Part shown: in pieces, positions 1 to 64,000 of the stretch
Layout: each line of letters starts with the position of its first letter
Position numbering within the stretch: position 1 is the first letter of the stretch
NCBI GenBank assembly: GCA_016789405.1
Contig: JAEUPQ010000040.1
Span: 62,001 to 126,000, forward strand
DNA: 64,000 nt
Direction: 5' to 3'
Source of the DNA: Lysobacteraceae bacterium
GTDB taxonomy: Bacteria; Pseudomonadota; Gammaproteobacteria; Xanthomonadales; Xanthomonadaceae
Notes under the pieces: model-generated
The model's database searches: none
Told to the model about the DNA's origin: nothing
Seen by the model: only the letters and a program-made list of their open reading frames with translations
Translations under genes and position numbers: made by a program

Positions 1-339
1 AGTGATGTTCGACAGCCATGATCGAATGTCCTGCGCACAATCTTTCTTGTCATGGTGCGCGCCATCCTGCAAGCGGGAAACGACGCTTTCGCGGCGCCGC
101 GATGTCGCGGTTTCGTCGCGTCTGCTGCCTTCGCACCCGTGCGCATCCGTCAAAAACGGGACCGCACGCGCGTTTTGATTTCATTTGAGCTTTTTTGAGG
201 CCCGATGCATCGCGCGAACGCGATGCCGGCTCCACCATCCATGTGCCCGCGAGAGCCCTCGTCGGGGATGCGTCGCGACGGGTCCACCCCTCCATGGAAC
301 CGTCGCGATCGGCATGCGATGCGACATTCACGACTCTTG
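1..339. other. Non-coding stretch at the left edge
   Basis: No reading frame here has a credible start, ribosome site and length. The open frames that cross it are antisense to the regulator gene next door. It holds three TTTGA half-sites (174-198) and leads into a plus-strand terminator-like hairpin (340-372). It could be the 3' region of a transcript starting off the window or a short untranslated transcript; the sequence alone does not decide. Confidence 0.5.
174..198 (+). promoter_or_regulatory. Three TTTGA half-sites at 10-bp spacing
   Basis: TTTGA occurs at 174, 184 and 194, one helical turn apart, in an otherwise GC-rich stretch. OmpR-type winged-helix regulators are known to bind tandem direct half-sites with 10-11 bp spacing. 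The neighbouring gene (404-3301) encodes such a domain, so an operator is a reasonable inference. Related pairs lie at 3630 and 3965. Confidence 0.35.
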
Positions 340-372
340 AGGCCGCGCGTGCTCCACCGCGGCCTATTTTTT
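340..372 (+). terminator. Rho-independent terminator-like hairpin, plus strand
   Basis: An 8-bp stem AGGCCGCG/CGCGGCCT (340-347 with 358-365) is followed by A and six T on the plus strand. No plus-strand gene precedes it in the window, and on the minus strand it lacks a T-run, so it does not serve the adjacent minus-strand gene. It resembles the hairpin at 3879-3914, including the shared downstream GTCGTCTG and GGATCC. Confidence 0.55.
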
Positions 373-403
373 GCGCGAGTCGTCTGCGCGAGGATCCTGT
401 CGC

Positions 404-3301
404 CTACCTGGACGCGCGTGCCGACAGCCAGTCCAGCCGGGCGCCAGGCAGCGGGTCATCGGCCGTGCTGCGGGATGTCGACGCCGTCTCCCCCAGGCTG
501 CCGTCGCGTGCCAGCGCATCGAGTTCGGCCAGCAGCACGCCGTCGTCGTGGCGACGTGCGCGGTCGCGCAGCTGCGTCCAGCGTGCATGCGCCTGGGCCG
601 GATCGCCGGCCTGCAGGGTGTCGAGCAGATCCAGGGTTTCCAGCCTGCGCTGCAGCGCCCACACGTCCGGCTGGGAACGCTTGCGCGCATCGTCGGCGAT
701 GGCGCGGCTGCGCGTCAGGTCGCCGCGCGCCATCGCGATTTCCGCCAGCCCGATCCGCATGCCGGTGGCGAGCAGGTCGTAGCCTGCATCCTCGCAGCGT
801 TGCAGTGCGGTGCCGTACAGCCGTTCCGCGCGGTCGTATTCGCGGACGCGCGCAAGCAGCGAGGCCACGGTTTCGACCATGATCCAGTGGTCGGTGCCGC
901 GCGGCATGGCATCGATCGCTCGTTCGATCTGGTCCAGATGCACGCGTGCCTGGGCCTCGTCGCCATCGAGGAGGTCCGCTTGTGCTTCCAGCACCTGGGA
1001 CCACTGACGCAGATAGGGTTCTTCCGCATGCCGACAGGCGTCGATCCTGCGTCGTGCTGCCGGAACGTCGCCGCGCGCCAGGTCCAGGTCGCCACGCACG
1101 CAGGACAGTCGCGCGGCGATGCGGCTCGGCAGCGACTGCCCCTGGGCCGTGAGTCGCTGTTCCACCCGTTGCAGAACGGCTTGCGCCGTCGCGGCATCGC
1201 CGCCGCGCAGGTGCAGCATGGCGTCGAATTCGGCGGCCCAGTAGACGCGCTCGTCGCTGTGCGTGCCGCGGCTGAGTCGTGCGATGCGCGCCCTTGCGCT
1301 GGCGTGGTTGCCGATCAGCGCGTCCTGGTTCAGGAGGTCGAACTCGAGTGAATCCTGCAACATGGTGTCGCCGGACGCATTGGCGACATCCAGTGCGTCG
1401 CGCAGCAGCGTGCGGTACTGGGCATGCGAGCCCGCGTTGTAGTGCTTGAAGGCTTCGCGACGCAGTACCTCGGTTTCGATGGCGGCATTGCCCGCGCGTC
1501 GCGCTTCTTCGCGCAGGGCGCGCATCGCCGCCGTCTCGCCCAGCGCATCCCCGCGCCGGGATTCGTCGGCGAGATAGCGCGCGTAACGACCGGCCAGGCG
1601 ATCGCCCGCGGCTTCGAATTCCCCGGCGGCCAGTTCGAACATCGATGGCGAGGGCGCGTTCCCTGCCTGGCTGTGGTGCACGCGCGCCAGTTGCAGCCGT
1701 ACCGATCCGCGTTCCTGCGCCCAGCCCGGGCCGAGTCGTGCCAGTTGCGAAAGCGTGCGCTGTGCCCGTGCACGCGCGTCGTCGAGGTCGCCATCGATCC
1801 CCGCGATGTCGGTGAGCAGGAACTCGCGACGGATGCGTCGATCGAGCGGCTCGCGTGCCCAGTCGACGGTGCGTGCCTGCAGCAGCGCGTCCGCTGCGCG
1901 CGGGTCGCCATTGCGCAGCAGCAGGCGTGCGTGCGCGAGTGCGAAGTCGGCGCGCGCGGGGAATGCGCGCGACAGCGTGGCCAGTGCGCGGGCCGCCTCA
2001 GGTTGGCGCCTCGGGTCGATCGTCGCCGCCTGTGCTTCGAGGATGCGCAGCGCGTCGGCGGGCATGGGCGCAAGCCCGCGGCGGGCCATGCCGAAGTGCG
2101 CGAGCGCTTCGTTGATGCGGTTGTGTCGCAAGGCGAGTTCTGCAAGCAGCAGGTGAGCCGGTGCGAAGGTCGGTGCCGCCGAGGCCGTGGCATCGGCTTC
2201 GGCGCGCGCGCGCGTCCAGTCGCGGATGCGCATCGCCTCGAATGCCGAGGCATGGCGCGAGGCGACTTCCGGCACCAGGGACAGCGCAGGCCAGCGCTCG
2301 CCGGCCCGGTGCGGCAGGACGCGGGCGATGATCTTCTGCGACAGGGCGTCGACGGCTTTCGACAACTCGCCCCTCGTCCCGCGCTCGATCAGTTCGATGT
2401 CGGCTGCGTCGCGGCGACTGCCGGATGCGCCGCCACCGATGCGCGCGCGCAGCAGAACGCCATCGTTCGTCCCGCCGACCGTTTCGGACGACAGCACCAC
2501 GACCCATCGCGGTGTGTTGTCGTCGCGCGGCGGCAAGGCGTCGCGGCGGATCGCCTCCGGCAGCAGGTCGAGCTTCCACGACAGCCAGGCATCCAGCTGC
2601 GCGGCCGGCGTGGGCGACGCCTTGCTTGCTTCGCCCGTGTCTGCCTGCAGCACCACGATTTCGCGTGCCGCCGGGCTGGTCGTGGCGCGCGGGCTTGCTT
2701 GCTGGCCGGGCGCAGTGGGCAGCACGGCCGCGAACAGCACGCCCCACATCGCGATGAGGGCAAGCACGGATGCGAAGGTGGACACACGCTGTGGCGTCGT
2801 GCGAACCGGAGCGGCCGGCGGATGGGAGGACGTTGCGGAGTCGACAGCGTCCCTGTCCGGGACCGAGCCGCGCGCATCGTCGGAGTCGGCACGGGTCGAA
2901 GCCGCGTGCTCGCCGTCGGCCGCGGGTTCGATTTCCCCGGCCCGTGGCGATGGTGCCGGCTCCGCACGCACCGGTGTCGGCGGTTCGAACACGTAACCGC
3001 GCTTGGAGACGGTGCGGATCCAGTGCTTGCGGGGTTCGCCGAGGGCCTTGCGCAGCATCCAGACGCTTTGCGAGAGGTTGGAGTCCTCCACCACCACGCC
3101 TGGCCACACCCGCTCGAACAGGGTGTCGCGGGTGTGCAGCACGCCGGGCTCGGCGAGGAAGACCTGGAGCAGGTCGAACATCCGCTGCGGCAATTCGGTG
3201 TGTCCATCCGGCCGCATGACGCGGCGATAACGCAGGTCGATGCGCACATCGCCGACGACCAGGATCGCCCCATCCCCGGGCAGCGGCGTTGGCGTCGTCA
3301 T
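404..3301 (-). CDS. Membrane-anchored winged-helix regulator with repeat-rich periplasmic domain (CadC-like)
   Basis: Predicted 965-residue one-component transcription regulator. Residues about 10-110 form an OmpR/PhoB-type winged helix: it has the transactivation-loop pattern HTRDTLFERVWPGV and recognition-helix pattern NLSQSVWMLRKALGE, and ends in RTVSKRGYVFEPPTP. A Pro/Ala-rich linker follows, then one membrane segment at about 174-195, then some 770 residues of mainly Ala/Arg/Leu-rich helices that look TPR-like. This is the CadC/ToxR layout, with DNA binding in the cytoplasm and sensing in the periplasm. I chose the ATG at 3301 because the winged helix starts right after it; the frame stays open 135 codons upstream without protein-like sequence. 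It diverges from the first protease (4147) and has a paralogue at 14237-17137 of almost equal length (966 residues). Regulation of the protease cluster is inference from position. Confidence 0.85.
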   Translation of the reverse strand: MTTPTPLPGDGAILVVGDVRIDLRYRRVMRPDGHTELPQRMFDLLQVFLAEPGVLHTRDTLFERVWPGVVVEDSNLSQSVWMLRKALGEPRKHWIRTVSKRGYVFEPPTPVRAEPAPSPRAGEIEPAADGEHAASTRADSDDARGSVPDRDAVDSATSSHPPAAPVRTTPQRVSTFASVLALIAMWGVLFAAVLPTAPGQQASPRATTSPAAREIVVLQADTGEASKASPTPAAQLDAWLSWKLDLLPEAIRRDALPPRDDNTPRWVVVLSSETVGGTNDGVLLRARIGGGASGSRRDAADIELIERGTRGELSKAVDALSQKIIARVLPHRAGERWPALSLVPEVASRHASAFEAMRIRDWTRARAEADATASAAPTFAPAHLLLAELALRHNRINEALAHFGMARRGLAPMPADALRILEAQAATIDPRRQPEAARALATLSRAFPARADFALAHARLLLRNGDPRAADALLQARTVDWAREPLDRRIRREFLLTDIAGIDGDLDDARARAQRTLSQLARLGPGWAQERGSVRLQLARVHHSQAGNAPSPSMFELAAGEFEAAGDRLAGRYARYLADESRRGDALGETAAMRALREEARRAGNAAIETEVLRREAFKHYNAGSHAQYRTLLRDALDVANASGDTMLQDSLEFDLLNQDALIGNHASARARIARLSRGTHSDERVYWAAEFDAMLHLRGGDAATAQAVLQRVEQRLTAQGQSLPSRIAARLSCVRGDLDLARGDVPAARRRIDACRHAEEPYLRQWSQVLEAQADLLDGDEAQARVHLDQIERAIDAMPRGTDHWIMVETVASLLARVREYDRAERLYGTALQRCEDAGYDLLATGMRIGLAEIAMARGDLTRSRAIADDARKRSQPDVWALQRRLETLDLLDTLQAGDPAQAHARWTQLRDRARRHDDGVLLAELDALARDGSLGETASTSRSTADDPLPGARLDWLSARASR

Positions 3302-3629
3302 CGTCGCCCCCGTGCGGCCCGGCGCGGTCCGACCTCGGCCGCGGCGTGTCGCCGTTGCCGGTTCGGTGCGTCGCACATCGTTCGGGACTGCTGCATCGCT
3401 CTCCCTCTGGCTGGTCCTGCACGCGATCGACGCCCCTTCGCCGACACTGCCTGCCTCGGCAGTGGTCGCGTGCAGGCCAAGCGTAACGCGAGTGTCATCC
3501 GTGGTGCGCGGGCCGCACGGCCGCGCACATCGCGATCGGTGATATCGGTCTCCCGGTATCAGCATGGCCGCCGCCGAGAGGCCGGCATCGTCGCCCGTCG
3601 GGCTTGCCCGACCAACGACTTGATGCGGA

Positions 3630-3645
3630 TTTGAGAAAAATTTGA
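3630..3645 (+). promoter_or_regulatory. Tandem TTTGA pair, 11-bp spacing (copy 2)
   Basis: The sequence TTTGAGAAAAATTTGA has half-sites at 3630 and 3641. It is almost identical to the pair at 3965-3980 (TTTGAGAAAGATTTGA). It lies about 330 bp upstream of the regulator's start codon on the opposite strand and about 235 bp before the hairpin at 3879, so it could serve autoregulation, an untranslated transcript, or both. Confidence 0.4.
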
Positions 3646-3878
3646 AGGTTCCCGAGAAGCCTGCGGCGACCGGGCAGCGTTTCATCGTGCCCGTCGGTGA
3701 TGACATCTACCGGCGATGCTGCACGGCAGCATGCGTTTCCGCCATCCGACCCCGTGGATGGCGGCCCACTTTGTGGAAGCTCGATCGATCACGGGTGAGG
3801 CGATGGGTGGACCGTTCCGCGCGTCCGTCGCTTCACCGGGTTGCCCGGACCATCGCGTCCGGGCGAGCGTTCCTGTCC

Positions 3879-3914
3879 CGGCCGCGTACCCCTCGGGCTC
3901 GCGGCCGTTTTTTT
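3879..3914 (+). terminator. Rho-independent terminator-like hairpin, plus strand
   Basis: An 8-bp stem CGGCCGCG/CGCGGCCG (3879-3886 with 3900-3907) is followed directly by seven T. It sits upstream of the trypsin-fold gene with no coding sequence in front of it, and its flanks match those of the hairpin at 340-372. Confidence 0.6.
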
Positions 3915-3964
3915 GCCTGTCGTCTGGATCCGGCGCGCCGCATGGCGTGCGTGCCATGGCTGCG

Positions 3965-3980
3965 TTTGAGAAAGATTTGA
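3965..3980 (+). promoter_or_regulatory. Tandem TTTGA pair, 11-bp spacing (copy 3)
   Basis: Half-sites lie at 3965 and 3976, about 170 bp upstream of the first protease start codon. Apart from one base it repeats the core at 3630-3645. This position suits an operator for the protease promoter. No experiment or genome-wide comparison supports it yet. Confidence 0.4.
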
Positions 3981-4146
3981 CCCGCAGCGCATCGTCCGAG
4001 CCCCCCCGTTCGCGTCAGATCGACGTGCCCCGACCCCGTGCCATCCGCGGTTCGCAGCGGGGCGAGGCCAGGGCGGCCCGATCTTGCCCGAAGCACATAA
4101 CGAACGCGTACGCGTCATTCATACATTTCCTTGAGGAGGGGTTTCC

Positions 4147-5505
4147 ATGCAATCGCAGTCCCGCACCACCCGCCAGGCGCGTCTCGCGCTGGCGATGTTC
4201 GCGGCGGTCGCCGCCACGTCTTCGATCGCCCAGCAGCGCCCGGCCACCGCCGAATCCCTGCGTCCTTCGGCCCCCGCGCAGCGCATCGTCGGCGGCAGCC
4301 TCACCACCACGGTCCAGCCATGGGTCGCTGCGCTGCTGCAGAACGGCCAGCAGGGCTGCGGTGGTTCGCTGATCGCGCCGCAGTGGGTGGTCACCGCCGC
4401 GCATTGCGTGTCCGGCGGCGCCAATCCCACCCAGGTGCGCCTGGGCTCGCTCTATCGCAGCAGCGGTGGCCAGGTCATCTCGATCTCGCAGAAGATCGTC
4501 CATCCCGGCTACAGCACCAGCAACATCAACGGCGGCAACGACATCGCCCTGCTGAAGCTCGCCAGCCCGGTCTCGGGCATCACGCCGATCTCCATCGCCG
4601 CCAGCGCGCCCGGCGCGAACACCGCAGTGCGCCTGTACGGCTGGGGCCAGACCACGCCGCAGCAGGGCGGGGACCGCGGCTCCGAGCAGCTCAAGCAGCT
4701 CGACACCCAGATCATCGCCTCGTCGAACTGCGCGAACTACCGGACCGGCGACCTCTGCGTGCGCGGCAGCACGTCGGCGACCGCCTGCTACGGCGACTCG
4801 GGCGGCCCGGCGATCGTCGGCGGCGCGCTGGTCGGCGCGACCAGCCGCGCTGGTGGCAACAACACCACCTGCGGCCCGACCAACGCGATCTATACCAGCG
4901 TCGTCTATTTCAAGAGCTGGATCAGCCAGTACGTCAGCACCACGCCGCCCGGCGACTACAGCATCTCGGGCACGATCACCAACAGTTCGGGCGCCGGCAT
5001 TTCCGGCGTGACGGTGAGCAACGGCAGCGTCACGGCAACGACCAGCAGCACCGGCGCCTACACCCTGACCGGCGTGGGCAACGGCACCTACACGCTGACG
5101 CCTTCGCTGAGCGGCTACACCTTCTCGCCGGCCAGCCGCAGCGTGACCGTGAACGGCGCCAACGTCACCGGCCAGGACTTCACCGGCACCGGTTCGAGCA
5201 CGGGCAATTGGCAGACCCAGAGCGGATCGCTGGCCAGCGGCGGCAGCGCCACGGTGCCCTCGTCGCCGGGCTACGTGCAGGGCGGCAACGGCACCTACCA
5301 GGCCACGCTCAGCGGTCCGTCGACGGCGGACTTCGACCTGTACCTGTTCAAGTGGAATGGCGCGTCCTGGACCCAGGTCGCCAAGAGCGATGGCAGCACC
5401 TCCAGCGAATCGATCAGCTACAACGGCACCGCTGGCTACTACGCGCTGCAGGTGCGGTCGTACTCCGGCAGCGGCACCTACACGGCGCGCTACCTGTTCC
5501 CGTAG
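4147..5505 (+). CDS. Secreted S1A trypsin-fold serine protease with regulatory-like and PPC-like C-terminal modules
   Basis: A 452-residue secreted endopeptidase. Domains in order: signal peptide (about 1-29), short propeptide ending QR before IVGG at 48, S1A catalytic domain (about 48-263), carboxypeptidase-regulatory-like beta module (about 267-350), and a PPC-like module (about 355-452). The triad is H86 (TAAHC), D132 (NDIALL) and S218 (GDSGGP). The S1-pocket position six residues before the serine is Thr212 rather than the Asp of true trypsins, so cleavage after Lys/Arg is not expected. The start ATG is set by GAGGAGGGG seven bases upstream. The PPC-like tail is nearly the same as that of the subtilase at 40257, 36 kb away, pointing to domain exchange. 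Likely exported by Sec and then type II secretion (inferred). Confidence 0.9.
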   Translation: MQSQSRTTRQARLALAMFAAVAATSSIAQQRPATAESLRPSAPAQRIVGGSLTTTVQPWVAALLQNGQQGCGGSLIAPQWVVTAAHCVSGGANPTQVRLGSLYRSSGGQVISISQKIVHPGYSTSNINGGNDIALLKLASPVSGITPISIAASAPGANTAVRLYGWGQTTPQQGGDRGSEQLKQLDTQIIASSNCANYRTGDLCVRGSTSATACYGDSGGPAIVGGALVGATSRAGGNNTTCGPTNAIYTSVVYFKSWISQYVSTTPPGDYSISGTITNSSGAGISGVTVSNGSVTATTSSTGAYTLTGVGNGTYTLTPSLSGYTFSPASRSVTVNGANVTGQDFTGTGSSTGNWQTQSGSLASGGSATVPSSPGYVQGGNGTYQATLSGPSTADFDLYLFKWNGASWTQVAKSDGSTSSESISYNGTAGYYALQVRSYSGSGTYTARYLFP

Positions 5506-5576
5506 CCCTGACGAGGCAGGCCTGGGGCGGGCGCCCTGGTGGTCGCCTGTTTCCGGCGCCGTGTCGGACACGGGAA

Positions 5577-5606
5577 GGGCCGGTCGCGCGAGCGACCGGC
5601 CCGTTT
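5577..5606 (+). terminator. Probable terminator after the first protease
   Basis: An 11-bp perfect stem GGGCCGGTCGC/GCGACCGGCCC with a GCGA loop is followed by G and only three T. Stem strength supports termination; the T-run is weak. Confidence 0.6.
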
Positions 5607-6118
5607 GCGTCGAGCAAAGGAAATGTGCACGACGACAGCGAATCGCATGGCGTCACTGCCCTTCTGACGCAAACAGCACTCGATCGAACAGCCTCTTTCG
5701 ACGCGATGCGCAGCAGGATGGCGAGATGCATCACGAAAGACGCGCGATGCCGCGCACGCCGCGTGCGACCATGACGCTGCGTCGTGTTGCGTCGCACAAA
5801 TCTCACCGAGGTCTTCTCGCGCGGATGTCGCAGGAGCGAATTGGTTTCGTTTGAAACTGTGATGTTGTGCTGAATTTGGCAGATCGTCATAAGCCGCCGG
5901 ACCTTGTGCGTATGCACAACTGCTATCAAGCCCGCCGTGCAGTGAAAGCCCGGGCGTCGGCGATCAGGAACGGATCATCAGGATTGATCGCAGCGGAACA
6001 CGCACGCCGCGCAAAGACGGCGACCGTGTACCGCCGGGTGCATCCACGCACGACCACGCATGCAATCGAAGGCATGCGACACGACCAATCACAACAAGCA
6101 TCACGGAGGGTTCTCACA
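5607..6118. other. Non-coding leader of second trypsin-fold gene
   Basis: About 510 bases with no credible gene. The protease frame stays open upstream to 5867, but that stretch has basic, low-quality protein sequence and no ribosome site. I see no clear promoter boxes; a single TTTGA at 5849 is unpaired. Confidence 0.5.
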
Positions 6119-7243
6119 GTGGTTAACGCTTCCCGCAACTTCCTGTTCGCTGCCGTCGGCCTGGCTCTGGCCGCTTCTTCGCTCAACGCTGGCGCGCAGC
6201 AGCGCATTCCCGGCATGCAGCAGGGCAACACCCCCAGCGTCCAGCAGCGCATCGTCGGCGGCAGCCTCGCACCCGATGGCGCCTATCCGTGGACGGCCGC
6301 ACTGCTGAGCAGCAGCGGCAGCCAGTTCTGCGGCGGCTCGCTGATCGCCGCGAAGTGGGTGGTCACCGCAGCGCACTGCAGCAGCAGCGCCGCATCGGTC
6401 CGTGTCGGCTCGGTCGATCGCACCTCGGGCGGCCAGGTCATCCGCGTCATCCGTCGCATCAACCATCCGCAGTACAGCACGCAGAACGACATCGCGCTGC
6501 TGGAACTCGAAACCCCCGTGTCGGGCATCACGCCGATCACGCGCGGCACTGCGTCGCCTGCCGTTGGCGCCACCGTGCGTCTGCTGGGCTGGGGCCAGGT
6601 GACCTCGCCGTTCGGCGGCGACTCCGGTTCGCGTTACCTCAAGCAGCTGGACACCACCGTGCTGACGCCGAGCACCTGCTCGGGCACCGGCGCCGGTGAC
6701 CTCTGCTTCCGCGGCACGACCACCCAGACCGCCTGCAAGGGCGACTCCGGCGGCCCGGCGCTGCACAACGGCGCGCTCGTTGGCGCGACCAGCCGTTCGG
6801 GCCGCAGCGCCAACTACTGCGGCGAAGACGTGATCTACACCAACGTCACGTACTACAAGACCTGGATCGACCAGTACGTCGGCGGCGGCACCAATCCGGG
6901 TGGCCAGACCTACACCAACAGCGCCGACTACCAGATCCGCGACAACACCACGGTCGAAAGCCCGATCACCGTTTCCGGGCGCACCGGGAATGGCTCCGCC
7001 ACCACGCCGGTGGCCGTGAACATCGTGCACACCTACATCGGCGACCTGAAGGTCGACCTGGTCGCGCCGGACGGCTCGGTCTACGTGCTGCACAACCGTT
7101 CGGGCGGCGGCGCCGACAACATCAACCAGACCTACACGGTGAACCTGTCGGGCGAAGCCATGAACGGCACCTGGAAGCTGCGCGTGAACGACAACGCCAA
7201 CGCTGACACCGGCTACGTCAACAGCTGGAGCGTCACGTTCTGA
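6119..7243 (+). CDS. Secreted S1A trypsin-fold serine protease with P domain
   Basis: A 374-residue secreted protease. The GTG at 6119 is the start: GGAGGG lies eight bases upstream and the coding sequence begins directly with a signal peptide (about 1-26). A short propeptide ends QQR before IVGG at 45. The S1A domain (about 45-255) has H86 (TAAHC), D124 (NDIALL) and S210 (GDSGGP). As in the neighbour at 4147, the S1 position six before the serine is Thr, not Asp. The C-terminal P domain (about 263-374) belongs to the YVLHNR subtype also found on the proteins at 21616, 27333, 29690 and 33455, and ends SWSVTF. P domains stabilise or help target subtilisin-like proteases; one on a trypsin fold fits this cluster's modular pattern. 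Confidence 0.9.
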   Translation: MVNASRNFLFAAVGLALAASSLNAGAQQRIPGMQQGNTPSVQQRIVGGSLAPDGAYPWTAALLSSSGSQFCGGSLIAAKWVVTAAHCSSSAASVRVGSVDRTSGGQVIRVIRRINHPQYSTQNDIALLELETPVSGITPITRGTASPAVGATVRLLGWGQVTSPFGGDSGSRYLKQLDTTVLTPSTCSGTGAGDLCFRGTTTQTACKGDSGGPALHNGALVGATSRSGRSANYCGEDVIYTNVTYYKTWIDQYVGGGTNPGGQTYTNSADYQIRDNTTVESPITVSGRTGNGSATTPVAVNIVHTYIGDLKVDLVAPDGSVYVLHNRSGGGADNINQTYTVNLSGEAMNGTWKLRVNDNANADTGYVNSWSVTF

Positions 7244-7285
7244 TGCGCCTGCGACCGCGAGGTCGCATGCTCGTCGATGCATCAG

Positions 7286-7312
7286 GGCCCCGGCGAAAGC
7301 CGGGGCCTTTTT
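7286..7312 (+). terminator. Rho-independent terminator
   Basis: Stem GGCCCCGGC/GCCGGGGCC closes a GAAA tetraloop and is followed by five T. It belongs to the recurrent CCCCGGC hairpin family that ends most genes of the cluster. Confidence 0.9.
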
Positions 7313-7700
7313 GCTTGCCGGAGTTTTCGATGGACGGAGTGCAGAATCATTGCGCCGGCTCGCGTTGCGAGGGTTGCCGATGCAATGCGCAATGCGCGAG
7401 TTCCATCGCCAATCCATGATGTATCGTTATCAGCACATTCGAGTACGCGCGTAACGCCTTGTTTCCGTGATGCGCGGCGCGAAATCCGACCTGCGTGATG
7501 TTGCAGTGCACATTGAACGCGTCTGGACGCGCGACTACTGTGCGCCCTGCGGGTGCTTGGACGAATGCCGCATAAAAGAATCACGGGCAAGTCCATCACG
7601 GATAAAAACAAAAACAGCGTTTCTGCCTTGCAATCCGCTCACTAGCACGCCGGACCGTTCCCGGCGTGATTCGACTCATTTACGTATTTGAGGAGCGATT
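7313..7700 (+). promoter_or_regulatory. Leader of subtilase 1, duplicated before subtilase 2
   Basis: About 390 non-coding bases. The last 150 or so align with those before the gene at 10011. Shared blocks include CGGGCAAGTCCAT, a purine/A-rich CGGAT-AAAAACAA stretch, TGCAATCCGCTCA, CGACTCAT and the ribosome site TTTGAGGAGCGATT before GTG. The conservation shows that the leader was copied with the gene and may hold a regulatory element; I cannot place promoter boxes. Confidence 0.45.
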
Positions 7701-9503
<1,803 letters not shown>

Positions 9504-9562
9504 TCCACGCTTGAAGGACGTCTCGACCGGCGTGCAACGGTCGAATCGATGGACGATGCGAG

Positions 9563-9591
9563 GACCCCGGCGTAAGCCGGGGTCTTTTTTT
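9563..9591 (+). terminator. Rho-independent terminator
   Basis: Stem GACCCCGGC/GCCGGGGTC closes a GTAA tetraloop and is followed by seven T. The preceding GGCGTGCAACGG block recurs before the terminator at 11869, showing that the 3' untranslated region was duplicated too. Confidence 0.92.
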
Positions 9592-10010
9592 CCATGATTC
9601 GCCAGGGGTGTTCGCCGTGTTGGGCGCGCGCGCGTGCATCGATGCGGAAAACGGTTTCTTTGCTTCGGAAACGCCCTTGCGACGCGCGCCGATGCGGCAG
9701 TTCCCGGGCGCGCACATGATCTTTCTTCATCACGGCGACCGATGGCGTGAACGGTGCCGATGCTCCGTGACGAAATGCGCGAATCCAGCCGTTTCCTTGC
9801 TGCGCCGCATATTGATCGTATACGCATGCTCGCCTAACGTTCCGCTCGCGGATGCATGGACGATGGCCGCGTACAAGAACGACGGGCAAGTCCATCTCGG
9901 ATCAAAAACAACAACAGTCTTCCCGCCCTGCAATCCGCTCATTCCGCACCGATCCCATCATGGGCAAATCCCGGTGTGTCTCGACTCATCTACTTTTTTG
10001 AGGAGCGATT
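9592..10010 (+). promoter_or_regulatory. Leader of subtilase 2, copy of the leader at 7313-7700
   Basis: About 420 bases without a gene. The distal part is unrelated to the first copy, while roughly the last 150 bases share the CGGGCAAGTCCAT, AAAAACAACAACAG, TGCAATCCGCTCA and CGACTCATCTAC blocks and the same ribosome site. Shared blocks kept amid divergence are the best candidates for the promoter and leader signals. Confidence 0.45.
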
Positions 10011-11813
10011 GTGAATTACCGTTACTCGTTGCTTTCGGTGGCCATTGCCGCCGCGTTCACCTGTGCCTCGTCCGATGCGACGGCAGGCGAACTCCGCACC
10101 GTGAAGAATCCCATCCCGGGCCAGTACATCGTCATCCTGAAGGACAACGCCGCCCGCCTCGCGACCGAGCGCAGCGGCCTGTCCCGTGTCGGCGTGGTGT
10201 CGCGCGATGTCGCCACGAAGAGCCGCGCCAGGATCACGCACAGCTACACCCATGTGCTCCGTGGTTTCGCCGCGCGCGCCGACGACAAGGCATTGGCGCG
10301 CCTGCTCGCCGATCCTCGCGTGGCCTACGTGCAGGAAGACGGCATGGCGTCGATCGCCGACACCCAGAACAATGCGACCTGGGGCCTCGATCGCATCGAC
10401 CAGCGCAGCCTGCCGCTGAACCAGACCTACGTCTACAGCTCGCCGGCTTCGGGCGTGCATGCCTACGTGCTCGATACCGGCCTGTTCGCCACGCACAGCC
10501 AGTTCACCAACCGCGTCGGCAACGGCCGCAGCGAAATCAACGATGGTCGCGGCACTTCCGACTGCCACGGCCATGGTACGCATGTGTCCGGCACCGTCGG
10601 CGGCAGCGTGCATGGTGTCGCCAAGGGCGTGACCATCCATCCGGTTCGCGTGCTGGGCTGCGATGGCAGCGGCCCGAATTCTGGCATCGCCGCGGGCATG
10701 GACTGGGTCGCGGCGAATCACGTGAAGCCGGCCGTGGCGAACCTGAGCATCCAGGATTCGGCCGATCCCACCCTGGATGACGCCGTGCAACGCCTGCACA
10801 ACGCAGGGGTCACCGTCGTGGTCGCCGCAGGCAACTACTCGGGCAATGCCTGCAGCTATTCGCCGGCGCGCGCGCCCGCAGCCATCACCGTGGGCTCGAC
10901 CGACAGCAACGATGCGCGTTCGTCGTTCTCGAACTACGGCAACTGCGTGGACATCTTCGCGCCGGGCGGCAACATCACGTCGGCCAGCCATACGAATACC
11001 ACCGGCACCGCGACGATGAGCGGTACTTCGATGGCATCGCCGCATGTTGCCGGCGCTGCGGCGCTCTACCTGGCCCTGAACCCGAACGCGACCCCGTCCC
11101 AGGTCCGCAACGAACTGGTCGAAGCCGCGACGCCCGGCAAGGTCACCAACCCCGGTTCGGGCTCTCCGAACATGCTGCTGTACACGTTCTTCGAGGATCC
11201 GCCGCCGCCGGGCGACTACAGCGTCTCCGGCACCGTCACCAACAGTTCCGGTGCGGGCATCTCCGGTGTGACGGTGAGCAACGGCAGCACCACCGCGACC
11301 ACCAACAGCAGCGGCGTCTACACGCTGACGGGAATGGCCAACGGCACGTACACGCTGACCCCGTCGCTGAGCGGCTATACGTTCTCGCCCGCCAGCCGCA
11401 GCGTCACCGTGAACGGCGCCAATGTCACCGGCGTCAACTTCACCGGTGCGCAGGACAACAACGGCGGCGGCCAGACCTACACCAACGCCAACAACGTCAA
11501 CATCTTCGACAACTTCACTGTGACCAGCCCGATCACGGTGTCCGGCCGCACCGGCAATGGCTCTGCGACCACCCCGGTGGCCGTGGACATCAAGCACACC
11601 TTCCGTGGCGACCTGAAGGTGGACCTGGTCGCGCCGGACGGCTCGGTCTACGTGCTGAAGAACTACAACAGCAACGACAGCGCCGACAACGTGATCCAGA
11701 CCTTCACGGTCAACCTGTCGAGCGAAGCGCTGAACGGCACCTGGCGCCTGCGCGTGAACGACAACTGGGTGAACGACACAGGCTACATCGACAGCTGGAG
11801 CCTGACGTTCTGA
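10011..11813 (+). CDS. Secreted S8 subtilase, tandem copy 2, with altered substrate-groove segment
   Basis: A 600-residue paralogue of the gene at 7701 with the same order: signal peptide, I9 propeptide, S8 domain, regulatory-like module (about 400-479) and P domain (about 488-600). Triad D155, H188 and S340 is intact. Unlike all other subtilases here, the NMSLGG segment of the substrate groove reads NLSIQDSADP (residues 244-253). In subtilisins the Ser-Leu-Gly-Gly strand lines the S1 pocket, so altered specificity is likely. GTG start with AGGAG five bases before it. Its 3' region and terminator resemble copy 1, consistent with duplication of a whole 2.3-kb unit. Confidence 0.92.
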   Translation: MNYRYSLLSVAIAAAFTCASSDATAGELRTVKNPIPGQYIVILKDNAARLATERSGLSRVGVVSRDVATKSRARITHSYTHVLRGFAARADDKALARLLADPRVAYVQEDGMASIADTQNNATWGLDRIDQRSLPLNQTYVYSSPASGVHAYVLDTGLFATHSQFTNRVGNGRSEINDGRGTSDCHGHGTHVSGTVGGSVHGVAKGVTIHPVRVLGCDGSGPNSGIAAGMDWVAANHVKPAVANLSIQDSADPTLDDAVQRLHNAGVTVVVAAGNYSGNACSYSPARAPAAITVGSTDSNDARSSFSNYGNCVDIFAPGGNITSASHTNTTGTATMSGTSMASPHVAGAAALYLALNPNATPSQVRNELVEAATPGKVTNPGSGSPNMLLYTFFEDPPPPGDYSVSGTVTNSSGAGISGVTVSNGSTTATTNSSGVYTLTGMANGTYTLTPSLSGYTFSPASRSVTVNGANVTGVNFTGAQDNNGGGQTYTNANNVNIFDNFTVTSPITVSGRTGNGSATTPVAVDIKHTFRGDLKVDLVAPDGSVYVLKNYNSNDSADNVIQTFTVNLSSEALNGTWRLRVNDNWVNDTGYIDSWSLTF

Positions 11814-11868
11814 TCCGGGACGGAAGCTTCCGGCCGGCGTGCAACGGCCGATCCGATGGATGACACGG

Positions 11869-11898
11869 GAACCCCGGCGCAAGCCGGGGTTCTTTTTT
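11869..11898 (+). terminator. Rho-independent terminator
   Basis: Stem GAACCCCGGC/GCCGGGGTTC closes a GCAA tetraloop and is followed by six T. Confidence 0.92.
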
Positions 11899-12333
11899 GG
11901 GGCCTGGCCCGTCGGCACGACGTTGCGGGTGGGGCCAAAGCACAAGGCGACCGTCATCCTCGCTGGCGTGAGGATGACGGGGTGTCGCTTCACCGGCGAC
12001 GCAACGTGCCGCTGCGGCCTGTTTGCCTAGCATCTGCCCCCGGAATTCGATCCGGTCGGGCGCTGACCGTCTCATCAAAAGATCAATTGATGATATTTTC
12101 TCGAAAAAACAGATGTTTATTTGTTCCTGGCCGGCTTGTGGCGCATTCGGGCTCTGCCTAGATTCGGCCTCGCGGATGCCGGACGAACCTGTCGTGTCGA
12201 ACCAGAACCACGCGTAGTCCAGTCGTACCCAGCACTACAACAACGGCACATCGCCAGGGCCATCCGCCCACAGTGCGTCGCCCGATCGAGGCGGCGCTTG
12301 GCAACTCTTCACTTCCTGATTGAAGGAGCGATT
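11899..12333. other. Non-coding leader of subtilase 3, with an AT-rich patch
   Basis: About 435 bases with no gene. The subtilase frame stays open to 12121 but lacks a ribosome site there. An unusually A/T-rich patch at about 12070-12125 includes the 10-bp palindrome ATCAATTGAT (12082-12091) and a run of six A. This leader does not resemble those of copies 1 and 2. Regulatory or promoter function is likely but unproven. Confidence 0.45.
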
Positions 12334-14136
<1,803 letters not shown>

Positions 14137-14175
14137 TCTGAACGGGATCCGGAGTTCAATTCGCAATGCCCTCGG

Positions 14176-14205
14176 GCCGCGGGTCGAAAGACCCGCGGCT
14201 TTTTT
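14176..14205 (+). terminator. Rho-independent terminator
   Basis: Stem GCCGCGGGTC/GACCCGCGGC closes a GAAA tetraloop and is followed by six T. It ends the first subtilase array before the convergent regulator gene. Confidence 0.92.
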
Positions 14206-14236
14206 GCGTGACGCTGATATCCAGCGAATCCCCTGT

Positions 14237-17137
14237 TCAGCGATTCCTCGCGTTGCCAGCTTGCTGTGCTGGCAGGCGCCAGTAGAGCCAATCGATGTAG
14301 GCCTGCGAATGATCCAGTGCGACCGTGCCCTCGCCGGCGCGCACGGATTCGCCGGAGGTGAGCGGGGTGAGGGCGCGCAGGTCCTGCAGGGTGGCGCGAT
14401 CATCCAGCGCTTCCGCGCGCTTGCGCAGCGAAGCGATGCGTGCGCGTGCCGCAGGGAGGTTGCCGTGTACCAGGGCATCCACGATATCCAGCCGATCCAG
14501 GCGCAGGATGTGCAGCCAGGCGTCCTGCGGCAGGCGGCGACGGGCGCTGAGGCCGAGCGATCGGCTGCGCGGCCAGTCGCCGCGCGCCGCCGCGACTTCC
14601 GCCAGCGAGATCTCGATGCCTGCCAGCATCAGCAGATAGCCTGCATCGCGGGTCGCATCCAGCTCGCGCACGAGCAGGCGCTCGGCGCGCTCGTATTCGC
14701 CGACTGCGGCGATGACGTAGCCGGCGCCGCCGGACAGCGACCAGCGCTCGACGCGGGTGGCGAGCTGGTCGATGTCCTTTTCGATCCCGCGCAGCTTCAC
14801 CTGCGCGCTGTCGCGATCTCCGTCGACCAGGTCCGCCTGGACTTCCAGCAAGCGCGCACCGGCGCGCAGCGAGGGATGTCCCAGGTTGCGGCAGCGATCG
14901 ATCTGCGGTCGCGCCGAGACGGTGTCCAGCATCGCCAGGTGGATGTCCGCGCGCACGCAGGCGTAGTTGGCTTCGACCACCGACGGCGGCTTCTGCTTGC
15001 CGGGCGCATCGCCGTCGCGGAGGATCTTCATCGCATCGCGATACCGTCCCTGGTGGAAGGTCATCGTCGCGTCCAGCAGGGGCACGAGAAAGGCGATCGA
15101 TGCGTCCATCCCGCCTGCCCGCAGGCGACGGATGCGGGCGCGTGCGCTCGAGAAGTTCGCCATGAAGAAGTCCTCGCCCATCAGGTCGAGGTCGAGGATG
15201 CGCTGGCTGTTGAGGTCGTCGGAGCGGTTCGCCGTGTCCTGCGCCCTGCGCAGGTATTCGCGGAATTTCGCGTGTTCGCCCGCGTGATAGAACCGGTATG
15301 CGGTGAAGCGGAGCGCTCCGACTTCCAGCGAGACGTTGTGCATCCCGCGCGCGGCCTCGATGAGCGGCTCGAGGTATGCGGATGCTTCGGGACGCGTGTC
15401 GAGCCGGACGTTGTCGCCCATGAACCGCGCGTAGAGCGCGTTGGGAGGATCGCCTGCGGCATCGTAGGCCTGTGCCGCGAGGTCGAACAGTTCGGGCGCG
15501 GCCGGAACCCCGGGGATCGAGTGATGCACGCGCGCGAGCAGCAGCCGTGCCGCGCCCTTTTCGCGCGCGAGGCCGATGTCGTTGTCGGGGATCAGGGTCA
15601 ATGCCGCCTGTGCATGGCGTCGCGACGTGGACGGATCGCCTTTGAGCATCGCCGCTTCCGCGGACACGATCTCATGGCGGATCCGCCAGTCGAGCGTCTG
15701 CTTGCGCATGACGTCGGCGGATGCGTTCGCGGCCAGGAACGCGTCCGCAGGACGGCCGACGCGGACCAGCAACTGCGCACGCACGATGCCGAAGTCCACG
15801 CGACCGGGCCAGGCGCGGGTCAACGCCTCGTAGCGGGCGATCGCGTCTTCCTTGCGCCCGGGATCCAGCGTGAGGATCTGTGCTTCGAGGATGCGCTCGG
15901 CCTCGTCCGGCAGCGGTGTCGAGGTGCGCCGGGTTTCCGCCGCGAGTTCGATCGCCGCGCGCACGTCGCCCTTGCGTGCGCGCAGCCGTGTCTGCAGCCA
16001 GCGCGCGGGTCCGAAGCCAGGCGCGATGGCCGAAGCGGCATTCGCTTCGCGCTCGGCCGTCTCCCATTCGCGACGCCTCTCGGCCTGGTTCGCGACCGCG
16101 TAATGGCGCGTGGCACGCATGTCGGTGGGCAGTGGCGGCCACGCGGATTCCGACAGCCCGCGCACCAGGCGCCCCAGCACCTGCTGGGTGATGTCCTCTG
16201 CCAGCGTCGGGACCTGCGATGCGCGGCCGCGGACTTCGATGGTGCGGATCGCTTCATCCGGAAGCCCGGTGATGTGCGCCTGCAGGACGATGCCGTCGGC
16301 GACCCTGGGGTCACGGCTTGCGCGGAAGACGACGCGACGCTCATCCCCGGCCGGCGCGCCGCTCGGCATGGTGCCCGGCGACATCAATTGCGCCTGCGGC
16401 AGCAATTCGATCTTGTAGGCGAGCCATGCATCGGCGAGCGCCGCCGCCCACAGGCCATCGACCTGCTTGGGATCGACGACCGGCGGCTCCGCCGACACGT
16501 AGACGCGGAGCGGCGGCGCGACGGATCGCGCTGCGCCATGGGAAGACGATGCCGCGGCCACTGTGCGCGAACCGTGCAGCGGCAGGACGGGGAGCAGCAG
16601 CGCGAACGCCGCAAGCAGCGTCGCGGCAACCGCCACCAGCCGAGCGACCCATCGGCTGCGCGGCCCGCGCCGGGGCAGGGGAGAGGCCAGTCGATCATGC
16701 GCAACGGCGCCTCGTGCAGCGAACTCGCCCGAGGCCGGGCTCGCCTCGGCGGACGGCGACGAGGGCATTCCGTCGACATCCTCGCTGCGCACCGGCGTCG
16801 GTGGTTCGAAGACATAGCCGGTCTTCGACACCGTCCGGAACCACTGCCGGCGCTCCTCGCCGAAGGCCTTGCGCAGCATCCACACGCCCTGCGTGAGGTT
16901 GGCGTCCTCGACGATGACACCCTGCCAGACGCGTTCGAACAGCGTATCGCGCGTATGCACGGTGTCCGGTTCGGCGAGGAAGACCAGCAGCAGGTCGAAC
17001 ACGCGCTGCGGGAGTTCCTGGCGCACGCCATCCGGGCGTTCGACCCGGCGGTTCGGCAAGTCGATGCGCAGGTCACCGACCACCAGTCGATGCGTGTGCT
17101 CGGGCCAGGGCCAGGTCGTTCTCGCGTTCAAGGTCAT
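14237..17137 (-). CDS. Membrane-anchored winged-helix regulator with repeat-rich periplasmic domain, paralogue of 404-3301
   Basis: A 966-residue one-component regulator. The winged helix (about residues 18-116) matches that of 404-3301 closely (LAEP, HTRDTLFERVW, VWMLRKA, RTVSK-GYVFEPPTPVR). A linker follows, then a membrane segment at about 165-186, then about 780 residues of helical, TPR-like sequence. The start ATG at 17137 gives the same distance to the winged helix as in the paralogue; I see no clear ribosome site, so a start further upstream is possible. The two paralogues differ most in the periplasmic part, suggesting different signals acting on similar DNA sites. It is convergent with the last subtilase of the first array. 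A long plus-strand open frame lies opposite it and is a GC artefact. Confidence 0.85.
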   Translation of the reverse strand: MTLNARTTWPWPEHTHRLVVGDLRIDLPNRRVERPDGVRQELPQRVFDLLLVFLAEPDTVHTRDTLFERVWQGVIVEDANLTQGVWMLRKAFGEERRQWFRTVSKTGYVFEPPTPVRSEDVDGMPSSPSAEASPASGEFAARGAVAHDRLASPLPRRGPRSRWVARLVAVAATLLAAFALLLPVLPLHGSRTVAAASSSHGAARSVAPPLRVYVSAEPPVVDPKQVDGLWAAALADAWLAYKIELLPQAQLMSPGTMPSGAPAGDERRVVFRASRDPRVADGIVLQAHITGLPDEAIRTIEVRGRASQVPTLAEDITQQVLGRLVRGLSESAWPPLPTDMRATRHYAVANQAERRREWETAEREANAASAIAPGFGPARWLQTRLRARKGDVRAAIELAAETRRTSTPLPDEAERILEAQILTLDPGRKEDAIARYEALTRAWPGRVDFGIVRAQLLVRVGRPADAFLAANASADVMRKQTLDWRIRHEIVSAEAAMLKGDPSTSRRHAQAALTLIPDNDIGLAREKGAARLLLARVHHSIPGVPAAPELFDLAAQAYDAAGDPPNALYARFMGDNVRLDTRPEASAYLEPLIEAARGMHNVSLEVGALRFTAYRFYHAGEHAKFREYLRRAQDTANRSDDLNSQRILDLDLMGEDFFMANFSSARARIRRLRAGGMDASIAFLVPLLDATMTFHQGRYRDAMKILRDGDAPGKQKPPSVVEANYACVRADIHLAMLDTVSARPQIDRCRNLGHPSLRAGARLLEVQADLVDGDRDSAQVKLRGIEKDIDQLATRVERWSLSGGAGYVIAAVGEYERAERLLVRELDATRDAGYLLMLAGIEISLAEVAAARGDWPRSRSLGLSARRRLPQDAWLHILRLDRLDIVDALVHGNLPAARARIASLRKRAEALDDRATLQDLRALTPLTSGESVRAGEGTVALDHSQAYIDWLYWRLPAQQAGNARNR

Positions 17138-17452
17138 GTGGTGTTGTCGGATCTGGGCGGTGAAACCCTGGTGGCAAACCCCTGCGCGACGATCCGGCGA
17201 CGGCCGGCGCATCGGCATGGATCGTATCGATGTCCCCCTGTGCGGCCCGCCGAACGACGTCGGCGACCGTGCTGCCGACTGTTGGCGACGCTCGGCGTCC
17301 ATGTCGGGCGTATACGAATTTAACGCATCGTGGCCGGCATCGCGAGCCGCGCGCATGCGGATCGTTCGGAGCCGGACGCATGCGGTCTGGTATGGCGATG
17401 CCGGGCGTGCTCATGCAGATCCGGCATGTCCAGGGCGTCTCGATCGATGGGT

Positions 17453-17497
17453 TGCGATCGAAGGGCATGCGATCGAAGGACGTGCGATCGAAGGGCA
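17453..17497. repeat. 15-bp tandem repeat, three units
   Basis: Three adjoining units of TGCGATCGAAGGGCA; the middle one differs at three of 15 positions (ends GGACG). A degenerate fourth unit precedes them (17438-17452). A period of 15 keeps any reading frame, but I find no convincing gene here. Confidence 0.85.
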
Positions 17498-17764
17498 TCT
17501 GGTCGTGCTGCATGTACTCGTGCCGGTCGGCGATGCGGTCTTGTCATCGGCGTCGGTCTTCTGCGGAGGCGCCGCCGCTGCGTCCTTCATCGCCTCGCGT
17601 CACGAGTCTGCTTGCGCAGACGCAGCTGGCCTTGGCGGGCGTCGATCAGGGCGCCGTGCAGCCTCGAATCGCATGCAATCCATGCGCTGCACGCAGGGTG
17701 CGCGCAGTGGATCGCGGATCGGCAACCCGGCTGCAAGCCAGGTAGCACGGGGCTTCGCGCATGA

Positions 17765-18027
17765 CTGAGGAAAAAAAGACATCTCAAAACAGGCCGTTGC
17801 CGCGGGCTGACGGTTTGATGCGTCCACGGAACGCAGGTGGCACTCCAGTCCCGGCCGGACTGGACTCGTGTTCCGGCGTTTGCCCGCGAGGCTGGTTGCG
17901 GTGCGAACGTCCCGCCCCGTCACTGCCCCGGAGGCGGGGCGGGAGCCGCACCCTCCCTCGATGCGAAGTTTCAAGTCTTGCCCCGAGCTGTCATTGTGCC
18001 CCGGCCTTGCCGGGGCTCTTTTTTTTT
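17765..18027 (+). ncRNA. Candidate structured untranslated RNA
   Basis: Three hairpins follow one another on the plus strand: TCCAGTCC/GGACTGGA (17844-17864), a 12-bp stem around TCCCGCCCCG (17910-17921 with 17933-17944), and a terminator with nine T (17998-18027). No coding sequence explains a terminator here, since the gene to the left runs the other way. The 5' end is a guess. It may be an independent small RNA or an attenuated receptor leader, though the receptor start is still 437 bases away. Confidence 0.3.
17998..18027 (+). terminator. Rho-independent terminator with no upstream gene
   Basis: Stem GCCCCGGC/GCCGGGGC with a three-base loop, then TC and nine T. One of the strongest T-runs in the window. 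Confidence 0.85.
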
Positions 18028-18464
18028 CGTGCGCATCGAGCGCGCATCACGCAGGTTGATGCTGCGGCGCAGCAGAATCACGCCGCCGCAACGCGCCTGT
18101 TTGGCGCCTGGGATGAGACAACGAACACATTATGGTGGCGACGCACGGATTTTCTCGACAGCGTGTTCGCCGTGGCGCGACGCGTCATGCCCGCTATTGA
18201 CCGATCTTGTCCGTTCCGTTTACGGTCCGGTAGGCCGTGACGTCGCCTCCGGGCACGCAACGGACATCACAACGAGCCTGGCGACCCACTCGCAATCCTC
18301 CCGACGATCATCGGAATGCCGATGGCGCGCCGGGGGTTTTTTGATTGGGGCGCCGGCACTCCGGTCGGGAAACACACACGCGGCAGGATGCCGACGACGA
18401 CCGGATACCGCGTGACCTTTGTTTGATTGCTTGTCCTTCCTTATCTCCCGGGGCTTTTCCATCG

Positions 18465-20546
18465 ATGCGTTCCACCACTCGTGCACTCGCGGCGCTGGCC
18501 GTGCTGTCGTTGGCCATTGGCGAGGCGCTTGCCGCCGAATCCGAGCGATGCCCCGACCGTGATGCGGCCTGCCTGGACACGATCCAGGTGACCGCGACCA
18601 AACGTCCCGAATCCACGCTGCACGTGCCTGCGGCAACCACCATCGTCGGTGGCGAGCGGCTGCGCGAGACTGCGCCGCAGACCCCGATGGATGCGCTCCA
18701 TGGCGAAGTCGGTACCTTCGTGCAGCAGACCACCCCGGGGCAGGGCGTGGTCATCGTCCGTGGCCTCAAGGGTTCGGAAGTCCTGCACCTGGTCGACGGT
18801 TTCCGCCTGAACAATTCGATCTTCCGCAACGCGCCGAACCAGTACATCGCGCTGGTCGATGGCCAGAGCCTGGATCGCATCGAAGTGGTGCGCGGCCCGT
18901 CGAGCACGCTCTACGGCGGAGATGCCATGGGCGGCGTGGTCCAGATGCTGACTCCCGAGCTGCGTTTCGACGGCCAGGACTGGCAGTGGGATGGCCGCCT
19001 CCGCGCCATCGCCGCCAGCGCCGACGACTCGCTGATCGGCCGTGCGCAGATCGCCGGCGGACGCGAGGGCATGGGCTTCTCGCTCGGCGTGACCTCGCAG
19101 GAAGTCAACGACCTGCGTTCCGGCGACGGCCGTGAACGTCCTTACACCGGCTTCACCCAGCGCAGCGCGGATTTTCGCTGGCAGTTCGACGTGGCGCCGG
19201 GGCATGAACTGATGTTCGCCCTGCAGTATTCGGAGCAGCCGCGCACGCCGCGCCACGATGCACTGGTGCCGGGCTTCGGCCAGGTCAATCCCGAGAACGC
19301 GACCTTCTTCTTCGAACCGCAGGAGCGCCGTTTCGCCCAGCTGCGCTGGCGCATCGACAACGCAAACGCCTTGTTCGACAGCGGCGAACTGCACCTCGGT
19401 CGCCAGATCGTGGTCGATGATCGCCGCCTGCGCGACTTCGGCAGCCTGAACGAGGATCGCGAGCGCAATCGCGCCACGACCAGCGGCATCTCCGGCCAGT
19501 TCGGCAAGGACATCGGCGAGCACCATCACCTCAGCTACGGTTTCGAGTTCTATCGAGACGAGGTGGAGTCGTCGAAGACGCGCCGCAACATCAACACCGG
19601 TGCGACCAGCGTGCGCGCACCACGCTTCCCGGATGGCGCACGCATGGACGGCTGGGCCGTCTACGCCGCCGACGACTGGCGCATCGGCAAGTGGGATTTC
19701 AACTACGGCGCGCGCTACAGCCGATACGACATCGACGTGCCGGCCAGTGGCACCGTCCCGGGCGTCTCGCTGTCGCCGGACGACCTCACCGGCAACCTCG
19801 GCATCGCCTACGTGCTGTCGGAAGACACCCGTCTAGTGATGAACCTCGGTCGCGGCTTCCGTGCGCCGAACATCTTCGACCTCGGCGTGTTCGGTCCGCG
19901 TCCCGGCAACCGCTTCAGTTCGCCCAACGCGAACCTCAAGCCCGAGTACGTGACCTCGATCGATGCCGGCATCAAGTTCGGTGGCGAACGGCTCAGCGGC
20001 GAAGTCATCGCGTTCCGCATGAACTATCGCGACAAGATCACCGCCGTGCTCACCGGCAACACCGTCGGCTCCGCACTGGAAGTGCAGAACCGCAACGTGG
20101 CGCGCCTGCAGCTGTGGGGTGTCGAAGCCGGCGCACGCTACCGCATGCCCTCGCCCGACCTGGAACTGTATGCGACCGCGACCTGGACGCGCGGCGAGGA
20201 AGACGTCGATACCGGCGGCACCATGCCGGCCGACCGCATCCCGCCGCTGTACGGCAAGGTCGGCGCGCGCTGGCAGGCGCGCGAATCGCTGGGCCTTGAA
20301 ACCTATGTGCTGTACGCCAGCGGGCAGGATCGCCTGAGTTCGCGCGACCGCATCGATCCGCGCGTGAATCCGAACGGCACCGGTGGCTGGGCCACGGTGA
20401 ACGCGCGCGTGTCGTGGCAGGCCAGCGAGCACTTCCAGCTGGCATTGCGCGCCGAGAATCTCGGCGACAGGCATTACCGCGAGCATGGTTCCGGGCTCGA
20501 CGAGCCGGGCCGCAATTTCATCGTCACCGCTGATTACCGCTTCTGA
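18465..20546 (+). CDS. TonB-dependent outer-membrane receptor
   Basis: A 693-residue outer-membrane receptor. Signal peptide about 1-24; TonB-box-like DTIQVTATK at 38-46; plug domain about 50-165 (VRGLKGSEVLHLVDGFR, RIEVVRGPSSTLYGG); the rest a beta barrel with RGFRAPNIFD and NANLKPE motifs and a C-terminal phenylalanine (VTADYRF). Such receptors import iron chelates, haem, cobalamin or sugars using the proton gradient through TonB. The sequence suggests the haem/siderophore/BtuB-like group, but I cannot name the ligand. The ATG at 18465 is the first one leading into the signal peptide; the ribosome site is weak. The next gene starts 66 bases downstream and may be co-transcribed. A receptor inside a protease cluster might take up products released from digested prey or protein (inference). 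Confidence 0.88.
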   Translation: MRSTTRALAALAVLSLAIGEALAAESERCPDRDAACLDTIQVTATKRPESTLHVPAATTIVGGERLRETAPQTPMDALHGEVGTFVQQTTPGQGVVIVRGLKGSEVLHLVDGFRLNNSIFRNAPNQYIALVDGQSLDRIEVVRGPSSTLYGGDAMGGVVQMLTPELRFDGQDWQWDGRLRAIAASADDSLIGRAQIAGGREGMGFSLGVTSQEVNDLRSGDGRERPYTGFTQRSADFRWQFDVAPGHELMFALQYSEQPRTPRHDALVPGFGQVNPENATFFFEPQERRFAQLRWRIDNANALFDSGELHLGRQIVVDDRRLRDFGSLNEDRERNRATTSGISGQFGKDIGEHHHLSYGFEFYRDEVESSKTRRNINTGATSVRAPRFPDGARMDGWAVYAADDWRIGKWDFNYGARYSRYDIDVPASGTVPGVSLSPDDLTGNLGIAYVLSEDTRLVMNLGRGFRAPNIFDLGVFGPRPGNRFSSPNANLKPEYVTSIDAGIKFGGERLSGEVIAFRMNYRDKITAVLTGNTVGSALEVQNRNVARLQLWGVEAGARYRMPSPDLELYATATWTRGEEDVDTGGTMPADRIPPLYGKVGARWQARESLGLETYVLYASGQDRLSSRDRIDPRVNPNGTGGWATVNARVSWQASEHFQLALRAENLGDRHYREHGSGLDEPGRNFIVTADYRF

Positions 20547-20612
20547 TCCGCGCGATACCTGGCCCGGCAGCCGCCTGCAGGGCAGATGTTCCCGAACAAC
20601 GAAGGAGTTCCG

Positions 20613-21449
20613 ATGATGCGACGCGCCACGCTTCCGCTCTTGTCGATCTTGCTGTTCGCTGCGATGGGGGGGCATGCGCGCGCGCAGGAAGGCGAAGCGG
20701 TGGCGCAGCAGGGTGCCGAGGTGCAGATGCTCGAGCCGATCCGCCAGGACCAGGGCTTCAAGCTCGCGAAGGGTGCGGCGATCTCGGTGGTGAACCCCTA
20801 CGGCAGCGTGTTCATGCGCTTCGGCGGCTACGAGGACCAGCTCGACATCCGCTCCACGATCCAGCAGCCCGAGGGGGCCGCGAAGTTCACGTTCGCACCC
20901 GCGATGCGCGATGGCCGTTTCGTGGTCGCGCCTTCGCTTCCCGCGGGCGCGCAGCTTGCGGAAGGCCAGCGCATCGACCTCGTGCTCTACGTGCCTCAGG
21001 GGCATCCGCTGTCGGTCGATGCTGCCATCGGCGACATCGAATGCCGTGGCCTGCGCAGCGACATCGATCTCAAGACCGGTCCGGGCAGGATCCAGGTCAT
21101 CGGCACGCAGGGCACCGTCCAGGCGCAGACCGATGACGGTCGCATCGAAGTCACCCTGCAGGATGGCGCGCGCGAAGGTTCCGTGCAGCGTTTCATCAGT
21201 CGCACCGGCAGCGTCACGCTGAACGTCAGCGACAAGCTGGACGCGGAGGTGCAGATGTCCACGTCGCACCAGATCGCGACGGATTATTCCCTCACGGTCC
21301 GCCATCTCGACGGGCAGGAACCGAACAAGACCGCGTCCGCCGTCGTCGGCGAGCCCAAGCCCGGCGAGCGTCGGGCGCGTATCGAAATGCGGAGCCTGGT
21401 GAACGAAGTGCGCCTGCAACGGCGCGGCGTGTTCATCGACCCCGAATAA
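20613..21449 (+). CDS. Exported protein of unknown function, DUF4097/adhesin-like beta repeat
   Basis: A 278-residue exported protein. Signal peptide about 1-26 (cleavage near AHARAQ-EG or similar). The remainder alternates short beta-like segments (DGRIEVTLQDG, GSVTLNVSDKLDAEVQMST, ISVVNPYGSVFM), typical of DUF4097-type putative adhesin or right-handed beta folds; that family assignment is from pattern only. The start is one of two adjacent ATGs after GAAGGAG; the first (20613) is given. It follows the TonB receptor by 66 bases in the same direction and may share its transcript. Function unknown. Confidence 0.75.
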   Translation: MMRRATLPLLSILLFAAMGGHARAQEGEAVAQQGAEVQMLEPIRQDQGFKLAKGAAISVVNPYGSVFMRFGGYEDQLDIRSTIQQPEGAAKFTFAPAMRDGRFVVAPSLPAGAQLAEGQRIDLVLYVPQGHPLSVDAAIGDIECRGLRSDIDLKTGPGRIQVIGTQGTVQAQTDDGRIEVTLQDGAREGSVQRFISRTGSVTLNVSDKLDAEVQMSTSHQIATDYSLTVRHLDGQEPNKTASAVVGEPKPGERRARIEMRSLVNEVRLQRRGVFIDPE

Positions 21450-21615
21450 CGCCCGCCGACGCGTCGCACATGGGCCGGATGCCCGGCATGCGATGCGCGA
21501 GCGGTCGGTTGCTGTAGCTGTGCCGTCACACGATGGATTGATCCAGCGTTGCCCGTTGCACGGCAGATGGGAAGGCCGTGTTGCACACACACAAGACGAG
21601 ATCGAGGACTCACAC

Positions 21616-24489
21616 ATGAAATCAGCGATGATCAAGGGGGCGAAGGCCGCCGTGCTGTTGCTGCTGTTGCCGTGCGCGGCAATGGCGGCGCAGCCGACCG
21701 GCGCGAAAGCCAACCCGGGAAGGCCGCAGATCGGCCAGCCGGTGTCGGCGCACAATATCGCCGTGGACCTGCGCAACCTGCCCAAGGCCAAGCCCTGGAC
21801 GCCGGGCATGGGCATCCGTGAAGCCCACCGCCGCCAGTACACGCCGATCGGCAGCAAGCTTCCGCACGCACCGGCCGACAAGCCGACCGCGCGCGACCGA
21901 CTGCCCGAACTGCAGATGCTGTGGGACAAGAGCCCGCGCGCGCGCAGCATGAAGGCCAATGTCGCCGCGCGCAGCCGCGTCAGCATCAACAACCCGAACA
22001 CCGGCGTGAGCCCCGGCGACCCTGTGGTCGAAGTCGGCGCCAACCACGTGATCTACGCCGTCAACAGTGGCGGCAGCGGCACGTACTTCAACGTCTACAA
22101 CAAGTCGGGCACGCTGGTCTCGGGCCCGACCACCTTCGGCTCGCTCGCGCCGTCGGGCAACTCGTGCACCAGCGATCGCGGCGATCCGCTGGTTCATTAC
22201 GATCGCCAGGCCGGCCGCTGGTTCATGCTGACCATGGACGACACGGGTCTGTGCACCTTCGTGTCGAAGACCTCCGACCCGGTGAGTGGCGGCTGGTGGT
22301 TCTACCGCTACACCACGCCGGTGCTGCCGGACTACCCGCATTGCGGCGTGTGGAACGACGCCTACGTCTGCGGCACGAACGAAGGCAGCCAGACGGGCAC
22401 CGAGATCTACGCCTTCGACCGCGCCAACATGCTCAACGGCGCCACGGCCCGTGCGGCCCAGCGCTTCAACAGCGTGGCCAACCTGGCTGGTTACGGCTTC
22501 CAGATCATGACGCCGTCGACGTTCTACGGCACCACCGCCGCGCCGTCGGGTCGTCGCCAGGTGCTCGCGCGCCACAACGACGACGAAGCGCATGCCGGCG
22601 GCAGCGCCAATGGCTCGCAGGACTACATCGAGCTGTATGAGCTGAACATCGACTGGAACACGCCCGCGAACAGCAGCATCGTCACGCTGCCGCGCGTCGC
22701 GATCACCGAGTTCAACAGCTGGTTCCGCGACTACAGCACCTTCGCCACCGTGCCGCAGCCGGGTTCCACCTCGCGCCTCGACCCGATCCGCGAAGTGCTG
22801 CTCAACCAGCTCGTGTACCGCAACATGGGCACGCACGAAGCGCTGGTCGGCACGCTCGCGACCAACCAGGATCCGGCCCGCACCGGCACCGTGGTCGACT
22901 CCGGTGTCCGCTGGTTCGAACTGCGTCGCGTCGGCAGCGGCAACTGGACCCTGCACCAGGAAGGTACGTTCAGCCCGGGCGACAGCAGCACCCATCACCT
23001 GATGGGTACGATCGCCATGGACAAGTTCGGCAACATCGGCATGGGCTACAACGTCACCAAGACGACCTCGCCGACCAAGTTCGCTTCGCTGGGCTACACC
23101 GGTCGCACTTCGAGTGATCCGGCCGGCGTGATGTCGCTGGGCGAGAACGAAGTCGCTGCCGGCGCCGCCGTCGAAACCTCCGGTCGCTGGGGCGACTACT
23201 ACCAGATGACCGTGGACCCGGTCGACGACTGCACCTTCTGGTTCGTCGGCATGTACCGTCCGAGCGGCAGCTGGCAGACGCGCATCGCCGACTTCAAGTT
23301 CCCGGCCTGCACCGGCGGCGGCACCACCTACTCGGTGTCGGGCACCATCGCCACCAGCGGCGGCACCGGCATCAGCGGCGTCAGCGTCAGCAACGGCAGC
23401 ACCTCGGTCACGACCAATGCCAGCGGGCAGTACTCGTTCTCCGGCCTGGCGAACGGCAACTACACGCTGACCCCGTCGCTGAGCGGCTACACCTTCTCGC
23501 CGACCAGCCTGGCGGTCACCGTCAATGGCGCCAACGTCACCGGCCAGAACTTCACGGGCACCGCGACGGCCACCACGTTCTCGGTCTCGGGCACGGTGAC
23601 CAACAGCGGCGGCACCGCCATCAGCGGCGTCAGCGTCAGCAACGGCAGCAGCACGGTCACGACCAATGCCAGCGGCCAGTTCACGTTCTCCAACCTGGCG
23701 AACGGCACCTACACGCTGACCCCGTCGCTGAGCGGCTACACCTTCTCGCCCGTCAACCGCAGCGTCACCGTCAGCGGCGCGAACGTCACCGGCCAGAACT
23801 TCACCGGCACCGCCACCAGCGGCGGCACCACCCTGACCAAGGGCGTGCCGGTCACCGGCCTGGCGGCCAGCACCGGCAATTCGCTGAACTACACGATGGT
23901 CGTGCCCGCGGGCGCCTCCAACCTGACGTTCACGCTGTCCGGCGGCACCGGTGATGCCGACATATACGTGAAGTTCGGCAGCGCGCCGACCGACACCGTG
24001 TACGACTGCCGTCCGTACCTGGGCGGCAATGCCGAAACCTGCACCTTCGCGGCACCGCAGGCGGGCACGTACTACGTCCGCGTCAAGGCCTACTCGACCT
24101 TCTCGGGCGTGAGCCTGGTCGGCGACTACGGCACCGGCGGTGGTGGCACGCAGACCTACACCAACGGCACCGACGTCACGATCAGCGACAACACCACGGT
24201 CGAAAGCCCGATCACGGTGTCCGGCCGCAGCGGCAACGCACCGGCCAGCACGCCGGTGGTGGTCGCCATCGTGCACACCTACATCGGCGACCTGAAGGTC
24301 GACCTGATCGCGCCGGATGGTTCGGTGTACGTGCTGCACAACCGCACCGGCGGTTCGGCCGACAACATCAACCAGACCTACACGGTCAACCTGTCCAGCG
24401 AGCCGCTCAACGGCACCTGGAAGCTCCGCGTGAACGACAATGCCGGTGGCGACGTCGGCCGCATCGACAGCTGGAGCATCACCTTCTGA
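21616..24489 (+). CDS. Large secreted protein of unknown function with two regulatory-like modules, PPC and P domains
   Basis: A 957-residue secreted protein. Signal peptide about 1-25, then a 540-residue core with no catalytic signature that I recognise. The core has aromatic-rich blocks (GGWWFYRY, YPHCGVWNDAYVC, FDRANMLNGATAR) that could be beta-propeller blades. Next come two carboxypeptidase-regulatory-like modules (about 570-648 and 653-732), a PPC domain (about 736-840) and a P domain of the YVLHNR subtype (about 845-957). A paralogue at 43953 consists of the core alone, which sets the domain border. ATG 21616 follows GAGG and begins a clean signal peptide. It neighbours the Lys-C and M28 genes. 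Unknown function; a binding or substrate-presenting role is possible. Confidence 0.8.
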   Translation: MKSAMIKGAKAAVLLLLLPCAAMAAQPTGAKANPGRPQIGQPVSAHNIAVDLRNLPKAKPWTPGMGIREAHRRQYTPIGSKLPHAPADKPTARDRLPELQMLWDKSPRARSMKANVAARSRVSINNPNTGVSPGDPVVEVGANHVIYAVNSGGSGTYFNVYNKSGTLVSGPTTFGSLAPSGNSCTSDRGDPLVHYDRQAGRWFMLTMDDTGLCTFVSKTSDPVSGGWWFYRYTTPVLPDYPHCGVWNDAYVCGTNEGSQTGTEIYAFDRANMLNGATARAAQRFNSVANLAGYGFQIMTPSTFYGTTAAPSGRRQVLARHNDDEAHAGGSANGSQDYIELYELNIDWNTPANSSIVTLPRVAITEFNSWFRDYSTFATVPQPGSTSRLDPIREVLLNQLVYRNMGTHEALVGTLATNQDPARTGTVVDSGVRWFELRRVGSGNWTLHQEGTFSPGDSSTHHLMGTIAMDKFGNIGMGYNVTKTTSPTKFASLGYTGRTSSDPAGVMSLGENEVAAGAAVETSGRWGDYYQMTVDPVDDCTFWFVGMYRPSGSWQTRIADFKFPACTGGGTTYSVSGTIATSGGTGISGVSVSNGSTSVTTNASGQYSFSGLANGNYTLTPSLSGYTFSPTSLAVTVNGANVTGQNFTGTATATTFSVSGTVTNSGGTAISGVSVSNGSSTVTTNASGQFTFSNLANGTYTLTPSLSGYTFSPVNRSVTVSGANVTGQNFTGTATSGGTTLTKGVPVTGLAASTGNSLNYTMVVPAGASNLTFTLSGGTGDADIYVKFGSAPTDTVYDCRPYLGGNAETCTFAAPQAGTYYVRVKAYSTFSGVSLVGDYGTGGGGTQTYTNGTDVTISDNTTVESPITVSGRSGNAPASTPVVVAIVHTYIGDLKVDLIAPDGSVYVLHNRTGGSADNINQTYTVNLSSEPLNGTWKLRVNDNAGGDVGRIDSWSITF

Positions 24490-24539
24490 TCAGGAAGGCG
24501 ATCGCATGAAGAGGCCCGGAAGGAATCGGGCCGCACCTG

Positions 24540-24568
24540 GAGCCCCGACGCAAGTCGGGGCTCTTTTT
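24540..24568 (+). terminator. Rho-independent terminator
   Basis: Stem GAGCCCCGAC/GTCGGGGCTC closes a GCAA tetraloop and is followed by five T. Confidence 0.92.
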
Positions 24569-27096
<2,528 letters not shown>

Positions 27097-27332
27097 GACG
27101 TTCAGATGCCATGAACCAACGCGGAAACGCTGCCGGCCGGCATATGCCAGGCCGGCAGTGCCCGCATCGGTGACGCTGCCTTTTTTGCAGCATCGCCTCT
27201 TCCGACAGACGGCATGCGGCGTCCGTGACGGGCGCCGCATGTCCGTTGGGGGCTGTCGGCGAGGATGCCTCGCGCGGACAAGACCGTCCGCATTTCGCCG
27301 GCCATGCCGGCTTTTCAGGGAGAGAGAACGCA

Positions 27333-29276
27333 ATGAAGCATTATCTGCCCGCCGTCGCCCTCGCATGGATATGCGCGGCTCCGGCTTTCGCCAGCCAACC
27401 CGTTGCACCGCACGCGCACGACGATGCGCACCCGAGTTCGCACATCCGCGCCCATGCCGATGCCGAGCTGGCGTCGATGCGCCTCGAGCGCGAACCCGAT
27501 GCCCGCGTCTACATCGTGATGTCGCGCGACACCCATGCCGGCATGACCGACATCGTCGCGCGGGGGCGCGCGATGCAGGACAGCACCGGCAACCCGCTGG
27601 TCGTCGCTGAGATCCGCGCCCACCAGCTCAGCCGCGTCACCGAGCGCGTGCACCAGCGCGAGCGGCGGTGCGGCGGCTATTTCGCGTTCCCCACGCGTGA
27701 ACAGGCCGAAGCCTTCGTGCGTTCGGATCGCTCCGCCGAAGTGGTGTCCGGCCGTGCCACGGCACGCGTCGCTTACACCATCGACAACCAACCCACGGTG
27801 TCGCCGTGGCTGAACCAGGTGCAGCACACCAACATCTACAACACGATCAACCACCTGCAGACCTACCAGAATCGCTACTACGCCAGCACTTACGGCAAGA
27901 CGTCGGCGGAGTGGATCCGCACGACCTGGCAGGGCCTGGCGGGCAGCCGTACCGACGTGACATCGGAGCTGTTCTCGTGCAGCAACTGTTCGACGCAGCC
28001 ATCGGTCATCCTGACCATCCGCGGCAACGAGCTGCCGAACGAGATCGTCGTGCTCGGCGCGCACCTGGATTCGATCAATGGCAGCGCCGGCGGCAGCACA
28101 TCGCAGCGCGCACCGGGTGCGGACGATGATGCGTCCGGCATCGCCACGCTGACCGAGGTGCTGCGCATCGCCATGGCCAGCGGCTGGAAGCCGAAGCGCA
28201 CGGTGAAGTTCATGGGCTACGCGGCCGAGGAAGTGGGGCTGCGTGGTTCCAACGCGATCGCGCAGGCGCACAAGAACGCAGGCGCGAACGTGTACGGCGT
28301 ACTGCAGATGGACATGACCAACTGGAAGTCGGCCTCATCGACGATCGACATGCGCCTGGTCAGTGACTACTCCAGTCCGGACACGAAGGCGTTCCTCAAC
28401 AACCTGTTCGACACCTACCTCGCACCGCGCGGATTGACGCGCGGTTCCGACACCTGCGGCTACGGCTGCTCCGACCATGCCTCATGGACCGCCGCCGGCT
28501 ATCCCGCCGGGTTCTTCTTCGAGGGCGGCACGGGCGCGACCAGCGGCGGCTACTTCAACCAGATCCACACCGCCAACGACACGCTCGCCAACATGGGCAA
28601 CTCGGCGCAGAACAGCGCCAAGTTCGCGCTGATCGGCCTGGCCTTCCTGGGCGAGGCTGCGAAGACCTCCGGTGGTGGCGGCAATGCACCGCCGGCGGCG
28701 AGCTTCACCTCCAGCGTCAGCGGCCTCACCGCCAGCTTCACCGACACCTCGACCGACAGCGATGGCAGCATCGCGTCGCGCAGCTGGAACTTCGGCGACG
28801 GCGGCAGTTCGACCGCGACCAATCCCAGCCGTACCTACGCGGCTGCCGGCAGCTACACGGTCACGCTCACCGTCACCGACAATGGCGGCGCCAGCAACAC
28901 CGCGACCCGCACGGTGACCGTCGGCAGCGGCGGCGCACAGACCTACACCAACGGCACCGATGTCGCGATCCGCGACAACACCACAGTGGAGAGCACGATC
29001 AACGTGTCCGGCCGCACGGGCAACGGCTCGGCGACCACGCCGGTCGCCGTCGCCATCGTCCATACCTACATCGGCGACCTGAAGGTCGACCTGGTGGCAC
29101 CGGACGGTTCGGTCTACGTGCTGCACAACCGTGCGGGCGGTTCAGCCGACAACATCAACCAGACCTATACGGTGAATCTCTCCGGCGAAGCGCTCAATGG
29201 CGCGTGGAAGCTGCGCGTCAACGACAACGCGGCCAACGATACGGGCCGGATCGACAGCTGGAGCCTGACATTCTGA
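27333..29276 (+). CDS. Secreted M28 aminopeptidase with PKD and P domains
   Basis: A 647-residue secreted zinc aminopeptidase of the Aeromonas/Vibrio leucyl aminopeptidase type. Signal peptide about 1-20, N-terminal propeptide-like region, catalytic domain about 160-445, PKD domain about 451-532 (SWNFGDGG), and a P domain of the YVLHNR subtype (about 535-647). Predicted metal ligands H244 (AHLDS), D265 (GADDDASG), E300 with catalytic E299 (YAAEEVGLRG), D327 (QMDMTN) and H412 (IHTANDT). The disulfide-type pairs CSNCS and CGYGC are also present. Start ATG 27333 follows GGGAGAGAG. A paralogue at 42169 ends right after the catalytic domain. It would trim peptides made by the surrounding endopeptidases (inference). 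The 301 bases before it hold the tandem repeat and nothing else I can name. Confidence 0.93.
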   Translation: MKHYLPAVALAWICAAPAFASQPVAPHAHDDAHPSSHIRAHADAELASMRLEREPDARVYIVMSRDTHAGMTDIVARGRAMQDSTGNPLVVAEIRAHQLSRVTERVHQRERRCGGYFAFPTREQAEAFVRSDRSAEVVSGRATARVAYTIDNQPTVSPWLNQVQHTNIYNTINHLQTYQNRYYASTYGKTSAEWIRTTWQGLAGSRTDVTSELFSCSNCSTQPSVILTIRGNELPNEIVVLGAHLDSINGSAGGSTSQRAPGADDDASGIATLTEVLRIAMASGWKPKRTVKFMGYAAEEVGLRGSNAIAQAHKNAGANVYGVLQMDMTNWKSASSTIDMRLVSDYSSPDTKAFLNNLFDTYLAPRGLTRGSDTCGYGCSDHASWTAAGYPAGFFFEGGTGATSGGYFNQIHTANDTLANMGNSAQNSAKFALIGLAFLGEAAKTSGGGGNAPPAASFTSSVSGLTASFTDTSTDSDGSIASRSWNFGDGGSSTATNPSRTYAAAGSYTVTLTVTDNGGASNTATRTVTVGSGGAQTYTNGTDVAIRDNTTVESTINVSGRTGNGSATTPVAVAIVHTYIGDLKVDLVAPDGSVYVLHNRAGGSADNINQTYTVNLSGEALNGAWKLRVNDNAANDTGRIDSWSLTF

Positions 29277-29304
29277 AGAAAATCGTCATGACGATATGTC
29301 ATGA

Positions 29305-29332
29305 GGGGCCCTGGCGGATGCCGGGGCCCTTT
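29305..29332 (+). terminator. Probable Rho-independent terminator
   Basis: Stem GGGCCCTGGC/GCCGGGGCCC with one G-U pair and a GGAT loop, followed by three T. Same family as the other cluster terminators but with a weaker T-run. Confidence 0.7.
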
Positions 29333-29689
29333 CGGGTTTGGATAAGTGAGGCGCGCATGGTGTGCGCGGCCTGCAAAACGCGATGTTGGTCCTGTTTTTC
29401 GGCTGGCATGCAGGCGGAATGGGCATCTCGCGGCCTGAACGAAAGCGAAGAGGATCCCTCGAAGCTGACCGTTCGTCGTGTTCTTCGCGAAGCGACCTTC
29501 GAGCGCCGGAAATCGCTCCCGAAAAATGTTGCACCGCACATTGATGGTGCCCGGCGCTGTTCCTAAGTTGCGCCACGGATTCGCAGGGGGCGAATCCGCC
29601 CAGGGCGCGCACAGAACAAGAATGTTCCCAACAGCACGCCCGGATCACTCAGCCGCGAACTGCGGTCATCAATTTCCGGAGAAGAAGCA
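29333..29689. other. Non-coding leader of subtilase 29690
   Basis: About 355 bases. I see no gene, no clear promoter boxes and no strong structure. Confidence 0.5.
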
Positions 29690-31489
29690 ATGTCTTTCGA
29701 TGTGCATCACAGGGGGCAGGTCAAGCCGCTGGTGGCCGCAATGCTGCTGGCCGTTTCGTCGATGGCTGCACCGGCGGCATTCGCCGGCCAGGCCCATCTT
29801 TCGGGTCTCCAGACCGATACGCAGTTCGACCAGTTCATCGTGAAGTACCGCAGTGGCAGCGCCGAGCGCAGCAGCAGCGCCGCCATCGATCGCGGCCTGC
29901 AGCGCGCCAGCCAGGGAATTGCCCGCAGCAAGGCGGGGCAGGCGGTGGCGCTGAAGCATTTCCGTCGCATGTCGCTGGGTGCTGATGTCGTTCGCGCGAA
30001 CCGTGCGCTGAGCCGCGGCGATGCCGAAGCGCTGATGCGTCGCATCGCCGCCGACCCGAACGTCGAGTACGTCGAAGTCGACGTGCGCATGTATCCGATC
30101 CTCAGCCCGAACGACACCCGCTACGCCGACCAGTGGCACTACTTCGGCGCTACCGCCGGCATCAATGCACCGGCCGCGTGGGACAAGAGCACGGGCTCGG
30201 GCATCGTCGTCGCCGTCGTCGACACCGGCCGCACGCCGCACAGCGACCTCGACGCGAACACCGTCGCCGGCTACGACTTCATCACCAACACCACCACCTC
30301 GCAGGACGGCAACGGCCGCGACAACAATCCGAACGACCAGGGCGACTGGTACACCAATTCGGCCTGCGGCACGAACGCACCGCCCAGCGCCAATTCCAGC
30401 TGGCACGGCACGCACGTCGCCGGCACCATCGGTGCGGTCACCAACAACAGCAAGGGCGTTGCCGGCGTCGCGTTCGGCGCGAAGATCCAGCACGTCCGCG
30501 TGCTCGGTCGCTGCGGCGGCACGCTCTCCGACATCGCCGATGGCGTGACCTGGGCTTCGGGCGGTACGGTCAGCGGCATCCCGGCCAACAGCACGCCGGC
30601 GCAGATCGTCAACATGAGCCTCGGCGGCGGCGGCACCTGCTCCACGACGTACCAGAACGCGATCAACGGCGCGGTCGGTCGCGGCACCACGGTCATCGTG
30701 GCCGCCGGCAACAGCAACGGCAACGCCGCCAACTTCCAGCCGGCCAGCTGCGCCAACGTGGTGGTTGTCGGCGCGATCGACAGCAACGGCGCGCGTTCGG
30801 TGTGGTCGTCCACGCAGAAGTCGAACTACGGCAGCAACGTCGACCTGTCGGCACCGGGTTCCAACATCTGGTCGACGCTCAATGCAGGCACGCAGGGGCA
30901 GGGCGCCGAAAGCTACGCGTCCTACGGTGGCACCTCGATGGCGACCCCGCACGTGGCCGGCGTCGCCGCGCTGGTGCAGAGCCGCCGCAAGGCGCTGGGC
31001 CTCGCGCTCTACAGCCCGTCGCAGCTCGAAACCCTGCTGAAGAACACCGTGCGTGCGTTCCCGCAGACGCCTGACCAGCCGCTGGGCGTGGGAATGCTCA
31101 ACGCCGATGCTGCGGTGACCGCTGCTGGCGGTACGGGCGGTGGCGGCACGCAGACCTACAGCAATACGGCCGACTACACGATCAACGACAACGCCACGGT
31201 CGAAAGCCCGGTCTCGGTGTCCGGCCGCACCGGCAACGCGCCGACCAATGCGTCGGTCGCCGTCGCCATCGTGCACACCTACATCGGCGACCTGAAGGTC
31301 GACCTGGTGGCCCCGGATGGTTCGGTCTACGTGCTGCACAACCGCGCCGGCGGCAGCGCCGACAACATCAACCAGACCTACACGGTCAACCTGTCCAGCG
31401 AGCCCCTCAACGGCAGCTGGAAGCTGCGCGTCAACGACAACTACGCGAACGACACGGGCTACATCAACAGCTGGAGCGTCACGTTCTGA
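29690..31489 (+). CDS. Secreted S8 subtilase of a distinct lineage, with P domain
   Basis: A 599-residue extracellular subtilase like those of Xanthomonas and Lysobacter, clearly different from the seven others here: longer I9-like propeptide (about 45-140), larger catalytic domain (about 160-480), and insertions such as NNPNDQGDWYTNSACG. Triad D178 (VVDTG), H239 (WHGTH) and S416 (GGTSMATPH). Signal peptide about 1-32. The P domain (about 486-599) is the YVLHNR subtype, the same as on the trypsin-fold protease at 6119 and the aminopeptidase at 27333. ATG start with GGAGAA seven bases upstream, unlike the GTG starts of the other subtilases. Confidence 0.93.
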   Translation: MSFDVHHRGQVKPLVAAMLLAVSSMAAPAAFAGQAHLSGLQTDTQFDQFIVKYRSGSAERSSSAAIDRGLQRASQGIARSKAGQAVALKHFRRMSLGADVVRANRALSRGDAEALMRRIAADPNVEYVEVDVRMYPILSPNDTRYADQWHYFGATAGINAPAAWDKSTGSGIVVAVVDTGRTPHSDLDANTVAGYDFITNTTTSQDGNGRDNNPNDQGDWYTNSACGTNAPPSANSSWHGTHVAGTIGAVTNNSKGVAGVAFGAKIQHVRVLGRCGGTLSDIADGVTWASGGTVSGIPANSTPAQIVNMSLGGGGTCSTTYQNAINGAVGRGTTVIVAAGNSNGNAANFQPASCANVVVVGAIDSNGARSVWSSTQKSNYGSNVDLSAPGSNIWSTLNAGTQGQGAESYASYGGTSMATPHVAGVAALVQSRRKALGLALYSPSQLETLLKNTVRAFPQTPDQPLGVGMLNADAAVTAAGGTGGGGTQTYSNTADYTINDNATVESPVSVSGRTGNAPTNASVAVAIVHTYIGDLKVDLVAPDGSVYVLHNRAGGSADNINQTYTVNLSSEPLNGSWKLRVNDNYANDTGYINSWSVTF

Positions 31490-31548
31490 TGACATCGGAG
31501 CACGTTGCCCAGGCACGGGCTCGCGGTGATTGTTTCGAGTGACTTTCG

Positions 31549-31578
31549 TGCCCCGGCGTAGTGCCGGGGCATTTTTTT
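31549..31578 (+). terminator. Rho-independent terminator
   Basis: Stem TGCCCCGGC/GCCGGGGCA closes GTAGT and is followed by seven T. Confidence 0.92.
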
Positions 31579-31753
31579 GAGGATCCAGGCCAATCGTGTC
31601 TCGATGCCGATTCCATCGAATCGTGCGCGTGCACGGGTTTCGAACGCACCCCAAGGAAGCCGGGGGCGGGTGCCACCTGCGCGTGGTGCCTCGAATGGAC
31701 GGACAGGGGAGTCCAGACGGCATGGCTTCCATATCGATGGGAGAGAAACACAC

Positions 31754-32914
31754 ATGGCAATCATGAAAAGAGACATCGGCGTGCTCGCACTGTGCCTGTT
31801 CGCCGCGACCCAGGCAGTCGCGGCCGACCAGCCGGCGCCACGCAACGATGCGGGTACGCTCGACGGGCAAGCACTGGTCTACGGTTACGACGAAATGTTC
31901 GAGTTCGACACGGCCGCGTGGCTCGCACGCAAGGCGCCGCACCTGCGCAACCAGGCCGAGAGCATTTCGCACTGGGCCGGCTACAGCGGCATCAGCCCGA
32001 AGGTGCTGATCGCGCTGATGGAGCAGCAGAGCGGCGTGGTCAGCCGGCGCGGCACGCGCTTCGACGGCATGCGCCAGCCGTTCGGCCGCCTGTCGAAGCA
32101 GGTCGGCTTCAATGCACAGACCCGCGATGTCGCGCAGGCGCTGCGCCAGGCGCTGTACGAGCGCGAGGATGCGACCTCGGCACTCGCCCGCGGTCCCGTG
32201 GCCCTTGCGAAGGCGAATCCCCTGCAGCTGCTGCACGTCCGCTCGGGCGACAGCCTGCCGTCGGCCGCGCTTAAGGGCGACTTCGAGTTCCAGCAGGTGT
32301 ATTCGCGCCTGTTCAACGGGCCGCGTCGTGCGGTCGACGGACGCACCCGTGCAGCGACCGCGGCGGCGCGTGATGTCTCGATCTACGCAAGCAGTTTCCT
32401 GCAGTTCCCGTTCCCGATCGGCCAGCGCTGGCACGTCGGTGGCGCCCACACCAACACCGGTTCGGGCAACTATCCGATGTCCTCGCTGGACATGTCGCTC
32501 GGCGGCGGTTGGGGCAGCAACCAGAGCAGCACCTGGGTGGTGGCTTCGGCGCCCGGCACGTTCAAGCGGCATTCGTCGTGTTTCGCCGAGGTGGTGCACA
32601 GCAACGGCCTGTCCACGACCTACTACCACATGATGAACCTGCGCTACGCGACCGGCGCCACCGTCAATCGTGGCGCATCCATCGGCAATCCCGCCAACAC
32701 GCAGGCCCAGGCCCTGTGCAACGGCGGGCAGTCCACCGGTCCGCACGTGCACTGGTCGCTGAAGTCGAACGGCAGCTTCTATCACCTCAATGGCGTGACG
32801 CTGTCCGACTACGTGATCACTGCCACCGGCAGCAGCTACGACACCAATTGCAGTCGCTTCTACCTGACGCGCAATGGTTCGCGGTATTGCTCCGGCTGGT
32901 TCTACAGCCACTGA
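31754..32914 (+). CDS. Beta-lytic metalloendopeptidase (M23 cell-wall lytic protease)
   Basis: A 386-residue secreted M23 zinc peptidase of the beta-lytic protease/LasA type, which cuts peptidoglycan cross-bridges and lyses Gram-positive cells. Signal peptide about 1-24; propeptide to about 210; mature enzyme about 179 residues, the size of the Lysobacter enzyme. Zinc ligands are predicted as H232 (GGAHTNTGSG), D246 (SSLDMS) and H333 in GPHVHW; H331 and H292 (TYYHMMN) fit the catalytic histidines. Cysteines at CFAEV, LCNGG, TNCSRF and RYCSG match the known disulfide positions. Start ATG 31754 is eight bases after GGGAGAG. It has no P or other C-terminal module. Together with the alpha-lytic genes it points to a bacteriolytic lifestyle. 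Confidence 0.94.
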   Translation: MAIMKRDIGVLALCLFAATQAVAADQPAPRNDAGTLDGQALVYGYDEMFEFDTAAWLARKAPHLRNQAESISHWAGYSGISPKVLIALMEQQSGVVSRRGTRFDGMRQPFGRLSKQVGFNAQTRDVAQALRQALYEREDATSALARGPVALAKANPLQLLHVRSGDSLPSAALKGDFEFQQVYSRLFNGPRRAVDGRTRAATAAARDVSIYASSFLQFPFPIGQRWHVGGAHTNTGSGNYPMSSLDMSLGGGWGSNQSSTWVVASAPGTFKRHSSCFAEVVHSNGLSTTYYHMMNLRYATGATVNRGASIGNPANTQAQALCNGGQSTGPHVHWSLKSNGSFYHLNGVTLSDYVITATGSSYDTNCSRFYLTRNGSRYCSGWFYSH

Positions 32915-32974
32915 CTTTCGATCCGTCGCCGGCGTCCATCGCCGCGCAGACGGGGATGGATCGATGTCCCCAGG

Positions 32975-33007
32975 AACCGCCCTGGTGCATGCCGGGGTGG
33001 TTTTTTT
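32975..33007 (+). terminator. Rho-independent terminator
   Basis: Stem AACCGCCCTGG/CCGGGGTGGTT with two G-U pairs and a TGCAT loop, running into seven T (33001-33007). A divergent member of the cluster's terminator set. Confidence 0.88.
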
Positions 33008-33454
33008 CGTGAATTCGATCGGACCGCGCGAACCTGGCAGGGAGCGGTTCGTTGAATATTTGCCGTCAAGCGGCCCCGGACGCGCTCAGCCCTGAAACGC
33101 GCTGAAGGTCGTGTCTTCAGCCGATCGGAGTCGTACCGCCTGAAAACGTGCGATCCGTCTTTGTTTCCTTTGGATGGAAATCGATGTTGCGTCGCAGCAT
33201 CCGGCTTTTGCGGAAATTTTGGCAATGCTGCACTGCGAAAAAATCAACGCATCGCAAATTTTTCGGGATCTTGATTCCAGTTCCGGAGTCGTCTACGTTC
33301 GCTCGGCGCTTGTGGATGCGGACATCGCGTGGGGCAAACATGGCGATCCGCTGGGGGAAGGCAACGCCTTCATCCGCAGTGCGCACGACGCGCGGGCCAC
33401 GGCCATGCGCAGGTTCGATACGACAATCAATAGAACTTCCTGAAAGGAGCGCTT
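33008..33454. other. Non-coding leader of subtilase 33455, with AT-rich patch
   Basis: About 445 bases without a gene. The stretch at about 33155-33280 is unusually A/T-rich, with GGAAATTTTGG, GCGAAAAAATC and CGCAAATTTTTCGG spaced through it. Such phased A-tracts may bend DNA or recruit nucleoid proteins. The leader differs from those of the other subtilases. Confidence 0.45.
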
Positions 33455-34999
33455 GTGAACCACCGTCTGTCCATGCTGTCCGCCGCGATCGGCGCCACGC
33501 TCGTCTGCGCCACCCTCCCGGCATTCGCCGGCGAGCTGCGCGCTGCGCAGAACCCGATCCAGGGTCAGTACATCGTCGTGCTCAAGGACAATGCCGCCAG
33601 CCTCGCCAACGAGCGCAGCAGCCTGTCCCGCGTTTCCGTCGTCGCCAGGGACATGGCCACCAAGCATCGCGCCAAGCTGGTGCGCAGCTACAACAGTGTC
33701 CTCCGCGGCTTCGTCGCGCGCGCCGACGACAAGTCGCTCGCCCGTCTGCTCGCCGATCCGCGCGTCGCCTACGTGGAAGAAGACGGCATCGTCACCGCTT
33801 CGGCGACCCAGACCGGCGCCACCTGGGGCATCGATCGCGTCGACCAGCGCAACCTGCCGCTCGATTCCTCCTACACCTACAACACGACCGCGTCGGGCGT
33901 GCACGCCTACATCATCGACACCGGCGTGCTGCTGAGCCACAGCCAGTTCTCCGGCCGCATGGGCAACGGCTACGACGCCGTCACCAGCGGCGGCAACGCC
34001 AACGACTGCAACGGCCACGGCACGCACGTCGCCGGCACCGTCGGCGGCACGACCTACGGCATCGCCAAGGGCGTGACCATCCATCCGGTCCGCGTGCTGG
34101 GCTGCACCGGTTCGGGCTCGAACTCGGGCGTGATCGCGGGCATGGACTGGGTGGCCAACAACCACGTCAAGCCGGCTGTTGCGAACATGAGCCTCGGCGG
34201 CGGCGCCTCGCAGGCGACCGACGACGCCGTCGCACGCATGACGGCACGTGGCGTGACCGTGGCCGTGGCTGCGGGCAACGACAACTCGAACGCCTGCAAC
34301 TACTCGCCGGCCCGCGCGGCCTCGGCGATCACCGTCGGCTCGACCACGAACACCGATGCACGTTCGTCGTTCTCGAACTACGGCACCTGCCTCGACATCT
34401 TCGCCCCGGGTTCGAGCATCACCTCGGCGTGGTACACCAGCAGCACCGCGACCAACACCATCAGCGGCACCTCGATGGCGTCGCCGCACGTGGCCGGCGT
34501 GGCCGCGCTGTACCTCGCCAGCAACCCGTCGGCGACCCCGGCGCAGGTGACCTCGGCGATCATCAACGCGTCGACCCCGAACAAGGTGACCGGTGCGCAG
34601 ACGGGTTCGCCGAACCGCCTGCTGTACTCGCTGTTCGGCAGCACGCCGCCGCCGACCGGCCAGACCTACACCAACACCGCCGATTACCAGATCCGCGACA
34701 ACGCCACGATCAGCAGCCCGATCACCGTGTCCGGCCGCACCGGCAACGGTTCGGCCACCACGCCGGTCGCCGTCGCCATCGTGCACACCTACATCGGCGA
34801 CCTGAAGGTCGACCTGGTCGCTCCGGACGGTTCGGTCTACGTGCTGCACAACCGCACCGGTGGTTCGGCCGACAACATCAACCAGACCTACACCGTGAAC
34901 CTGTCGGGTGAAGCGCTGAACGGCACGTGGAACCTCCGCGTTAACGACAACGCCAATGCCGACACCGGCTACATCAACAGCTGGAGCGTCACGTTCTGA
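33455..34999 (+). CDS. Secreted S8 subtilase with P domain only
   Basis: A 514-residue subtilase: signal peptide (1-26), I9 propeptide (about 38-112), S8 domain with D155, H188 and S340, then directly a P domain of the YVLHNR subtype (about 402-514). Compared with its close paralogues at 35519, 37824 and 40257 it lacks the carboxypeptidase-regulatory-like module, and its P domain belongs to a different subtype from theirs (or replaces the PPC-like tail), so its tail was gained separately. GTG start with AAAGGAG five bases upstream. Confidence 0.92.
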
Positions 35000-35047
35000 G
35001 GACATCGACGCCTCCGCCCCGGCGGAGATGGTGATTCCGATGTGCCC

Positions 35048-35073
35048 GATGCCCCGGCGAAAGCCGGGGCATC
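35048..35073 (+). terminator. Hairpin of the terminator family, weak T-run
   Basis: Perfect 11-bp stem GATGCCCCGGC/GCCGGGGCATC with a GAAA tetraloop. It is followed by GTCATA rather than a T-run, so termination may be partial, or the hairpin may protect the mRNA 3' end. Confidence 0.65.
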
Positions 35074-35518
35074 GTCATATATGGGGAGCAGGATTCAGGC
35101 GTCGGGTCGTTTCCGACGTACGGTCGTCGTCATCGGCGTCGCGCGTGATCGTCCACCGATGCACGCATGGTGCGAAAGACGGGATGATTCGCGACGAATC
35201 CGCATCGATGATCGATCTGGCGTCGTCCCCGGACATGTCTTCGCGTGACGCAGTTCGCATCGCGCGCGGCCATGCGCAACGGTGTTGTGGAAAATCGAAC
35301 GCCTGTTGCGAATGACGTGGTCTTGATTCGCCGATGGAACTCGAATACGTTCGGGTGGCGGTGATGCAGGCACGGAATGCCTGTTTTTTCATGGGGAAAA
35401 TCAGACCCTCCTTCCGTGCCCGGGCCAGTCATGCCCGGCATCGACCGCAACGCCCGCGTGGACGCAGATCCCCGCGGGTCCGGGGCAACACCACCATAAC
35501 GATAGACAAGGAGTGATC
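35074..35518 (+). promoter_or_regulatory. Leader of subtilase 35519 with conserved hairpins
   Basis: About 445 non-coding bases. The last 150 or so align with the leader at 37417-37823: both have the CAGGCA/TGCCTG hairpin, a CCCGCG-TGGAC...CGCGGG-TCCGG hairpin, and GACAAGGAG(T/C)GATC before GTG. The first hairpin here is followed by six T and is listed separately. Confidence 0.45.
35367..35389 (+). terminator. Possible leader attenuator
   Basis: CAGGCA/TGCCTG stem (35367-35372 with 35378-35383) with a CGGAA loop and six T, 130 bases before the start codon and about 300 bases beyond the hairpin of the preceding gene. In the duplicate leader (37678-37700) the stem is kept but the T-run has become TTCTCG, so any attenuation would differ between the copies. 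Confidence 0.4.
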
Positions 35519-37309
<1,791 letters not shown>

Positions 37310-37384
37310 TCCTGCAGTCCTGACGCATCGCGCTGCGATGCAGGCATGAGGGCCTCGCACGCTGCGAAGCACCGATTGCACTTC

Positions 37385-37416
37385 GATGCCCCGGCGAAAG
37401 CCGGGGCATCTTCTTT
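37385..37416 (+). terminator. Rho-independent terminator
   Basis: Perfect 11-bp stem GATGCCCCGGC/GCCGGGGCATC with a GAAA tetraloop followed by TTCTTT. The stem and loop are identical to 35048-35073. Confidence 0.85.
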
Positions 37417-37823
37417 CCGGAACGACATGTTTCCGACGTACGGTCGCCGGCCTTGTTGAAGATTCTGGCCGCTCGTCGCCATCATGGCCGTCCTGTCAGG
37501 CTTCGGCCATGTGCGGCCGGTAGCAGAATGAGCGGGTGTCCGGCACCGGTCGTCCGCAGGCCCGAGTGCGGCCTTTTTCCCGATGAAAACAGCGCGCATC
37601 GCGTTTCGCGATATCGAACGGCCACGCCGTGGCGCAGCCTTGATTCCACCCTGGAACTGGACTACGGTCGGGCCGCGGTTGCAGGCACGGGATGCCTGTT
37701 CTCGAACGCAGTTCCCCCGTTCCGTGCCAGGGCGTGCGCGCCCCGATGCGGCCGCGATGCCCGCGTGGACAGCGACTCGCGCGGGTCCGGAAACGCCCAT
37801 CGCAGAGAAGACAAGGAGCGATC
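37417..37823 (+). promoter_or_regulatory. Leader of subtilase 37824, copy of the leader before 35519
   Basis: About 405 non-coding bases. The final 150 share the CAGGCACGG-ATGCCTG hairpin, the CCCGCG/CGCGGG hairpin and the ribosome-site block with the previous leader. The hairpin arms are conserved while the loops and surroundings differ, which suggests selection on RNA structure. Confidence 0.45.
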
Positions 37824-39614
37824 GTGAATTACCGTGATTCCATCCTCTCCATCGCCGTGGCCACGACCCTCGCGTGTGCCGCATCCCCCGCATTCGCCGG
37901 CGAATTCCGCGCCGCCAGCAGCCCGGTCCAGGGGCAATACATCGTCGTTTTCAAGGACGATGCCGCGAGTCTCGCCAACGAGCGCAGCAGCCTCTTGCGT
38001 GTCTCGGTCGTCGCGCGCGACGTCGCCGCGAAGAACCGCGCCAAACTCGTGCACAGCTACAGCAACGTGCTGCGTGGCTTCGTTGCGCGCGCGGACGACA
38101 GGGCGTTGGCGCGCCTGCTCGCAGATCCGCGCGTGGCCTATGTCGAAGAAGACGGCGTCGTCACTGCCTCCGCCACGCAGAGTCCCGCGACCTGGGGACT
38201 CGATCGCATCGACCAGCGCGATCTGCCCTTGAACAACAGCTACACCTACGACACCACTGCGCCCGGTGTGCACGCCTACATCATCGATACCGGCGTGCTG
38301 CTCACCCACAGCGAGTTCAGCGGTCGCATGGGCAATGGCTACGACGCCGTGACCAGCGGCGGCAATGCCAACGATTGCCATGGCCACGGCACGCATGTCG
38401 CGGGCACCGTCGGCGGCACGACCTGGGGCGTGGCCAAGGGCGTGACCATCCATCCGGTGCGCGTGCTCGGCTGCAACGGCTCGGGCACCAATGCCGGCGT
38501 GATCGCGGGCATGGACTGGGTCGCGAACAACCACGTCAAACCAGCCGTGGCGAACATGAGCCTCGGCGGTGGTGCGTCGCAATCGACCGACGACGCCGTC
38601 GCGCGGATGACCAATGCAGGCGTGACCGTGGTGGTGGCCGCGGGCAACAACAACGCGAGCGCGTGCAACTATTCGCCCGCGCGCGCACCATCGGCGATCA
38701 CCACGGGCTCGACCACGAACACGGACGCACGTTCGTCGTTCTCGAATTACGGCACCTGCCTGGACATCTTCGCTCCGGGTTCGAGCATCACCTCGGCGTG
38801 GTACACCAGCACCACCGCGACCAACACCATCAGCGGTACCTCGATGGCGTCGCCGCACGTGGCGGGCGTGGCCGCGCTGTACCTCGCGACGAATCCGACC
38901 GCGACGCCGAGCCAGGTCACCACGGCGATCATCAACAATGCGACGCCGAACAAGGTGACCAGTCCCGGCACGGGTTCGCCGAACCGCTTGCTGTACTCGC
39001 TGTTCGGACCGGGCACGCCGACGTACACGGTGTCCGGCACGATCACCACGAGCGCCGGCGCCGGCATCTCCGGCGTGACCGTCAGCACCGGCAGTGCGAC
39101 TGCAACGACCAACAGCAGCGGCGCGTACACGCTGAGCGGCCTGGCGAACGGTACCTACACGCTGACGCCTTCGCTGAGCGGTTACACGTTCTCGCCAGCA
39201 AGCCGCAGCGTCACGGTGAACAGCGCCAATGTCAGCGGCCAGGACTTCACGGGCACGGGCTCGGGGACCGGCGTGCAGACCTACACCAACGGCACGGATT
39301 ACAACATCGCCGACTTCGCCACGGTCAACAGCCCGATCTCGGTCAACGGACGCAGCGGCAACGGTTCGGCAACGACCCCGGTGGCGGTCAACATCATCCA
39401 CACCTATCGCGGCGACCTCGTGGTCGACCTCGTGGCGCCGGATGGTTCGGTGTACAACCTGCACAACCGCTCGGGCGGTTCGGCCGACAACATCAACCAG
39501 ACCTACACGGTGAACCTGTCGAGCGAGGCGCTCAACGGCACGTGGAACCTGCGTGTTCGCGACGCCGCCTATCTCGATACCGGGCGCATCGACAGCTGGA
39601 GCATCACCTTCTGA
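37824..39614 (+). CDS. Secreted S8 subtilase (I9-S8-regulatory module-P domain), second array copy 2
   Basis: A 596-residue subtilase starting at GTG 37824, five bases after AAGGAG. Signal peptide (1-26), I9 propeptide, S8 domain with D155 (IIDTG), H188 (GHGTH) and S340 (GTSMASPH), regulatory-like module (about 399-478), P domain of the YNL-NR subtype (about 483-596). Start-to-start distance from copy 1 is 2305 bp, close to that of the first array. The propeptide has drifted (VVFKDD in place of VVLKDN). Function as for the other subtilases; substrate unknown. Confidence 0.92.
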   Translation: MNYRDSILSIAVATTLACAASPAFAGEFRAASSPVQGQYIVVFKDDAASLANERSSLLRVSVVARDVAAKNRAKLVHSYSNVLRGFVARADDRALARLLADPRVAYVEEDGVVTASATQSPATWGLDRIDQRDLPLNNSYTYDTTAPGVHAYIIDTGVLLTHSEFSGRMGNGYDAVTSGGNANDCHGHGTHVAGTVGGTTWGVAKGVTIHPVRVLGCNGSGTNAGVIAGMDWVANNHVKPAVANMSLGGGASQSTDDAVARMTNAGVTVVVAAGNNNASACNYSPARAPSAITTGSTTNTDARSSFSNYGTCLDIFAPGSSITSAWYTSTTATNTISGTSMASPHVAGVAALYLATNPTATPSQVTTAIINNATPNKVTSPGTGSPNRLLYSLFGPGTPTYTVSGTITTSAGAGISGVTVSTGSATATTNSSGAYTLSGLANGTYTLTPSLSGYTFSPASRSVTVNSANVSGQDFTGTGSGTGVQTYTNGTDYNIADFATVNSPISVNGRSGNGSATTPVAVNIIHTYRGDLVVDLVAPDGSVYNLHNRSGGSADNINQTYTVNLSSEALNGTWNLRVRDAAYLDTGRIDSWSITF

Positions 39615-39656
39615 TCCGCGCTTGAGCCATCGCTGGCCATCGCGCCGGCAAACTGC

Positions 39657-39689
39657 GATGCCCCGGCCCCTGCCGGGGCATCGTTCTTC
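39657..39689 (+). terminator. Hairpin of the terminator family
   Basis: Perfect 11-bp stem GATGCCCCGGC/GCCGGGGCATC, as at 35048 and 37385, but with a CCCT loop. It is followed by GTTCTT, a weak T-run. Confidence 0.75.
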
Positions 39690-40256
39690 CGGGCCATCGA
39701 GTGTCCGTGGGCAGGATCGTCTCGTGCAGCTTCGGGCTGGCACGCGGAAAAGCGTGTTGCATTGCGACATATCGACGGGGGAATGCCCGCGCCGTGACGG
39801 ATAGATGTGCGCTCGCAGCGGATTTCGCGTCGAAACATTGATGTTTCTTGTCCAGAGAACCCATCGCGTGTTGAAGATTTCGTTCGCGCGATGCGCGTGG
39901 TCGCGAAATCGAACTCGAACATGGCACATGCCTCGGGCCTGTGCTTCCGGCATGAGCCGCACTGGCGTTTCATGTCGCGCCATCGCGTCTTTCCGGTTCG
40001 GTTATCAGGACGAACGCTTATTGCATGAAGTCGAACACGGGGCTCAAGACGCGTCCTTGCTTCGTGTCGAACGCGCGTCTAGCTTGCCGCGGCGGATGCA
40101 GGTGGGGGCGCCTGCGCGTATCCGGGCGACTTTCCGGTTCCCGCCGTGCCGATGCCTTCGGCGCAGTGTCCGTATTTCGGTGCGCATGGGTGGAGCAGAG
40201 GTTCCATGCGCATCCCATTCGAAGAAAAACACACAATTCGAGTTGAAGGAGTGAAC
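39690..40256. other. Non-coding leader of subtilase 40257
   Basis: About 565 bases with no credible gene. The conserved hairpins of the two previous leaders are absent; only the ribosome site GAAGGAGTGAAC before GTG is shared. Confidence 0.5.
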
Positions 40257-42017
40257 GTGAACCATCGTAATTCCATGCTCTCCATTGCCGTCGCGACGAT
40301 CCTGTCGTGTTCGGTCCTTCCGGCGTTCGCGGGCGAATTCCGCACCGCGAAGAATCCGGTCCAGGGGCAATACATCGTCGTCCTGAAGAACAACGCCGCC
40401 AGCCTGTCCAGCGAGCGCAGCAGCCTGTCGCGCGTGTCCGTCGTGGCCCGCAACATGGCAGCACAGCACCGCGCCAAGCTCGTGCGCAGCTACGACAACG
40501 CATTGCGCGGATTCGTCGCGAGGGCGGACGACAAGGCGCTCGCTCGCCTGCTCGCCGACCCGCGCGTCGCCTACGTCGAGGAAGACGGCATCGTGCGCAC
40601 CGTCGCCACGCAGTCCGGCGCCACCTGGGGCATCGATCGCGTCGACCAGCGCAACCTGCCGCTCGACTCCTCCTACACCTACAACACCACGGCATCGGGC
40701 GTGCACGCCTACATCATCGACACCGGCGTACTGGGCAGCCACAGCCAGTTCTCCGGTCGCATGGGCAACGGCTATGACGCCGTGGGCGGCGGTACATCCG
40801 ATTGCAACGGCCATGGCACGCACGTCGCGGGCACCGTCGGCGGCACGACCTATGGCGTCGCCAAGGGCGTCACGATCCACCCTGTCCGCGTGCTGGGTTG
40901 CGATGGCTCGGGCACGAACTCCGGCGTGATCGCGGGCATGGACTGGGTCGCCAACAACCACGTCAAGCCCGCTGTTGCGAACATGAGCCTCGGCGGCGGC
41001 GCCTCGCAGGCGACCGATGATGCGGTCGCGCGCATCGTCAACGCCGGCGTGACCGTGGTCGTCGCCGCGGGCAACGACAACTCCAATGCCTGCAACTACT
41101 CGCCCGCACGCGCGCCTTCGGCGATCACCGTCGGCTCGACCACGCGCACCGATGCGCGCTCGTCGTTCTCGAACTACGGCTCGTGCCTGGACATCTATGC
41201 ACCGGGCTCGGACATCCTGTCGGCCTGGTACACCAGCAGCAGCGCGACCAACACCATCAGCGGCACGTCGATGGCATCGCCGCACGTGGCCGGCGTGGCC
41301 GCGCTCTACCTGGCGAGCAATCCGTCGGCGACGCCGTCGCAGGTGACGCAGGCGATCGTCAATGGCTCGACGCCCAACAAGGTGACCAGCGCCGGCAGCG
41401 GTTCGCCGAACCGCCTGCTGTATTCGCTGCTCGGCGGCAGCACCAACCCGCCGGGCAACTACAGCATCTCGGGCACGATCACCAACAGCTCGGGCGCCGG
41501 CATCAGCGGCGTGACCGTGAGCAATGGTTCGACCTCGGCGACGACGAACAGCAGCGGTGCTTACACGCTGACGGGCCTGTCCAACGCCACCTACACCCTG
41601 ACCCCGTCGCTGAGCGGCTACAGCTTCAGCCCGGCCAGCCGCAGCGTCACGGTCAACAGCGCCAACGTCACCGGGCAGAACTTCACGGGGACGGCATCGA
41701 CCGGCGGCGGCAACTGGCAGACCCAGACCGGCACGCTGGCCAACGGCGGCTCCGCCGTGGCGCCGAGTTCTCCGGGCTACGCGCAGGGCGGCAGCGGCAC
41801 CTACCAGGTGACCCTGACCGGCCCGGCGTCGGCCGACTTCGACCTCTTCCTCTACAAGTGGAACGGCGCGTCGTGGACCCAGGTGGCCAGGAGCGAGGGC
41901 AGCACGTCCACCGAGTCGATCAGCTACAACGGCACCGCCGGCTACTACGCCGTGCAGGTCACGTCGTACTCGGGCAGCGGCAGCTACACGGTGAAGTACC
42001 TGTTCCCGCAGCCCTGA
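40257..42017 (+). CDS. Secreted S8 subtilase with regulatory-like module and PPC-like tail
   Basis: A 586-residue subtilase starting at GTG 40257, five bases after AAGGAG. Signal peptide, I9 propeptide, S8 domain with D155, H186 and S338 (two residues shorter in the loop before the histidine), regulatory-like module (about 400-478), then instead of a P domain a PPC-like module (about 484-586: [30 protein letters not shown]). That tail otherwise occurs only on the trypsin-fold protease at 4147, and both end in YLFP. The catalytic part belongs with the genes at 33455-37824. A clear case of module replacement. Confidence 0.92.
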
Positions 42018-42050
42018 ACCCCGCAAGGTTCACGACGGCCTGCGTTGCAC

Positions 42051-42076
42051 GCCCCGGTCGCTTTGGCGGCCGGGGC
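42051..42076 (+). terminator. Weak terminator hairpin
   Basis: Stem GCCCCGG/CCGGGGC around TCGCTTTGGCGG, followed only by TTCG. It resembles the cluster terminators but lacks a T-run. Confidence 0.45.
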
Positions 42077-42168
42077 TTCGTGCGATTGCCCGGAGGATCG
42101 GCACGTCCGTGGCATCGAAAGGGGCGCTATGATCGTGGCGTTTCCGCATCGACGTGCACAGAAGACCC

Positions 42169-43521
42169 ATGCAGACTGGCCCCTTCTTCCTGATCCTCGC
42201 CATCGCACTGGGTGCTTCCGGCCCCGCCGCCGCGCGACGCCCCGCACCCGCACAGGATGCGCCGGGCCATGTCGACGCCCACGTGTCCGCAGAGTTGTCT
42301 TCGCTGCGACTGGAGCATGATCCCTTTGCGCGCGTCTACATCGTCATGTCGCGCGAGACGCATGCGCACATGCCCGATCTCGTGCGCGGCGTGACGCCGA
42401 AGACGGACAGGCAGGGCAATCGCCTCGTGCTGGCCGAGGTCCGTGCCCACCAGTTGAGTCGCATCACCGAGCGGGTGCACCAGCGCGAACGCCGCTGCGG
42501 TGGCTACTTCTCCTTCCCGACGCGCGCCCAGGCGGACGCCTTCCTGCGCAACGACCGCTCGCGACCGCCGCAGGCGCGCAAGAGCCCGGCGATCATGGTC
42601 GAGTACCGCATCGACAATGCCGCGACGGTCTTGCCCTGGCTCGACCAGGTGCAGCACGCGAACATCCACGACACGATCAGCCATCTCTCTGCGTACCAGA
42701 ATCGCTACTACGCCAGCAGCTACGGCCGCGATTCGGCGCAGTGGATCCACGATACCTGGCTTGGGCTGGCCGCGGGACGCAGCGATGTCACCGCCGAGTT
42801 GTTCTCGTGCAGCAACTGTTCGACGCAGCCGTCCGTGATCCTCACGATCCGCGGCACCGACCTGCCGAACGAAGTGGTCGTCCTCGGCGGGCACCTGGAT
42901 TCCATCAACATCAACGGCGGCGGCAGCCCGAGCCAGCGCGCGCCGGGCGCGGACGACGACGCCTCCGGCATTGCCACCCTCACCGAAGTGCTGCGCATCG
43001 CGATGGCGAGCGGCTGGAAACCCAGGCGCACCGTGAAATTCATGGGCTATGCGGCCGAGGAAGTCGGCCTGCGCGGGTCCAATGCCATCGCGCAGAAGTA
43101 CCGCTACAGCAATGTGAACGTGGTCGCGGCGCTGCAGATGGACATGACCAACTACAAGTCGGGCACCGGTCCCGACATGCGCCTGGTCACCGATTTTTCC
43201 GATCCGCACATGCAGCGATTCCTGGCCGACCTGTTCGATGCCTATCTCGCGCCGCGCGGCATGACCCGAGGGACGGATACCTGCGGCTATGCCTGTTCGG
43301 ACCATGCCTCGTGGACCGCGGCCGGATTCCCGTCCGGTTTCTTCTTCGAGGGTGGCACCGCCAGCGGCAACGGCTTCTCGGCGATCCACACCACCAGCGA
43401 CACGCTTGCGAACATGGGCAACTCGGCGCAGAACAGCGCCAAGTTCGCGCAACTGGGCCTGGCCTTCCTGGGCGAAGCCGCGAAGACCGCTTCCTCGGCA
43501 AAGCGCGCCCAGCCGCGCTGA
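42169..43521 (+). CDS. Secreted M28 aminopeptidase without C-terminal modules
   Basis: A 450-residue paralogue of the aminopeptidase at 27333. Signal peptide about 1-22. Predicted ligands H242 (GHLDS), D263 (GADDDASG), E298 with catalytic E297, D325 (QMDMTN) and H407 (IHTTSDT). It ends about ten residues after the catalytic domain, where the paralogue continues into PKD and P domains. ATG 42169 is preferred; a GTG five codons earlier is possible and neither has a strong ribosome site. It is followed by the core-only paralogue (43953) of the unknown protein at 21616, so both members of this pair lack the tail modules present at the other locus. Confidence 0.92.
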   Translation: MQTGPFFLILAIALGASGPAAARRPAPAQDAPGHVDAHVSAELSSLRLEHDPFARVYIVMSRETHAHMPDLVRGVTPKTDRQGNRLVLAEVRAHQLSRITERVHQRERRCGGYFSFPTRAQADAFLRNDRSRPPQARKSPAIMVEYRIDNAATVLPWLDQVQHANIHDTISHLSAYQNRYYASSYGRDSAQWIHDTWLGLAAGRSDVTAELFSCSNCSTQPSVILTIRGTDLPNEVVVLGGHLDSININGGGSPSQRAPGADDDASGIATLTEVLRIAMASGWKPRRTVKFMGYAAEEVGLRGSNAIAQKYRYSNVNVVAALQMDMTNYKSGTGPDMRLVTDFSDPHMQRFLADLFDAYLAPRGMTRGTDTCGYACSDHASWTAAGFPSGFFFEGGTASGNGFSAIHTTSDTLANMGNSAQNSAKFAQLGLAFLGEAAKTASSAKRAQPR

Positions 43522-43952
43522 GCGGGTTTCAGGTGGTTCGTGGTCCGATGCAGTCCATCGGACTGTCCTGAAGGGATTCCAGTCCATGTCCGGCCCGTGT
43601 CCGGACATGCCTTCCTGTGCCGATCTTGCGCATTCGCTTGTTGCGGCGCACAACCTTTCGCGATCGAACTTCAAACGAAACAACGGTTTGCAACGCGTCG
43701 GAGGCATGTCCGCGGGTGACGCGGGCGTGTCTGTTGACGCTCGATCGCGACGACGGATGGCATCCCCGGAATCACCTGTCCCGAGGAAGGGACCCGGACA
43801 GGTGGCCCGCGTTTTCGAAAGCGCGAGGCAACAGGGGGAGGCACGCGCAGCGCACTGCCGGCCGGATGAAGACGCACCGCAGAGAGCGTCGGAGACATGA
43901 CAGGCCCGGAGCGATCCGGGACGACTTCAGGACATCCCAAGGGGTTTTTCGA
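43522..43952. other. Non-coding leader of 43953
   Basis: About 430 bases. The downstream frame stays open to 43617 but gives no signal peptide or ribosome site until 43953. Nothing else recognisable. Confidence 0.5.
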
Positions 43953-45650
43953 ATGAAACAAGCAACTTTCCAGATGGCCGCCGCAGCGGTCCTCTCGTTC
44001 CTGCTGCCCTGCGCCGCGATCGCCGCGCAGCCGCAGGCCGCGCAGGTGAAGACGGTGCGACCGCAGGTCGGCAGCCCGGTGTCGGCGCACAGCATCGGCG
44101 TCGACATCCGCAACCTGCCGCGTGCGAAGGAATGGCACCCGGGCATGGCGATCCGCGAAGCGCATCGCCGCCAGTACACGCCGATCGGCACCCGTGCGCC
44201 GCACGCGCCGGACAACAAGCCGGTTGCGCGCGATCGATTGAACGAGCTCCAGGCGATCTACGACCGCGCCGCGCCGAAGGCAGCGCGCGCCAAGGTCAGC
44301 GGCGGTCGCGTGAGCATCAACAATCCGAACACAGGCGTGAGCCCGGGCGACCCGGTGCTCGAGGTTGGCACCAACCATGTGATCTATGCCGTCAACAGCG
44401 GCGGCAGCGGCACCTACTTCAAGGTCTACGACAAGGCCGGCAATCTCGTCGCCGGTCCGACCACCTTCGGTTCGCTGGCACCGGCCGGCAATGCCTGCGC
44501 GAGCGACCGCGGCGATCCGCTGGTCCACTTCGATCGCCAGGCCGGCCGCTGGTTCTTCCTGACGATGGACGACGGTGGCGTCTGCACCTTCGTGTCGAAG
44601 ACCTCCGACCCGGTGAGCGGCGGCTGGTGGTTCTACCGCTATGCCACCCAGGCCTTCCCCGATTACCCGCATTGCGGCGTGTGGAACGACGCCTACGTCT
44701 GCGCCACCAACGAAGGCAGCGTGGCCGGTGCCGACGTCTACGCGTTCGATCGCGCCAACATGCTCAACGGCGCCACCGCGCGCGCCGCGCAGCGCTTCAG
44801 CAGCGTTGCGACGCTGCCGGGCTATGGCTTCCAGATCATCACGCCGTCGACGTTCTACGGCACCACCGCCGCGCCTGCGGGCCGCCGCCAGGTGCTCGCG
44901 CGCCATCGCGACGACGAAGCGCATGACGGTGCCGCTGCGAACGGTGCGCAGGACTTCATCGAACTGTTCGAAATGAACATCGACTGGAACACGCCGGCGA
45001 ACAGCAGTATCACCACGCTGCCGCGCGTCGCGATCACCGAGTTCAACAGCTGGTTCACCGACTACTCGACCTTCGCCACCGTGCCGCAGCCGGGCAGCAA
45101 GACCGCCAAGCTCGATCCGATCCGCGAAGTCATCCTCAACCAGCTGACGTATCGCAACTTCGGCACGCACGAGTCGCTGGTCGGCACCTTCGCCACCAAC
45201 CAGAACACCGGTCGCACCCGTCGCAGCCCGGTGGATTCGGGCGTTCGCTGGTTCGAATTGCGTCGCAGCGGTTCCGGCAACTGGGCCCTGCACCAGGAAG
45301 GCACGTTCAGCCCGGGCGACGTCAACACGCACCACCTGCTGGGCGTGGCCGCGATGGACAAGTTCGGCAACATCGGCATGGGCTACAACGTCACCAAGAC
45401 CAGCACGCCGACCGTGTACGCCTCGCTGCGCTACACCGGCCGCACCGCGTCCGACCCGCTGGGCGTGATGTCGGTGCCGGAAACCACCGTTGCCGCAGGC
45501 GCTGCCGTGGAAGGCTCGGGCCGCTGGGGCGACTACTACCAGATGACCGTGGATCCGGTGGACGACTGCACCTTCTGGTTCGTCGGCATGTACCGTCCGA
45601 GCGGCAGCTGGCAGACGCGCATCCAGGACTTCAAGTTCCCGGGCTGCTGA
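43953..45650 (+). CDS. Large secreted protein of unknown function, core-only paralogue of 21616
   Basis: A 565-residue secreted protein. Signal peptide about 1-25 (FLLPCAAIAA-QP), then the same 540-residue core as the protein at 21616: NIRNLPRAK-type block, INNPNTGVSPGDPVLEVG, TFVSKTSDPVSGGWWFY, DPVDDCTFWFVGMYRPSGSW. It stops at FKFPGC, exactly where the paralogue passes into its regulatory-like, PPC and P modules. No catalytic motif is recognised. ATG 43953 follows AAGGGG. Conservation of the core without the tail suggests that the core is the functional part. Confidence 0.8.
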   Translation: MKQATFQMAAAAVLSFLLPCAAIAAQPQAAQVKTVRPQVGSPVSAHSIGVDIRNLPRAKEWHPGMAIREAHRRQYTPIGTRAPHAPDNKPVARDRLNELQAIYDRAAPKAARAKVSGGRVSINNPNTGVSPGDPVLEVGTNHVIYAVNSGGSGTYFKVYDKAGNLVAGPTTFGSLAPAGNACASDRGDPLVHFDRQAGRWFFLTMDDGGVCTFVSKTSDPVSGGWWFYRYATQAFPDYPHCGVWNDAYVCATNEGSVAGADVYAFDRANMLNGATARAAQRFSSVATLPGYGFQIITPSTFYGTTAAPAGRRQVLARHRDDEAHDGAAANGAQDFIELFEMNIDWNTPANSSITTLPRVAITEFNSWFTDYSTFATVPQPGSKTAKLDPIREVILNQLTYRNFGTHESLVGTFATNQNTGRTRRSPVDSGVRWFELRRSGSGNWALHQEGTFSPGDVNTHHLLGVAAMDKFGNIGMGYNVTKTSTPTVYASLRYTGRTASDPLGVMSVPETTVAAGAAVEGSGRWGDYYQMTVDPVDDCTFWFVGMYRPSGSWQTRIQDFKFPGC

Positions 45651-45688
45651 TTCCACGGCGCCGATTCCCCCGGCGCACGCTGTCCATC

Positions 45689-45720
45689 GAAACCCCGGCT
45701 TCGGCCGGGGTTTCGCTTTT
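45689..45720 (+). terminator. Rho-independent terminator
   Basis: Perfect 11-bp stem GAAACCCCGGC/GCCGGGGTTTC with a TTCG tetraloop, then GCTTTT. It ends the plus-strand gene at 45650. Confidence 0.88.
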
Positions 45721-45730
45721 CCGGATCGCG

Positions 45731-45762
45731 AAAGAAAACGCCCCGGGTTGCCCCGGGGCGTT
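45731..45762 (-). terminator. Rho-independent terminator for the minus-strand alpha-lytic gene
   Basis: 11-bp stem AACGCCCCGGG/CCCGGGGCGTT; read on the minus strand it runs into TTTTCTTT. It sits back to back with the plus-strand terminator of the convergent gene. Confidence 0.88.
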
Positions 45763-45799
45763 GCGTCGACGAGTCGCGTCGATGCGGTGACGCAATCGA

Positions 45800-46984
45800 T
45801 CAGCCGAGCACGAGCGACAGGCCGTAGGCGCTCAACAGCGGGTTGATGCGCTGGTAGTAGCTCACCGGGTTGGACACGCTGCAGTTGGAGTAGGGCGGTG
45901 CCGAACCGTAGAGCTGGCCGCCGGAACTCACGCCCTGCGCCTGGTTGCCGGCCAGCCACGAGCCGCCGGAATCGCCCTGCGTGAGGCAGGCGTTGGCCTG
46001 GCGCAGCCCGTACACCGGGCCGTTCGAGTAGTTCACCGTCACGCTGTTCGCGGTGATCGTGCCGCAGCGCCAGCCCGAGGCGTAGCCGGAACGGCACACG
46101 GCGGTGCCGACGCCGTATTCGGTGCTGCCACGCACTGCGACATTCGTGCCGTTGTAGCGGTTCACCAGCCCGTACAGCACGTCGCTGCTGCGCACGTTGG
46201 CCCATGCGCGATCGTTGGTCGGGAAGCTGCTGCCCTGCACCGAACCGACGGCGACGCCGCCGATGCTGACGCTGGTCCCCGCGCTGCCGCAGTGGCCTGC
46301 GGTGGCGAAGCCCTTCGTGCTGCCGCGCGTGACCGAGAAACCGATCGAGCAGGAGCCGCCGCCCGAACCGTAGCGGTTGCCGCCGATGACGTTGGCGGCG
46401 GGCATCGCGACGCCTTCGGCGCGCTCGAAGCGGACGGTATCGACGTTCGCGGCGCTGACTGCGACGAAATCGATCGCGCGCAGCATCGCGCCATCCTGCA
46501 CCTTCACCACGACGCTGTTGGTCGGCAGGTCGACGTACCACGACTGCACGCCGTGCATCGCGCGGGCATCGCGTGCGCGCTGGCGGATGTCGTCGAGGCG
46601 CGCCATCGTGCCCTCGAGCTGGCGCAGGCTGTGGCGCACGCTGCGCACTTCGCTGCCCGGCAGGCTGGCCTTCGCCGCGCCGGCGGTGGCGACGACGTAG
46701 CGGAAGTCGCCCGTCGAGGTGCGCTCCAGCCAGCCACCCGCGAAGTTCGCGCCGAACGCACGACGCGCCTGCGCTTCGCGCGCCAGCGTTTCGTGCTGCA
46801 GCTTGAAGAAGCGCGGCAGCTGCTCGGCGGTAAGGTTGAGGTCGCGCTGCATCGCAGCGGCCATGTCGACCGGGATCGACGTGCGCACATCGTTCGCGGC
46901 AGCAGTTCCGGCAAGTGCGGCGGTGGCCATGGCGATGGCGATCGAAACGAGGGTTTTCCTGTCCACGAAATTCGAATGAGACAT
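45800..46984 (-). CDS. Alpha-lytic protease-type serine endopeptidase, copy 1
   Basis: A 394-residue secreted protease of the alpha-lytic endopeptidase family. Signal peptide about 1-30, large pro region (about 31-196) that acts as a folding catalyst in this family, and a mature domain starting near ANVIGG at 197, leaving 198 residues, the length of Lysobacter alpha-lytic protease. Triad H231 (TAGHCG), D258 (PTNDRAW) and S339 (GDSGGSW). Cysteine pairs 212/232, 297/307 and 333/368 match the known pattern. ATG 46984 has CTGGAG about ten bases upstream. The closest relative is at 47916 in the same orientation. In the family this enzyme cuts after small residues and lyses bacteria and soil nematodes. 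Confidence 0.95.
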   Translation of the reverse strand: MSHSNFVDRKTLVSIAIAMATAALAGTAAANDVRTSIPVDMAAAMQRDLNLTAEQLPRFFKLQHETLAREAQARRAFGANFAGGWLERTSTGDFRYVVATAGAAKASLPGSEVRSVRHSLRQLEGTMARLDDIRQRARDARAMHGVQSWYVDLPTNSVVVKVQDGAMLRAIDFVAVSAANVDTVRFERAEGVAMPAANVIGGNRYGSGGGSCSIGFSVTRGSTKGFATAGHCGSAGTSVSIGGVAVGSVQGSSFPTNDRAWANVRSSDVLYGLVNRYNGTNVAVRGSTEYGVGTAVCRSGYASGWRCGTITANSVTVNYSNGPVYGLRQANACLTQGDSGGSWLAGNQAQGVSSGGQLYGSAPPYSNCSVSNPVSYYQRINPLLSAYGLSLVLG

Positions 46985-47366
46985 TGAATCACTCCAGAGA
47001 CAATGATGGGTCTGTGTCCGATGTCGCCCGATGGCGTCATCGGGTCGGTCGCGGATGTCCTTCCGTGGCCGGCGCGGCCATCATCCGCGTGCCCCCGGTG
47101 CCGGAGTGCGAAGCGTGTCAAGAAAATCGGTCTTGTTGCGGCGCACCGTATAAGCAATTCGAATCACGATCCGCGGTGCGGAATAAGGACGCGTGCGTAT
47201 CGTGATTTTCCGAACGGACATTGTCGGATGCGGAGCCGCAAAAAACGGTTTGACCGAGGATTCTGCGTCGTTTCCACGAGCGGCTTGAACCCGACCGGGA
47301 AGGCCTGGTCACGCCGGATCGATGCCATTTTCTGGCAGACCCTTGCGCGATGCGGCATCGCAGCCA
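46985..47366. other. Non-coding region between alpha-lytic copy 1 and the four-helix membrane gene
   Basis: About 380 bases, including the alpha-lytic promoter on the minus strand. No gene, hairpin terminator or clear promoter boxes seen. Confidence 0.5.
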
Positions 47367-47792
47367 TCAGGCCGCCTGGCTTCGATGACCTTTCAGCCAG
47401 ATCAGGGCGCCGAACAGGAGCATGCAGATGCCGAGGTGGATCGCTTTCGGGTTGATGGTCTGGAAGTTGATGAAAAGCAGTGCGTACATCGCGATGAACG
47501 CGCCGATGAAGGCAAATCCGTTTTTCAGGTTGTTCAGTGTCCTGATCGCGCCGATCGAAAGTACGAACCCCATCAGGGCGATGTAGGCGACATACCCCGC
47601 GACGGACAGCGGGATGATCTGCTTCTCCTGCGACTTCGCGAGGAACTTGCCGACGTCGTGGATCGGGTCGCGAAACGCCTCGAAATCGATCACGCCGGTT
47701 TCCTGTCCGAGCAGCGCGCTTCCGACGCCGATTCGGATCAGGCCGTAGCCGAGGAACACGAGCGAGATGATGATCGCGATGGACTTGCGCAT
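47367..47792 (-). CDS. Small inner-membrane protein with four predicted helices, unknown function
   Basis: A 141-residue protein with four hydrophobic segments: about 5-28, 62-86, 92-114 and 118-136. It begins MRKSIAIIIS and ends KGHRSQAA. The ATG at 47792 is chosen because the frame upstream is basic and runs into the hairpin of the next gene. It lies between the two alpha-lytic genes and in the same direction. I recognise no family. Possible roles include a helper or protective membrane protein for the proteases, but position is the only hint. Confidence 0.65.
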   Translation of the reverse strand: MRKSIAIIISLVFLGYGLIRIGVGSALLGQETGVIDFEAFRDPIHDVGKFLAKSQEKQIIPLSVAGYVAYIALMGFVLSIGAIRTLNNLKNGFAFIGAFIAMYALLFINFQTINPKAIHLGICMLLFGALIWLKGHRSQAA

Positions 47793-47853
47793 GGGGTTCG
47801 ATGGCAATCGATGTGCAATGGTCGACCCCGTGGTTCGAGACAAGTTCAACGAG

Positions 47854-47881
47854 GATGGCCCCGGGTTTCCCCGGGGCCATC
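47854..47881 (-). terminator. Hairpin after alpha-lytic copy 2
   Basis: 12-bp stem GATGGCCCCGGG/CCCGGGGCCATC with a four-base loop. No clear T-run on the minus strand, but the position just after the stop codon supports a terminator or 3' stabiliser. Confidence 0.6.
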
Positions 47882-47915
47882 TTGGACGCATCACGTCGAC
47901 TGCTTGCAGTCGCGA

Positions 47916-49079
47916 TCAGCCGCGCACCAGCGTCAGGCCGTAGGCGCTGAGCAGCGGATTGATCGGCTGGTAGTACGTCACCGGGCTGGCGCTGCCGCAG
48001 TTGCTCGTGCCGTTGAGCTGGCCGCCGGAGCTGACGCCCTGCGCCTGGTCGTTGACCAGCCACGAACCGCCGGAATCGCCCTGGGTGACGCAGGCGCTCG
48101 ACTGGCGCAGGCCGTAGACCGGGCCATTCGAGTAGTTCACGGTCACGTTGAGCGCGGTCACGCGGCCGCAGCGCCAGCCTGAGGCGAAGCCCGAACGGCA
48201 GATCGAGGTGCCGACGCCGTATTCGGTGGTGCCGCGCACCGGCACGGTGCTGCCGTTGTAGCGGTTGACCTGGCCGACCAGGGTGTCGCTGCTGCGCACG
48301 CTGGCCCAGGCGATGTCGCGGCTCGGGAACGTCGCCGCCTGCACGGAACCCACGGTGACGCCGCCGATGCTCACGCTGGTGCCGGCGCGACCGCAGTGGC
48401 CGGCCGTGGCGAAGCCCTTGGTCGTGCCGCGCGTCACCGCGAAGCCGATCGAGCACGAACCGCCGCCCGAGCCGTAGCGGTCGCCACCGCGCACGGTGGC
48501 GACCGGCGTCGCGACGCCCTCCGCGCGCTCGAAGCGGATCGCGCGGCCGTTCGCGGCGCTGACCGCGACGAAGTCGATCGCACGCGCCATCGCGCCCGGC
48601 TCGACCGACACCACCACGCTGTTGCTTGGCAGGTCGATGTGCCACGACTGCACGCCCTGCAGGCGACGGCCGTCGCGTGCGCGCTGGCGCACGTCGTCGA
48701 GGCTCTGCATCGCCAGCTCGAGGTCGCGCAGCGAATGACGGACCTGGCGCACGCTTGCGCCCGGAACGGACTTGCCGGCAGCGGTGCTGGCGACCACCTG
48801 GTGGAACTGGCCTGTGGCGTCGCGCTCCAGCCAGGCGCCGGCGAAGTTCGCGCCGAGTGCGCGGCGCGCCTGCGCTTCACGCGCCAGGCTGTCGCGCTGC
48901 AGCTGGAAGAAGCGCGGCAGGTACTCGGCGCGGATGCCGAGGTCGCGTTCCATCGCCGCAACCATGCCGGCGGGGTAGGTCTCGCGCTCGCCGGCGGCGA
49001 CGGTCCCGATGGAGGTGATCGCCACGGCCAGGCTGGCCGCGACGAGGAGATGCTTGCCCATCTGATTCGAACTGAACAT
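47916..49079 (-). CDS. Alpha-lytic protease-type serine endopeptidase, copy 2
   Basis: A 387-residue paralogue of the gene at 45800. Signal peptide about 1-29, pro region (about 30-192), mature domain about 195 residues. Triad H228 (TAGHCG), D255 (PSRDIAW) and S336 (GDSGGSW). The mature start reads ATVRGGDRYGSGGG. ATG 49079 follows CTGGAGCGATTCA, almost the same leader as copy 1 (CTGGAGTGATTCA), so the pair was duplicated with its translation signals. The frame continues upstream without protein-like sequence. Confidence 0.95.
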   Translation of the reverse strand: MFSSNQMGKHLLVAASLAVAITSIGTVAAGERETYPAGMVAAMERDLGIRAEYLPRFFQLQRDSLAREAQARRALGANFAGAWLERDATGQFHQVVASTAAGKSVPGASVRQVRHSLRDLELAMQSLDDVRQRARDGRRLQGVQSWHIDLPSNSVVVSVEPGAMARAIDFVAVSAANGRAIRFERAEGVATPVATVRGGDRYGSGGGSCSIGFAVTRGTTKGFATAGHCGRAGTSVSIGGVTVGSVQAATFPSRDIAWASVRSSDTLVGQVNRYNGSTVPVRGTTEYGVGTSICRSGFASGWRCGRVTALNVTVNYSNGPVYGLRQSSACVTQGDSGGSWLVNDQAQGVSSGGQLNGTSNCGSASPVTYYQPINPLLSAYGLTLVRG

Positions 49080-49395
49080 TGAATCGCTCCAGAAACAATG
49101 AAAGGAAAGTCGGCGCGTACGCGTGCAGGACGCGCACGTCGACCGGAAGGGTGAAGACCCCGCGAGCGAATGAAGCCTCGTCTCCGCTCCCCCTCGGGGC
49201 GTGCGCATGGTCGCGATGCGGACGCCAGGGAATTGCGATGCGAGTCCAGAAAAACGGCCTATGTTGCGATGCACCCATGGCCATCGCTCATCACAACCAA
49301 AGCGATGGGGAACGCATGCCGATGCATGTTGGCGATGTCCTGGCGGCATGGCTGGCGCACGACAGGATGCGTCCGGGCGAGCCGATCGCGGACAT
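49080..49395. other. Non-coding region upstream of alpha-lytic copy 2
   Basis: About 315 bases marking the right border of the protease cluster. No gene and no distinct promoter element recognised. Confidence 0.5.
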
Positions 49396-49396
49396 G

Positions 49397-49422
49397 AAAA
49401 AAGCCCGGCCATGGCCGGGCTT
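49397..49422 (-). terminator. Rho-independent terminator for the asparaginase-like gene
   Basis: Self-complementary GCCCGGCCATGGCCGGGC core; on the minus strand it runs into six T. It lies 28 bases after the stop codon. Confidence 0.9.
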
Positions 49423-49449
49423 CTGTCGGGCGGGCAACGCGGCGTCGCG

Positions 49450-49944
49450 TCAGCTCGCGGCTTCGAACCGGTTCGCCGCGACGTTCTTGCGCACCTTGAG
49501 CGGGTCCCAGATGCGGCCGTTCATCGCGATGTAGACGCCCGGCGGCAGCGACTGCACGGCGCCGACGGCGGTGCCGATGTTGAATTCGGCATCCGAGCCG
49601 CGGAAGCGTGCGGGATTCAACGCGCCGGTCAAGACAATCGTCTTGTCGGCGATGGTGCTCAGGACCTTTGCGGTCTCGACCATCGAGTCCGTGCCGTGGG
49701 TCAGCAGCACGTGCTTCGTCGGCTGGGCGGCGATCGTCGCGCGGATCAGTTCGCGGTCTTCCTGGGTGATGTGCAGCGAATCCTTGCGGATGATCGGGAT
49801 CACGCTGAAACGGAACGCGACGCCCAGCTCTTCGAGGATGCGTCCGATCTGCGGCTCGCCGACCTGGTAATCCGACTTGTCGTCGAAATAGATCTTGTCG
49901 ATGGTGCCGCCGGTGGTGACGATCAGGAGCTGGTCCATGGTCAT
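49450..49944 (-). CDS. Half-length asparaginase-like protein
   Basis: A 164-residue protein matching only the N-terminal half of type I/II L-asparaginases (usual length about 330). It has the two active-site blocks TTGGTIDK (about 8-15) and THGTDSMVETA (about 82-92), with the catalytic threonines and the Thr-Asp pair, and then ends. Stand-alone asparaginase-domain proteins of this size are known in Proteobacteria, but their activity is uncertain; a complete active site in classic enzymes needs the C-terminal half of a partner subunit. Two possible ATGs (49944, 49938); the upstream one is given. First gene of the housekeeping region. Confidence 0.82.
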   Translation of the reverse strand: MTMDQLLIVTTGGTIDKIYFDDKSDYQVGEPQIGRILEELGVAFRFSVIPIIRKDSLHITQEDRELIRATIAAQPTKHVLLTHGTDSMVETAKVLSTIADKTIVLTGALNPARFRGSDAEFNIGTAVGAVQSLPPGVYIAMNGRIWDPLKVRKNVAANRFEAAS

Positions 49945-50030
49945 GCTGCGTTCGAAGGGAAGACGAGCGCGATTATAAGCCCCGGGGCTTCCGGGCGCCG
50001 TCCATACGCGTGCGTTCGATGCACGCGGGA

Positions 50031-50393
50031 TCAGGACGCCGGACGCTTCTTTCCGAAGCGCGCGCGCAGCCCCGGCGCGCTCGACGCGAAGATGATCACC
50101 ACGGCCAGCGCGGTTTCGGCCAGCGCCATCGGTCGCTGCGCGGCATCCGCCCAGGCCACCATCACGCCATGGGAGAACCAGCCCAGCGCGAACACGCCGG
50201 CCCAGAACCGCGCCGTGGCGCTGCCGGCCAGCGCGCCGAACCCCACCAGCAGCGGCGGCAGGGCGAAGAGAAGCAGGCCGGCGACGAGATGCTTGCTGTC
50301 GAGCTGCCACCAGGCGAAGAGCCCGGACAGGGCGAACAGGCTGGCGACGAGGACAAGACGCTCGGCGCGAGGCGGGGTCGGGGCGTTCAGCAT
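50031..50393 (-). CDS. DUF2069 inner-membrane protein
   Basis: A 120-residue protein with four predicted membrane segments (about 13-29, 36-55, 61-80, 89-106), typical of the DUF2069 family found next to wrbA and yihY in Xanthomonadales. ATG 50393 has GAGG nine bases upstream. It starts 9 bases after the wrbA stop and is most likely co-transcribed with it. Function unknown. Confidence 0.82.
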   Translation of the reverse strand: MLNAPTPPRAERLVLVASLFALSGLFAWWQLDSKHLVAGLLLFALPPLLVGFGALAGSATARFWAGVFALGWFSHGVMVAWADAAQRPMALAETALAVVIIFASSAPGLRARFGKKRPAS

Positions 50394-50402
50394 GATCGAT
50401 CC

Positions 50403-52368
<1,966 letters not shown>

Positions 52369-52372
<4 letters not shown>

Positions 52373-52965
52373 ACCCGATGTTGTCCGCCGTGCTTGCGCT
52401 GTCGATTCCCCTGGCGGCCTGCAGCGCCGACGCGCCGCCGACCGGTGGCGATGCCGCGAGCGCGTCGTCGACCGCCAGTGTGCCCGCAGCCGCGCCGACC
52501 GAGCCCGCGAAGGATGCGGTCGACATGGAGCGACCCGCGCTGAAGATCGCCACGCTCGACGGCGCGCAGTACGACCTCGCCGCGAAGCGCGGACGCTGGA
52601 TCGTGGTGAATTTCTGGGCGACCTGGTGCTCGCCATGCCTCAAGGAAATGCCGGAGCTGGATGCGCTCGATGCCGAACGCGAGGACATCGAGGTCATCGG
52701 CCTGGCCTACGAAGAGATCGAACCGGCCGACCTGCGCGCCTTCCTCGACAAGCGCCCGGTGAAGTATCCGATCGCGATCGTCGATGTCTACGATCCGCCG
52801 GCCGATTTCCCGACGCCGCGCGGCCTGCCGATGACGCACGTGATCGCGCCCGACGGCACCGTCGCCAAGCGTTTCATGGGGCCGGTGACGAAGGATGAGC
52901 TGGCCGCGGTCGTCGATGGCAAGGCCGTCGACGGCGTGAAGACGCCGGCCGCCGGCGCGATGTGA
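52369..52965 (+). CDS. TlpA/ResA-like thioredoxin-fold lipoprotein
   Basis: A 198-residue lipoprotein. Signal with lipobox LAAC (Cys18), low-complexity Ala/Pro/Ser linker to about 52, then a thioredoxin fold with active site WCSPC (Cys87, Cys90) and a cis-proline block GLPMTHV. It likely acts in the periplasm as a thiol-disulfide reductase or in redox upkeep of exported proteins. It overlaps the gene before it and the gene after it by four bases each, making a tight three-gene unit. Confidence 0.9.
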
Positions 52966-53249
52966 AGGCCGTGCAGGCGGTTCGCTTCCTGGTGTCAGGT
53001 CGCGTGCAGGGTGTCGCCTTCCGTGCGTACACCCGGCGTGAGGCCCTCGCGCTCGGACTCCGGGGACATGCCGTGAACCTGGCCGACGGTCGGGTCGAAG
53101 TGGTGGCGGTCGGTGATGCCCACGCCATCTCGCTGCTCGGCGACTGGTTGCGGCACGGCCCGCCGCTGGCGCGGGTCGACGGCCTGCAGCGCGAAGAGGT
53201 CAGCGTCGAAGCGCAAGCCGATGCGGGCGACGATTTCCTGATCGGCTGA
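52962..53249 (+). CDS. acyP: Acylphosphatase
   Basis: A 95-residue enzyme hydrolysing acyl phosphates to carboxylate and phosphate. Signature VSGRVQGVAFRAYTRR with catalytic Arg21, and Asn39 in the NLADGRVEV block. Start is GTG 52962, overlapping the preceding stop as GTGA. Length is standard (about 90-95). Confidence 0.93.
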   Translation: MKAVQAVRFLVSGRVQGVAFRAYTRREALALGLRGHAVNLADGRVEVVAVGDAHAISLLGDWLRHGPPLARVDGLQREEVSVEAQADAGDDFLIG

Positions 53250-53288
53250 CGCTCGCCGCTGGCGGCGCGGCGACCCCTCCTCGGGGCT

Positions 53289-53363
53289 ATTCCGATATAT
53301 CCGGTAGGAATTGGCTCGTTGGGCGACGTGCTGGCAACAATCCCTATCAATCGAATAGGGAAT
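53289..53363 (+). promoter_or_regulatory. Promoter region with two inverted repeats before the Rrf2 gene
   Basis: Two dyads: ATTCC-N13-GGAAT (53289-53311) and AATCCCTAT-N7-ATAGGGAAT (53339-53363, eight of nine positions paired). Both contain TAGG(G)AAT half-sites. Between them lie TTGGCT and CAACAAT at 18-bp spacing, a possible -35/-10 pair. Rrf2 proteins of the CymR/IscR kind bind such dyads, and the flanking position fits autorepression. Confidence 0.6.
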
Positions 53364-53373
53364 CGCCCGGGCC

Positions 53374-53820
53374 ATGCTCACCATGAAAGCCAAGTACGCC
53401 CTGCGCACCATGACCGCCCTTGCGCGGTCCGGTGACGCGCGGGTGCAGGCGCGGCACCTGGCCGAGCGTTGCCGGATCCCGGCCAAGTTCCTCGAAGCGA
53501 TCCTCGTCGATCTTCGCGAGGCCGGCTTCGTGCAGAGCCGGCGCGGCCAGCAGGGCGGGCATGCGCTGGCGCGCGCCGCCGAAGACATCAGGATCGGTGA
53601 CGTGATCCGTGCCATCGACGGGCCGCTGGCGCCCGTGCGCTGCGCAAGCGTCACCGCCTACGAGCCCTGCCGCGATTGCCCCGACCCCGACGCCTGCGCG
53701 CTGCGCGCGCTGATGCGCGAAACCCGCGACGCGTTGTCGCGCGTGCTCGATGGCAGGTCGCTGCGCGAGTTCGCCGATGCCGATGCCGCGCTCTCACCCT
53801 CGACCCAGGAGTACGCATGA
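53374..53820 (+). CDS. Rrf2-family transcription regulator of the sulfate-uptake operon
   Basis: A 148-residue winged-helix regulator: MKAKYALRTMTALA helix, recognition region QARHLAERCRIPAKFLEAILVDLREAGFV split by the usual wing (SRRGQQGGHALAR). Cysteines 90, 99, 102 and 108 lie where Rrf2 proteins such as IscR hold an Fe-S cluster, although the spacing (C-x8-C-x2-C-x5-C) is not IscR-like. First gene of a run reaching cysA, so it probably controls that operon in response to sulfur status, as CymR does in Firmicutes. Start ATG 53374; no clear ribosome site, so a short or leaderless message is possible. Confidence 0.88.
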   Translation: MLTMKAKYALRTMTALARSGDARVQARHLAERCRIPAKFLEAILVDLREAGFVQSRRGQQGGHALARAAEDIRIGDVIRAIDGPLAPVRCASVTAYEPCRDCPDPDACALRALMRETRDALSRVLDGRSLREFADADAALSPSTQEYA

Positions 53821-54014
53821 AGGACAAAGACAAACCGCCGGCCCCGCCGGACATCGCAGGCATTTCGCTGCAGAGCATCCCGCTTAGCGCCCACGAGCGC
53901 GCGGTGATCACCGCGCTGCGTGAAGTGGCGTTCGGCGAGATCGAGGTGGTCGTCCACAACGCGCGGATCGTGCAGATCACGCGCAGCCAGAAGTTCAGGT
54001 TCAACGACCGCTGA
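53817..54014 (+). CDS. DUF2292 (YezD-like) small protein
   Basis: A 65-residue protein with the family core VITALREVAFGEIEVVVHNARIVQITRSQK split over residues 33-62. ATG 53817 overlaps the Rrf2 stop by four bases (ATGA) and CAGGAG stands seven bases upstream. To my knowledge members of this family are often found beside sulfate or sulfonate uptake genes; the molecular role is unknown. Its position between regulator and porin supports a role in sulfur assimilation. Confidence 0.85.
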   Translation: MKDKDKPPAPPDIAGISLQSIPLSAHERAVITALREVAFGEIEVVVHNARIVQITRSQKFRFNDR

Positions 54015-54111
54015 GCGGTCGCCCAGAGAAATCCGACGGCCGCCCAGTGGCCGTTCACGCCAGCGCAGACCGGACCGCCGGACGCGCGACTTTCCCAGTA
54101 CGGAGTCGACG

Positions 54112-55575
54112 ATGTCCGAGTTGTTCCCACGCGCGTCCGCGCGTCTGTTGCCCATTGCGATCGCCCTGTCGATCGCCTCCCCGTCCGTATTCGCACAGGA
54201 CGCATCCCGGAACGAAGCCGCGAGCCAGCGAGCGCTGATCGAGCGCCTGGAAGCGCTGGAACGCCGCCTGGGCGTCGACGGTGGCACCGTCGATGGCGCT
54301 GTCGGCGACGCTGCCGACCTCGATCGCCGCCTGCGCGTGATCGAGCGCAGGCTGGAACTGCAGGCCGAGGAAACCGCCGCGAGAGCCGCGAAGGATCCGG
54401 TGGTCTCGCTCGCCGCAAATCGCGGTCTGTCGATCAAGTCGCCCGATGGCCTCGAACTCAAGGTGCGTGGCCTGGTGCAGGCCGATGGCCGTTTCTTCGT
54501 CGGCGACGAACGCACGCCGCAGAACGACACCTTCCTGTTCCGCCGCATCCGCCCCACGCTCGAAGGCACCTGGGGCTCGCTGGTCGGTTTCCGCATCACG
54601 CCCGAATTCGCGGGCGACAGCGCGACCGTGGTCGATGCCTATGTCGACCTGAAGTTCGATCCACGCGCCACCGTGCGCATCGGCAAGGTCAAGGGGCCGG
54701 TCGGCCTGGAACGCCTGCAGTCCGGTGGTGCGATCGCGCTGGTCGAACGCGGCTTTCCGACCGAGCTGGCCCCGAATCGCGACCTCGGCGTTCAGCTGCA
54801 GGGCGAACTGTTCACCAATCGCCTGAGCTACGTCGTCGGCGTCTACAACGGTGCGCCCGACGGCCGCGATGCCGCCACCACCAACCCCGACAACGAATTC
54901 GAGTACGCCGGCCGCGTGTTCTGGGAACCCTTCAAGAACAGCGCGAACGCGTGGTCGGGACTGGGCGTGGGTGTCTCCGCGAGTGTCGGCGAGACTTTCG
55001 GCGCCGGCAACAACGTGCTGCCGCGCTATCGCACGCCCGGTCAGGCGCAGTTCTTCGGCTACGGCGCGAACGTGGTCGGCGACGGTCTGCGTCGCCGCCT
55101 GTCGCCGCAGGGTTACTACTACGGCGGACGCTTCGGCGTGCTCGGCGAATACATCACGTCCGAACAGGAAGTGCGCATCGCCTCCGGTGCCGGTGCCGGC
55201 CGTCGCGAACATCTCGAACACGAGGCATGGCAGGTCACCGGCAGCGTCGTACTGACGGGCGAGGACGCCAGCTATCGCGGCGTGGTCAAGCCGAACCGCC
55301 CGTTCACCGTGGGCGGGGAAGGGTGGGGGGCCTTCGAAGTGGTCGGCCGCTACGGCGAATTGTCACTTGATGATGAGACATTCCCGCTGTTCGCCAGTTC
55401 GACGGCCTCCGCGCGCGCCAGCCGCGCCTGGACGCTCGGCCTGAACTGGTACCTCAACAGCAACCTGAAGCTGGTCGCGAACTACACCGAAGCCAGTTTC
55501 GACGGCGGTGCCGCCGCCGGTGCGGACCGCGAAGACGAGAAGTCGATCTTCACCCGCGCGCAATTCTCCTTCTGA
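54112..55575 (+). CDS. Outer-membrane porin, OprO/OprP-like, linked to sulfate uptake
   Basis: A 487-residue outer-membrane porin. Signal peptide about 1-28; a coiled-coil-like stretch (about 35-80, rich in LEALERRL and IERRLELQ) as in trimeric OprP-type porins; then a beta barrel with the family blocks RGLVQADGRFF, RRIRPTLEGTW and IGKVKGPVGLERLQS, ending in phenylalanine (FTRAQFSF). OprO/P porins favour anions such as phosphate; here the operon context suggests sulfate. ATG 54112 follows GGAG. About 100 bases separate it from the small gene upstream and 30 bases from sbp. Confidence 0.88.
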   Translation: MSELFPRASARLLPIAIALSIASPSVFAQDASRNEAASQRALIERLEALERRLGVDGGTVDGAVGDAADLDRRLRVIERRLELQAEETAARAAKDPVVSLAANRGLSIKSPDGLELKVRGLVQADGRFFVGDERTPQNDTFLFRRIRPTLEGTWGSLVGFRITPEFAGDSATVVDAYVDLKFDPRATVRIGKVKGPVGLERLQSGGAIALVERGFPTELAPNRDLGVQLQGELFTNRLSYVVGVYNGAPDGRDAATTNPDNEFEYAGRVFWEPFKNSANAWSGLGVGVSASVGETFGAGNNVLPRYRTPGQAQFFGYGANVVGDGLRRRLSPQGYYYGGRFGVLGEYITSEQEVRIASGAGAGRREHLEHEAWQVTGSVVLTGEDASYRGVVKPNRPFTVGGEGWGAFEVVGRYGELSLDDETFPLFASSTASARASRAWTLGLNWYLNSNLKLVANYTEASFDGGAAAGADREDEKSIFTRAQFSF

Positions 55576-55605
55576 CCGACGCACCTTTCGCATTCGAGGA
55601 TCCAC

Positions 55606-56649
55606 ATGACCATCCTGCGCAATCCCCCTGTGTTCACATCCTTCCTGGTCGCGGCCGTCGTCGCGCTGTCCGCCTTCGCCGCGCCGTCGCGCCCGGCCAT
55701 CGCTGCCGACAAGGAATTCCTCAACGTCTCCTACGACCCGACCCGCGAGTTCTATGCCGAAGTCAACGAGCGCTTCGCCGCGCAGTGGAAGCAGCAGACC
55801 GGCGAGAGCCTGAAGATCCGCGCCTCGCACGGCGGTTCGGGCAAGCAGTCGCGCTCGGTGATCGACGGCCTGGAGGCCTATGTCGTCACCCTCGCGCTGT
55901 CCGGCGACATCGATGCCATCGCGCAGAACGCGAAGCTGCTGCCCGCGAACTGGCAGAGCCGCCTGCCGCACAACAGCTCGCCCTACACCTCGACGATCGT
56001 CTTCCTGGTGCGCAAAGGCAACCCGAAGAAGATCCGCGACTGGGGCGACCTTGCCAAGCCCGGCGTCGCGGTGATCACGCCGAACCCGAAGACGTCCGGC
56101 GGTGCGCGCTGGAACTACCTCGCGGCCTGGGCCTGGGCGTCGAAGGAATATCGCGACGGCGACAAGGTGCTCGGTTTCCTCACGCGCATGTTCAAGAACG
56201 TGCCCGTGCTCGACACCGGCGCGCGCGGTTCGACCACCACCTTCGTCGAGCGCGGCATCGGCGATGTCCTGATCGCATGGGAGAACGAGGCGCTGCTCAC
56301 GCTCAACGAAGGCGACACCCGCAGCAAGTTCGAGATCGTGGTGCCCAGCCTCAGCATCAAGGCAGAACCGCCGGTTGCCTGGGTCGACAAGAACGTGGCC
56401 AAGCACGGCACGCGCAAACAGGCCGAAGCCTACTTGCGCTTCCTGTATTCGCCGGAAGGCCAGCGTCTTGCCGCGAAGCATTTCTATCGTCCGTCCGAAC
56501 CGGACAAGGTGCCGGCTGCCGAACTTGCGAAGTTCCCGCAGGTCACGCTGGTCACCATCGACAGCGCGTTCGGCGGCTGGAAGAAGGCGCAGGCGCAGCA
56601 TTTCGCCGACGGCGGATTCTTCGATCGCATCCAGCAGTCCGGACGCTGA
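55606..56649 (+). CDS. sbp: Sulfate ABC transporter substrate-binding protein
   Basis: A 347-residue periplasmic binding protein. Signal peptide about 1-34; mature part begins [17 protein letters not shown], the family signature, followed by [12 protein letters not shown], which forms part of the sulfate site, and the later blocks [18 protein letters not shown] and [17 protein letters not shown]. It delivers sulfate or thiosulfate to CysTWA. ATG 55606 follows GAGGATCC. Symbol could equally be cysP. Confidence 0.94.
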
Positions 56650-56691
56650 TGCGATGAACCCTGGCCATCGCCCACACAGGGAGACGCCTCC

Positions 56692-57600
56692 ATGACTGCG
56701 TCCGTTGTTCAGCGCGACAGGGAGGCCACCGCACCCACCGCGCTCCTCACGACCCGCACGGGCCGTGTGCGCCATCCGTTGCCGGGATTCGGCCTCGGCG
56801 TCGGCGTCGGCATGGCCTGGCTCGGGCTCGTCGTACTGCTGCCGTTGCTGGCCCTGTGCGTGCGCGCGGCAGGCCTTGGCATCGACGGCTGGCTGCGCGC
56901 GCTCCGCGACGAGCGCGTGCAGGCGGCGCTGCAGCTGAGCTTCGGCGCATCGCTGGTCGCTGCGGTGATCGCATCGCTGGTTGGCCTGCTGGTGGCCTGG
57001 GTGCTGGTGCGCTACCGCTTTCCGGGCCGGCGGCTGATCGATGCCCTGGTCGACCTGCCGTTCGCATTGCCGACGGCGGTCGCGGGCATCGCGTTGACTG
57101 CGATCTACTCCAGCAACGGTTGGGTCGGACAATGGCTCGAACCGCTCGGCGTGAAGATCGCGTACAGCAGCGTCGGCATCACGCTTGCGCTGATCTTCAT
57201 CGGCCTGCCGTTCGCGGTGCGCTCGGTGCAGCCGCTGCTCGAAACCCTGGGGCGCGAACAGGAAGAGGCTGCGGCCTCGCTCGGTGCATCGCGATGGACC
57301 GCATTGCGCCGCGTGGTGCTGCCGGAAGTGCTGCCCGGCGTGCTGACCGGCTTCTCGCTGGCGTTCGCGCGCGGGCTCGGGGAATACGGATCGGTGATCT
57401 TCATCGCCGGCAACCTGCCGTACAAGACCGAGATCGCGCCGCTGCTCATCACCATCCGCCTGGAGGAATACGACTACAACGGCGCCATCGCGCTGGCGGC
57501 ACTGCTGCTGGCCGCGTCGTTCGTCTGCCTGCTCGCGATCAACGCCATTCCCGCGCTGTTCGCGCATGGGCACGGCAAGGGAGACCGCGATGTCCGCTGA
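56692..57600 (+). CDS. cysT: Sulfate ABC transporter permease CysT
   Basis: A 302-residue inner-membrane permease with about six helices after an N-terminal extension of some 35 residues. The coupling (EAA) loop reads EEAAASLGASRWTALRRVVLP (about 186-206, written here split: EEAAASLGAS, RWTALRRVVLP), and YKTEIAPLLI follows as in other CysT proteins. ATG 56692 is preceded by AGGGAG. Its last 11 bases overlap the cysW start. Confidence 0.94.
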   Translation: MTASVVQRDREATAPTALLTTRTGRVRHPLPGFGLGVGVGMAWLGLVVLLPLLALCVRAAGLGIDGWLRALRDERVQAALQLSFGASLVAAVIASLVGLLVAWVLVRYRFPGRRLIDALVDLPFALPTAVAGIALTAIYSSNGWVGQWLEPLGVKIAYSSVGITLALIFIGLPFAVRSVQPLLETLGREQEEAAASLGASRWTALRRVVLPEVLPGVLTGFSLAFARGLGEYGSVIFIAGNLPYKTEIAPLLITIRLEEYDYNGAIALAALLLAASFVCLLAINAIPALFAHGHGKGDRDVR

Positions 57601-58450
57601 GTCCCTGCGTGACGATCCGCTGCGCGAGCCCGCGTGGGTACGCATCCTGCTCATCGCACTGGCGATGATCGCGGTGACCCTGCTGGTCGTGCTGCCGTTG
57701 CTGACCGTACTGGTGTCCGCCTTCGGCGACGGCTTCGGCGCGTGGTGGGCGGCACTGCGCGAGCCCGATGCGCTGGCAGCGTTGCGCCTGACCCTGCTGA
57801 CGGTGTCGATCGCAGTGCCGGTGAACGCGATCTGCGGCGTGCTGATGGCCTGGGCGCTCGCGCGCTTCGACTTCGCGGGCAAGCGCGTGCTGCTGGCGTT
57901 GATCGACCTGCCGTTCGCGGTGTCGCCGGTGGTTGCGGGCCTGTGCCTGGTGCTGCTGTTCGGCGCGCACGGCTGGTTTGCCGAACTGCTCGCCGAACAC
58001 GATGTGAAGATCCTGTTCGCGCGTCCGGGCATCGTGCTGGCCACGCTGTTCATCACCTTCCCGTTCGTGGTGCGCGAATTGCTGCCGCTGATGCAGCAGC
58101 AGGGCGCCGACGAGGAACTCGCGGCGCGCTCGCTGGGCGCGGGCGCGTGGCGGCTGTTCTTCCGCATCACCCTGCCGAACATCAAATGGGGTCTGCTCTA
58201 CGGCGTGCTGCTGTGCACGGCGCGTGCGATGGGCGAGTTCGGCGCGGTGTCTGTGGTGTCCGGCCACATCCGCGGGCTCACCAACACGCTGCCGCTGCAC
58301 ATCGAGATCCTCTACAACGAATTCGACACCGTCGCCGCGTTCGCCGCCGCCTCGCTGCTCTCGGGAATGGCACTGGTGACCCTGGTGCTGAAGTTCTGGC
58401 TGGAATCGCGCCATGGCGACGCGCTGGCGTCGTCGCACAGGAAACACTGA
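57590..58450 (+). CDS. cysW: Sulfate ABC transporter permease CysW
   Basis: A 286-residue inner-membrane permease, partner of CysT. Six predicted helices; coupling loop [18 protein letters not shown]; family block [20 protein letters not shown] choose ATG 57590, preceded by AAGGGAG, rather than an ATG eight codons earlier inside cysT. It overlaps cysT by 11 bases, implying coupled translation. Confidence 0.94.
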
Positions 58451-58466
58451 TTGGGAGCCCGTTGAC

Positions 58467-59516
58467 ATGCACCTGAGCCTTCGCAACATCCAGAAGCACT
58501 ACGCCGGCGCAGCCGCGCTCAACGGTGTCGACCTCGACATCGTCTCCGGCGAACTCATCGCGCTGCTCGGGCCGTCCGGTTCGGGCAAGACCACGCTGCT
58601 GCGGATCATCGCCGGGCTGCTGTCGCCGGATGGCGGCACCGTACGCTTCGGCGACCGCGACGCCACGCGGCTGAGCCTGCGCGAACGCAACGTAGGCTTC
58701 GTTTTCCAGCATTACGCCCTGTTCCGGCACATGACCGTGGCCGAGAACATCGCCTTCGGCCTGCGCAGCCGGCCGCGCGCACGGCGTCCGGACAAGGCGA
58801 CCATCGCGCGCCGCGTCGACGAACTGCTGCAGCTGATCCAGTTGCCCGACTACGGCGGGCGGCATCCCGAGCAGCTGTCGGGTGGACAGAAGCAGCGCAT
58901 CGCGCTTGCGCGCGCCCTGGCGATCGATCCGAGCGTGCTGCTGCTCGACGAGCCCTTTGGTGCGCTCGATGCCAAGGTGCGCGTGGAATTGCGTCGCTGG
59001 CTGCGACGCCTGCACGACCAGACCGGACAGACGACGGTGTTCGTCACCCACGACCAGGAGGAAGCGCTGGAGCTGGCCGATCGCGTGGTCGTGCTGCGCG
59101 AAGGACGCATCGAACAGGTCGGCACGCCGGACGACATCTACGCGCACCCGGCGTCGGCGTACGTGTTCGATTTCATCGGTCGCGGCAATGCGATCCGCGG
59201 GCATGTGCGATCCGGCGTGTTCGTCGCCGATGACGAGATCGGCGTGCTGGACGCGCCGGGAATCGCGGATGGCGCGACCCTCGCGATGTTCCGTCCGCAC
59301 CAGGGCGTGCGCAACGACGAGGAGGGCGAAGGCATCCGCGCGCGCGTGTCCGCCGTGCATCGACGCGCGGATCGCATCACGGTCGAACTTGCGCCCGGTG
59401 GTGGCGTGCGGCCGATCGAATGGGAGCGCGTGGTCGAGGACGACATCGCGTTGCCTGCGATCGGCGAGGCGCTGGTCTTGCGGCCCACGCGCCCGCACTT
59501 CTTCCCGCTCGCCTGA
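58467..59516 (+). CDS. cysA: Sulfate ABC transporter ATP-binding protein CysA
   Basis: A 349-residue ATPase that powers sulfate import. Walker A GPSGSGKT (35-42), signature LSGGQ (137-141), Walker B VLLLDEP (157-163) and H-loop His195 (FVTHDQEEA). A C-terminal TOBE-like part follows residue 235. ATG 58467 has GGGAG nine bases upstream. Last gene of the sulfate operon; a long inverted repeat lies immediately downstream. Confidence 0.95.
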
Positions 59517-59522
59517 GGCCAT

Positions 59523-59654
59523 CCTGCTGCGGACTTGGCCCGCCGTGACCGCGTGTGTGCCGTCGTCGCGCGCCAGTCTCCCGAGGTCGAGCCTGGCACG
59601 GAGCGAGGGGATTCGGCAGATGCCTGTCGAACGACAGGCCAAGTCCGCAGCAGG
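59523..59654. repeat. 132-nt element with 18-bp perfect terminal inverted repeats
   Basis: CCTGCTGCGGACTTGGCC at 59523-59540 is exactly complementary to 59637-59654. Inside, GCCTGTCG-AA-CGACAGGC (59622-59639) is itself a hairpin that overlaps the right arm, so two foldings compete. It fills almost all of the gap between the convergent cysA and DUF2145 genes. It could be a two-way terminator or a small non-autonomous mobile element (MITE-like); no target-site duplication is obvious. Confidence 0.8.
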
Positions 59655-59661
59655 TATCGGC

Positions 59662-60537
59662 TCAGGCGGGGCCGGGCTCCGGCATGCGCTCGCCTCGCCG
59701 CCACTCCACTTCGCGCACTTCGAAGCCCGACGCATCGAGCCAGCGCAGGATCGCGCGCACCGTGACGACCGGATAGTCACCGCCCAGACGCGTGCCGACG
59801 CCATGGTCGGTGAACGCCAGGTTGGCGCCACCGAACAGTCCGCCGACGATGCGCTTCGAATACGGGATATGGATGGTGTCCGGCTGGAATCCGTGGGCCT
59901 TGGCGAGCAGGTAGGCCTGCGCGCGATCGGTCGCCACGCGGCGTTCCGGAATCGATGCCGCGATGTGTTCCAGCACCCAGGCGGTGGAGTTCTGGTACTG
60001 CCTGCTGCCGGGGCGTGCGATGAGGTTGTAGCGCGGCGTGTACAGCGGGTCGTGGCGCAGGTCGACCAGTCGCGCGGCGAGGCGTTCGGCGATCGCGGGT
60101 TCCAGCCAGGTGATGCGCGCATCCTGCTCGATCAGGTCGTCGGCGAAGAAGTTCACCAGGCCCTGCGCGTAAAGACCCGAACCCTCGCTGCTGCAGTCGT
60201 TGAGGAGATGCACGACGGTCCAGCGGCCGTCGGCGTGGTCGCGGACCGCGAAGCCGGCGTGGCTGTAGCGCAGGCCGTGCTTCGACAGATCGGTACCCAC
60301 GCGCGACACGACCGCGACGGGCGCATCGTGACGGTCCAGTTCGTCGACGACCATCCGCGCGGTGCGTGCGGCATCGGCGACGCGCGCTGGTGTCATCGCG
60401 CGCGCCTCGCAGGGCGTTCCCGCGCTTGCTGCCGGCGCCACGCTCATCAATACGATCAGTGCCACCAGCATCAGTCCGATGAGTCCCGCTGCCGCGCGGG
60501 CGCTGCGACGCTCGTCGTTGGGGTCGTAGTTGCTCAC
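59662..60537 (-). CDS. DUF2145 family exported protein
   Basis: A 291-residue protein with an N-terminal hydrophobic signal segment (about 17-38) and the DUF2145 pattern: RYSHAGFAVRDHADGRWTVVHLLNDC, split near 90-115, and LYTPRYNLIARPGSRQYQNSTAW further on, with possible catalytic His and Cys/Asn residues reminiscent of papain-fold or NlpC-like proteins (inference). GTG 60537 overlaps the preceding stop as GTGA, so it is translated together with the gene at 60534-61046. Confidence 0.82.
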   Translation of the reverse strand: MSNYDPNDERRSARAAAGLIGLMLVALIVLMSVAPAASAGTPCEARAMTPARVADAARTARMVVDELDRHDAPVAVVSRVGTDLSKHGLRYSHAGFAVRDHADGRWTVVHLLNDCSSEGSGLYAQGLVNFFADDLIEQDARITWLEPAIAERLAARLVDLRHDPLYTPRYNLIARPGSRQYQNSTAWVLEHIAASIPERRVATDRAQAYLLAKAHGFQPDTIHIPYSKRIVGGLFGGANLAFTDHGVGTRLGGDYPVVTVRAILRWLDASGFEVREVEWRRGERMPEPGPA

Positions 60538-61046
60538 GACGCAAGCTCCGAAATGGCAAGTGCGATCGATGCGAGTGCAGGCGACGCATTCCGGGACGAG
60601 ACGATCTCACGCGAATGGATGTGGGTGCGGGTCGCTTCGTCCGCCACGAAGCAGATCGCGGTGCCCGAAGCCATCAGCAACCAGCCGCCGGACACCGCCA
60701 CGGCTTCCAGCGCGTGACCTGCCGACAGGCCCAGCGCCTTCACCGCTTCGACCGACAGGTAGACCACGAATGAAGCACCGCCGGCAACCGCAGAGACGGT
60801 CACGGCGACCATCACGCCGCTGACCGCGAGGCCGGTCACCACGAACTCGCTGCCCTTGGCCAGGGCGCTGACGGCTGCGATCGGCACCTCCACCGACGCG
60901 GCGAGGCTGGCCTCTGAGGCGCGCACGGACGCGCCAGGCGCGGCATCGGCCGGCGGGATCAGCAGGCAGCTCACGGCGAGGACGGTGGCGGCGACGCGAT
61001 AGCGCAGCGGCATGTGGCGCAGCAGGGGGAGGGCGGTCTGCGGCAT
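60534..61046 (-). CDS. Hypothetical Ala/Val-rich membrane protein upstream of DUF2145
   Basis: A 170-residue protein with a signal-like N-terminus (about 14-36) and two or three hydrophobic segments (about 66-97, 115-135). It is coupled by a four-base overlap to the DUF2145 gene. The start may instead be the ATG at 61013. I recognise no family; its pairing with DUF2145 suggests a shared envelope role. Confidence 0.68.
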   Translation of the reverse strand: MPQTALPLLRHMPLRYRVAATVLAVSCLLIPPADAAPGASVRASEASLAASVEVPIAAVSALAKGSEFVVTGLAVSGVMVAVTVSAVAGGASFVVYLSVEAVKALGLSAGHALEAVAVSGGWLLMASGTAICFVADEATRTHIHSREIVSSRNASPALASIALAISELAS

Positions 61047-61159
61047 GGCGGCGGTACGGTTCGGGAGGTGGTTCGAGGAAAGCCGCCGCCGGCATCCATT
61101 GCAAACGGAATCGACCAGGTGTAAGCAGTGGGGCTGGCAAGTATTGGATTGCGATACCC

Positions 61160-61909
61160 ATGGCCGTTTCGGTGGACCTGATCGACGCCCTCAAGCGCCT
61201 GCTCCGCGGGCAGGGAATGACCTATCGCGAGCTGGCGGGCCGGCTGAAGATGAGCGAGGCGGCGGTCAAGCGGATGTTCTCGCTCCGCGCGATGAGCCTG
61301 CAGCGCCTGGAACAGATCTGCGATGTGCTGGATATCGGCCTGGCCGACATCGCCGCCGAATCCGCACGCGGCAAGGACAGCATGGCCGAGCTCAGCGAGG
61401 CCCAGGAGCGCGCCCTGGTGTCCGAGCCGGCGCTGCTGCTGGCGTTGTTCCTCAGCCTGAACCGCTGGAAGCAGACGGACGTGCTGGCCCAGTTCTCGTT
61501 CACCGAACCGCAATGGACGGGATTGCTGGTCAAGCTCGACCGGCTGGGGATCATCGAATTGCAGCCGGGCAACCGCGCGCGCGCGCTGACCGCACGCAAC
61601 TTCCGCTGGCGTCGCAACGGGCCGATGGAGCTGTACTTCCGCGAGAAGCTGCTCGGCGACTACTTCGCCGATGCCTTCGACGGCGAACAGGACGGGCTGT
61701 TCCTCCTCAGTGGCAGCCTGAGTGTCGATGGCGTGCGCCAGATGCGCCAGCGCCTGGAGGAAGTCGTGAAGGAGTTCGACGCACTGCTGGTGCGCGATGC
61801 CACGCTGTCGGCGAAGGAGCGTATCGGCGTGAGTCTGGTGCTTGCGCAGAAGCCGTGGTTGCTGCAGTTGTTCCAGGGATATCGTCGCGCGCTCGACGCG
61901 AAAGGCTGA
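61160..61909 (+). CDS. XRE-type helix-turn-helix regulator
   Basis: A 249-residue protein with an N-terminal Cro/XRE HTH (about 8-66: YRELAGRLKMSEAAVKRMFS). A longer C-terminal domain of unknown fold (about 75-249) follows, with WTGLLVKLDRLGIIELQPG resembling a second winged helix. It reads in the same direction as fabA, whose leader carries three similar palindromic boxes, so it might bind them. Ligand unknown. Confidence 0.8.
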   Translation: MAVSVDLIDALKRLLRGQGMTYRELAGRLKMSEAAVKRMFSLRAMSLQRLEQICDVLDIGLADIAAESARGKDSMAELSEAQERALVSEPALLLALFLSLNRWKQTDVLAQFSFTEPQWTGLLVKLDRLGIIELQPGNRARALTARNFRWRRNGPMELYFREKLLGDYFADAFDGEQDGLFLLSGSLSVDGVRQMRQRLEEVVKEFDALLVRDATLSAKERIGVSLVLAQKPWLLQLFQGYRRALDAKG

Positions 61910-61932
61910 ACCACGGCACCGGAATCCGCATG

Positions 61933-62012
61933 CATACGTTTGCGTACTGTCTAGACATACGCATGCGTAGGTTCTCCGGATCGCTGAATGCATGCGCCCA
62001 TACGCATGCGAA
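61933..62012 (+). promoter_or_regulatory. Three CATACGCATGCGTA-like boxes upstream of fabA
   Basis: Boxes at 61933-61946 (CATACGTTTGCGTA), 61956-61969 (CATACGCATGCGTA) and 61999-62012 (CATACGCATGCGAA). The middle one contains the perfect 12-bp palindrome TACGCATGCGTA. Start-to-start spacing is 23 and 43 bp, about two and four helical turns. They lie 84-163 bases before the fabA start, where an operator for unsaturated fatty-acid synthesis would be expected. Confidence 0.6.
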
Positions 62013-62095
62013 TGCTGAAAAATCAGGGGTTTGCTGCGATGTCGTCGTCGAGAAAATGGCGATAATGGCAAGTTCTGTCCACTCGCAGTCCGCAC

Positions 62096-62611
62096 ATGCC
62101 GCAGCCCGCTTCGTTCGATTACGCGCAACTCATCGCCTGCTCGCAAGGCACGGTGTTCGGTCCTGGCAACGCACGCCTCCCGGCGCCGCCGATGCTGATG
62201 TTCGATCGCATCACCTGCATCGACGAGAAGGGCGGATCGCACGGCAAGGGATTGCTGGTGGCGGAACTGGATATCCGCCCTGACCTCTGGTTCTTCGGTT
62301 GTCATTTCGAAGGCGATCCGGTGATGCCCGGCTGCCTCGGCCTCGATGCGATGTGGCAGCTCGCTGGCTTCTACCTGCCGTGGCTCGGCGAACCGGGGCG
62401 TGGCCGCGCATTGGGCGTCGGCAACGTGAAGTTCAGCGGCCAGGTGCTGCCGACCGCGAAAGTCGTGCGTTACGAGATCGACGTGCGCCGGGTGATGCGC
62501 GGCAAGCTGGCGCTGGTCATCGCCGATGGTCGTACCTACGTCGACGACCGCCTGATCTACGAAGCCGAGGGCCTGCGCGTGGGCCTGTTCCAGTCGGTGG
62601 AGGGCTTCTGA
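62096..62611 (+). CDS. fabA: 3-hydroxydecanoyl-ACP dehydratase/isomerase FabA
   Basis: A 171-residue cytoplasmic enzyme that dehydrates 3-hydroxydecanoyl-ACP and isomerises trans-2- to cis-3-decenoyl-ACP, the entry to unsaturated fatty acids. The catalytic pair His70 ([15 protein letters not shown]) and Asp84 (GLDAMWQ) has the E. coli numbering. Length is as usual (about 171). The fabB start overlaps its stop by one base (TGATG), so they form an operon. Confidence 0.96.
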
Positions 62612-63837
62612 TGCGTCGCGTCGTCGTCACCGGCTACGGCTTGGTCTCTCCGATCGGCAACGATGCCGACACCGTCTCTGCAGCGCTGCGCAACGGCACC
62701 AGCGGGATCGAATTCGTTCCCGAATATGCCGAGAAGGGCTTCCGCAGCCATGTCGCAGGCGTGCCGAAGATCGATCTCGATGGGGCGATCGATCGCAAGC
62801 TGAAGCGATTCATGGGCGATGCCGCCGCCTACGCCTACATCTCGATGCGCGATGCCATCGCCGACGCGGGCCTCGACGAAGCACAGGTACGCAACCCGCG
62901 TACGGGCGTGATCGCTGGCTCCGGCGGTGCCTCGGCGCACTGGCAGATCGAAACCGGCGATCTCGCGCGCAACAAGGGTGCGCGCAAGGTCGGTGCGTTC
63001 ATGGTGCCGCGCACGATGTGTTCGACCGTGTCCGCGTCGCTGGCGACGGCGTTCGGCATCCAGGGCGTCAGCTACACGATCGCGGCTGCATGCGCCACGT
63101 CCGCGCATTGCATCGGCGCCGCGGCCGACCTGATCCGCCACGGCGCACAGGACATCGTGATGGCCGGCGGCGGTGAAGAACTGCACTGGGGTCTGTCCGT
63201 GCAGTTCGACGCGATGGGCGCGCTGTCCAGCAACTTCAACGCGACGCCGCAGAGCGCCTCGCGTCCGTACGATGCGACTCGCGATGGTTTCGTCATCGGT
63301 GCCGGTGGCGGCATCCTCGTGCTGGAAGAATACGAACACGCGAAGGCGCGCGGTGCGCGCATCCATGCCGAACTCGTCGGCTATGGCGTGACCTCGGATG
63401 GCGCCGACATGGTCGCGCCGAACGGCGAGGGCGCGGTGCGCTGCATGCGTCTGGCCATGCAGGGCTTCCCCGGCGGAAGCGAGCCGGTCGGCACCATCGA
63501 CTACCTCAATACGCATGGCACGTCGACGCCTTTGGGCGACGTCACCGAGATCGAAGCCGTTCGCGAAGCCTTCGGCGGCGTGATCCCGCCGTTCTCCTCG
63601 ACCAAGGCGCTGACCGGTCACTCGCTCGGCGCCGCAAGCGTGCATGAAGCGATCTACAGCCTGCTCATGCTGCGCGACGGTTTCATGGCCGGCTCCGCGA
63701 ACATCGAAACGCTCGACCCGCGCGTCGAAGGCTACCCGGTGCTGCGCGAAACGCGCGACGCATCGCTGCGCACGGTCATGTCGAACAGCTTCGGCTTCGG
63801 CGGCACCAACGCGACGCTGGTGTTCCGCAAAGCATGA
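62611..63837 (+). CDS. fabB: 3-oxoacyl-ACP synthase I FabB
   Basis: A 408-residue condensing enzyme, partner of FabA in unsaturated fatty-acid synthesis. Catalytic Cys161 ([10 protein letters not shown]), His302 ([11 protein letters not shown]), Lys332 and His337 ([12 protein letters not shown]). The ACATSAHC form and the pairing with fabA identify KAS I rather than FabF. ATG 62611 shares its A with the fabA stop. Confidence 0.96.
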
Positions 63838-63847
63838 AGCTGCCGAT

Positions 63848-63879
63848 CGCACCGTTCCGGCACAGATCGGAACGGTGCG
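63848..63879. terminator. Hairpin between fabB and the convergent gene at the window edge
   Basis: 12-bp perfect stem CGCACCGTTCCG/CGGAACGGTGCG with an eight-base loop, 11 bases after the fabB stop. No T-run on either strand, so it may end transcription only weakly or act as a 3' stabiliser for both genes. Confidence 0.6.
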
Positions 63880-63895
63880 CTTCGCTCCAGACGCT

Positions 63896-64000
63896 TCACT
63901 CCAGGTCTGGCAGCGGCTTCACCACCGAGTAGGTTTCCTTCTTGGGCTTGCCGGCCAGCGGCGGGAACTCCACCGGCTCCGGCTTGATCTGCGTATCCGG
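63896..64000 (-). CDS. 3' end of a minus-strand gene, cut by the window edge
   Basis: Only the last 34 codons and a TGA stop (63896-63898) are visible. They encode a Pro/Lys-rich tail containing KPEPVEFPPLAGKPKKE and ending KPLPDLE. Codons have the high GC3 of the genome, and the gene converges on fabB with a hairpin between them, both supporting a real gene. The product cannot be identified from the tail. Confidence 0.6.
   Translation of the reverse strand, partial: PDTQIKPEPVEFPPLAGKPKKETYSVVKPLPDLE

Follow-up and report, generated by a model that had tools for sequence, protein, structure and literature searches.

Related systems

The described loci closest in layout to the one reported here are the SusCD polysaccharide utilization loci (PULs) and the TonB-containing CUT loci of xanthomonads. 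PULs are controlled by regulators of the HTCS or ECF type. Like them, the peptidase island described below joins a TonB-dependent receptor and a regulator to secreted depolymerizing enzymes from several families, and it has a recurrent core with a variable periphery. Unlike PULs, the island appears to have protein as its substrate class, its regulators are of the Trans_reg_C type, and co-regulation of its genes is at most putative. In addition, no SusD-like protein appeared in Pfam scans of the island genes listed below, and the TonB receptor is not of the SusC type (41.3 bits against an NCBIfam cut-off of 368.25).

The bacteriolytic enzymes of Lysobacter and achromopeptidase have clear sequence relatives in the island, as indicated by matches to structures 1p01/1p09, 8af1 and 1arb. 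The accounts consulted treat these enzymes without their gene neighborhood, whereas three kinds (alpha-lytic, beta-lytic and Lys-C) are found here in one locus. The island Lys-C also carries a TTR and P-domain tail in common with S8 genes. L. enzymogenes M497-1 has more than 117 peptidase genes, as cited in the available part of PMC12285256, which also places 80 of the M497-1 genes 'within the gene cluster', a phrase that may or may not mean physical clustering. Many peptidases are thus found in both cases, but a syntenic island, fixed flanks and cassette exchange are not described for M497-1 in that part of the source.

The regulators resemble membrane one-component regulators of the CadC/ToxR type in that they start with a Trans_reg_C domain and contain a single strongly hydrophobic segment. 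However, they differ in their size of about 1000 amino acids, their long C-terminal part and their usual position adjoining exoenzyme genes, and their match to CadC is far below the cut-off.

Each island enzyme is of a known kind. In the open-licence PubMed Central literature searched, we found no description of unrelated secreted peptidases linked by common tails in an array that is syntenic and growing. The locus could serve as a natural experiment on the exchange of accessory domains among secreted enzymes, provides a panel of proteases and bacteriolytic enzymes in one place, and yields a regulator set and an unnamed protein family (called SINN here) for study.

A cluster of 16 peptidase genes

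Pfam scans of the window (the whole stretch of 64,000 nucleotides that was analyzed) reveal 16 peptidase genes side by side at one chromosomal spot in a Lysobacter relative. There are eight S8, two S1A, one Lys-C, two alpha-lytic, two M28 and one beta-lytic M23 genes. A previous reading of the sequence alone had given the same tally and had placed the genes between positions 4147 and 49079, and both claims are borne out by Pfam matches and motifs, with PDB relatives obtained by sequence match for five of the 16. The six catalytic families named in that reading were reached by counting S1 subfamilies apart; the 16 enzymes represent what we take to be four MEROPS families (S1, S8, M23 and M28). 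Its statement that almost nothing else stands among the peptidases also requires correction, as a TonB receptor, a Toastrack-like protein, two SINN proteins and a Trans_reg_C regulator are present. The peptidase genes are as follows.

4147..5505, +, S1_1: S1A with TTR (CarboxypepD_reg) and PPC-like tail (Pfam, motifs)
5867..7243, +, S1_2: S1A with P-domain; start likely ~6071 (Pfam, motifs)
7701..9503, +, S8_1: I9, S8 (proteinase K/aqualysin-like), TTR and P-domain (Pfam, motifs, PDB)
10011..11813, +, S8_2: I9, S8, TTR and P-domain (Pfam, motifs)
12121..14136, +, S8_3: I9, S8, TTR and P-domain; start likely ~12334 (Pfam, motifs)
24869..27031, +, Lys-C type endopeptidase with TTR and P-domain (Pfam, motifs, PDB)
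27225..29276, +, M28_1: leucyl-aminopeptidase-like M28 with PKD and P-domain (Pfam, motifs)
29690..31489, +, S8b: second type of S8 with P-domain, no I9 match (Pfam, motifs)
31577..32914, +, beta-lytic M23 metalloendopeptidase, no C-terminal module (Pfam, PDB)
33455..34999, +, S8_4: I9, S8 and P-domain (Pfam, motifs)
35513..37309, +, S8_5: I9, S8, TTR and P-domain (Pfam, motifs)
37692..39614, +, S8_6: I9, S8, TTR and P-domain (Pfam, motifs)
40146..42017, +, S8_7: I9, S8, TTR and PPC-like tail (Pfam, motifs)
42154..43521, +, M28_2: leucyl-aminopeptidase-like M28, no C-terminal module (Pfam, motifs, PDB)
45800..46984, -, alpha-lytic protease 1 with pro-domain (Pfam, PDB)
47916..49412, -, alpha-lytic protease 2 with pro-domain; start likely ~49082 (Pfam, motifs, translation)

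Catalytic motifs are intact in all 16 peptidases, as found by pattern search or by reading the translations where a pattern missed. The two sites missed, the first M23 motif and the Asp of alpha-lytic protease 1, are visible in the translations with another spacing or residue. All 16 enzymes are predicted to be secreted, as judged by reading the sequences and by a crude hydropathy scan, which returns a best segment for any input.

Patterns for the Asp-His-Ser triad and the oxyanion Asn motif match all eight S8 copies, and Pfam detects an I9 pro-domain in every copy except S8b. S8_1, the sole S8 copy searched against the PDB, has proteinase K and aqualysin relatives. Both S1A enzymes carry the His-Asp-Ser triad but have Thr, not Asp, six residues ahead of the catalytic Ser. 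This residue presumably corresponds to chymotrypsin position 189, and classic trypsin specificity is therefore doubtful for both. The Lys-C protein has its triad motifs and matches Achromobacter protease I-type structures (1arb, E=3.6e-105; 4nsy, E=7.8e-109), consistent with a Lys-C type endopeptidase whose predicted specificity is for Lys. Both alpha-lytic copies include the Pro_Al_protease pro-domain by Pfam, and alpha-lytic protease 1, the only one of the two searched against the PDB, matches 1p01/1p09 as well as the pro-domain structure 2pro. The beta-lytic M23 enzyme matches 8af1 (E=1.7e-89), and its zinc ligands are present as HVH (pattern) and H-x13-D (read in the translation). Metal-ligand motifs are found in both M28 proteins, of which M28_2, the sole copy searched, matches 1amp/1rtq.

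The island makes up 1.0% of the genome but holds more of its matches than chance would give, namely 8 of 24 for S8, 3 of 11 for the trypsin fold (counting Lys-C), 2 of 6 for M28, 2 of 4 for the alpha-lytic pro-domain and 11 of 23 for the P-domain. The genome has two beta-lytic matches, and the single full-length one is in the island. Most of the S8 count is due to duplication, because seven of the eight copies are paralogues of one another, but duplication by itself cannot explain why unrelated families meet here. Multiplying the chances that each unrelated family has one member at this place gives 1.6e-6, which is a rough independence estimate with loci numbers set by hand.

The same site in relatives

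Six congeners were read at length, which together with the window gives seven islands; three fragmented congener assemblies (G005, G006 and G009) are outside this set. The sequence-only reading had allowed that the island would be incidental if relatives carried these genes scattered. Clusters of these peptidase genes occur in all six congeners read at length, and an incidental grouping is not upheld. As judged from these genomes, the chromosomal locus is conserved and has probably expanded in one genus branch. Its right border in relatives is marked by the following anchor.

50403..52372, WrbA-like FMN reductase (-) and BrkB (+)

Both flanks (the TonB receptor on one side and WrbA/BrkB on the other) are the same in five congeners (G002, G003, G004, G007 and G008). 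The island of G010 is split across two contigs, and ~12 kb of other genes separates the cluster from WrbA/BrkB in G001. A seventh congener, G004, carries a small version between the same flanks, consisting of an M28 and two M4 genes. The number of peptidases per island ranges from 3 to ~16 (for G010, a second contig carries two S1 and two S8 genes that are not in the tally), and M4 enzymes are present where S8 and S1 are few. M28, S8 and SINN genes occur in all seven islands read, whereas beta-lytic M23 is found in two (the window and G010) and alpha-lytic protease in four. A total of 23 alpha-lytic pro-domain matches were identified in the window genome and G001-G008, with 5 in an island, 11 elsewhere and 7 unplaced (G005 and G006). 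The islands of the six congeners hold 40 of 62 P-domains, or 41 if the left part of the G010 island on contig C20 is included.

A G009 contig carries, in a row, a PKD/P gene, S8, a broken SINN gene, M4, M28, WrbA and BrkB. Parts of a similar arrangement are present on two contigs of G018, which belongs to another genus. The possibility of a mobile genomic island was also considered. It is unsupported, and the occupied site in relatives argues against it. The window contains no tRNA gene, and Pfam detected no integrase in the genes examined; the left border, which lies beyond the window, was scanned for the TonB gene only.

The TonB receptor, Toastrack-like and SINN genes

Four other genes of the island encode these proteins.

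18345..20546, +, TonB-dependent receptor, heme/hemoglobin/siderophore-like (Pfam; NCBIfam matches below cut-off; PDB)
20586..21449, +, Toastrack-like (DUF4097) protein (weak Pfam match, E=0.007, 16.1 bits against a cut-off of 22.9)
21493..24489, +, SINN_1: SINN family with two TTR, PPC and P-domain (Pfam, SINN profile)
43617..45650, +, SINN_2: SINN family, no C-terminal modules (Pfam, SINN profile)

The best family matches of the TonB receptor are heme/hemoglobin and siderophore receptors, all under the NCBIfam cut-off. By eye, no His is seen between its FRAP-like and NPNL-like motifs, a point against a heme receptor. We infer that the protein could import peptides, but it looks heme/siderophore-like and not peptide-like.

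The TonB-Toastrack-SINN trio is present in all seven islands read, and the G004 site has peptidases without the trio. SINN proteins match no PDB sequence at E values up to 1, and their Pfam matches are at chance level. A SINN match is found in 23 of 39 relatives, and across the phylum 4 of 398 genomes, the window genome included, have one at E<=1e-20 when up to three candidates per genome are scored. Among 23 loci scanned, a Toastrack-like gene is near SINN in eight, one of them weak (L100, 20 bits), and was not seen in 15, one of which (L109) has no SINN by profile. Toastrack-SINN pairs also occur in other families, and a deltaproteobacterial MAG has a Toastrack-like gene beside SINN together with a TonB receptor.

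Trans_reg_C regulators and promoters

Two regulator genes are associated with the locus, REG1 just outside the peptidase island and REG2 inside it.

404..3706, -, REG1: Trans_reg_C winged helix, one hydrophobic (likely transmembrane) segment and long C-terminal part; divergent from S1_1 (Pfam, hydropathy)
14237..17356, -, REG2: Trans_reg_C, hydrophobic segment and long C-terminal part; divergent from the TonB receptor (Pfam, hydropathy)

A comparison of REG1 with REG2 gives 38%, and a TPR match, just under the cut-off, is seen in only one regulator copy. The genome encodes six full-length regulators of this type, and each has a peptidase or P-domain match no more than 4 kb away; the zone so defined covers 7.1% of the genome. 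Two of the six are in or beside the island, leaving four copies on three contigs as outside support. Two short matches to the DNA-binding end (C34 and C20), which have no marker nearby, were kept out of the six. By our own assessment of the neighborhoods, 16 of the 19 regulator copies counted over the whole genome set adjoin a gene that is S8, S1 or cassette-bearing. The regulators are absent in four of the seven islands, and these four genomes have no match anywhere at E<=1e-30. Thus, the locus persists without them.

Promoters were compared for 20 island genes, using at most 350 nucleotides upstream (some regions are shorter, and starts are partly guessed). Upstream regions are alike only within the S8_1/S8_2 and S8_5/S8_6 pairs. 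With S8_2 and S8_6 left out, no shared motif beyond chance was found in the remaining 18 upstream regions when degenerate words were compared with six shuffles at each of three word lengths, as even the best counts were matched by shuffled sequence.

Possible functions of the locus

The island is probably a conserved chromosomal locus that digests extracellular protein, expanded in one genus branch and has a PUL-like layout. It encodes several kinds of endopeptidase together with two aminopeptidases of the Leu type and bacteriolytic proteases of two kinds. The enzymes would exit the cell via Sec and a type II system. Alpha- and beta-lytic enzymes might open up prey or dead cells and expose their protein, endopeptidases would cut outside proteins, including those of prey or dead cells, and the M28 enzymes would then trim. 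Membrane-bound Trans_reg_C regulators might sense a periplasmic cue and drive the promoters of the TonB receptor and neighboring exoenzymes. A role in feeding or predation, together with co-induction and uptake, is likewise putative.

The locus had previously been proposed to serve predation or protein digestion. Protein digestion fits the enzyme set, whereas predation derives only from two alpha-lytic genes and one beta-lytic gene, all in the variable part. It is quite improbable that the set is strictly used on living bacteria, with these enzymes opening prey walls. The two classic bacteriolytic types are both encoded here and keep their motifs, but they are found in only two (M23) and four (alpha-lytic) of the seven islands that all carry M28, S8 and SINN, and most alpha-lytic pro-domain matches that could be placed are outside islands. 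We also consider it unlikely that the locus is centered on the TonB-Toastrack-SINN trio for nutrient or metal acquisition, such that peptidases free a ligand such as heme for import by the receptor. The constancy of the trio in the islands read, the resemblance to heme/hemoglobin receptors, and the Toastrack-like genes that adjoin SINN in other families (accompanied by a TonB receptor in the deltaproteobacterial MAG) are consistent with such a role, but the receptor scores under the curated cut-off and has no His between the two motifs, and in G004 the trio is missing from the peptidase-bearing site.

A tandem-duplication hot spot, in which S8 genes were multiplied by unequal crossing-over and other peptidases arrived by chance with no common function, could account for the paralogy of seven S8 copies, the failure to find a common promoter motif and the widely varying content among congeners. 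However, M28, M4, Lys-C, alpha-lytic, beta-lytic and S1A enzymes meet at the same site in relatives, and their co-location under independence is improbable by the rough estimate above, which makes this explanation an unlikely one as well.

Shared C-terminal cassettes and possible sequence exchange

C-terminal cassettes of P, TTR, PPC and PKD domains are common to unrelated catalytic domains of island genes. In addition to the digestion function favored above, we tentatively consider a more specific possibility, in which the fixed site recruits unrelated catalytic domains and fits them with shared C-terminal modules by recombination between neighbors or species. The largest versions would have their own class of membrane-bound regulator, and the whole would be built round an older Toastrack-SINN-TonB module, with SINN working alongside the proteases outside the cell. 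Under the favored digestion reading too, recombination among neighboring genes would keep the cassette pool alike and give new enzyme-tail combinations, and the same process may underlie continued expansion of the array.

The nearest P-domain relative is on another catalytic family for 19 of 48 P-domains. Shuffled labels give a mean of 36.6 such cross-family neighbors and a minimum of 24, and most P-domains thus still follow their own gene. Near-identical tracts shared with G008 were located by exact-match mapping. Positions 11526-11879, which include the end of S8_2 and 66 nucleotides beyond, are identical to a G008 stretch, and S8_3 is near-identical to G008 78181-80223. The tracts measure 354 nucleotides and 1.9 kb. 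We read them as probable recombination between species, the alternative being that one of the two assemblies, that of the window genome or that of G008, is chimeric. Within the island, the enzymes appear to swap tail pieces among themselves. Lys-C and S8_5 have a common 601-nucleotide tail with 89% identity that ends at the stop codon, and Lys-C orthologues in relatives bear different tails.

Content of the island

The sequence-only reading had described a cluster of 16 peptidases in the window (G000:C40:62001-126000, in a genome of 4.47 Mb and 40 contigs), and Pfam scans, reading of the translations and catalytic motifs bear this out.

4147-49412: 16 peptidases (two S1A, eight S8, one Lys-C type, two M28, one M23 and two alpha-lytic)

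The catalytic motifs are intact, as judged by a pattern search and, for two sites, by reading of the translation. Comparison with solved structures covered five of the 16 and identified as relatives 8af1 for the beta-lytic gene, 1p01/1p09 for alpha-lytic, 1arb/4nsy for Lys-C, proteinase K/aqualysin for S8_1, and the Aeromonas-type aminopeptidase 1amp/1rtq for M28_2. A crude, uncontrolled hydropathy scan places an A-x-A after a hydrophobic segment with a mean of 1.9-2.7 in all 20 genes listed. The earlier inventory holds for the peptidases and a TonB receptor, but it had overlooked a Toastrack-like protein, two SINN proteins and two large regulators.

The island occupies 1.0% of the genome, where it holds 8 of the 24 S8 matches, 3 of the 11 trypsin-fold matches, two of six M28 matches, two of four alpha-lytic pro-domains, 11 of the 23 P-domains, and the only full-length beta-lytic match. 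Because seven S8 genes are paralogues of one another, raw binomial values are too strong. With each family counted once, a rough estimate for chance co-location is 1.6e-6, and thus the families are unlikely to have come together by chance. One S8 match outside the island (G000:C14:134909-135880) has an in-frame stop, reflecting either a broken gene or a sequencing error.

The same locus in relatives

From 39 relatives, ten of them congeners, the region was read in six congeners (G001, matched to a Lysobacterales MAG; G002; G003; G007 and G010, to Lysobacter MAGs; and G008, to Lysobacteraceae bacterium 2PB, taxid 2502195), giving seven islands with the window. All six carry a cluster with the same kinds of gene, so the genes stand together in relatives rather than scattered, and the island is a real and conserved locus. 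A TonB receptor, a Toastrack gene and a tailed SINN gene occur together in all seven islands, S8 and M28 are each present in all seven, and Lys-C in six. Where they exist, SINN, alpha-lytic and WrbA/BrkB genes come next.

On its left side the island is flanked by a further TonB receptor, which lies shortly ahead of the window. This flank is present in G002, G003, G004, G007 and G008; within the stretch of G001 covered, it was not found. The G010 island is divided between two contigs (C33:121477-159676 and C20:10871-25000, L135), and its left part on C20 has the flanking TonB receptor beside a regulator and pairs of S1 and S8 genes. About 12 kb with other genes (L052:6995-19400, G001:C10), among them a protein kinase, a Pre-toxin TG protein and long ORFs without a Pfam match, set the G001 cluster apart from WrbA/BrkB. 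The smallest version, in G004, has M28 and two M4 genes between the two flanks and lacks P-domains. M4 proteases occupy the site in G001, G002, G003, G004, G007, G009 and G018, and none is found there in the window, G008 or G010. In G018 (matched to Lysobacter sp. CFH 32150; another genus), TonB-Toastrack-SINN lies near one contig end, and M4, M28, WrbA and BrkB lie at the start of another contig, consistent with one broken island.

To the right of the island, window 53920-57600 codes for a phosphate-selective porin-like protein, a solute-binding protein and an ABC permease. This is likely a phosphate uptake locus, and its gene order is colinear in G008 and G010.

Apparent exchange of C-terminal cassettes

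TTR, PKD, PPC and P-domain tails recur across unrelated catalytic domains. P-domains and PPC are already known on prokaryotic serine proteases, as described in PMC2605481, and PMC12285256 reports a P-domain on an Asp-specific peptidase of L. soli. In the window, Lys-C and S8_5 have 601 nt in common at 89% identity, beginning ahead of the TTR and reaching the stop codon. The P-domains of S1_2 and S8_4 agree at 89%, and a stretch of 577 nt is common to S1_1 and S8_7 at 82%. In the eleven pairs compared, 11-22 of the 60 bases 3' of the stop are identical without gaps, probably a chance level. Lys-C orthologues differ in their tails: TTR+P for the window, G002 and G008, TTR+PPC+P for G003, G007 and G010.

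Of 48 P-domains from the seven genomes, 19 have their closest relative on a gene of another catalytic family, and 13 have it within their own genome. Shuffled labels give 36.6 cross-family neighbours (minimum 24), and therefore vertical descent of P-domains still dominates. In a P-domain tree of 94 columns and poor resolution, starred groups mix S8a, S8b and SINN (G010) or join S8a with Lys-C (G001, G003, G007).

Two tracts are clearly more similar to G008 than their surroundings.

Near-identical tracts, window 11526-14096 versus G008:C5:78221-80825
11526-11879: exact run of 354 nt, spanning the S8_2 end and 66 nt beyond
12237-14096: near-identity over about 1.9 kb, including an exact run of 1091 nt

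Long alignments between the window and G008 otherwise show 76-88% identity, coding stretches in the profiled part mostly show about 80-98% per 100 nt, and the longest exact run outside both tracts is 167 nt. In its catalytic domain, S8_2 differs considerably from the G008 gene that has the matching end (68-88% per 100 nt); the catalytic domain of that G008 gene is closest to S8_1. This pattern looks like a tail swap, unless one of the assemblies is chimeric. The two tracts together would reflect either recent recombination between species or a chimeric assembly.

A regulator family linked to tailed enzymes

The regulators (REG) comprise a Trans_reg_C domain (Pfam) and one strong hydrophobic segment; the remainder is TPR-like only in the copy on C30, just under the Pfam cut-off. 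The window genome has six full-length copies, each with a peptidase or P-domain match no more than 4 kb away; the zone so defined covers 7.1% of the genome. With the window contig left out, this is true of four of four copies on three contigs (zone 5.9%).

Among 39 genomes, seven carry 19 REG copies, of which 16 were read as adjoining an S8, S1 or cassette-bearing gene. Divergent neighbours include S8 genes (G000:C39, G010:C1 at 443719, G023, G035), S1 genes (window, G008, G010:C20), TonB receptors (window, G008, G010) and a transglutaminase-core PKD/P protein (G000:C30). The last (8377-12570, L129) has 1397 aa with two PKD domains and a P-domain, and two trypsin-like genes lie some kb off. 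Calcineurin-like phosphoesterases with TTR, P, PPC or PKD tails also adjoin REG, divergently or tail to tail.

REG-phosphoesterase loci
G000:C35:48734-64792 (L089)
G008:C12 (L132)
G010:C1 (L134)

Two more S8 genes stand beside the G000:C35 regulator. Since these phosphoesterases and the transglutaminase-core protein carry the same tails, REG is linked to tailed enzymes and not to peptidases alone. For the copies in G018:C12, G033:C4 and G033:C19, two of them near contig ends, the few neighbours scanned (DUF4440, an acyltransferase, no match) include no S8, S1 or cassette gene. Comparison of upstream regions revealed no shared operator. REG is missing from the islands of G001, G002, G003 and G007, and also genome-wide there at E<=1e-30.

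Possible roles and the TonB-Toastrack-SINN trio

Predicted peptidases make up 5.7-7.2% of coding sequences in five Lysobacter strains (PMC4657364), and Luteimonas abyssi has 99 peptidases with signal peptides (PMC4687298); the available parts of both papers mention no island. The beta-lytic enzyme and the L. capsici bacteriolytic set are covered in PMC7693508 and PMC12219114. PMC12285256 cites L. enzymogenes M497-1 as having over 117 peptidase genes, 80 of them 'within the gene cluster', wording that could refer to physical clustering or not. We found no description of such a locus in the open-licence PubMed Central literature. The kinds of parts are known, and the locus itself, with its apparent cassette exchange and REG link, appears to be a new form. 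The island likely serves protein feeding, and a strict predation role is less likely.

The trio might handle heme or another ligand, or it might work jointly with the proteases. The unnamed family here called SINN, after its motif, matches nothing in the PDB and gives Pfam matches at chance level only. Outside islands, a Toastrack-like gene lies beside SINN in eight of 23 loci scanned: L095 in another genus of the family, six in other families of the order (L096, L097, L099, L100, L104, L106), and L080, a deltaproteobacterial MAG locus that also has a TonB receptor. This distribution suggests that the Toastrack-SINN pair is probably older than the protease array.
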